Notes under the pieces: model-generated
What the model saw: the letters and a program-made list of their open reading frames with translations, nothing else
Told to the model about the DNA's origin: nothing
Database searches by the model: none
In this document: positions 1-64,000 of the stretch, in pieces
Position numbering within the stretch: the stretch's first letter is position 1
Layout: each line of letters begins with the position of its first letter
Position numbers and translations under genes: made by a program
Assembly (NCBI GenBank): GCA_946699065.1
Contig: CAMPDV010000293.1
Coordinates: forward strand, 248,001 to 312,000
Source of the DNA: Loxodes magnus
Taxonomy: Eukaryota; Ciliophora; Karyorelictea; Loxodida; Loxodidae
DNA length: 64,000 nt
Direction: 5' to 3'

Positions 1-3000
1 GTATTATCTCTACTTCCCGATACGATGAACTCTGAATCACTGGATATAGCCACAGATCATACATAATCTGTGTGACCACTCATGGTCTTACAGGTACCTG
101 TCTTGACGTTCCATAGTCTCACCGTATTATATCTACTTCCCGATACGATGAACTCTGAATCACTTGATATAGCCACAGATCTTACAGAATTTGTGTGACC
201 ACTCATGGTCTTACAGGTACCTGTCTTGACGTTCCATAGTCTCACCGTCTTATATCTACTTCCCGATACGATGAACTCTGAATCACTGGATATAGCCACA
301 TATAATACAGAATTTGTGTGACCACTCATGGTCTTACAGGTACCTGTCTTGACGTTCCATAGTCTCACCGTATTATCTCAACTTCCCGATACGATGAACT
401 CTGAATCACTGGATATAGCCACAGCTTATACATAACTAGTGTGACCACTCATGGTCTTACAGGTACCTGTCTTGACGTTCCATAGTCTCACCGTATTATC
501 TCTACTTCCCGATACGATGAACTCTGAATCACTTGATATAGCCACAGATAATACATAATTTGTGTGACCACTCATGGTCTTACAGGTACCTGTCTTGACG
601 TTCCATAGTCTCACCGTATTATCTCTACTTCCCGATACGATGAACTCTGAATCACTTGATATAGCCACAGATCATACAGAACTAGTGTGACCACTCATGG
701 TCTTACAGGTACCTGTCTTGACGTTCCATAGTCTCACTGTCTAATCATAACTTCCCGATACGATGAACTCTGAATCACTGGATATAGCCACAGATAATAC
801 ATAATCTGTGTGAACACTCATGGTCTTACAGGTACCTGTCTTGACGTTCCATAGTCTCACCGTATTATCTCTACTTCCCGATACGATGAACTCTGAATCA
901 CTGGATATAGCCACAGATAATACGTAATCTGTGTGACCACTCATGGTCTTACAGGTACCTGTCTTGACGTTCCATAGTCTCACCGTATTATATCTACTTC
1001 CCGATACGATGAACTCTGAATCACTGGATATAGCCACAGATCATACATAACTAGTGTGACCACTCATGGTCTTACAGGTACCTGTCTTGACGTTCCATAG
1101 TCTCACTGTCTAATCATAACTTCCCGATACGATGAACTCTGAATCACTGGATATAGCCACAGATAATACATAATCTGTGTGAACACTCATGGTCTTACAG
1201 GTACCTGTCTTGACGTTCCATAGTCTCACCGTATTATCTCTACTTCCCGATACGATGAACTCTGAATCACTGGATATAGCCACAGATAATACGTAATCTG
1301 TGTGACCACTCATGGTCTTACAGGTACCTGTCTTGACGTTCCATAGTCTCACCGTATTATATCTACTTCCCGATACGATGAACTCTGAATCACTTGATAT
1401 AGCCACAGATCATACAGAACTAGTGTGACCACTCATGGTCTTACAGGTACCTGTCTTGACGTCCCATAGTCTCACCGTAGAATCATGACTTCCCGATACG
1501 ATGAACTCTGAATCACTGGATATAGCCACAGATCTTACAGAATTTGTGTGACCACTCATGGTCTTACAGGTACCTGTCTTGACGTTCCATAGTCTCACCT
1601 TCTTATCTCAACTTCCCGATACGATGAACTCTGAATCACTGGATATAGCCACAGCTTATACATAACTAGTGTGACCACTCATGGTCTTACAGGTACCTGT
1701 CTTGACGTCCCATAGTCTCACCGTAGAATCATGACTTCCCGATACGATGAACTCTGAATCACTTGATATAGCCACAGATAATACATAATTTGTGTGACCA
1801 CTCATGGTCTTACAGGTACCTGTCTTGACGTTCCATAGTCTCACCGTATTATCTCTACTTCCCGATACGATGAACTCTGAATCACTGGATATAGCCACAG
1901 ATAATACGTAATCTGTGTGACCACTCATGGTCTTACAGGTACCTGTCTTGACGTTCCATAGTCTCACCGTATTATATCTACTTCCCGATACGATGAACTC
2001 TGAATCACTTGATATAGCCACAGATCTTACATAATCTGTGTGACCACTCATGGTCTTACAGGTACCTGTCTTGACGTTCCATAGTCTCACCGTAGAATCA
2101 TGACTTCCCGATACGATGAACTCTGAATCACTTGATATAGCCACAGATAATACATAATTTGTGTGACCACTCATGGTCTTACAGGTACCTGTCTTGACGT
2201 TCCATAGTCTCACCGTCTTATCTCTACTTCCCGATACGATGAACTCTGAATCACTGGATATAGCCACAGATCATACATAATCTGTGTGACCACTCATGGT
2301 CTTACAGGTACCTGTCTTGACGTTCCATAGTCTCACCGTATTATATCTACTTCCCGATACGATGAACTCTGAATCACTTGATATAGCCACAGATCTTACA
2401 GAATTTGTGTGACCACTCATGGTCTTACAGGTACCTGTCTTGACGTTCCATAGTCTCACCGTCTTATATCTACTTCCCGATACGATGAACTCTGAATCAC
2501 TGGATATAGCCACATATAATACAGAATTTGTGTGACCACTCATGGTCTTACAGGTACCTGTCTTGACGTTCCATAGTCTCACCGTATTATCTCTACTTCC
2601 CGATACGATGAACTCTGAATCACTGGATATTGCCACAGCTTATACATAACTAGTGTGACCACTCATGGTCTTACAGGTACCTGTCTTGACGTTCCATAGT
2701 CTCACCGTCTTATCTCTACTTCCCGATACGATGAACTCTGAATCACTGGATATAGCCACATATAATACAGAATTTGTGTGACCACTCATGGTCTTACAGG
2801 TACCTGTCTTGACGTTCCATAGTCTCACCGTATTATCTCAACTTCCCGATACGATGAACTCTGAATCACTGGATATAGCCACAGCTTATACATAACTAGT
2901 GTGACCACTCATGGTCTTACAGGTACCTGTCTTGACGTTCCATAGTCTCACCGTATTATCTATACTTCCCGATACGATGAACTCTGAATCACTTGATATA

Positions 3001-6000
3001 GCCACAGATAATACATAATTTGTGTGACCACTCATGGTCTTACAGGTACCTGTCTTGACGTTCCATAGTCTCACCGTATTATCTCTACTTCCCGATACGA
3101 TGAACTCTGAATCACTTGATATAGCCACAGATCATACAGAACTAGTGTGACCACTCATGGTCTTACAGGTACCTGTCTTGACGTTCCATAGTCTCACTGT
3201 CTAATCATAACTTCCCGATACGATGAACTCTGAATCACTGGATATAGCCACAGATAATACATAATCTGTGTGAACACTCATGGTCTTACAGGTACCTGTC
3301 TTGACGTTCCATAGTCTCACCGTATTATCTCTACTTCCCGATACGATGAACTCTGAATCACTGGATATAGCCACAGATCTTACAGAATTTGTGTGACCAC
3401 TCATGGTCTTACAGGTACCTGTCTTGACGTTCCATAGTCTCACCGTCTTATCTCAACTTCCCGATACGATGAACTCTGAATCACTGGATATAGCCACAGA
3501 TCATACAGAACTAGTGTGACCACTCATGGTCTTACAGGTACCTGTCTTGACGTTCCATAGTCTCACCGTATTATCTCTACTTCCCGATACGATGAACTCT
3601 GAATCACTTGATATAGCCACAGATCATACAGAATTTGTGTGACCACTCATGGTCTTACAGGTACCTGTCTTGACGTCCCATAGTCTCACCGTAGAATCAT
3701 GACTTCCCGATACGATGAACTCTGAATCACTGGATATAGCCACAGCTTATACATAACTAGTGTGACCACTCATGGTCTTACAGGTACCTGTCTTGACGTC
3801 CCATAGTCTCACCGTATTATCTCAACTTCCCGATACGATGAACTCTGAATCACTGGATATAGCCACAGATCATACATAATCTGTGTGACCACTCATGGTC
3901 TTACAGGTACCTGTCTTGACGTCCCATAGTCTCACCGTAGAATCATGACTTCCCGATACGATGAACTCTGAATCACTTGATATAGCCACAGATAATACGT
4001 AATCTGTGTGACCACTCATGGTCTTACAGGTACCTGTCTTGACGTTCCATAGTCTCACCGTATTATATCTAATTCCCGATACGATGAACTCTGAATCACT
4101 GGATATAGCCACAGATGATACAGAATTTGTGTGACCACTCATGGTCTTACAGGTACCTGTCTTGACGTCCCATAGTCTCACCGTAGAATCATGACTTCCC
4201 GATACGATGAACTCTGAATCACTGGATATAGCCACAGATCTTACAGAATTTGTGTGACCACTCATGGTCTTACAGGTACCTGTCTTGACGTCCCATAGTC
4301 TCACCGTAGAATCATGACTTCCCGATACGATGAACTCTGAATCACTGGATATAGCCACAGATCTTACAGAATTTGTGTGACCACTCATGGTCTTACAGGT
4401 ACCTGTCTTGACGTCCCATAGTCTCACCGTAGAATCATGACTTCCCGATACGATGAACTCTGAATCACTTGATATAGCCACAGATCTTACAGAATTTGTG
4501 TGACCACTCATGGTCTTACAGGTACCTGTCTTGACGTTCCATAGTCTCACCGTATTATCTCTACTTCCCGATACGATGAACTCTGAATCACTGGATATAG
4601 CCACAGATCTTACAGAATTTGTGTGACCACTCATGGTCTTACAGGTACCTGTCTTGACGTCCCATAGTCTCACCGTCTTATCTCAACTTCCCGATACGAT
4701 GAACTCTGAATCACTGGATATAGCCACAGCTTATAAATAACTAGTGTGACCACTCATGGTCTTACAGGTACCTGTCTTGACGTTCCATAGTCTCACCGTC
4801 TCATCATCACTTCCCGATACGATGAACTCTGAATCACTGGATATAGCCACAGATCTTACAGAATTTGTGTGACCACTCATGGTCTTACAGGTACCTGTCT
4901 TGACGTTCCATAGTCTCACCGTATTATCTCTACTTCCCGATACGATGAACTCTGAATCACTGGATATAGCCACAGATAATACGTAATCTGTGTGACCACT
5001 CATGGTCTTACAGGTACCTGTCTTGACGTTCCATAGTCTCACCGTATTATCTCTACTTCCCGATACGATGAACTCTGAATCACTTGATATAGCCACAGAT
5101 CTTACAGAATTTGTGTGACCACTCATGGTCTTACAGGTACCTGTCTTGACGTTCCATAGTCTCACCGTATTATATCTAATTCCCGATACGATGAACTCTG
5201 AATCACTTGATATAGCCACAGATCATACATAACTAGTGTGACCACTCATGGTCTTACAGGTACCTGTCTTGACGTCCCATAGTCTCACCGTAGAATCATG
5301 ACTTCCCGATACGATGAACTCTGAATCACTGGATATAGCCACAGATCTTACAGAATTTGTGTGACCACTCATGGTCTTACAGGTACCTGTCTTGACGTCC
5401 CATAGTCTCACCGTCTCATCTCTACTTCCCGATACGATGAACTCTGAATCACTGGATATAGCCACAGATAATACGTAATCTGTGTGACCACTCATGGTCT
5501 TACAGGTACCTGTCTTGACGTTCCATAGTCTCACCGTATTATCTCTACTTCCCGATACGATGAACTCTGAATCACTGGATATAGCCACAGCTTATACATA
5601 ACTAGTGTGACCACTCATGGTCTTACAGGTACCTGTCTTGACGTCCCATAGTCTCACCGTAGAATCATGACTTCCCGATACGATGAACTCTGAATCACTT
5701 GATATAGCCACAGATCATACAGAATTTGTGTGACCACTCATGGTCTTACAGGTACCTGTCTTGACGTTCCATAGTCTCACTGTCTAATCATAACTTCCCG
5801 ATACGATGAACTCTGAATCACTGGATATAGCCACAGCTTATAAATAACTAGTGTGACCACTCATGGTCTTACAGGTACCTGTCTTGACGTTCCATAGTCT
5901 CACCGTCTCATCTCTACTTCCCGATACGATGAACTCTGAATCACTTGATATAGCCACAGATAATACATAATTTGTGTGACCACTCATGGTCTTACAGGTA

Positions 6001-9000
6001 CCTGTCTTGACGTTCCATAGTCTCACCGTATTATCTCTACTTCCCGATACGATGAACTCTGAATCACTGGATATAGCCACAGATAATACATAATTTGTGT
6101 GACCACTCATGGTCTTACAGGTACCTGTCTTGACGTCCCATAGTCTCACCGTCTCATCTCTACTTCCCGATACGATGAACTCTGAATCACTGGATATAGC
6201 CACAGCTTATACATAACTAGTGTGACCACTCATGGTCTTACAGGTACCTGTCTTGACGTCCCATAGTCTCACCGTAGAATCATGACTTCCCGATACGATG
6301 AACTCTGAATCACTTGATATAGCCACAGATCTTACAGAATTTGTGTGACCACTCATGGTCTTACAGGTACCTGTCTTGACGTCCCATAGTCTCACCGTAG
6401 AATCATGACTTCCCGATACGATGAACTCTGAATCACTTGATATAGCCACAGATCTTACAGAATTTGTGTGACCACTCATGGTCTTACAGGTACCTGTCTT
6501 GACGTTCCATAGTCTCACCGTCTCATCATCAGTTCCCGATACGATGAACTCTGAATCACTTGATATAGCCACAGATCATACAGAACTAGTGTGACCACTC
6601 ATGGTCTTACAGGTACCTGTCTTGACGTTCCATAGTCTCACCGTCTAATCATAACTTCCCGATACGATGAACTCTGAATCACTGGATATAGCCACAGATC
6701 TTACAGAATTTGTGTGACCACTCATGGTCTTACAGGTACCTGTCTTGACGTCCCATAGTCTCACCGTCTTATCTCAACTTCCCGATACGATGAACTCTGA
6801 ATCACTGGATATAGCCACAGCTTATAAATAACTAGTGTGACCACTCATGGTCTTACAGGTACCTGTCTTGACGTTCCATAGTCTCACCGTCTCATCTCTA
6901 CTTCCCGATACGATGAACTCTGAATCACTGGATATAGCCACAGATAATACATAACTAGTGTGACCACTCATGGTCTTGCAGGTACCTGTCTTGACGTTCC
7001 ATAGTCTCACCGTATTATCTCTACTTCCCGATACGATGAACTCTGAATCACTTGATATAGCCACAGATAATACATAATCTGTGTGACCACTCATGGTCTT
7101 ACAGGTACCTGTCTTGACGTCCCATAGTCTCACCGTCTCATCTCTACTTCCCGATACGATGAACTCTGAATCACTTGATATAGCCACAGATAATACATAA
7201 TCTGTGTGACCACTCATGGTCTTACAGGTACCTGTCTTGACGTCCCATAGTCTCACCGTAGAATCATGACTTCCCGATACGATGAACTCTGAATCACTGG
7301 ATATAGCCACAGCTTATACATAACTAGTGTGACCACTCATGGTCTTACAGGTACCTGTCTTGACGTCCCATAGTCTCACCGTAGAATCATAACTTCCCGA
7401 TACGATGAACTCTGAATCACTGGATATAGCCACAGATCATACAGAACTAGTGTGACCACTCATGGTCTTACAGGTACCTGTCTTGACGTTCCATAGTCTC
7501 ACCGTCTAATCTGCACTTCCCGATACGATGAACTCTGAATCACTTGATATAGCCACAGATCATACATAACTAGTGTGACCACTCATGGTCTTACAGGTAC
7601 CTGTCTTGACGTCCCATAGTCTCACCGTCTCATCTTTACTTCCCGATACGATGAACTCTGAATCACTGGATATAGCCACAGCTTATACATAACTAGTGTG
7701 ACCACTCATGGTCTTACAGGTACCTGTCTTGACGTTCCATAGTCTCACCGTATTATCTCTACTTCCCGATACGATGAACTCTGAATCACTGGATATAGCC
7801 ACAGATAATACGTAATCTGTGTGACCACTCATGGTCTTACAGGTACCTGTCTTGACGTTCCATAGTCTCACCGTCTCATCATCACTTCCCGATACGATGA
7901 ACTCTGAATCACTGGATATAGCCACAGATAATACATAACTAGTGTGACCACTCATGGTCTTACAGGTACCTGTCTTGACGTCCCATAGTCTCACCGTATT
8001 ATCTCTACTTCCCGATACGATGAACTCTGAATCACTGGATATAGCCACAGATCATACATAATCTGTGTGACCACTCATGGTCTTACAGGTACCTGTCTTG
8101 ACGTTCCATAGTCTCACCGTCTCATCTCTACTTCCCGATACGATGAACTCTGAATCACTGGATATAGCCACAGATAATACGTAATCTGTGTGACCACTCA
8201 TGGTCTTACAGGTACCTGTCTTGACGTCCCATAGTCTCACCGTAGAATCATGACTTCCCGATACGATGAACTCTGAATCACTTGATATAGCCACAGATCT
8301 TACAGAATTTGTGTGACCACTCATGGTCTTACAGGTACCTGTCTTGACGTTCCATAGTCTCACCGTATTATATCTAATTCCCGATACGATGAACTCTGAA
8401 TCACTTGATATAGCCACAGATCATACATAACTAGTGTGACCACTCATGGTCTTACAGGTACCTGTCTTGACGTCCCATAGTCTCACCGTAGAATCATGAC
8501 TTCCCGATACGATGAACTCTGAATCACTGGATATAGCCACAGATCTTACAGAATTTGTGTGACCACTCATGGTCTTACAGGTACCTGTCTTGACGTCCCA
8601 TAGTCTCACCGTCTCATCTCTACTTCCCGATACGATGAACTCTGAATCACTGGATATAGCCACAGATAATACGTAATCTGTGTGACCACTCATGGTCTTA
8701 CAGGTACCTGTCTTGACGTTCCATAGTCTCACCGTCTCATCATCACTTCCCGATACGATGAACTCTGAATCACTGGATATAGCCACAGATCTTACAGAAT
8801 TTGTGTGACCACTCATGGTCTTACAGGTACCTGTCTTGACGTTCCATAGTCTCACCGTATTATCTCTACTTCCCGATACGATGAACTCTGAATCACTGGA
8901 TATAGCCACAGATGATACAGAATTTGTGTGACCACTCATGGTCTTACAGGTACCTGTCTTGACGTTCCATAGTCTCACCGTCTCATCATCACTTCCCGAT

Positions 9001-9292
9001 ACGATGAACTCTGAATCACTGGATATAGCCACAGATCATACATAACTAGTGTGACCACTCATGGTCTTACAGGTACCTGTCTTGACGTCCCATAGTCTCA
9101 CCGTATTATCTCTACTTCCCGATACGATGAACTCTGAATCACTGGATATAGCCACAGATCTTACAGAATTTGTGTGACCACTCATGGTCTTACAGGTACC
9201 TGTCTTGACGTTCCATAGTCTCACCGTCTCATCTCTACTTCCCGATACGATGAACTCTGAATCACTGGATATAGCCACAGATAATACATAAC
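1..9292 (-). CDS. Giant WD40-repeat protein, segment 6 (downstream-most, partial)
   Basis: About 75.5 units follow the deletion at 9292 and run off the low-coordinate edge, so the C terminus is not visible. This segment has features rare elsewhere: RY at p5-p6 ([16 protein letters not shown]), SGIRYNTV blades with Ile replacing Ser, and three units with SVHT, where the conserved Gly of the GH dipeptide is Val (813-815, 1182-1184 and 3273-3275). TAG at p7 (YD-TAG-TVRLW) occurs near 740, 1109 and 3200 and reads as YDQTVRLW if TAG is Gln. One unit near 1599 has DKKVRLW for DKTVRLW. The lower 4 kb contains 3-, 18- and 20-unit duplications. Confidence 0.6.
205..3377. repeat. 20-unit-offset duplication (205-917 and 2665-3377)
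   Basis: About 713 bp at 205-917 recur at 2665-3377, offset 2,460 bp (20 units). I saw two base differences, one near 2961 changing SGSRDN to SGSIDN and one near 2713. A second block, about 2-380, recurs 18 units higher (about 2216-2594), so the two duplications interleave and two units were gained between them. Confidence 0.85.
690..1393. repeat. Tandem 3-unit (369-bp) duplication
   Basis: About 335 bp at 690-1024 are repeated at 1059-1393. Each copy contains the YD-TAG-TV blade, the SVHT blade and an RYN blade in the same order. A partial third copy starts near 3150. Close spacing and identity suggest a very recent unequal exchange. Confidence 0.85.
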
Positions 9293-9297
9293 AGTGT
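9288..9297 (-). other. 1-base deletion, frameshift site 1
   Basis: The unit reads ataacagtgtg where its neighbours read ataactagtgtg, so one base is lost from the ACTAGT motif and the unit is 122 bp. The minus-strand frame changes from GHT-SYV to GHT-VMY. This copy differs from the other four in its neighbouring p3 codon (TTA-TCT here, TAA-GCT there), so it either arose independently or was moved by conversion. Confidence 0.9.
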
Positions 9298-12200
9298 GAC
9301 CACTCATGGTCTTACAGGTACCTGTCTTGACGTCCCATAGTCTCACCGTCTCATCATCACTTCCCGATACGATGAACTCTGAATCACTTGATATAGCCAC
9401 AGATAATACATAATTTGTGTGACCACTCATGGTCTTACAGGTACCTGTCTTGACGTTCCATAGTCTCACCGTATTATCTCTACTTCCCGATACGATGAAC
9501 TCTGAATCACTGGATATAGCCACAGATAATACATAATCTGTGTGACCACTCATGGTCTTACAGGTACCTGTCTTGACGTCCCATAGTCTCACCGTCTCAT
9601 CTTTACTTCCCGATACGATGAACTCTGAATCACTGGATATAGCCACAGATCTTACAGAATTTGTGTGACCACTCATGGTCTTACAGGTACCTGTCTTGAC
9701 GTTCCATAGTCTCACCGTCTCATCTCTACTTCCCGATACGATGAACTCTGAATCACTGGATATAGCCACAGCTTATACATAACTAGTGTGACCACTCATG
9801 GTCTTACAGGTACCTGTCTTGACGTTCCATAGTCTCACCGTCTCATCATCACTTCCCGATACGATGAACTCTGAATCACTGGATATAGCCACAGATCTTA
9901 CAGAATTTGTGTGACCACTCATGGTCTTACAGGTACCTGTCTTGACGTTCCATAGTCTCACCGTCTTATCTCAACTTCCCGATACGATGAACTCTGAATC
10001 ACTGGATATAGCCACAGATCTTACAGAATTTGTGTGACCACTCATGGTCTTACAGGTACCTGTCTTGACGTTCCATAGTCTCACCGTCTTATCTCAACTT
10101 CCCGATACGATGAACTCTGAATCACTGGATATAGCCACAGATCTTACAGAATTTGTGTGACCACTCATGGTCTTACAGGTACCTGTCTTGACGTTCCATA
10201 GTCTCACCGTCTCATCTCTACTTCCCGATACGATGAACTCTGAATCACTGGATATAGCCACAGCTTATACATAACTAGTGTGACCACTCATGGTCTTACA
10301 GGTACCTGTCTTGACGTTCCATAGTCTCACCGTCTCATCATCACTTCCCGATACGATGAACTCTGAATCACTGGATATAGCCACAGATCTTACAGAATTT
10401 GTGTGACCACTCATGGTCTTACAGGTACCTGTCTTGACGTTCCATAGTCTCACCGTCTTATCTCAACTTCCCGATACGATGAACTCTGAATCACTGGATA
10501 TAGCCACAGATCTTACAGAATTTGTGTGACCACTCATGGTCTTACAGGTACCTGTCTTGACGTTCCATAGTCTCACCGTCTTATCTCAACTTCCCGATAC
10601 GATGAACTCTGAATCACTGGATATAGCCACAGATCATACATAACTAGTGTGACCACTCATGGTCTTACAGGTACCTGTCTTGACGTCCCATAGTCTCACC
10701 GTCTTATCTCAACTTCCCGATACGATGAACTCTGAATCACTTGATATAGCCACAGATCTTACAGAATTTGTGTGACCACTCATGGTCTTACAGGTACCTG
10801 TCTTGACGTTCCATAGTCTCACTGTCTAATCATAACTTCCCGATACGATGAACTCTGAATCACTGGATATAGCCACAGCTTATACATAACTAGTGTGACC
10901 ACTCATGGTCTTACAGGTACCTGTCTTGACGTCCCATAGTCTCACCGTATTATCTCTACTTCCCGATACGATGAACTCTGAATCACTGGATATAGCCACA
11001 GATGATACATAATCTGTGTGACCACTCATGGTCTTACAGGTACCTGTCTTGACGTCCCATAGTCTCACCGTAGAATCATGACTTCCCGATACGATGAACT
11101 CTGAATCACTTGATATAGCCACAGATCTTACAGAATTTGTGTGACCACTCATGGTCTTACAGGTACCTGTCTTGACGTCCCATAGTCTCACCGTAGAATC
11201 ATGACTTCCCGATACGATGAACTCTGAATCACTGGATATAGCCACAGATAATACATAATCTGTGTGACCACTCATGGTCTTACAGGTACCTGTCTTGACG
11301 TCCCATAGTCTCACCGTCTTATCTCAACTTCCCGATACGATGAACTCTGAATCACTGGATATAGCCACAGCAAATACAGAATTTGTGTGACCACTCATGG
11401 TCTTACAGGTACCTGTCTTGACGTTCCATAGTCTCACCGTATTATCTCAACTTCCCGATACGATGAACTCTGAATCACTGGATATAGCCACAGATGATAC
11501 ATAATCTGTGTGACCACTCATGGTCTTACAGGTACCTGTCTTGACGTTCCATAGTCTCACCGTCTCATCATCACTTCCCGATACGATGAACTCTGAATCA
11601 CTGGATATAGCCACAGATCATACAGAACTAGTGTGACCACTCATGGTCTTACAGGTACCTGTCTTGACGTCCCATAGTCTCACCGTCTCATCTCTACTTC
11701 CCGATACGATGAACTCTGAATCACTGGATATAGCCACAGATCATACAGAATTTGTGTGACCACTCATGGTCTTACAGGTACCTGTCTTGACGTTCCATAG
11801 TCTCACCGTATTATCTCAACTTCCCGATACGATGAACTCTGAATCACTGGATATAGCCACAGATAATACATAATCTGTGTGACCACTCATGGTCTTACAG
11901 GTACCTGTCTTGACGTTCCATAGTCTCACCGTCTCATCTCTACTTCCCGATACGATGAACTCTGAATCACTGGATATAGCCACAGATAATACGTAATCTG
12001 TGTGACCACTCATGGTCTTACAGGTACCTGTCTTGACGTCCCATAGTCTCACCGTATTATCTCAACTTCCCGATACGATGAACTCTGAATCACTGGATAT
12101 AGCCACAGATAATACATAATCTGTGTGACCACTCATGGTCTTACAGGTACCTGTCTTGACGTTCCATAGTCTCACCGTCTCATCTCTACTTCCCGATACG

Positions 12201-15200
12201 ATGAACTCTGAATCACTGGATATAGCCACAGATCTTACAGAATTTGTGTGACCACTCATGGTCTTACAGGTACCTGTCTTGACGTTCCATAGTCTCACCG
12301 TCTCATCATCACTTCCCGATACGATGAACTCTGAATCACTGGATATAGCCACAGATCTTACAGAATTTGTGTGACCACTCATGGTCTTAAAGGTACCTGT
12401 CTTGACGTCCCATAGTCTCACCGTATTATCTCTACTTCCCGATACGATGAACTCTGAATCACTGGATATAGCCACAGATCTTACAGAATTTGTGTGACCA
12501 CTCATGGTCTTACAGGTACCTGTCTTGACGTTCCATAGTCTCACCGTCTTATCTCAACTTCCCGATACGATGAACTCTGAATCACTGGATATAGCCACAG
12601 ATCATACATAACTAGTGTGACCACTCATGGTCTTACAGGTACCTGTCTTGACGTCCCATAGTCTCACCGTATTATCTCTACTTCCCGATACGATGAACTC
12701 TGAATCACTGGATATAGCCACAGATCTTACAGAATTTGTGTGACCACTCATGGTCTTACAGGTACCTGTCTTGACGTTCCATAGTCTCACCGTATTATCT
12801 CTACTTCCCGATACGATGAACTCTGAATCACTGGATATAGCCACAGATCTTACAGAATTTGTGTGACCACTCATGGTCTTACAGGTACCTGTCTTGACGT
12901 CCCATAGTCTCACCGTAGAATCATGACTTCCCGATACGATGAACTCTGAATCACTTGATATAGCCACAGATCTTACAGAATTTGTGTGACCACTCATGGT
13001 CTTACAGGTACCTGTCTTGACGTCCCATAGTCTCACCGTAGAATCATGACTTCCCGATACGATGAACTCTGAATCACTGGATATAGCCACAGATCTTACA
13101 GAATTTGTGTGACCACTCATGGTCTTACAGGTACCTGTCTTGACGTCCCATAGTCTCACCGTCTTATCTCAACTTCCCGATACGATGAACTCTGAATCAC
13201 TGGATATAGCCACAGATCATACAGAACTAGTGTGACCACTCATGGTCTTACAGGTACCTGTCTTGACGTTCCATAGTCTCACCGTATTATCTCTACTTCC
13301 CGATACGATGAACTCTGAATCACTTGATATAGCCACAGATCTTACAGAATTTGTGTGACCACTCATGGTCTTACAGGTACCTGTCTTGACGTCCCATAGT
13401 CTCACCGTAGAATCATGACTTCCCGATACGATGAACTCTGAATCACTGGATATAGCCACAGCTTATACATAACTAGTGTGACCACTCATGGTCTTACAGG
13501 TACCTGTCTTGACGTCCCATAGTCTCACCGTCTCATCATCACTTCCCGATACGATGAACTCTGAATCACTTGATATAGCCACAGATAATACATAATTTGT
13601 GTGACCACTCATGGTCTTACAGGTACCTGTCTTGACGTTCCATAGTCTCACCGTATTATCTCTACTTCCCGATACGATGAACTCTGAATCACTGGATATA
13701 GCCACAGATAATACGTAATCTGTGTGACCACTCATGGTCTTACAGGTACCTGTCTTGACGTCCCATAGTCTCACCGTATTATCTCAACTTCCCGATACGA
13801 TGAACTCTGAATCACTGGATATAGCCACAGATAATACATAATCTGTGTGACCACTCATGGTCTTACAGGTACCTGTCTTGACGTTCCATAGTCTCACCGT
13901 CTCATCTCTACTTCCCGATACGATGAACTCTGAATCACTGGATATAGCCACAGATCTTACAGAATTTGTGTGACCACTCATGGTCTTACAGGTACCTGTC
14001 TTGACGTTCCATAGTCTCACCGTCTCATCATCACTTCCCGATACGATGAACTCTGAATCACTGGATATAGCCACAGATCTTACAGAATTTGTGTGACCAC
14101 TCATGGTCTTAAAGGTACCTGTCTTGACGTCCCATAGTCTCACCGTCTTATCTCAACTTCCCGATACGATGAACTCTGAATCACTGGATATAGCCACAGA
14201 TCTTACAGAATTTGTGTGACCACTCATGGTCTTACAGGTACCTGTCTTGACGTTCCATAGTCTCACCGTCTTATCTCAACTTCCCGATACGATGAACTCT
14301 GAATCACTGGATATAGCCACAGATCATACATAACTAGTGTGACCACTCATGGTCTTACAGGTACCTGTCTTGACGTCCCATAGTCTCACCGTAGAATCAT
14401 GACTTCCCGATACGATGAACTCTGAATCACTTGATATAGCCACAGATCATACATAATTTGTGTGACCACTCATGGTCTTACAGGTACCTGTCTTGACGTT
14501 CCATAGTCTCACCGTCTTATCTCAACTTCCCGATACGATGAACTCTGAATCACTGGATATAGCCACAGATGATACAGAATTTGTGTGACCACTCATGGTC
14601 TTACAGGTACCTGTCTTGACGTTCCATAGTCTCACCGTCTCATCATCACTTCCCGATACGATGAACTCTGAATCACTGGATATAGCCACAGATAATACAT
14701 AACTAGTGTGACCACTCATGGTCTTACAGGTACCTGTCTTGACGTCCCATAGTCTCACCGTATTATCTCTACTTCCCGATACGATGAACTCTGAATCACT
14801 GGATATAGCCACAGATCTTACAGAATTTGTGTGACCACTCATGGTCTTACAGGTACCTGTCTTGACGTTCCATAGTCTCACCGTCTTATCTCAACTTCCC
14901 GATACGATGAACTCTGAATCACTGGATATAGCCACAGATCATACAGAACTAGTGTGACCACTCATGGTCTTACAGGTACCTGTCTTGACGTTCCATAGTC
15001 TCACCGTATTATCTCTACTTCCCGATACGATGAACTCTGAATCACTTGATATAGCCACAGATCTTACAGAATTTGTGTGACCACTCATGGTCTTACAGGT
15101 ACCTGTCTTGACGTCCCATAGTCTCACCGTCTTATCTCAACTTCCCGATACGATGAACTCTGAATCACTGGATATAGCCACAGATCATACAGAACTAGTG

Positions 15201-18200
15201 TGACCACTCATGGTCTTACAGGTACCTGTCTTGACGTTCCATAGTCTCACCGTATTATCTCTACTTCCCGATACGATGAACTCTGAATCACTTGATATAG
15301 CCACAGATCTTACAGAATTTGTGTGACCACTCATGGTCTTACAGGTACCTGTCTTGACGTCCCATAGTCTCACCGTAGAATCATGACTTCCCGATACGAT
15401 GAACTCTGAATCACTGGATATAGCCACAGCTTATACATAACTAGTGTGACCACTCATGGTCTTACAGGTACCTGTCTTGACGTCCCATAGTCTCACCGTC
15501 TCATCATCACTTCCCGATACGATGAACTCTGAATCACTTGATATAGCCACAGATAATACATAATTTGTGTGACCACTCATGGTCTTACAGGTACCTGTCT
15601 TGACGTTCCATAGTCTCACCGTATTATCTCTACTTCCCGATACGATGAACTCTGAATCACTGGATATAGCCACAGATAATACGTAATCTGTGTGACCACT
15701 CATGGTCTTACAGGTACCTGTCTTGACGTCCCATAGTCTCACCGTATTATCTCAACTTCCCGATACGATGAACTCTGAATCACTGGATATAGCCACAGAT
15801 AATACATAATCTGTGTGACCACTCATGGTCTTACAGGTACCTGTCTTGACGTTCCATAGTCTCACCGTCTCATCTCTACTTCCCGATACGATGAACTCTG
15901 AATCACTGGATATAGCCACAGATCTTACAGAATTTGTGTGACCACTCATGGTCTTACAGGTACCTGTCTTGACGTTCCATAGTCTCACCGTCTCATCATC
16001 ACTTCCCGATACGATGAACTCTGAATCACTGGATATAGCCACAGATCTTACAGAATTTGTGTGACCACTCATGGTCTTAAAGGTACCTGTCTTGACGTCC
16101 CATAGTCTCACCGTCTTATCTCAACTTCCCGATACGATGAACTCTGAATCACTGGATATAGCCACAGATCTTACAGAATTTGTGTGACCACTCATGGTCT
16201 TACAGGTACCTGTCTTGACGTTCCATAGTCTCACCGTCTTATCTCAACTTCCCGATACGATGAACTCTGAATCACTGGATATAGCCACAGATCATACATA
16301 ACTAGTGTGACCACTCATGGTCTTACAGGTACCTGTCTTGACGTCCCATAGTCTCACCGTAGAATCATGACTTCCCGATACGATGAACTCTGAATCACTT
16401 GATATAGCCACAGATCATACATAATTTGTGTGACCACTCATGGTCTTACAGGTACCTGTCTTGACGTTCCATAGTCTCACCGTCTTATCTCAACTTCCCG
16501 ATACGATGAACTCTGAATCACTGGATATAGCCACAGATGATACAGAATTTGTGTGACCACTCATGGTCTTACAGGTACCTGTCTTGACGTTCCATAGTCT
16601 CACCGTCTCATCATCACTTCCCGATACGATGAACTCTGAATCACTGGATATAGCCACAGATAATACATAACTAGTGTGACCACTCATGGTCTTACAGGTA
16701 CCTGTCTTGACGTCCCATAGTCTCACCGTATTATCTCTACTTCCCGATACGATGAACTCTGAATCACTGGATATAGCCACAGATCTTACAGAATTTGTGT
16801 GACCACTCATGGTCTTACAGGTACCTGTCTTGACGTTCCATAGTCTCACCGTCTTATCTCAACTTCCCGATACGATGAACTCTGAATCACTGGATATAGC
16901 CACAGATAATACATAATCTGTGTGACCACTCATGGTCTTACAGGTACCTGTCTTGACGTCCCATAGTCTCACCGTCTTATCTCAACTTCCCGATACGATG
17001 AACTCTGAATCACTGGATATAGCCACAGCAAATACAGAATTTGTGTGACCACTCATGGTCTTACAGGTACCTGTCTTGACGTTCCATAGTCTCACCGTAT
17101 TATCTCAACTTCCCGATACGATGAACTCTGAATCACTGGATATAGCCACAGATGATACATAATCTGTGTGACCACTCATGGTCTTACAGGTACCTGTCTT
17201 GACGTTCCATAGTCTCACCGTCTCATCATCACTTCCCGATACGATGAACTCTGAATCACTGGATATAGCCACAGATCATACAGAACTAGTGTGACCACTC
17301 ATGGTCTTACAGGTACCTGTCTTGACGTTCCATAGTCTCACCGTCTCATCTCAACTTCCCGATACGATGAACTCTGAATCACTGGATATAGCCACAGATC
17401 TTACAGAATTTGTGTGACCACTCATGGTCTTACAGGTACCTGTCTTGACGTTCCATAGTCTCACCGTATTATCTCAACTTCCCGATACGATGAACTCTGA
17501 ATCACTGGATATAGCCACAGATAATACATAACTAGTGTGACCACTCATGGTCTTACAGGTACCTGTCTTGACGTTCCATAGTCTCACCGTATTATCTCTA
17601 CTTCCCGATACGATGAACTCTGAATCACTGGATATAGCCACAGATCTTACAGAATTTGTGTGACCACTCATGGTCTTACAGGTACCTGTCTTGACGTTCC
17701 ATAGTCTCACCGTCTTATCTCAACTTCCCGATACGATGAACTCTGAATCACTGGATATAGCCACAGATAATACAGAACTAGTGTGACCACTCATGGTCTT
17801 ACAGGTACCTGTCTTGACGTTCCATAGTCTCACCGTCTCATCATCACTTCCCGATACGATGAACTCTGAATCACTGGATATAGCCACAGATCTTACAGAA
17901 TTTGTGTGACCACTCATGGTCTTACAGGTACCTGTCTTGACGTTCCATAGTCTCACCGTCTTATCTCAACTTCCCGATACGATGAACTCTGAATCACTGG
18001 ATATAGCCACAGATCTTACAGAATTTGTGTGACCACTCATGGTCTTACAGGTACCTGTCTTGACGTTCCATAGTCTCACCGTATTATCTCTACTTCCCGA
18101 TACGATGAACTCTGAATCACTGGATATAGCCACAGCTTATACATAACTAGTGTGACCACTCATGGTCTTACAGGTACCTGTCTTGACGTCCCATAGTCTC

Positions 18201-21200
18201 ACCGTAGAATCATGACTTCCCGATACGATGAACTCTGAATCACTTGATATAGCCACAGATAATACATAATTTGTGTGACCACTCATGGTCTTACAGGTAC
18301 CTGTCTTGACGTTCCATAGTCTCACCGTATTATCTCTACTTCCCGATACGATGAACTCTGAATCACTGGATATAGCCACAGATAATACGTAATCTGTGTG
18401 ACCACTCATGGTCTTACAGGTACCTGTCTTGACGTTCCATAGTCTCACCGTCTCATCATCACTTCCCGATACGATGAACTCTGAATCACTGGATATAGCC
18501 ACAGATAATACATAACTAGTGTGACCACTCATGGTCTTACAGGTACCTGTCTTGACGTCCCATAGTCTCACCGTATTATCTCAACTTCCCGATACGATGA
18601 ACTCTGAATCACTGGATATAGCCACAGATAATACATAATCTGTGTGACCACTCATGGTCTTACAGGTACCTGTCTTGACGTTCCATAGTCTCACCGTCTC
18701 ATCTCTACTTCCCGATACGATGAACTCTGAATCACTGGATATAGCCACAGATCTTACAGAATTTGTGTGACCACTCATGGTCTTACAGGTACCTGTCTTG
18801 ACGTCCCATAGTCTCACCGTCTTATCTCAACTTCCCGATACGATGAACTCTGAATCACTGGATATAGCCACAGATCATACATAACTAGTGTGACCACTCA
18901 TGGTCTTACAGGTACCTGTCTTGACGTCCCATAGTCTCACCGTAGAATCATGACTTCCCGATACGATGAACTCTGAATCACTTGATATAGCCACAGATCA
19001 TACATAATTTGTGTGACCACTCATGGTCTTACAGGTACCTGTCTTGACGTTCCATAGTCTCACCGTCTTATCTCAACTTCCCGATACGATGAACTCTGAA
19101 TCACTGGATATAGCCACAGATGATACAGAATTTGTGTGACCACTCATGGTCTTACAGGTACCTGTCTTGACGTTCCATAGTCTCACCGTCTCATCATCAC
19201 TTCCCGATACGATGAACTCTGAATCACTGGATATAGCCACAGATAATACATAACTAGTGTGACCACTCATGGTCTTACAGGTACCTGTCTTGACGTCCCA
19301 TAGTCTCACCGTATTATCTCTACTTCCCGATACGATGAACTCTGAATCACTGGATATAGCCACAGATCTTACAGAATTTGTGTGACCACTCATGGTCTTA
19401 CAGGTACCTGTCTTGACGTTCCATAGTCTCACCGTATTATCTCAACTTCCCGATACGATGAACTCTGAATCACTGGATATAGCCACAGATGATACATAAT
19501 CTGTGTGACCACTCATGGTCTTACAGGTACCTGTCTTGACGTCCCATAGTCTCACCGTCTTATCTCAACTTCCCGATACGATGAACTCTGAATCACTGGA
19601 TATAGCCACAGCAAATACATAATTTGTGTGACCACTCATGGTCTTACAGGTACCTGTCTTGACGTTCCATAGTCTCACCGTATTATCTCAACTTCCCGAT
19701 ACGATGAACTCTGAATCACTGGATATAGCCACAGATGATACATAATCTGTGTGACCACTCATGGTCTTACAGGTACCTGTCTTGACGTCCCATAGTCTCA
19801 CCGTCTCATCATCACTTCCCGATACGATGAACTCTGAATCACTGGATATAGCCACAGATCATACAGAACTAGTGTGACCACTCATGGTCTTACAGGTACC
19901 TGTCTTGACGTTCCATAGTCTCACCGTATTATCTCTACTTCCCGATACGATGAACTCTGAATCACTGGATATAGCCACAGATCTTACAGAATTTGTGTGA
20001 CCACTCATGGTCTTACAGGTACCTGTCTTGACGTTCCATAGTCTCACCGTATTATCTCAACTTCCCGATACGATGAACTCTGAATCACTGGATATAGCCA
20101 CAGATAATACATAACTAGTGTGACCACTCATGGTCTTACAGGTACCTGTCTTGACGTTCCATAGTCTCACCGTATAATCATAACTTCCCGATACGATGAA
20201 CTCTGAATCACTGGATATAGCCACAGATAATACATAACTAGTGTGACCACTCATGGTCTTACAGGTACCTGTCTTGACGTTCCATAGTCTCACCGTCTTA
20301 TCTCAACTTCCCGATACGATGAACTCTGAATCACTGGATATAGCCACAGATAATACAGAACTAGTGTGACCACTCATGGTCTTACAGGTACCTGTCTTGA
20401 CGTTCCATAGTCTCACCGTCTCATCATCACTTCCCGATACGATGAACTCTGAATCACTGGATATAGCCACAGATCTTACAGAATTTGTGTGACCACTCAT
20501 GGTCTTACAGGTACCTGTCTTGACGTTCCATAGTCTCACCGTCTTATCTCAACTTCCCGATACGATGAACTCTGAATCACTGGATATAGCCACAGATCTT
20601 ACAGAATTTGTGTGACCACTCATGGTCTTACAGGTACCTGTCTTGACGTTCCATAGTCTCACCGTATTATCTCTACTTCCCGATACGATGAACTCTGAAT
20701 CACTGGATATAGCCACAGATCTTACAGAATTTGTGTGACCACTCATGGTCTTACAGGTACCTGTCTTGACGTTCCATAGTCTCACCGTATTATCTCAACT
20801 TCCCGATACGATGAACTCTGAATCACTTGATATAGCCACAGATCTTACAGAATTTGTGTGACCACTCATGGTCTTACAGGTACCTGTCTTGACGTCCCAT
20901 AGTCTCACCGTAGAATCATGACTTCCCGATACGATGAACTCTGAATCACTGGATATAGCCACAGCTTATACATAACTAGTGTGACCACTCATGGTCTTAC
21001 AGGTACCTGTCTTGACGTCCCATAGTCTCACTGTCTTATCTCAACTTCCCGATACGATGAACTCTGAATCACTTGATATAGCCACAGATCATACAGAACT
21101 AGTGTGACCACTCATGGTCTTACAGGTACCTGTCTTGACGTCCCATAGTCTCACCGTAGAATCATGACTTCCCGATACGATGAACTCTGAATCACTTGAT

Positions 21201-24200
21201 ATAGCCACAGATCTTACAGAATTTGTGTGACCACTCATGGTCTTACAGGTACCTGTCTTGACGTCCCATAGTCTCACCGTAGAATCATGACTTCCCGATA
21301 CGATGAACTCTGAATCACTGGATATAGCCACAGCTTATACATAACTAGTGTGACCACTCATGGTCTTACAGGTACCTGTCTTGACGTCCCATAGTCTCAC
21401 CGTATTATCTCTACTTCCCGATACGATGAACTCTGAATCACTGGATATAGCCACAGATCATACATAATCTGTGTGACCACTCATGGTCTTACAGGTACCT
21501 GTCTTGACGTTCCATAGTCTCACCGTCTCATCTCTACTTCCCGATACGATGAACTCTGAATCACTGGATATAGCCACAGATAATACATAATCTGTGTGAC
21601 CACTCATGGTCTTACAGGTACCTGTCTTGACGTTCCATAGTCTCACCGTCTCATCATCACTTCCCGATACGATGAACTCTGAATCACTGGATATAGCCAC
21701 AGATCTTACAGAATTTGTGTGACCACTCATGGTCTTACAGGTACCTGTCTTGACGTTCCATAGTCTCACTGTCTAATCATAACTTCCCGATACGATGAAC
21801 TCTGAATCACTGGATATAGCCACAGATCATACAGAATTTGTGTGACCACTCATGGTCTTACAGGTACCTGTCTTGACGTTCCATAGTCTCACCGTCTTAT
21901 CTCAACTTCCCGATACGATGAACTCTGAATCACTGGATATAGCCACAGATCTTACAGAATTTGTGTGACCACTCATGGTCTTACAGGTACCTGTCTTGAC
22001 GTCCCATAGTCTCACCGTCTCATCTCTACTTCCCGATACGATGAACTCTGAATCACTGGATATAGCCACAGATCATACATAATCTGTGTGACCACTCATG
22101 GTCTTAAAGGTACCTGTCTTGACGTTCCATAGTCTCACCGTCTTATCTCTACTTCCCGATACGATGAACTCTGAATCACTGGATATAGCCACAGATCATA
22201 CATAATCTGTGTGACCACTCATGGTCTTACAGGTACCTGTCTTGACGTCCAATAGTCTCACCGTATTATCTCTACTTTTCGATACGATGAACTCTGAATC
22301 ACTGGATATAGCCACAGATCTTACAGAATTTGTGTGACCACTCATGGTCTTACAGGTACCTGTCTTGACGTTCCATAGTCTCACCGTCTTATCTCAACTT
22401 CCCGATACGATGAACTCTGAATCACTGGATATAGCCACAGATCTTACAGAATTTGTGTGACCACTCATGGTCTTACAGGTACCTGTCTTGACGTTCCATA
22501 GTCTCACCGTATTATATCTAATTCCCGATACGATGAACTCTGAATCACTGGATATAGCCACAGATCTTACAGAATTTGTGTGACCACTCATGGTCTTACA
22601 GGTACCTGTCTTGACGTTCCATAGTCTCACCGTCTTATCTCAACTTCCCGATACGATGAACTCTGAATCACTGGATATAGCCACAGATCTTACAGAATTT
22701 GTGTGACCACTCATGGTCTTACAGGTACCTGTCTTGACGTTCCATAGTCTCACCGTCTTATCTCAACTTCCCGATACGATGAACTCTGAATCACTGGATA
22801 TAGCCACAGATCTTACAGAATTTGTGTGACCACTCATGGTCTTACAGGTACCTGTCTTGACGTCCCATAGTCTCACCGTCTCATCTCTACTTCCCGATAC
22901 GATGAACTCTGAATCACTGGATATAGCCACAGATCTTACAGAATTTGTGTGACCACTCATGGTCTTACAGGTACCTGTCTTGACGTCCCATAGTCTCACC
23001 GTCTTATCTCAACTTCCCGATACGATGAACTCTGAATCACTGGATATAGCCACAGATAATACATAATCTGTGTGACCACTCATGGTCTTACAGGTACCTG
23101 TCTTGACGTCCCATAGTCTCACCGTCTAATCTCAACTTCCCGATACGATGAACTCTGAATCACTGGATATAGCCACAGATCTTACAGAATTTGTGTGACC
23201 ACTCATGGTCTTACAGGTACCTGTCTTGACGTTCCATAGTCTCACCGTCTTATCTCAACTTCCCGATACGATGAACTCTGAATCACTGGATATAGCCACA
23301 GATAATACAGAACTAGTGTGACCACTCATGGTCTTACAGGTACCTGTCTTGACGTTCCATAGTCTCACCGTCTTATCTCAACTTCCCGATACGATGAACT
23401 CTGAATCACTGGATATAGCCACATATAATACAGAATTTGTGTGACCACTCATGGTCTTACAGGTACCTGTCTTGACGTTCCATAGTCTCACCGTCTTATC
23501 TCAACTTCCCGATACGATGAACTCTGAATCACTGGATATAGCCACAGATCATACAGAACTAGTGTGACCACTCATGGTCTTAAAGGTACCTGTCTTGACG
23601 TCCCATAGTCTCACCGTCTTATCTCAACTTCCCGATACGATGAACTCTGAATCACTGGATATAGCCACAGCTTATACATAACTAGTGTGACCACTCATGG
23701 TCTTACAGGTACCTGTCTTGACGTCCCATAGTCTCACTGTCTTATCTCAACTTCCCGATACGATGAACTCTGAATCACTTGATATAGCCACAGATCATAC
23801 AGAACTAGTGTGACCACTCATGGTCTTACAGGTACCTGTCTTGACGTCCCATAGTCTCACCGTAGAATCATGACTTCCCGATACGATGAACTCTGAATCA
23901 CTGGATATAGCCACAGATCTTACAGAATTTGTGTGACCACTCATGGTCTTAAAGGTACCTGTCTTGACGTCCCATAGTCTCACCGTCTTATCTCAACTTC
24001 CCGATACGATGAACTCTGAATCACTGGATATAGCCACAGATAATACAGAATCAGTGTGACCACTCATGGTCTTACAGGTACCTGTCTTGACGTTCCATAG
24101 TCTCACCGTCTTATCTCAACTTCCCGATACGATGAACTCTGAATCACTGGATATAGCCACAGATAATACAGAACTAGTGTGACCACTCATGGTCTTACAG

Positions 24201-27200
24201 GTACCTGTCTTGACGTTCCATAGTCTCACCGTCTCATCTCTACTTCCCGATACGATGAACTCTGAATCACTGGATATAGCCACAGATGATACCTAACTAG
24301 TGTGACCACTCATGGTCTTACAGGTACCTGTCTTGACGTTCCATAGTCTCACCGTATTATATCTACTTCCCGATACGATGAACTCTGAATCACTTGATAT
24401 AGCCACAGATCATACATAACTAGTGTGACCACTCATGGTCTTACAGGTACCTGTCTTGACGTCCCATAGTCTCACCGTAGAATCATGACTTCCCGATACG
24501 ATGAACTCTGAATCACTGGATATAGCCACAGATCTTACAGAATTTGTGTGACCACTCATGGTCTTACAGGTACCTGTCTTGACGTCCCATAGTCTCACCG
24601 TCTCATCTCTACTTCCCGATACGATGAACTCTGAATCACTGGATATAGCCACAGATCTTACAGAATTTGTGTGACCACTCATGGTCTTACAGGTACCTGT
24701 CTTGACGTCCCATAGTCTCACCGTCTTATCTCAACTTCCCGATACGATGAACTCTGAATCACTGGATATAGCCACAGATAATACATAATCTGTGTGACCA
24801 CTCATGGTCTTACAGGTACCTGTCTTGACGTCCCATAGTCTCACCGTCTAATCTCAACTTCCCGATACGATGAACTCTGAATCACTGGATATAGCCACAG
24901 ATAATACATAACTAGTGTGACCACTCATGGTCTTACAGGTACCTGTCTTGACGTTCCATAGTCTCACCGTCTTATCTCTACTTCCCGATACGATGAACTC
25001 TGAATCACTGGATATAGCCACAGATAATACATAATCTGTGTGACCACTCATGGTCTTACAGGTACCTGTCTTGACGTCCCATAGTCTCACCGTCTTATCT
25101 CAACTTCCCGATACGATGAACTCTGAATCACTGGATATAGCCACAGATGATACAGAATTTGTGTGACCACTCATGGTCTTACAGGTACCTGTCTTGACGT
25201 TCCATAGTCTCACCGTCTTATCTCTACTTCCCGATACGATGAACTCTGAATCACTTGATATAGCCACATATAATACAGAATTTGTGTGACCACTCATGGT
25301 CTTACAGGTACCTGTCTTGACGTTCCATAGTCTCACCGTCTTATCTCAACTTCCCGATACGATGAACTCTGAATCACTGGATATAGCCACAGATAATACA
25401 TAATCTGTGTGACCACTCATGGTCTTACAGGTACCTGTCTTGACGTTCCATAGTCTCACCGTCTTATCTCTACTTCCCGATACGATGAACTCTGAATCAC
25501 TGGATATAGCCACATATAATACAGAATTTGTGTGACCACTCATGGTCTTACAGGTACCTGTCTTGACGTTCCATAGTCTCACCGTCTTATCTCAACTTCC
25601 CGATACGATGAACTCTGAATCACTGGATATAGCCACAGATGATACAGAATTTGTGTGACCACTCATGGTCTTACAGGTACCTGTCTTGACGTTCCATAGT
25701 CTCACCGTCTTATCTCAACTTCCCGATACGATGAACTCTGAATCACTGGATATAGCCACATATAATACAGAATTTGTGTGACCACTCATGGTCTTACAGG
25801 TACCTGTCTTGACGTTCCATAGTCTCACCGTCTTATCTCTACTTCCCGATACGATGAACTCTGAATCACTTGATATAGCCACATATAATACAGAATTTGT
25901 GTGACCACTCATGGTCTTACAGGTACCTGTCTTGACGTTCCATAGTCTCACCGTCTTATCTCAACTTCCCGATACGATGAACTCTGAATCACTGGATATA
26001 GCCACAGATAATACATAATCTGTGTGACCACTCATGGTCTTACAGGTACCTGTCTTGACGTTCCATAGTCTCACCGTCTTATCTCTACTTCCCGATACGA
26101 TGAACTCTGAATCACTGGATATAGCCACATATAATACAGAATTTGTGTGACCACTCATGGTCTTACAGGTACCTGTCTTGACGTTCCATAGTCTCACCGT
26201 CTTATCTCAACTTCCCGATACGATGAACTCTGAATCACTGGATATAGCCACAGATAATACAGAACTAGTGTGACCACTCATGGTCTTAAAGGTACCTGTC
26301 TTGACGTCCCATAGTCTCACCGTCTTATCTCAACTTCCCGATACGATGAACTCTGAATCACTGGATATAGCCACAGATAATACAGAATCAGTGTGACCAC
26401 TCATGGTCTTACAGGTACCTGTCTTGACGTTCCATAGTCTCACCGTCTTATCTCAACTTCCCGATACGATGAACTCTGAATCACTGGATATAGCCACAGA
26501 TAATACAGAACTAGTGTGACCACTCATGGTCTTACAGGTACCTGTCTTGACGTTCCATAGTCTCACCGTCTTATCTCAACTTCCCGATACGATGAACTCT
26601 GAATCACTGGATATAGCCACAGATAATACAGAACTAGTGTGACCACTCATGGTCTTACAGGTACCTGTCTTGACGTCCCATAGTCTCACCGTCTTATCTC
26701 AACTTCCCGATACGATGAACTCTGAATCACTTGATATAGCCACAGATCATACATAATTTGTGTGACCACTCATGGTCTTACAGGTACCTGTCTTGACGTT
26801 CCATAGTCTCACCGTCTTATCTCAACTTCCCGATACGATGAACTCTGAATCACTGGATATAGCCACAGATGATACAGAATTTGTGTGACCACTCATGGTC
26901 TTACAGGTACCTGTCTTGACGTTCCATAGTCTCACCGTCTTATCTCAACTTCCCGATACGATGAACTCTGAATCACTGGATATAGCCACATATAATACAG
27001 AATTTGTGTGACCACTCATGGTCTTACAGGTACCTGTCTTGACGTTCCATAGTCTCACCGTCTTATCTCAACTTCCCGATACGATGAACTCTGAATCACT
27101 GGAAATAGCCACAGATAATACAGAACTAGTGTGACCACTCATGGTCTTAAAGGTACCTGTCTTGACGTCCCATAGTCTCACCGTCTTATCTCTACTTCCC

Positions 27201-30200
27201 GATACGATGAACTCTGAATCACTGGATATAGCCACAGATCTTACAGAATCAGTGTGACCACTCATGGTCTTACAGGTACCTGTCTTGACGTTCCATAGTC
27301 TCACCGTCTTATCTCAACTTCCCGATACGATGAACTCTGAATCACTTGATATAGCCACATATAATACAGAATTTGTGTGACCACTCATGTTCTTACAGGT
27401 ACCTGTCTTGACGTTCCATAGTCTCACCGTCTTATCTCAACTTCCCGATACGATGAACTCTGAATCACTGGATATAGCCACAGATAATACATAATCTGTG
27501 TGACCACTCATGGTCTTACAGGTACCTGTCTTGACGTTCCATAGTCTCACCGTCTCATCTCTACTTCCCGATACGATGAACTCTGAATCACTGGATATAG
27601 CCACAGATCTTACAGAATTTGTGTGACCACTCATGGTCTTACAGGTACCTGTCTTGACGTCCCATAGTCTCACCGTCTTATCTCAACTTCCCGATACGAT
27701 GAACTCTGAATCACTGGATATAGCCACAGATCATACAGAACTAGTGTGACCACTCATGGTCTTACAGGTACCTGTCTTGACGTTCCATAGTCTCACCGTC
27801 TTATCTCAACTTCCCGATACGATGAACTCTGAATCACTGGATATAGCCACAGATCTTACAGAATTTGTGTGACCACTCATGGTCTTACAGGTACCTGTCT
27901 TGACGTCCCATAGTCTCACCGTAGAATCATGACTTCCCGATACGATGAACTCTGAATCACTGGATATAGCCACAGCTTATACATAACTAGTGTGACCACT
28001 CATGGTCTTACAGGTACCTGTCTTGACGTCCCATAGTCTCACCGTATTATCTCAACTTCCCGATACGATGAACTCTGAATCACTGGATATAGCCACAGAT
28101 AATACAGAATCAGTGTGACCACTCATGGTCTTACAGGTACCTGTCTTGACGTTCCATAGTCTCACCGTCTTATCTCTACTTCCCGATACGATGAACTCTG
28201 AATCACTGGATATAGCCACATATAATACAGAATTTGTGTGACCACTCATGGTCTTACAGGTACCTGTCTTGACGTTCCATAGTCTCACCGTCTTATCTCA
28301 ACTTCCCGATACGATGAACTCTGAATCACTGGATATAGCCACAGATCATACAGAACTAGTGTGACCACTCATGGTCTTAAAGGTACCTGTCTTGACGTCC
28401 CATAGTCTCACCGTCTTATCTCAACTTCCCGATACGATGAACTCTGAATCACTTGATATAGCCACATATAATACAGAATTTGTGTGACCACTCATGGTCT
28501 TACAGGTACCTGTCTTGACGTTCCATAGTCTCACCGTCTTATCTCAACTTCCCGATACGATGAACTCTGAATCACTGGATATAGCCACAGATAATACATA
28601 ATCTGTGTGACCACTCATGGTCTTACAGGTACCTGTCTTGACGTTCCATAGTCTCACCGTCTTATCTCTACTTCCCGATACGATGAACTCTGAATCACTG
28701 GATATAGCCACATATAATACAGAATTTGTGTGACCACTCATGGTCTTACAGGTACCTGTCTTGACGTTCCATAGTCTCACCGTCTTATCTCAACTTCCCG
28801 ATACGATGAACTCTGAATCACTGGATATAGCCACAGATCATACAGAACTAGTGTGACCACTCATGGTCTTAAAGGTACCTGTCTTGACGTCCCATAGTCT
28901 CACCGTCTTATCTCAACTTCCCGATACGATGAACTCTGAATCACTGGATATAGCCACAGATAATACATAACTAGTGTGACCACTCATGGTCTTACAGGTA
29001 CCTGTCTTGACGTCCCATAGTCTCACCGTCTCATCTCTACTTCCCGATACGATGAACTCTGAATCACTGGATATAGCCACAGATCTTACAGAATTTGTGT
29101 GACCACTCATGGTCTTACAGGTACCTGTCTTGACGTTCCATAGTCTCACCGTCTTATCTCAACTTCCCGATACGATGAACTCTGAATCACTGGATATAGC
29201 CACAGCTTATACATAACTAGTGTGACCACTCATGGTCTTACAGGTACCTGTCTTGACGTCCCATAGTCTCACCGTCTCATCTCAACTTCCCGATACGATG
29301 AACTCTGAATCACTGGATATAGCCACAGATCATACATAATCTGTGTGACCACTCATGGTCTTAAAGGTACCTGTCTTGACGTTCCATAGTCTCACCGTCT
29401 TATCTCTACTTCCCGATACGATGAACTCTGAATCACTGGATATAGCCACAGATCATACATAATCTGTGTGACCACTCATGGTCTTACAGGTACCTGTCTT
29501 GACGTTCCATAGTCTCACCGTCTCATCATCACTTCCCGATACGATGAACTCTGAATCACTTGATATAGCCACAGATCTTACAGAATTTGTGTGACCACTC
29601 ATGGTCTTACAGGTACCTGTCTTGACGTTCCATAGTCTCACCGTCTTATCTCAACTTCCCGATACGATGAACTCTGAATCACTTGATATAGCCACATATA
29701 ATACAGAATTTGTGTGACCACTCATGGTCTTACAGGTACCTGTCTTGACGTTCCATAGTCTCACCGTCTTATCTCAACTTCCCGATACGATGAACTCTGA
29801 ATCACTGGATATAGCCACAGATCTTACAGAATTTGTGTGACCACTCATGGTCTTACAGGTACCTGTCTTGACGTTCCATAGTCTCACCGTCTCATCATCA
29901 CTTCCCGATACGATGAACTCTGAATCACTGGATATAGCCACAGATTATACAGAATCAGTGTGACCACTCATGGTCTTAAAGGTACCTGTCTTGACGTCCC
30001 ATAGTCTCACCGTCTCATCTCTACTTCCCGATACGATGAACTCTGAATCACTGGATATAGCCACAGATTATACAGAATCAGTGTGACCACTCATGGTCTT
30101 AAAGGTACCTGTCTTGACGTCCCATAGTCTCACCGTCTTATCTCAACTTCCCGATACGATGAACTCTGAATCACTGGATATAGCCACAGATCTTACAGAA

Positions 30201-33200
30201 TTTGTGTGACCACTCATGGTCTTACAGGTACCTGTCTTGACGTTCCATAGTCTCACCGTCTTATCTCAACTTCCCGATACGATGAACTCTGAATCACTGG
30301 ATATAGCCACAGATAATACAGAACTAGTGTGACCACTCATGGTCTTACAGGTACCTGTCTTGACGTTCCATAGTCTCACCGTATTATCTCTACTTCCCGA
30401 TACGATGAACTCTGAATCACTGGATATAGCCACAGATAATACATAATCTGTGTGACCACTCATGGTCTTACAGGTACCTGTCTTGACGTTCCATAGTCTC
30501 ACCGTCTCATCTCTACTTCCCGATACGATGAACTCTGAATCACTGGATATAGCCACAGATCTTACAGAATTTGTGTGACCACTCATGGTCTTACAGGTAC
30601 CTGTCTTGACGTTCCATAGTCTCACCGTCTCATCATCACTTCCCGATACGATGAACTCTGAATCACTGGATATAGCCACAGATTATACAGAATCAGTGTG
30701 ACCACTCATGGTCTTAAAGGTACCTGTCTTGACGTCCCATAGTCTCACCGTCTCATCTCTACTTCCCGATACGATGAACTCTGAATCACTGGATATAGCC
30801 ACAGATCTTACAGAATTTGTGTGACCACTCATGGTCTTACAGGTACCTGTCTTGACGTTCCATAGTCTCACCGTCTTATCTCAACTTCCCGATACGATGA
30901 ACTCTGAATCACTGGATATAGCCACAGATAATACAGAACTAGTGTGACCACTCATGGTCTTACAGGTACCTGTCTTGACGTTCCATAGTCTCACCGTCTT
31001 ATCTCAACTTCCCGATACGATGAACTCTGAATCACTTGATATAGCCACAGATCTTACAGAATTTGTGTGACCACTCATGGTCTTACAGGTACCTGTCTTG
31101 ACGTCCCATAGTCTCACCGTCTTATCTCAACTTCCCGATACGATGAACTCTGAATCACTGGATATAGCCACAGATAATACAGAACTAGTGTGACCACTCA
31201 TGGTCTTACAGGTACCTGTCTTGACGTTCCATAGTCTCACCGTCTTATCTCAACTTCCCGATACGATGAACTCTGAATCACTGGATATAGCCACAGATAA
31301 TACAGAATCAGTGTGACCACTCATGGTCTTAAAGGTACCTGTCTTGACGTTCCATAGTCTCACCGTATTATCTCAACTTCCCGATACGATGAACTCTGAA
31401 TCACTGGATATAGCCACAGCAAATACAGAATTTGTGTGACCACTCATGGTCTTACAGGTACCTGTCTTGACGTTCCATAGTCTCACCGTCTCATCTCTAC
31501 TTCCCGATACGATGAACTCTGAATCACTGGATATAGCCACAGATAATACAGAACTAGTGTGACCACTCATGGTCTTAAAGGTACCTGTCTTGACGTCCCA
31601 TAGTCTCACCGTCTTATCTCAACTTCCCGATACGATGAACTCTGAATCACTGGATATAGCCACAGATAATACAGAATCAGTGTGACCACTCATGGTCTTA
31701 CAGGTACCTGTCTTGACGTTCCATAGTCTCACCGTCTTATCTCAACTTCCCGATACGATGAACTCTGAATCACTGGATATAGCCACAGATAATACAGAAC
31801 TAGTGTGACCACTCATGGTCTTACAGGTACCTGTCTTGACGTTCCATAGTCTCACCGTCTTATCTCAACTTCCCGATACGATGAACTCTGAATCACTGGA
31901 TATAGCCACAGATAATACAGAACTAGTGTGACCACTCATGGTCTTACAGGTACCTGTCTTGACGTCCCATAGTCTCACCGTCTTATCTCAACTTCCCGAT
32001 ACGATGAACTCTGAATCACTGGATATAGCCACAGATAATACATAATCTGTGTGACCACTCATGGTCTTACAGGTACCTGTCTTGACGTTCCATAGTCTCA
32101 CCGTCTTATCTCTACTTCCCGATACGATGAACTCTGAATCACTGGATATAGCCACAGATAATACATAATCTGTGTGACCACTCATGGTCTTACAGGTACC
32201 TGTCTTGACGTCCAATAGTCTCACCGTATTATCTCTACTTTTCGATACGATGAACTCTGAATCACTGGATATAGCCACAGATCTTACAGAATTTGTGTGA
32301 CCACTCATGGTCTTACAGGTACCTGTCTTGACGTCCCATAGTCTCACCGTAGAATCATGACTTCCCGATACGATGAACTCTGAATCACTGGATATAGCCA
32401 CAGCTTATACATAACTAGTGTGACCACTCATGGTCTTACAGGTACCTGTCTTGACGTTCCATAGTCTCACCGTCTCATCTCTACTTCCCGATACGATGAA
32501 CTCTGAATCACTGGATATAGCCACAGATGATACAGATCTAGTGTGACCACTCATGGTCTTAAAGGTACCTGTCTTGACGTTCCATAGTCTCACCGTCTCA
32601 TCTCTACTTCCCGATACGATGAACTCTGAATCACTGGATATAGCCACAGATCATACATAATCTGTGTGACCACTCATGGTCTTACAGGTACCTGTCTTGA
32701 CGTTCCATAGTCTCACCGTCTTATCTCTACTTCCCGATACGATGAACTCTGAATCACTGGATATAGCCACAGATCTTACAGAATTTGTGTGACCACTCAT
32801 GGTCTTACAGGTACCTGTCTTGACGTTCCATAGTCTCACCGTCTCATCTCTACTTCCCGATACGATGAACTCTGAATCACTGGATATAGCCACAGATCTT
32901 ACAGAACTAGTGTGACCACTCATGGTCTTACAGGTACCTGTCTTGACGTTCCATAGTCTCACCGTCTTATCTCAACTTCCCGATACGATGAACTCTGAAT
33001 CACTGGATATAGCCACAGATCATACATAATCTGTGTGACCACTCATGGTCTTACAGGTACCTGTCTTGACGTTCCATAGTCTCACCGTATTATCTCAACT
33101 TCCCGATACGATGAACTCTGAATCACTGGATATAGCCACAGCAAATACAGAATTTGTGTGACCACTCATGGTCTTACAGGTACCTGTCTTGACGTTCCAT

Positions 33201-36200
33201 AGTCTCACCGTATTATCTCTACTTCCCGATACGATGAACTCTGAATCACTGGATATAGCCACAGATAATACATAACTAGTGTGACCACTCATGGTCTTAC
33301 AGGTACCTGTCTTGACGTTCCATAGTCTCACCGTCTCATCATCACTTCCCGATACGATGAACTCTGAATCACTGGATATAGCCACAGATGATACAGAATT
33401 TGTGTGACCACTCATGGTCTTAAAGGTACCTGTCTTGACGTTCCATAGTCTCACCGTCTTATCTCAACTTCCCGATACGATGAACTCTGAATCACTGGAT
33501 ATAGCCACAGATAATACATAATCTGTGTGACCACTCATGGTCTTACAGGTACCTGTCTTGACGTTCCATAGTCTCACCGTCTCATCTCTACTTCCCGATA
33601 CGATGAACTCTGAATCACTGGATATAGCCACAGATGATACAGAACTAGTGTGACCACTCATGGTCTTACAGGTACCTGTCTTGACGTTCCATAGTCTCAC
33701 CGTCTCATCTCTACTTCCCGATACGATGAACTCTGAATCACTGGATATAGCCACATATAATACAGAATTTGTGTGACCACTCATGGTCTTACAGGTACCT
33801 GTCTTGACGTTCCATAGTCTCACCGTCTTATCTCAACTTCCCGATACGATGAACTCTGAATCACTGGATATAGCCACAGATAATACAGAACTAGTGTGAC
33901 CACTCATGGTCTTACAGGTACCTGTCTTGACGTCCCATAGTCTCACCGTATTATCTCAACTTCCCGATACGATGAACTCTGAATCACTGGATATAGCCAC
34001 AGATGATACAGAATTTGTGTGACCACTCATGGTCTTACAGGTACCTGTCTTGACGTTCCATAGTCTCACCGTCTCATCTCTACTTCCCGATACGATGAAC
34101 TCTGAATCACTGGATATAGCCACAGCAAATACAGAATTTGTGTGACCACTCATGGTCTTACAGGTACCTGTCTTGACGTTCCATAGTCTCACCGTCTCAT
34201 CTCAACTTCCCGATACGATGAACTCTGAATCACTTGATATAGCCACATATAATACAGAATTTGTGTGACCACTCATGGTCTTACAGGTACCTGTCTTGAC
34301 GTTCCATAGTCTCACCGTCTTATCTCAACTTCCCGATACGATGAACTCTGAATCACTTGATATAGCCACATATAATACAGAATTTGTGTGACCACTCATG
34401 GTCTTACAGGTACCTGTCTTGACGTTCCATAGTCTCACCGTAGAATCATGACTTCCCGATACGATGAACTCTGAATCACTGGATATAGCCACAGATCATA
34501 CAGAACTAGTGTGACCACTCATGGTCTTACAGGTACCTGTCTTGACGTTCCATAGTCTCACCGTCTTATCTCAACTTCCCGATACGATGAACTCTGAATC
34601 ACTGGATATAGCCACAGATCATACAGAACTAGTGTGACCACTCATGGTCTTACAGGTACCTGTCTTGACGTCCAATAGTCTCACCGTATTATCTCTACTT
34701 CCCGATACGATGAACTCTGAATCACTGGATATAGCCACAGATAATACATAATCTGTGTGACCACTCATGGTCTTAAAGGTACCTGTCTTGACGTCCCATA
34801 GTCTCACCGTCTTATCTCTACTTCCCGATACGATGAACTCTGAATCACTGGATATAGCCACAGATGATACATAATTTGTGTGACCACTCATGGTCTTACA
34901 GGTACCTGTCTTGACGTTCCATAGTCTCACCGTCTTATCTCAACTTCCCGATACGATGAACTCTGAATCACTGGATATAGCCACAGATCATACATAACTA
35001 GTGTGACCACTCATGGTCTTACAGGTACCTGTCTTGACGTCCCATAGTCTCACCGTCTCATCTCTACTTCCCGATACGATGAACTCTGAATCACTGGATA
35101 TAGCCACAGATCATACATTATCTGTGTGACCACTCATGGTCTTACAGGTACCTGTCTTGACGTTCCATAGTCTCACCGTATAATCATAACTTCCCGATAC
35201 GATGAACTCTGAATCACTGGATATAGCCACAGATCATACATTATCTGTGTGACCACTCATGGTCTTACAGGTACCTGTCTTGACGTTCCATAGTCTCACC
35301 GTCTTATCTCAACTTCCCGATACGATGAACTCTGAATCACTGGATATAGCCACAGATCTTACAGAATTTGTGTGACCACTCATGGTCTTACAGGTACCTG
35401 TCTTGACGTTCCATAGTCTCACCGTATTATCTCAACTTCCCGATACGATGAACTCTGAATCACTGGATATAGCCACAGCAAATACAGAATTTGTGTGACC
35501 ACTCATGGTCTTACAGGTACCTGTCTTGACGTTCCATAGTCTCACCGTCTCATCTCAACTTCCCGATACGATGAACTCTGAATCACTTGATATAGCCACA
35601 TATAATACAGAATTTGTGTGACCACTCATGGTCTTACAGGTACCTGTCTTGACGTTCCATAGTCTCACCGTCTCATCTCAACTTCCCGATACGATGAACT
35701 CTGAATCACTTGATATAGCCACATATAATACAGAATTTGTGTGACCACTCATGGTCTTACAGGTACCTGTCTTGACGTTCCATAGTCTCACCGTCTTATC
35801 TCAACTTCCCGATACGATGAACTCTGAATCACTGGATATAGCCACAGATCATACATAATTTGTGTGACCACTCATGGTCTTACAGGTACCTGTCTTGACG
35901 TCCCATAGTCTCACCGTATTATCTCTACTTCCCGATACGATGAACTCTGAATCACTGGATATAGCCACAGATCTTACAGAATTTGTGTGACCACTCATGG
36001 TCTTACAGGTACCTGTCTTGACGTTCCATAGTCTCACCGTCTCATCTCTACTTCCCGATACGATGAACTCTGAATCACTGGATATAGCCACAGATCTTAC
36101 AGAATTTGTGTGACCACTCATGGTCTTACAGGTACCTGTCTTGACGTTCCATAGTCTCACCGTATTATCTCAACTTCCCGATACGATGAACTCTGAATCA

Positions 36201-39200
36201 CTGGATATAGCCACAGCAAATACATAATCTGTGTGACCACTCATGGTCTTAAAGGTACCTGTCTTGACGTCCCATAGTCTCACCGTATTATCTCAACTTC
36301 CCGATACGATGAACTCTGAATCACTGGATATAGCCACAGCAAATACAGAATTTGTGTGACCACTCATGGTCTTACAGGTACCTGTCTTGACGTTCCATAG
36401 TCTCACCGTCTCATCTCAACTTCCCGATACGATGAACTCTGAATCACTGGATATAGCCACATATAATACAGAATTTGTGTGACCACTCATGGTCTTACAG
36501 GTACCTGTCTTGACGTCCCATAGTCTCACCGTCTCATCTCAACTTCCCGATACGATGAACTCTGAATCACTGGATATAGCCACAGATCATACATTATCTG
36601 TGTGACCACTCATGGTCTTACAGGTACCTGTCTTGACGTTCCATAGTCTCACCGTCTTATCTCAACTTCCCGATACGATGAACTCTGAATCACTGGATAT
36701 AGCCACAGATAATACAGAACTAGTGTGACCACTCATGGTCTTACAGGTACCTGTCTTGACGTTCCATAGTCTCACCGTATTATCTCTACTTCCCGATACG
36801 ATGAACTCTGAATCACTGGATATAGCCACAGATCATACATAATCTGTGTGACCACTCATGGTCTTACAGGTACCTGTCTTGACGTTCCATAGTCTCACCG
36901 TCTCATCTCTACTTCCCGATACGATGAACTCTGAATCACTGGATATAGCCACAGATCATACATAATCTGTGTGACCACTCATGGTCTTACAGGTACCTGT
37001 CTTGACGTTCCATAGTCTCACTGTCTAATCATAACTTCCCGATACGATGAACTCTGAATCACTGGATATAGCCACAGCAAATACAGAATTTGTGTGACCA
37101 CTCATGGTCTTACAGGTACCTGTCTTGACGTTCCATAGTCTCACCGTCTCATCTCAACTTCCCGATACGATGAACTCTGAATCACTTGATATAGCCACAT
37201 ATAATACAGAATTTGTGTGACCACTCATGGTCTTACAGGTACCTGTCTTGACGTTCCATAGTCTCACCGTCTTATCTCAACTTCCCGATACGATGAACTC
37301 TGAATCACTGGATATAGCCACAGATCATACATAATCTGTGTGACCACTCATGGTCTTACAGGTACCTGTCTTGACGTTCCATAGTCTCACCGTCTTATCT
37401 CTACTTCCCGATACGATGAACTCTGAATCACTGGATATAGCCACAGATCTTACAGAATTTGTGTGACCACTCATGGTCTTACAGGTACCTGTCTTGACGT
37501 TCCATAGTCTCACCGTCTTATCTCAACTTCCCGATACGATGAACTCTGAATCACTTGATATAGCCACAGATCTTACAGAATTTGTGTGACCACTCATGGT
37601 CTTACAGGTACCTGTCTTGACGTTCCATAGTCTCACCGTATTATCTCAACTTCCCGATACGATGAACTCTGAATCACTGGATATAGCCACAGCAAATACA
37701 TAATCTGTGTGACCACTCATGGTCTTAAAGGTACCTGTCTTGACGTCCCATAGTCTCACCGTCTTATCTCAACTTCCCGATACGATGAACTCTGAATCAC
37801 TTGATATAGCCACAGATCTTACAGAATTTGTGTGACCACTCATGGTCTTACAGGTACCTGTCTTGACGTTCCATAGTCTCACCGTCTCATCATCACTTCC
37901 CGATACGATGAACTCTGAATCACTGGATATAGCCACAGCAAATACATAATTTGTGTGACCACTCATGGTCTTACAGGTACCTGTCTTGACGTTCCATAGT
38001 CTCACCGTCTCATCTCTACTTCCCGATACGATGAACTCTGAATCACTGGATATAGCCACAGATGATACATAATCTGTGTGACCACTCATGGTCTTACAGG
38101 TACCTGTCTTGACGTCCCATAGTCTCACCGTCTTATCTCTACTTCCCGATACGATGAACTCTGAATCACTTGATATAGCCACAGATCTTACAGAATTTGT
38201 GTGACCACTCATGGTCTTACAGGTACCTGTCTTGACGTTCCATAGTCTCACCGTATTATATCTACTTCCCGATACGATGAACTCTGAATCACTTGATATA
38301 GCCACAGATCATACATAACTAGTGTGACCACTCATGGTCTTACAGGTACCTGTCTTGACGTCCCATAGTCTCACCGTATTATCTCTACTTCCCGATACGA
38401 TGAACTCTGAATCACTGGATATAGCCACAGATCATACAGAACTAGTGTGACCACTCATGGTCTTACAGGTACCTGTCTTAAGGTCCAATAGTCTCACCGT
38501 ATTATCTCTACTTCCCGATACGATGAACTCTGAATCACTGGATATAGCCACAGATCTTACAGAATTTGTGTGACCACTCATGGTCTTACAGGTACCTGTC
38601 TTGACGTTCCATAGTCTCACCGTAGAATCATGACTTCCCGATACGATGAACTCTGAATCACTTGATATAGCCACAGATAATACATAATTTGTGTGACCAC
38701 TCATGGTCTTACAGGTACCTGTCTTGACGTTCCATAGTCTCACCGTCTTATCTCAACTTCCCGATACGATGAACTCTGAATCACTGGATATAGCCACAGA
38801 TCTTACAGAATTTGTGTGACCACTCATGGTCTTACAGGTACCTGTCTTGACGTTCCATAGTCTCACCGTCTCATCATCACTTCCCGATACGATGAACTCT
38901 GAATCACTGGATATAGCCACAGATTATACAGAATCAGTGTGACCACTCATGGTCTTACAGGTACCTGTCTTGACGTCCCATAGTCTCACCGTCTTATCTC
39001 TACTTCCCGATACGATGAACTCTGAATCACTGGATATAGCCACAGATCATACAGAACTAGTGTGACCACTCATGGTCTTACAGGTACCTGTCTTAAGGTC
39101 CAATAGTCTCACCGTATTATCTCTACTTCCCGATACGATGAACTCTGAATCACTGGATATAGCCACAGATCTTACAGAATTTGTGTGACCACTCATGGTC

Positions 39201-41640
39201 TTACAGGTACCTGTCTTGACGTTCCATAGTCTCACCGTCTTATCTCAACTTCCCGATACGATGAACTCTGAATCACTTGATATAGCCACAGATCTTACAG
39301 AATTTGTGTGACCACTCATGGTCTTACAGGTACCTGTCTTGACGTTCCATAGTCTCACCGTATTATCTCTACTTCCCGATACGATGAACTCTGAATCACT
39401 GGATATAGCCACAGATCATACATAATCTGTGTGACCACTCATGGTCTTACAGGTACCTGTCTTGACGTCCCATAGTCTCACCGTATTATCTCTACTTCCC
39501 GATACGATGAACTCTGAATCACTGGATATAGCCACAGATCATACAGAATTTGTGTGACCACTCATGGTCTTACAGGTACCTGTCTTGACGTTCCATAGTC
39601 TCACCGTCTTATCTCAACTTCCCGATACGATGAACTCTGAATCACTGGATATAGCCACAAATCTTACAGAATTTGTGTGACCACTCATGGTCTTTCAGGT
39701 ACCTGTCTTGACGTTCCATAGTCTCACCGTCTTATCTCAACTTCCCGATACGATGAACTCTGAATCACTGGATATAGCCACAGATCATACATAATTTGTG
39801 TGACCACTCATGGTCTTACAGGTACCTGTCTTGACGTCCCATAGTCTCACCGTATTATCTCTACTTCCCGATACGATGAACTCTGAATCACTGGATATAG
39901 CCACAGATAATACGTAATCTGTGTGACCACTCATGGTCTTACAGGTACCTGTCTTGACGTTCCATAGTCTCACCGTATTATATCTACTTCCCGATACGAT
40001 GAACTCTGAATCACTGGATATAGCCACAGATCATACATAATCTGTGTGACCACTCATGGTCTTACAGGTACCTGTCTTGACGTCCCATAGTCTCACCGTC
40101 TCATCTCTACTTCCCGATACGATGAACTCTGAATCACTGGATATAGCCACAGATCATATATAATTTGTGTGACCACTCATGGTCTTACAGGTACCTGTCT
40201 TGACGTCCCATAGTCTCACCGTATTATCTCTACTTCCCGATACGATGAACTCTGAATCACTTGATATAGCCACAGATCTTACAGAATTTGTGTGACCTCT
40301 CATGGTCTTACAGGTACCTGTCTTGACGTTCCATAGTCTCACCGTCTCATCTCTACTTCCCGATACGATGAACTCTGAATCACTGGATATAGCCACAGCT
40401 TATACATAACTAGTGTGACCACTCATGGTCTTACAGGTACCTGTCTTGACGTTCCATAGTCTCACCGTATTATCTCTACTTCCCGATACGATGAACTCTG
40501 AATCACTGGATATAGCCACAGATAATACATAATCTGTGTGACCACTCATGGTCTTACAGGTACCTGTCTTGACGTTCCATAGTCTCACCGTATTATCTCT
40601 ACTTCCCGATACGATGAACTCTGAATCACTGGATATAGCCACAGATCATACATAATCTGTGTGACCACTCATGGTCTTACAGGTACCTGTCTTGACGTTC
40701 CATAGTCTCACCGTCTCATCTCTACTTCCCGATACGATGAACTCTGAATCACTGGATATAGCCACAGCTTATACATAACTAGTGTGACCACTCATGGTCT
40801 TACAGGTACCTGTCTTGACGTCCCATAGTCTCACTGTCTAATCATAACTTCCCGATACGATGAACTCTGAATCACTTGATATAGCCACAGATCTTACAGA
40901 ATTTGTGTGACCACTCATGGTCTTACAGGTACCTGTCTTGACGTTCCATAGTCTCACCGTATTATCTCAACTTCCCGATACGATGAACTCTGAATCACTG
41001 GATATAGCCACAGCAAATACATAATCTGTGTGACCACTCATGGTCTTACAGGTACCTGTCTTGACGTCCCATAGTCTCACTGTCTAATCATAACTTCCCG
41101 ATACGATGAACTCTGAATCACTTGATATAGCCACAGATCTTACAGAATTTGTGTGACCACTCATGGTCTTACAGGTACCTGTCTTGACGTCCCATAGTCT
41201 CACCGTAGAATCATGACTTCCCGATACGATGAACTCTGAATCACTGGATATAGCCACAGCTTATACATAACTAGTGTGACCACTCATGGTCTTACAGGTA
41301 CCTGTCTTGACGTCCCATAGTCTCACCGTCTCATCTCTACTTCCCGATACGATGAACTCTGAATCACTTGATATAGCCACAGATCATACAGAACTAGTGT
41401 GACCACTCATGGTCTTACAGGTACCTGTCTTGACGTTCCATAGTCTCACCGTCTTATCTCAACTTCCCGATACGATGAACTCTGAATCACTTGATATAGC
41501 CACAGATCTTACAGAATTTGTGTGACCACTCATGGTCTTACAGGTACCTGTCTTGACGTCCCATAGTCTCACCGTAGAATCATGACTTCCCGATACGATG
41601 AACTCTGAATCACTGGATATAGCCACAGCTTATACATAAC
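9293..41640 (-). CDS. Giant WD40-repeat protein, segment 5 (263 blades in one frame)
   Basis: This is the longest stretch in a single register: 263 units, about 10,780 codons, with no net indel. It is the region richest in TGA at p5 (SGS-TGA-D-K/N/E-TV). Eight consecutive units between about 26200 and 27070 all carry it, so the standard-code reading leaves nothing longer than about one blade there. Read as Trp this gives SGSWDKTVRLW, the commonest form of a WD40 blade end. Most Cys-to-Phe variants (GTFKTMS) lie here. Odd units include blades ending RLL instead of RLW (near 22250, 32213, 34673, 38485 and 39101), KNM for KTM near 27389, and a unit at 39660-39697 with RFVAIS and a TGA replacing the TGT Cys codon. 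No start, terminator or linker domain interrupts the blades. Confidence 0.6.
13082..16906. repeat. Tandem 16-unit (1,968-bp) higher-order repeat
   Basis: About 1,857 bp at 13082-14938 match 15050-16906 at an offset of exactly 16 units, with every blade I compared in the same order, including the GTFKT blades near 14112 and 16080. It is the clearest large tandem duplication in segment 5. Confidence 0.88.
16240..20580. repeat. 21-unit (2,583-bp) offset duplication
   Basis: The blade order of about 16240-18000 recurs at about 18820-20580. Landmark blades at 16490 and 17720 reappear at 19073 and 20303, both 2,583 bp higher. The copies are not perfect: a blade pair at 17474 differs from its counterpart at 20057, where YDYTV replaces RDNTV. 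The first part overlaps the 16-unit duplication, so events are nested. Confidence 0.75.
22240..22290 (-). other. Variant blade with RLL and SKS
   Basis: The blade Trp codon TGG is TTG (Leu) at 22250-22252, and the preceding SGS is SKS (AAA for GGA at 22277-22279). The same pair of changes occurs exactly 81 units higher (around 32210-32245), so the unit has been copied over about 10 kb. RLL without SKS occurs near 34673, and RLLDLKTG near 38485 and 39101. Confidence 0.8.
39655..39700 (-). other. Variant unit with TGA at the conserved Cys codon
   Basis: At 39695-39697 the TGT Cys codon of GTCKT is TGA, and at 39660 a single change turns RSVAIS into RFVAIS. This is the only place I found a stop triplet at the Cys position. 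Read as Trp it would be a missense change; read as Cys it would be silent. Confidence 0.75.
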
Positions 41641-51108
<9,468 letters not shown>

Positions 51109-54100
51109 AGTGTGACCACTCATGGTCTTACAGGTACCTGTCTTGACGTCCCATAGTCTCACCGTAGAATCATGACTTCCCGATACGATGAACTCTGAAT
51201 CACTTGATATAGCCACAGATAATACATAATTTGTGTGACCACTCATGGTCTTACAGGTACCTGTCTTGACGTTCCATAGTCTCACCGTATTATCTCTACT
51301 TCCCGATACGATGAACTCTGAATCACTGGATATAGCCACAGATCATACATAACTAGTGTGACCACTCATGGTCTTACAGGTACCTGTCTTGACGTTCCAT
51401 AGTCTCACCGTATTATCTCTACTTCCCGATACGATGAACTCTGAATCACTGGATATAGCCACAGATGATACAGAATTTGTGTGACCACTCATGGTCTTAC
51501 AGGTACCTGTCTTGACGTTCCATAGTCTCACCGTCTCATCTCTACTTCCCGATACGATGAACTCTGAATCACTGGATATAGCCACAGATCTTACAGAATT
51601 TGTGTGACCACTCATGGTCTTACAGGTACCTGTCTTGACGTTCCATAGTCTCACCGTCTCATCTCTACTTCCCGATACGATGAACTCTGAATCACTGGAT
51701 ATAGCCACAGATAATACATAATCTGTGTGACCACTCATGGTCTTACAGGTACCTGTCTTGACGTTCCATAGTCTCACCGTCTCATCATCACTTCCCGATA
51801 CGATGAACTCTGAATCACTGGATATAGCCACAGCTTATACATAACTAGTGTGACCACTCATGGTCTTACAGGTACCTGTCTTGACGTCCCATAGTCTCAC
51901 CGTCTTATCTCAACTTCCCGATACGATGAACTCTGAATCACTGGATATAGCCACAGATCTTACAGAATTTGTGTGACCACTCATGGTCTTACAGGTACCT
52001 GTCTTGACGTTCCATAGTCTCACCGTCTTATCTCAACTTCCCGATACGATGAACTCTGAATCACTGGATATAGCCACAGATCTTACAGAATTTGTGTGAC
52101 CACTCATGGTCTTACAGGTACCTGTCTTGACGTTCCATAGTCTCACCGTATAATCATAACTTCCCGATACGATGAACTCTGAATCACTGGATATAGCCAC
52201 AGATCATACATAATCTGTGTGACCACTCATGGTCTTACAGGTACCTGTCTTGACGTCCCATAGTCTCACCGTCTTATCTCAACTTCCCGATACGATGAAC
52301 TCTGAATCACTGGATATAGCCACAGATGATACAGAATTTGTGTGACCACTCATGGTCTTACAGGTACCTGTCTTGACGTTCCATAGTCTCACCGTATTAT
52401 CTCAACTTCCCGATACGATGAACTCTGAATCACTGGATATAGCCACAGATAATACATAACTAGTGTGACCACTCATGGTCTTACAGGTACCTGTCTTGAC
52501 GTTCCATAGTCTCACCGTATTATCTCTACTTCCCGATACGATGAACTCTGAATCACTGGATATAGCCACAGATCTTACAGAATTTGTGTGACCACTCATG
52601 GTCTTACAGGTACCTGTCTTGACGTTCCATAGTCTCACCGTCTTATCTCAACTTCCCGATACGATGAACTCTGAATCACTGGATATAGCCACAGATAATA
52701 CAGAACTAGTGTGACCACTCATGGTCTTACAGGTACCTGTCTTGACGTTCCATAGTCTCACCGTCTCATCATCACTTCCCGATACGATGAACTCTGAATC
52801 ACTGGATATAGCCACAGATCTTACAGAATTTGTGTGACCACTCATGGTCTTACAGGTACCTGTCTTGACGTTCCATAGTCTCACCGTCTTATCTCAACTT
52901 CCCGATACGATGAACTCTGAATCACTGGATATAGCCACAGATCTTACAGAATTTGTGTGACCACTCATGGTCTTACAGGTACCTGTCTTGACGTCCCATA
53001 GTCTCACCGTATTATCTCTACTTCCCGATACGATGAACTCTGAATCACTGGATATAGCCACAGCTTATACATAACTAGTGTGACCACTCATGGTCTTACA
53101 GGTACCTGTCTTGACGTCCCATAGTCTCACCGTAGAATCATGACTTCCCGATACGATGAACTCTGAATCACTTGATATAGCCACAGATAATACATAATTT
53201 GTGTGACCACTCATGGTCTTACAGGTACCTGTCTTGACGTTCCATAGTCTCACCGTATTATCTCTACTTCCCGATACGATGAACTCTGAATCACTGGATA
53301 TAGCCACAGATCTTACAGAATTTGTGTGACCACTCATGGTCTTACAGGTACCTGTCTTGACGTTCCATAGTCTCACCGTCTTATCTCAACTTCCCGATAC
53401 GATGAACTCTGAATCACTGGATATAGCCACAGATCTTACAGAATTTGTGTGACCACTCATGGTCTTACAGGTACCTGTCTTGACGTTCCATAGTCTCACC
53501 GTATAATCATAACTTCCCGATACGATGAACTCTGAATCACTGGATATAGCCACAGATCATACATAATCTGTGTGACCACTCATGGTCTTACAGGTACCTG
53601 TCTTGACGTCCCATAGTCTCACCGTCTTATCTCAACTTCCCGATACGATGAACTCTGAATCACTGGATATAGCCACAGATCTTACATAATTTGTGTGACC
53701 ACTCATGGTCTTACAGGTACCTGTCTTGACGTTCCATAGTCTCACCGTATTATCTCTACTTCCCGATACGATGAACTCTGAATCACTGGATATAGCCACA
53801 GATCTTACAGAATTTGTGTGACCACTCATGGTCTTACAGGTACCTGTCTTGACGTTCCATAGTCTCACCGTCTCATCATCACTTCCCGATACGATGAACT
53901 CTGAATCACTGGATATAGCCACAGATAATACATAACTAGTGTGACCACTCATGGTCTTACAGGTACCTGTCTTGACGTCCCATAGTCTCACCGTAGAATC
54001 ATGACTTCCCGATACGATGAACTCTGAATCACTGGATATAGCCACAGCTTATACATAACTAGTGTGACCACTCATGGTCTTACAGGTACCTGTCTTGACG

Positions 54101-57100
54101 TCCCATAGTCTCACCGTCTTATCTCAACTTCCCGATACGATGAACTCTGAATCACTGGATATAGCCACAGATCTTACAGAATTTGTGTGACCACTCATGG
54201 TCTTACAGGTACCTGTCTTGACGTTCCATAGTCTCACCGTATAATCATAACTTCCCGATACGATGAACTCTGAATCACTGGATATAGCCACAGATCATAC
54301 ATAATCTGTGTGACCACTCATGGTCTTACAGGTACCTGTCTTGACGTCCCATAGTCTCACCGTCTTATCTCAACTTCCCGATACGATGAACTCTGAATCA
54401 CTGGATATAGCCACAGATCTTACATAATTTGTGTGACCACTCATGGTCTTACAGGTACCTGTCTTGACGTTCCATAGTCTCACCGTATTATCTCTACTTC
54501 CCGATACGATGAACTCTGAATCACTGGATATAGCCACAGATCTTACAGAATTTGTGTGACCACTCATGGTCTTACAGGTACCTGTCTTGACGTTCCATAG
54601 TCTCACCGTCTAATCATAACTTCCCGATACGATGAACTCTGAATCACTGGATATAGCCACAGCATATACATAACTAGTGTGACCACTCATGGTCTTACAG
54701 GTACCTGTCTTGACGTCCCATAGTCTCACCGTAGAATCATGACTTCCCGATACGATGAACTCTGAATCACTGGATATAGCCACAGCTTATACATAACTAG
54801 TGTGACCACTCATGGTCTTACAGGTACCTGTCTTGACGTCCCATAGTCTCACCGTCTTATCTCAACTTCCCGATACGATGAACTCTGAATCACTGGATAT
54901 AGCCACAGATCATACAGAACTAGTGTGACCACTCATGGTCTTACAGGTACCTGTCTTGACGTTCCATAGTCTCACCGTATTATCTCTACTTCCCGATACG
55001 ATGAACTCTGAATCACTGGATATAGCCACAGATCTTACAGAATTTGTGTGACCACTCATGGTCTTACAGGTACCTGTCTTGACGTTCCATAGTCTCACCG
55101 TATTATCTCTACTTCCCGATACGATGAACTCTGAATCACTGGATATAGCCACAGATCATACAGAACTAGTGTGACCACTCATGGTCTTACAGGTACCTGT
55201 CTTGACGTCCCATAGTCTCACCGTAGAATCATGACTTCCCGATACGATGAACTCTGAATCACTTGATATAGCCACAGATAATACATAATTTGTGTGACCA
55301 CTCATGGTCTTACAGGTACCTGTCTTGACGTTCCATAGTCTCACCGTATTATCTCTACTTCCCGATACGATGAACTCTGAATCACTGGATATAGCCACAG
55401 CTTATACATAACTAGTGTGACCACTCATGGTCTTACAGGTACCTGTCTTGACGTCCCATAGTCTCACCGTAGAATCATGACTTCCCGATACGATGAACTC
55501 TGAATCACTTGATATAGCCACAGATAATACATAATTTGTGTGACCACTCATGGTCTTACAGGTACCTGTCTTGACGTTCCATAGTCTCACCGTATTATCT
55601 CTACTTCCCGATACGATGAACTCTGAATCACTGGATATAGCCACAGATCATACATAATCTGTGTGACCACTCATGGTCTTACAGGTACCTGTCTTGACGT
55701 TCCATAGTCTCACCGTCTCATCTCTACTTCCCGATACGATGAACTCTGAATCACTGGATATAGCCACAGATCATACATAACTAGTGTGACCACTCATGGT
55801 CTTACAGGTACCTGTCTTGACGTCCCATAGTCTCACCGTAGAATCATGACTTCCCGATACGATGAACTCTGAATCACTTGATATAGCCACAGATCTTACA
55901 GAATTTGTGTGACCACTCATGGTCTTACAGGTACCTGTCTTGACGTCCCATAGTCTCACCGTAGAATCATGACTTCCCGATACGATGAACTCTGAATCAC
56001 TGGATATAGCCACAGCTTATACATAACTAGTGTGACCACTCATGGTCTTACAGGTACCTGTCTTGACGTCCCATAGTCTCACCGTAGAATCTCTACTTCC
56101 CGATACGATGAACTCTGAATCACTTGATATAGCCACAGATCATACAGAACTAGTGTGACCACTCATGGTCTTACAGGTACCTGTCTTGACGTCCCATAGT
56201 CTCACCGTAGAATCATGACTTCCCGATACGATGAACTCTGAATCACTTGATATAGCCACAGATAATACATAATTTGTGTGACCACTCATGGTCTTACAGG
56301 TACCTGTCTTGACGTCCCATAGTCTCACCGTAGAATCATGACTTCCCGATACGATGAACTCTGAATCACTGGATATAGCCACAGCTTATACATAACTAGT
56401 GTGACCACTCATGGTCTTACAGGTACCTGTCTTGACGTCCCATAGTCTCACCGTCTTATCTCAACTTCCCGATACGATGAACTCTGAATCACTGGATATA
56501 GCCACAGATCATACAGAACTAGTGTGACCACTCATGGTCTTACAGGTACCTGTCTTGACGTTCCATAGTCTCACCGTATTATCTCTACTTCCCGATACGA
56601 TGAACTCTGAATCACTGGATATAGCCACAGATCTTACAGAATTTGTGTGACCACTCATGGTCTTACAGGTACCTGTCTTGACGTTCCATAGTCTCACCGT
56701 ATTATCTCTACTTCCCGATACGATGAACTCTGAATCACTTGATATAGCCACAGATCTTACAGAATTTGTGTGACCACTCATGGTCTTACAGGTACCTGTC
56801 TTGACGTCCCATAGTCTCACCGTAGAATCATGACTTCCCGATACGATGAACTCTGAATCACTTGATATAGCCACAGATAATACATAATTTGTGTGACCAC
56901 TCATGGTCTTACAGGTACCTGTCTTGACGTTCCATAGTCTCACCGTATTATCTCTACTTCCCGATACGATGAACTCTGAATCACTGGATATAGCCACAGC
57001 TTATACATAACTAGTGTGACCACTCATGGTCTTACAGGTACCTGTCTTGACGTCCCATAGTCTCACCGTAGAATCATGACTTCCCGATACGATGAACTCT

Positions 57101-60100
57101 GAATCACTTGATATAGCCACAGATAATACATAATTTGTGTGACCACTCATGGTCTTACAGGTACCTGTCTTGACGTTCCATAGTCTCACCGTATTATCTC
57201 TACTTCCCGATACGATGAACTCTGAATCACTGGATATAGCCACAGATCATACATAATCTGTGTGACCACTCATGGTCTTACAGGTACCTGTCTTGACGTT
57301 CCATAGTCTCACCGTCTCATCTCTACTTCCCGATACGATGAACTCTGAATCACTGGATATAGCCACAGATCATACATAACTAGTGTGACCACTCATGGTC
57401 TTACAGGTACCTGTCTTGACGTCCCATAGTCTCACCGTAGAATCATGACTTCCCGATACGATGAACTCTGAATCACTTGATATAGCCACAGATCTTACAG
57501 AATTTGTGTGACCACTCATGGTCTTACAGGTACCTGTCTTGACGTCCCATAGTCTCACCGTAGAATCATGACTTCCCGATACGATGAACTCTGAATCACT
57601 GGATATAGCCACAGCTTATACATAACTAGTGTGACCACTCATGGTCTTACAGGTACCTGTCTTGACGTCCCATAGTCTCACCGTAGAATCTCTACTTCCC
57701 GATACGATGAACTCTGAATCACTTGATATAGCCACAGATCATACAGAACTAGTGTGACCACTCATGGTCTTACAGGTACCTGTCTTGACGTCCCATAGTC
57801 TCACCGTAGAATCATGACTTCCCGATACGATGAACTCTGAATCACTGGATATAGCCACAGCTTATACATAACTAGTGTGACCACTCATGGTCTTACAGGT
57901 ACCTGTCTTGACGTCCCATAGTCTCACCGTCTTATCTCAACTTCCCGATACGATGAACTCTGAATCACTGGATATAGCCACAGATCATACAGAACTAGTG
58001 TGACCACTCATGGTCTTACAGGTACCTGTCTTGACGTTCCATAGTCTCACCGTATTATCTCTACTTCCCGATACGATGAACTCTGAATCACTGGATATAG
58101 CCACAGATCTTACAGAATTTGTGTGACCACTCATGGTCTTACAGGTACCTGTCTTGACGTTCCATAGTCTCACCGTATTATCTCTACTTCCCGATACGAT
58201 GAACTCTGAATCACTGGATATAGCCACAGATAATACATAACTAGTGTGACCACTCATGGTCTTACAGGTACCTGTCTTGACGTCCCATAGTCTCACCGTA
58301 GAATCATGACTTCCCGATACGATGAACTCTGAATCACTTGATATAGCCACAGATAATACATAATTTGTGTGACCACTCATGGTCTTACAGGTACCTGTCT
58401 TGACGTTCCATAGTCTCACCGTATTATCTCTACTTCCCGATACGATGAACTCTGAATCACTGGATATAGCCACAGCTTATACATAACTAGTGTGACCACT
58501 CATGGTCTTACAGGTACCTGTCTTGACGTCCCATAGTCTCACCGTAGAATCATGACTTCCCGATACGATGAACTCTGAATCACTTGATATAGCCACAGAT
58601 AATACATAATTTGTGTGACCACTCATGGTCTTACAGGTACCTGTCTTGACGTTCCATAGTCTCACCGTATTATCTCTACTTCCCGATACGATGAACTCTG
58701 AATCACTGGATATAGCCACAGATCATACATAATCTGTGTGACCACTCATGGTCTTACAGGTACCTGTCTTGACGTTCCATAGTCTCACCGTCTCATCTCT
58801 ACTTCCCGATACGATGAACTCTGAATCACTGGATATAGCCACAGATCATACATAACTAGTGTGACCACTCATGGTCTTACAGGTACCTGTCTTGACGTCC
58901 CATAGTCTCACCGTAGAATCATGACTTCCCGATACGATGAACTCTGAATCACTTGATATAGCCACAGATCTTACAGAATTTGTGTGACCACTCATGGTCT
59001 TACAGGTACCTGTCTTGACGTCCCATAGTCTCACCGTAGAATCATGACTTCCCGATACGATGAACTCTGAATCACTGGATATAGCCACAGCTTATACATA
59101 ACTAGTGTGACCACTCATGGTCTTACAGGTACCTGTCTTGACGTCCCATAGTCTCACCGTAGAATCTCTACTTCCCGATACGATGAACTCTGAATCACTT
59201 GATATAGCCACAGATCATACAGAACTAGTGTGACCACTCATGGTCTTACAGGTACCTGTCTTGACGTCCCATAGTCTCACCGTAGAATCATGACTTCCCG
59301 ATACGATGAACTCTGAATCACTTGATATAGCCACAGATAATACATAATTTGTGTGACCACTCATGGTCTTACAGGTACCTGTCTTGACGTCCCATAGTCT
59401 CACCGTAGAATCATGACTTCCCGATACGATGAACTCTGAATCACTGGATATAGCCACAGCTTATACATAACTAGTGTGACCACTCATGGTCTTACAGGTA
59501 CCTGTCTTGACGTCCCATAGTCTCACCGTAGAATCATGACTTCCCGATACGATGAACTCTGAATCACTTGATATAGCCACAGATAATACATAATTTGTGT
59601 GACCACTCATGGTCTTACAGGTACCTGTCTTGACGTTCCATAGTCTCACCGTATTATCTCTACTTCCCGATACGATGAACTCTGAATCACTGGATATAGC
59701 CACAGATAATACGTAATCTGTGTGACCACTCATGGTCTTACAGGTACCTGTCTTGACGTTCCATAGTCTCACCGTCTCATCATCACTTCCCGATACGATG
59801 AACTCTGAATCACTGGATATAGCCACAGATAATACATAACTAGTGTGACCACTCATGGTCTTACAGGTACCTGTCTTGACGTCCTATAGTCTCACCGTCT
59901 TATCTCAACTTCCCGATACGATGAACTCTGAATCACTGGATATAGCCACAGATCATACATAATCTGTGTGACCACTCATGGTCTTACAGGTACCTGTCTT
60001 GACGTTCCATAGTCTCACCGTCTCATCTCTACTTCCCGATACGATGAACTCTGAATCACTGGATATAGCCACAGATCTTACAGAATTTGTGTGACCACTC

Positions 60101-63100
60101 ATGGTCTTACAGGTACCTGTCTTGACGTTCCATAGTCTCACCGTCTTATCTCAACTTCCCGATACGATGAACTCTGAATCACTGGATATAGCCACAGATC
60201 TTACAGAATTTGTGTGACCACTCATGGTCTTACAGGTACCTGTCTTGACGTTCCATAGTCTCACCGTATAATCATAACTTCCCGATACGATGAACTCTGA
60301 ATCACTGGATATAGCCACAGATCATACATAATCTGTGTGACCACTCATGGTCTTACAGGTACCTGTCTTGACGTCCCATAGTCTCACCGTCTTATCTCAA
60401 CTTCCCGATACGATGAACTCTGAATCACTGGATATAGCCACAGATCTTACAGAATTTGTGTGACCACTCATGGTCTTACAGGTACCTGTCTTGACGTTCC
60501 ATAGTCTCACCGTATTATCTCTACTTCCCGATACGATGAACTCTGAATCACTGGATATAGCCACAGATCTTACAGAATTTGTGTGACCACTCATGGTCTT
60601 ACAGGTACCTGTCTTGACGTTCCATAGTCTCACCGTCTCATCATCACTTCCCGATACGATGAACTCTGAATCACTGGATATAGCCACAGATAATACATAA
60701 CTAGTGTGACCACTCATGGTCTTACAGGTACCTGTCTTGACGTCCCATAGTCTCACCGTAGAATCATGACTTCCCGATACGATGAACTCTGAATCACTGG
60801 ATATAGCCACAGATCATACATAATCTGTGTGACCACTCATGGTCTTACAGGTACCTGTCTTGACGTCCCATAGTCTCACCGTCTCATCTCTACTTCCCGA
60901 TACGATGAACTCTGAATCACTTGATATAGCCACATATAATACAGAATTTGTGTGACCACTCATGGTCTTACAGGTACCTGTCTTGACGTTCCATAGTCTC
61001 ACCGTATTATCTCTACTTCCCGATACGATGAACTCTGAATCACTGGATATAGCCACAGATCTTACAGAATTTGTGTGACCACTCATGGTCTTACAGGTAC
61101 CTGTCTTGACGTTCCATAGTCTCACCGTATTATCTCTACTTCCCGATACGATGAACTCTGAATCACTGGATATAGCCACAGATCATACAGAACTAGTGTG
61201 ACCACTCATGGTCTTACAGGTACCTGTCTTGACGTCCCATAGTCTCACCGTAGAATCATGACTTCCCGATACGATGAACTCTGAATCACTTGATATAGCC
61301 ACAGATAATACATAATTTGTGTGACCACTCATGGTCTTACAGGTACCTGTCTTGACGTTCCATAGTCTCACCGTATTATCTCTACTTCCCGATACGATGA
61401 ACTCTGAATCACTGGATATAGCCACAGCTTATACATAACTAGTGTGACCACTCATGGTCTTACAGGTACCTGTCTTGACGTCCCATAGTCTCACCGTAGA
61501 ATCATGACTTCCCGATACGATGAACTCTGAATCACTTGATATAGCCACAGATCTTACAGAATTTGTGTGACCACTCATGGTCTTACAGGTACCTGTCTTG
61601 ACGTTCCATAGTCTCACCGTATTATCTCTACTTCCCGATACGATGAACTCTGAATCACTGGATATAGCCACAGATCATACATAATCTGTGTGACCACTCA
61701 TGGTCTTACAGGTACCTGTCTTGACGTTCCATAGTCTCACCGTCTCATCTCTACTTCCCGATACGATGAACTCTGAATCACTGGATATAGCCACAGATCA
61801 TACATAACTAGTGTGACCACTCATGGTCTTACAGGTACCTGTCTTGACGTCCCATAGTCTCACCGTAGAATCATGACTTCCCGATACGATGAACTCTGAA
61901 TCACTTGATATAGCCACAGATCTTACAGAATTTGTGTGACCACTCATGGTCTTACAGGTACCTGTCTTGACGTCCCATAGTCTCACCGTAGAATCATGAC
62001 TTCCCGATACGATGAACTCTGAATCACTGGATATAGCCACAGCTTATACATAACTAGTGTGACCACTCATGGTCTTACAGGTACCTGTCTTGACGTCCCA
62101 TAGTCTCACCGTAGAATCATGACTTCCCGATACGATGAACTCTGAATCACTTGATATAGCCACAGATAATACATAATTTGTGTGACCACTCATGGTCTTA
62201 CAGGTACCTGTCTTGACGTTCCATAGTCTCACCGTATTATCTCTACTTCCCGATACGATGAACTCTGAATCACTGGATATAGCCACAGATAATACGTAAT
62301 CTGTGTGACCACTCATGGTCTTACAGGTACCTGTCTTGACGTTCCATAGTCTCACCGTCTCATCATCACTTCCCGATACGATGAACTCTGAATCACTGGA
62401 TATAGCCACAGATAATACATAACTAGTGTGACCACTCATGGTCTTACAGGTACCTGTCTTGACGTCCTATAGTCTCACCGTATTATCTCTACTTCCCGAT
62501 ACGATGAACTCTGAATCACTGGATATAGCCACAGATCATACATAATCTGTGTGACCACTCATGGTCTTACAGGTACCTGTCTTGACGTTCCATAGTCTCA
62601 CCGTCTCATCTCTACTTCCCGATACGATGAACTCTGAATCACTGGATATAGCCACAGATAATACATAATCTGTGTGACCACTCATGGTCTTACAGGTACC
62701 TGTCTTGACGTTCCATAGTCTCACCGTATTATCTCTACTTCCCGATACGATGAACTCTGAATCACTGGATATAGCCACAGATCATACATAATCTGTGTGA
62801 CCACTCATGGTCTTACAGGTACCTGTCTTGACGTCCCATAGTCTCACCGTCTCATCTCTACTTCCCGATACGATGAACTCTGAATCACTTGATATAGCCA
62901 CATATAATACAGAATTTGTGTGACCACTCATGGTCTTACAGGTACCTGTCTTGACGTCCCATAGTCTCACCGTAGAATCATGACTTCCCGATACGATGAA
63001 CTCTGAATCACTTGATATAGCCACAGATAATACATAACTAGTGTGACCACTCATGGTCTTACAGGTACCTGTCTTGACGTTCCATAGTCTCACCGTCTTA

Positions 63101-64000
63101 TCTCAACTTCCCGATACGATGAACTCTGAATCACTGGATATAGCCACAGATTATACAGAATCAGTGTGACCACTCATGGTCTTACAGGTACCTGTCTTGA
63201 CGTTCCATAGTCTCACCGTCTCATCATCACTTCCCGATACGATGAACTCTGAATCACTGGATATAGCCACAGCTTATACATAACTAGTGTGACCACTCAT
63301 GGTCTTACAGGTACCTGTCTTGACGTCCCATAGTCTCACCGTAGAATCATGACTTCCCGATACGATGAACTCTGAATCACTTGATATAGCCACAGATCAT
63401 ACATAATCTGTGTGACCACTCATGGTCTTACAGGTACCTGTCTTGACGTTCCATAGTCTCACCGTATTATCTCTACTTCCCGATACGATGAACTCTGAAT
63501 CACTGGATATAGCCACAGATAATACGTAATCTGTGTGACCACTCATGGTCTTACAGGTACCTGTCTTGACGTTCCATAGTCTCACCGTCTCATCATCACT
63601 TCCCGATACGATGAACTCTGAATCACTTGATATAGCCACAGATAATACATAATTTGTGTGACCACTCATGGTCTTACAGGTACCTGTCTTGACGTTCCAT
63701 AGTCTCACCGTCTCATCATCACTTCCCGATACGATGAACTCTGAATCACTGGATATAGCCACAGCTTATACATAACTAGTGTGACCACTCATGGTCTTAC
63801 AGGTACCTGTCTTGACGTCCCATAGTCTCACCGTAGAATCATGACTTCCCGATACGATGAACTCTGAATCACTTGATATAGCCACAGATCATACATAATC
63901 TGTGTGACCACTCATGGTCTTACAGGTACCTGTCTTGACGTTCCATAGTCTCACCGTATTATCTCTACTTCCCGATACGATGAACTCTGAATCACTGGAT
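51109..64000 (-). CDS. Giant WD40-repeat protein, segment 1 (upstream-most, partial)
   Basis: About 105 WD40 blades (roughly 4,297 codons) lie in one register with no length change. Translation enters from beyond 64000, so the start codon is not visible. The frame is open only if TAA, TAG and TGA are sense; under the standard code it falls into fragments of about 60-160 residues. Blades of type [10 protein letters not shown] and [10 protein letters not shown] dominate, and TAA at p3 (YV-TAA-AVAIS) recurs every few units. Two units carry TAG in place of the TGG for the conserved blade Trp (59884-59886 and 62467-62469), exactly 21 units apart. WD40 propellers are binding scaffolds; no catalytic domain, signal peptide or membrane segment is visible. 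The segment ends at a 1-base deletion near 51108. Whether it is translated or is a decayed array is not shown by sequence alone. Confidence 0.6.
52331..53309. repeat. Near-identical copy of a block 35 kb away (17403-18381)
   Basis: About 980 bp here match 17403-18381 in blade order and, where I compared, almost base for base. The offset of 34,928 bp equals 284 units minus the four single-base deletions between them. I noticed one difference, a ttccat/tcccat exchange at p8 near 18064/52992. The blocks between the copies do not match, so this is a dispersed exchange. Confidence 0.8.
55402..62500. repeat. Nested 12-, 13- and 21-unit duplications
   Basis: A two-blade landmark (RDN/NYV/HDS followed 369 bp higher by HDS/NSV/HDS) occurs at 55402, 57001 and 58477, spaced 13 and 12 units, with a variant at 61429. 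Separately, 59461-59890 recurs at 62044-62473 (21 units), including the rare TAG at the blade Trp. At 53632 and 60397 another blade series recurs 55 units apart, with NYV exchanged for NSV in one position. Confidence 0.8.

What the first reader, a model, noticed from the sequence alone, without database searches (positions are those of the whole stretch)
1..64000. All three stop triplets appear to be sense codons
Seen: TAA, TAG and TGA interrupt the WD40 frame well over a hundred times, yet almost only at p3 (TAA, TGA), p5 (TGA) and p7 (TAG). Units such as the one near 23124 hold TGA and TAG three codons apart (SGS-TGA-D-TAG-TV). Read as Trp and Gln these give SGSWDQTVRLW and YVWSVAIS, standard WD40 choices. 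CAA/CAG never occur in frame. Known: Condylostoma and karyorelict ciliates, and Amoebophrya, use all three as sense. Inference: the source has such a code. TAA/TAG as Glu (as in Blastocrithidia) and TGA as Cys also fit these positions and are not excluded.
Basis: partly seen in the sequence, partly recalled or inferred. Interest (0 to 1): 0.92.

Follow-up and report, generated by a model that had tools for sequence, protein, structure and literature searches.

The report
Ciliate WD40 satellite without stop codons
The window is part of a very long DNA satellite made of one propeller-blade gene segment from a ciliate that reads all three usual stop codons as amino acids, a code already known for this group; the surprise is that the same blade also sits inside genes whose likely binding-face codons vary in the same places.

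Summary
In detail: the window is one minus-strand array of 518 complete WD40 units with 355 in-frame stop triplets in its 513 full-length units, 352 of them at codons 5, 7, 23, 25. The inferred code is right but known. The 705.73-Mb assembly matches the published Loxodes magnus macronuclear one (706 Mbp); its eRF1 is 95% identical to Loxodes striatus. In eRF1 and dynein genes TAA and TAG read as Gln and TGA as Trp (56 of 56 control codons right): NCBI table 27; Glu and Cys are excluded. The array is not one gene: it changes frame, rare variants look neutral, and a 27-bp core of the unit occurs 374,649 times (about 46 Mb). It is a WD40-derived satellite. The unit also forms inner blades of pentapeptide-repeat/WD40 genes: in two of three pieces read, TGA and TAG stand at the same codons; outer parts are under purifying selection (dN/dS 0.25-0.28), variable codons look diversifying (1.9-16.5). 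The four codons match positively selected ones of fungal HET-type WD40 receptors. Satellite plus gene family is the new part; exchange between them is inferred.

The parts
1..64000 (-). Tandem array of WD40 units (41 codons each) filling the whole window; sampled points show it running on in both directions on contig C293, from about 66.5 kb to the contig end at 386.6 kb (about 320 kb, roughly 2,600 units if unbroken between the samples)
   Evidence: (17 of 17 probes from 67 to 376 kb positive, 3 of 3 from 55 to 63 kb negative)
23078..23200 (-). Example unit with TGA at codon 23 and TAG at codon 25 ([41 protein letters not shown] under table 27)
22709..23569 (-). Seven successive in-frame units; under table 27 the best of five models is a seven-bladed beta-propeller (mean pLDDT 94.7, pTM 0.91; the other four models 94.2, 92.6, 91.1 and 50.4)
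50996..51117 (-). 122-bp unit, one base deleted: frameshift
47676..47797 (-). 122-bp unit, same sequence as the one at 50996: frameshift copied with a larger block
44356..44477 (-). 122-bp unit, same sequence as the one at 50996
41528..41649 (-). 122-bp unit, same sequence as the one at 50996
9180..9301 (-). 122-bp unit of a different sequence: frameshift
9302..41527 (-). Longest stretch of the window without a frame change (262 units); that it is open means little, since table 27 has no dedicated stop
3870..4673 (-). Longest stretch listed as open under the standard code (267 aa); used as query for homologues

Best explanation
The window is a stretch of a WD40-derived satellite in the macronuclear genome of Loxodes (almost surely L. 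magnus). Shown: this organism reads TAA and TAG as Gln and TGA as Trp inside genes, so the 'stops' are ordinary Gln and Trp codons. Shown: the unit is one WD40 blade; a 27-bp core of it occurs 374,649 times in the assembly; and the same blade, nearly or fully identical in its fixed codons, forms inner blades of pentapeptide-repeat/WD40 genes, in two of the three pieces read with TGA and TAG in frame at the same codons. Shown by matching spacing, not mapped on a model: the four main variable codons (5, 7, 23, 25) are those known from fungal receptors to lie on the propeller's binding face. Inferred: the blade arose in this gene family, whose binding face is under diversifying selection and whose inner blades are kept alike by exchange; unequal crossing-over or a similar process then amplified it into arrays of hundreds of kilobases. 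The arrays now drift without protein-level constraint and keep the old binding-face variation, Trp and Gln codons included, as a fossil or a reservoir.
For: Code: TAA, TAG = Gln; TGA = Trp; 56 of 56 controls; the Gln of the GGQ motif of eRF1 is TAA in both copies; each of 31 HSP90 matches carries at least one stop triplet; 45 of 46 dynein matches do. Organism: eRF1 95% identical to Loxodes striatus, the other 119 listed hits at most 59%; 705.73 Mb against 706 Mbp. Satellite: 374,649 exact copies of a 27-bp core, 0 for the reversed pattern; frameshifts; rare variants outside the variable codons 12 synonymous: 27 not, 25% synonymous expected; the array's 3' edge stops in mid-unit without the genes' outer blades. 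Gene link. Binding face: (codons 5, 7, 23, 25 all in the top 5 of 41 by residue entropy; equivalents in the top 6 of 42 in an independent 126-bp family).
Against: No transcript, ribosome or peptide data were available, so translation of any array unit is neither shown nor excluded. The direction gene to satellite is inferred; only 5 of 12 block A and 3 of 9 block B haplotypes of the three gene pieces were found in the 1,103 pooled array units. Only four small clusters were read: three are open gene pieces, one (L080) is a broken remnant, and no gene was fetched from end to end. One of the three pieces (L078) has no stop triplet at the variable codons. In the 126-bp family TGA is also common at a codon that is not one of the four and absent at two that are. 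Copy numbers rest on an assembly whose tandem repeats its authors call prone to misassembly (PMC11441545, passages). Species identity is by assembly size and a congener's eRF1, not by a species marker. Suppressor tRNAs were not found or tested (9 of 63 matches fetched, only tRNA-Lys).
Confidence: 0.87

Rival explanations
1. The array is a giant translated gene, or a row of very large genes, encoding thousands of WD40 blades under table 27.
For: Stretches of at least 262 units keep one frame; seven units match the WD40 profile seven times and are predicted as a propeller.
Against: One-base deletions and insertions change the frame, and no in-frame length change was seen among the 123-bp-family units counted; rare variants are not depleted in amino-acid changes; the structural Trp of codon 30 is lost in some units; the 3' edge lacks the outer blades that the three gene pieces carry; 374,649 core copies genome-wide. 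Under a code without dedicated stops, openness is no evidence.
Confidence: 0.06
2. The genome uses the standard code (or keeps one of the three as a strict stop) and the array is a pseudogene or satellite with real stops.
For: The array has frameshifts and its rare variants look neutral.
Against: eRF1, HSP90 and dynein of the same assembly carry the triplets in frame, in eRF1 and dynein at conserved Gln and Trp columns.
Confidence: 0.01
3. All three are sense but with other meanings: TAA/TAG as Glu (as in Blastocrithidia) or TGA as Cys.
For: The test on the array alone cannot tell.
Against: In conserved genes Gln beats Glu by a log score of about 151 for TAA and 53 for TAG, and Trp beats Cys by about 44 for TGA (columns treated as independent, which paralogues are not).
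Confidence: 0.01
4. The units are real but the giant arrays and the copy number are largely an assembly product (collapsed or inflated tandem repeats).
For: The authors attribute the size difference between their two assemblies to misassembly of low-complexity repeats (PMC11441545, passages); the window shows near-copies of whole blocks, e.g. the same 122-bp unit four times.
Against: Within the window there are 188 distinct full-length units in shuffled order, and the core occurs in both orientations; the first 100 of the 374,649 places, the only ones listed, already lie on five other contigs (C2 to C6).
Confidence: 0.15

Closest known systems
Karyorelict nuclear code, NCBI table 27 (UAA/UAG = Gln; UGA = Trp or stop by context), Loxodes included
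   Same: TAA and TAG read as Gln and TGA as Trp in eRF1 and dynein of this assembly; the same triplets stand in frame in the WD40 gene pieces.
   Different: Nothing found to differ; the context-dependent stop role of TGA was not tested here.
HET-D/HET-E (NWD) WD40 receptor family of Podospora anserina
   Same: Near-identical WD40 units under concerted evolution; the four variable codons, two pairs each around a conserved codon with the same spacing, correspond to codons 7, 9, 25, 27 under positive selection (PMC1805685, passages; our 5, 7, 23, 25).
   Different: Ciliate, not fungus; a pentapeptide-repeat stretch precedes the WD40 part (Pfam match for L078); a NACHT or HET domain was not seen in the pieces but the genes were not fetched in full; the blade is also a satellite with 374,649 copies of its core.
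Satellite DNA
   Same: Tandem, very many copies, block duplications, no sign of protein-level constraint on rare variants.
   Different: The unit is a whole coding blade, and its common variants cluster at codons matching the binding face.
Symmetric WD40 propellers and other near-identical-blade WD40 proteins, e.g. PDB 7bie and 2ymu
   Same: Predicted seven-bladed propeller of near-identical blades; TM-score 0.94 to 7bie_A and, by query length, to 2ymu_A.
   Different: Found as DNA arrays of very many units, not as one seven-bladed gene; 46% sequence identity.

Membership tests
NCBI table 27 (karyorelict code) | UAA and UAG decoded as Gln | tested here: met
   79 TAA and 38 TAG columns, Gln best; 56 of 56 sense codons right
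NCBI table 27 (karyorelict code) | UGA decoded as Trp inside coding sequence | tested here: met
   10 TGA columns, 7 at Trp-conserved columns; the other three are not Trp-conserved
NCBI table 27 (karyorelict code) | UGA also the stop near the mRNA 3' end | not tested
   needs transcripts with poly-A; stated in PMC11441545 section 9
NCBI table 27 (karyorelict code) | organism is a karyorelict ciliate | tested here: met
   eRF1 95% identical to Loxodes striatus over the full query; one search places Loxodes in Karyorelictea
WD40 repeat (PF00400) | profile match over the curated cut-off | tested here: met
   272.8 bits against a cut-off of 27, 7 stretches in 7 units
Podospora-type NWD recognition family | four WD40 codons hypervariable, in pairs around a conserved codon | tested here: met
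   codons 5, 7, 23, 25 in the top 5 of 41 by entropy; equivalents in the top 6 of 42 in the 126-bp family; dN/dS above 1 at the variable codons (a wider set of 7 codons) between three gene pieces
Podospora-type NWD recognition family | homogenised inner units (concerted evolution) | tested here: met
   dS 0.08-0.18 at fixed codons of the inner blades against 0.45-0.51 in the outer parts; three gene pieces only
Podospora-type NWD recognition family | NACHT domain, with HET or other effector domain N-terminal | not tested
   only about 300 codons per gene were fetched; a pentapeptide stretch lies directly before the WD40 part
Satellite DNA | high copy number in tandem arrays | tested here: met
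   374,649 exact copies of the core; about 320 kb on one contig, by probes
Satellite DNA | not under coding constraint | tested here: inconclusive
   (12 synonymous: 27 not, 25% expected) and the frameshifts speak for it; no expression data

The most novel reading that the evidence does not exclude
The satellite is a donor archive: blade variants that arise and are shuffled in the giant arrays are copied by gene conversion into the inner blades of the pentapeptide/WD40 genes, many of which lie near contig ends and read towards them, so a ciliate renews a binding-face repertoire from tens of megabases of WD40 DNA, much as antigen archives feed expressed genes elsewhere; the code without dedicated stops lets TGA and TAR count as usable Trp and Gln variants instead of killing the gene.
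Probability: 0.18. Interest if true: 0.88.

Novelty: new variant of a known kind. Interest (0 to 1): 0.62.

Why it matters
The code itself is known, and it is a good result that it can be recovered from ordinary genes of the same assembly. What looks new is the object: a coding WD40 blade amplified to hundreds of thousands of copies (about 6.5% of the assembly by the core count), sharing its sequence with genes of an apparently large family whose variable codons match those of fungal non-self recognition receptors. If exchange between satellite and genes is real, it is a route to receptor diversity in a single-celled organism and a case where satellite DNA carries usable coding variation. It also shows why, under a code without dedicated stops, an open frame says nothing about whether DNA is a gene.

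Tried and rejected
Fungal repeat-induced mutation (C to T at CpA) as the source of stops was set aside by eye because many CpA sites are intact in the constant part of the units; not computed. Diversity-generating retroelements were set aside because each variable codon shows only a few codon types. Decoding the code from the array alone failed: 2 of 5 controls right, with Tyr best for TAA and Lys best (Gln second) for TAG; a first version of that script used a faulty pattern that matched 3 repeats. SSU rRNA gave no usable answer and was not repeated. Rfam on the window: 0 matches. Phage collection: 2 records with distant WD40 matches. tRNA search: 63 matches, 9 fetched, all tRNA-Lys(TTT), so suppressor tRNAs stay untested; in Condylostoma a Trp tRNA with UCA anticodon was not found either (PMC4967479, passages). 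The copy number of the 126-bp family was asked once and not answered. Paper searches around WD40 satellites, WD40 in ciliates or Loxodes, and pentapeptide repeats with WD40 in ciliates listed nothing on this array or family (only listings and abstract starts seen); 'WD40' does not occur in the held main text of the L. magnus genome paper, whose supplements were not read. Neither means it is nowhere in print.
Full report
What is in the window. The window is G000:C293:248001-312000 of an unnamed assembly of 705,730,643 bases in 7,843 contigs. Its minus strand is one tandem array: 518 complete units, 513 of 123 bp (188 distinct sequences) and 5 of 122 bp. A unit reads, with its commonest bases under table 27, [41 protein letters not shown]; seven units match PF00400 seven times with 272.8 bits against a cut-off of 27. 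The 513 units hold 355 in-frame stop triplets; 352 are at codons 5, 7, 23 and 25, 3 at codons 30 and 37. CAA and CAG are absent in frame, and TGG occurs in frame only at codon 30. In 104 kb around the window (C293:228-332 kb; 840 units of 123 bp, 5 of 122 bp) the picture is the same: 560 stop triplets, 555 of them at codons 5, 7, 23 and 25.

What genome it is. The eRF1 gene of this assembly (read) is 95% identical over its full length to eRF1 of Loxodes striatus; the other 119 of the 120 hits listed (of 1,353) are at most 59%. The published L. magnus macronuclear assembly has 706 Mbp, of which 231 Mbp are low-complexity tandem repeats (PMC11441545, passages). I take the source to be that assembly; this rests on size and on the congener's eRF1, not on a species marker.

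The code. The same paper states that karyorelicts including Loxodes use table 27, in which UGA is the only stop and can also encode Trp far from the poly-A tail (section 9 read). I tested the sense meanings here. In-frame TAA and TAG lie inside all 3 eRF1-family matches; each of 31 HSP90 matches carries at least one stop triplet, TAG and TAA in the near-full-length ones; so do 45 of 46 dynein C-terminal matches. Aligning two eRF1 copies with 119 homologues and 7 dynein domains (7 of the 46 matches, picked because they carry TGA) with 120 homologues, with stop triplets masked as X, gave TAA=Gln (79 columns), TAG=Gln (38) and TGA=Trp (10), each with posterior near 1, and 56 of 56 sense codons right. 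Of the 10 TGA columns, 7 are Trp in at least 101 of 120 homologues, 2 are variable and 1 is mostly Ile or Thr. Of the columns in which one residue exceeds half, TAA falls on Gln in 24 of 49 (Lys 10, Glu 6) and TAG in 9 of 20 (Glu 5, Lys 3). The columns come from paralogues and are not independent, so the posterior is overstated, but the ranking is clear. The Gln of the catalytic GGQ motif of eRF1 is TAA in both copies. Against human eRF1 alone, TAA falls on Gln in 7 of 13 and 8 of 15 columns and TAG in 2 of 7 and 1 of 6, in the two copies.

What the array alone can and cannot say. The same kind of test on WD40 units alone, against 197 repeats from 92 of 120 homologous proteins, favoured Trp for TGA (0.44), Tyr for TAA and Lys for TAG (Gln second), and decoded only 2 of 5 control codons correctly.

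The array is a satellite. It is found on contig C293 from about 66.5 kb to the contig end at 386.6 kb: besides the stretches read in full, 17 of 17 probes from 67 to 376 kb match and 3 of 3 probes from 55 to 63 kb do not, and the edge is read. Its frame changes: 5 one-base deletions in the window (2 different sequences, one in four copies), two 124-bp units in L013 and a 121-bp spacing in L014. Variants seen at most 10 times outside the variable codons are 12 synonymous and 27 not, where 25% synonymous is expected for random changes. The 27-bp core GATTCAGAGTTCATCGTATCGGGAAGT has 374,649 exact copies in the assembly (165,005 forward, 209,644 reverse; 0 for the reversed pattern); at 123 bp each that is about 46 Mb or 6.5%. 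That figure includes genes, leaves out diverged units, and inherits any error of a repeat-rich assembly.

The gene family. Four of the small clusters among the first 100 places listed were read. Three (L078 on C3, L079 on C2, L081 on C5) are open, in-frame gene pieces over the roughly 300 codons fetched: a pentapeptide-repeat stretch (PF00805, 46 bits against a cut-off of 20.2 for L078, the only one scanned apart), a diverged first blade, inner blades made of the satellite unit, and diverged last blades. The fourth (L080) is a broken remnant. Stop triplets stand in frame at the same variable codons in two of the three: TGA at codon 7 twice and TAG at codon 25 in L079, TGA at codon 5 and TAG at codon 25 in L081; L078 has none there. 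All three carry others elsewhere, and the Trp of the WD motif of blade 6 is TGA in 3 of 3. Between the three, the outer parts (161 codons) have dN/dS 0.25, 0.26, 0.28 with dS 0.45-0.51; fixed codons of the inner blades (112) have dS 0.08-0.18 and dN/dS 0.15-0.29; the variable codons (25, set chosen from the window, not from the genes) have dN/dS 1.9, 2.3 and 16.5, the last with dS near zero. The nine inner blades differ from the satellite consensus in 0-5 of 30 fixed codons (three of them in 0), against 16-22 for the first blades and 18-19 for the fifth; blade 6 was compared one codon out of register and is not counted. Five of 12 block A and 3 of 9 block B haplotypes of the genes occur among 1,103 array units. 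The pentapeptide part of L078 has 150 scored matches in the genome, its own place included (the cap; 2,071 candidates; identity 67-97%). That these are all followed by WD40 blades was not checked, but a large family is likely.

The binding face. In Podospora NWD genes, WD40 codons 7, 9, 25 and 27, two pairs each around a conserved codon and on the top face of the propeller, are under positive selection (PMC1805685, passages; PMC2873952, passages). By spacing and by the conserved codons between them these equal our 5, 7, 23 and 25; I did not map them on the model. They rank 5, 1, 3 and 2 of 41 by residue entropy in the window (chance 5e-5 for four given codons all in the top 5), and their equivalents rank within the top 6 of 42 in an independent 126-bp WD40 array family of this genome, 685 units (1.3e-4). 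In that family TGA stands at the equivalents of codons 5 (95 times) and 7 (38), but also 70 times at its codon 22, which is not one of the four, and no stop triplet stands at the equivalents of 23 and 25. Seven window units read with table 27 are predicted as a seven-bladed propeller from the single sequence (best of five models, mean pLDDT 94.7; the others 94.2, 92.6, 91.1, 50.4); the best solved match is 7bie_A, TM-score 0.94.

Place in the genome. Of the 150 matches, the 54 on contigs C1 to C400 were looked at: 43 lie within about 100 kb of a contig end (29% expected) and 41 of these 43 read outward; many contig lengths were interpolated from contig rank. A 60-bp satellite that repeats through C293:1-10000 has its core at 9 of 20 contig ends sampled, always in the same outward sense (9 of 9). 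The 20 ends were not a random sample. The window's array also reads towards the C293 end that carries this satellite. This may mean subtelomeres, or only that contigs break in satellites beside these genes; no telomere repeat was recognised by eye in the printed part of the 20 ends.

Conclusion. The finding's observation is confirmed and its code inference supported, but the code is known. The new part is a WD40-blade satellite that shares its unit with genes under diversifying selection at the likely binding face. That the satellite feeds the genes is possible and untested.

Noticed in passing
L016 (C293:1-10000) and contig ends L082-L101: A second tandem satellite of about 60 bp, AT- and CT-rich, repeats through the first 10 kb of C293 (118 cores, all on one strand) and its core is found at 9 of 20 sampled contig ends in one fixed outward orientation.
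   Followed up: partly
150 places listed, e.g. C12:28751, C16:15866, C26:10432, C18:1603668: Matches to the pentapeptide part of the WD40 gene family crowd near contig ends and read outward: of the 54 matches on contigs C1-C400, 43 lie within about 100 kb of an end and 41 of those 43 read outward (many contig lengths interpolated).
   Followed up: partly
L017-L027 (C119, C6957, C1503, C9, C620): An independent 126-bp WD40 array family ([41 protein letters not shown]) with its own in-frame TGA codons at the equivalents of codons 5 and 7 and, unexpectedly, 70 times at its codon 22, elsewhere Phe or Cys; codon 14 is CAG 680 times and TAG 3 times in 685 units; some lengths change in frame (129, 123, 135) and some not (106, 119, 125, 127).
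   Followed up: partly
G000:C140:595230-626002: Tandem cluster of HSP90 matches about 2.25 kb apart, several with the same score and some split or shortened.
   Followed up: no
G000:C103, C78, C158 and others: tRNA matches are swamped by one class, partly in tandem with spacings of 527 and about 1,752 bp; 9 of 63 scored matches were fetched, all tRNA-Lys(TTT).
   Followed up: partly
L031, L032 (C196): Two eRF1 copies about 35 kb apart on one contig, both with TAA for the Gln of the GGQ motif.
   Followed up: partly
L068 (C293:63251-67000): Directly behind the array's 3' edge the GC content drops to about 18-29% and, further on, a reverse-transcriptase-like reading frame appears (judged by eye, no search).
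   Followed up: no
window 41528-51117: Higher-order duplication: the same 122-bp unit recurs at spacings of 3,320, 3,320 and 2,828 bp within longer repeated blocks.
   Followed up: partly
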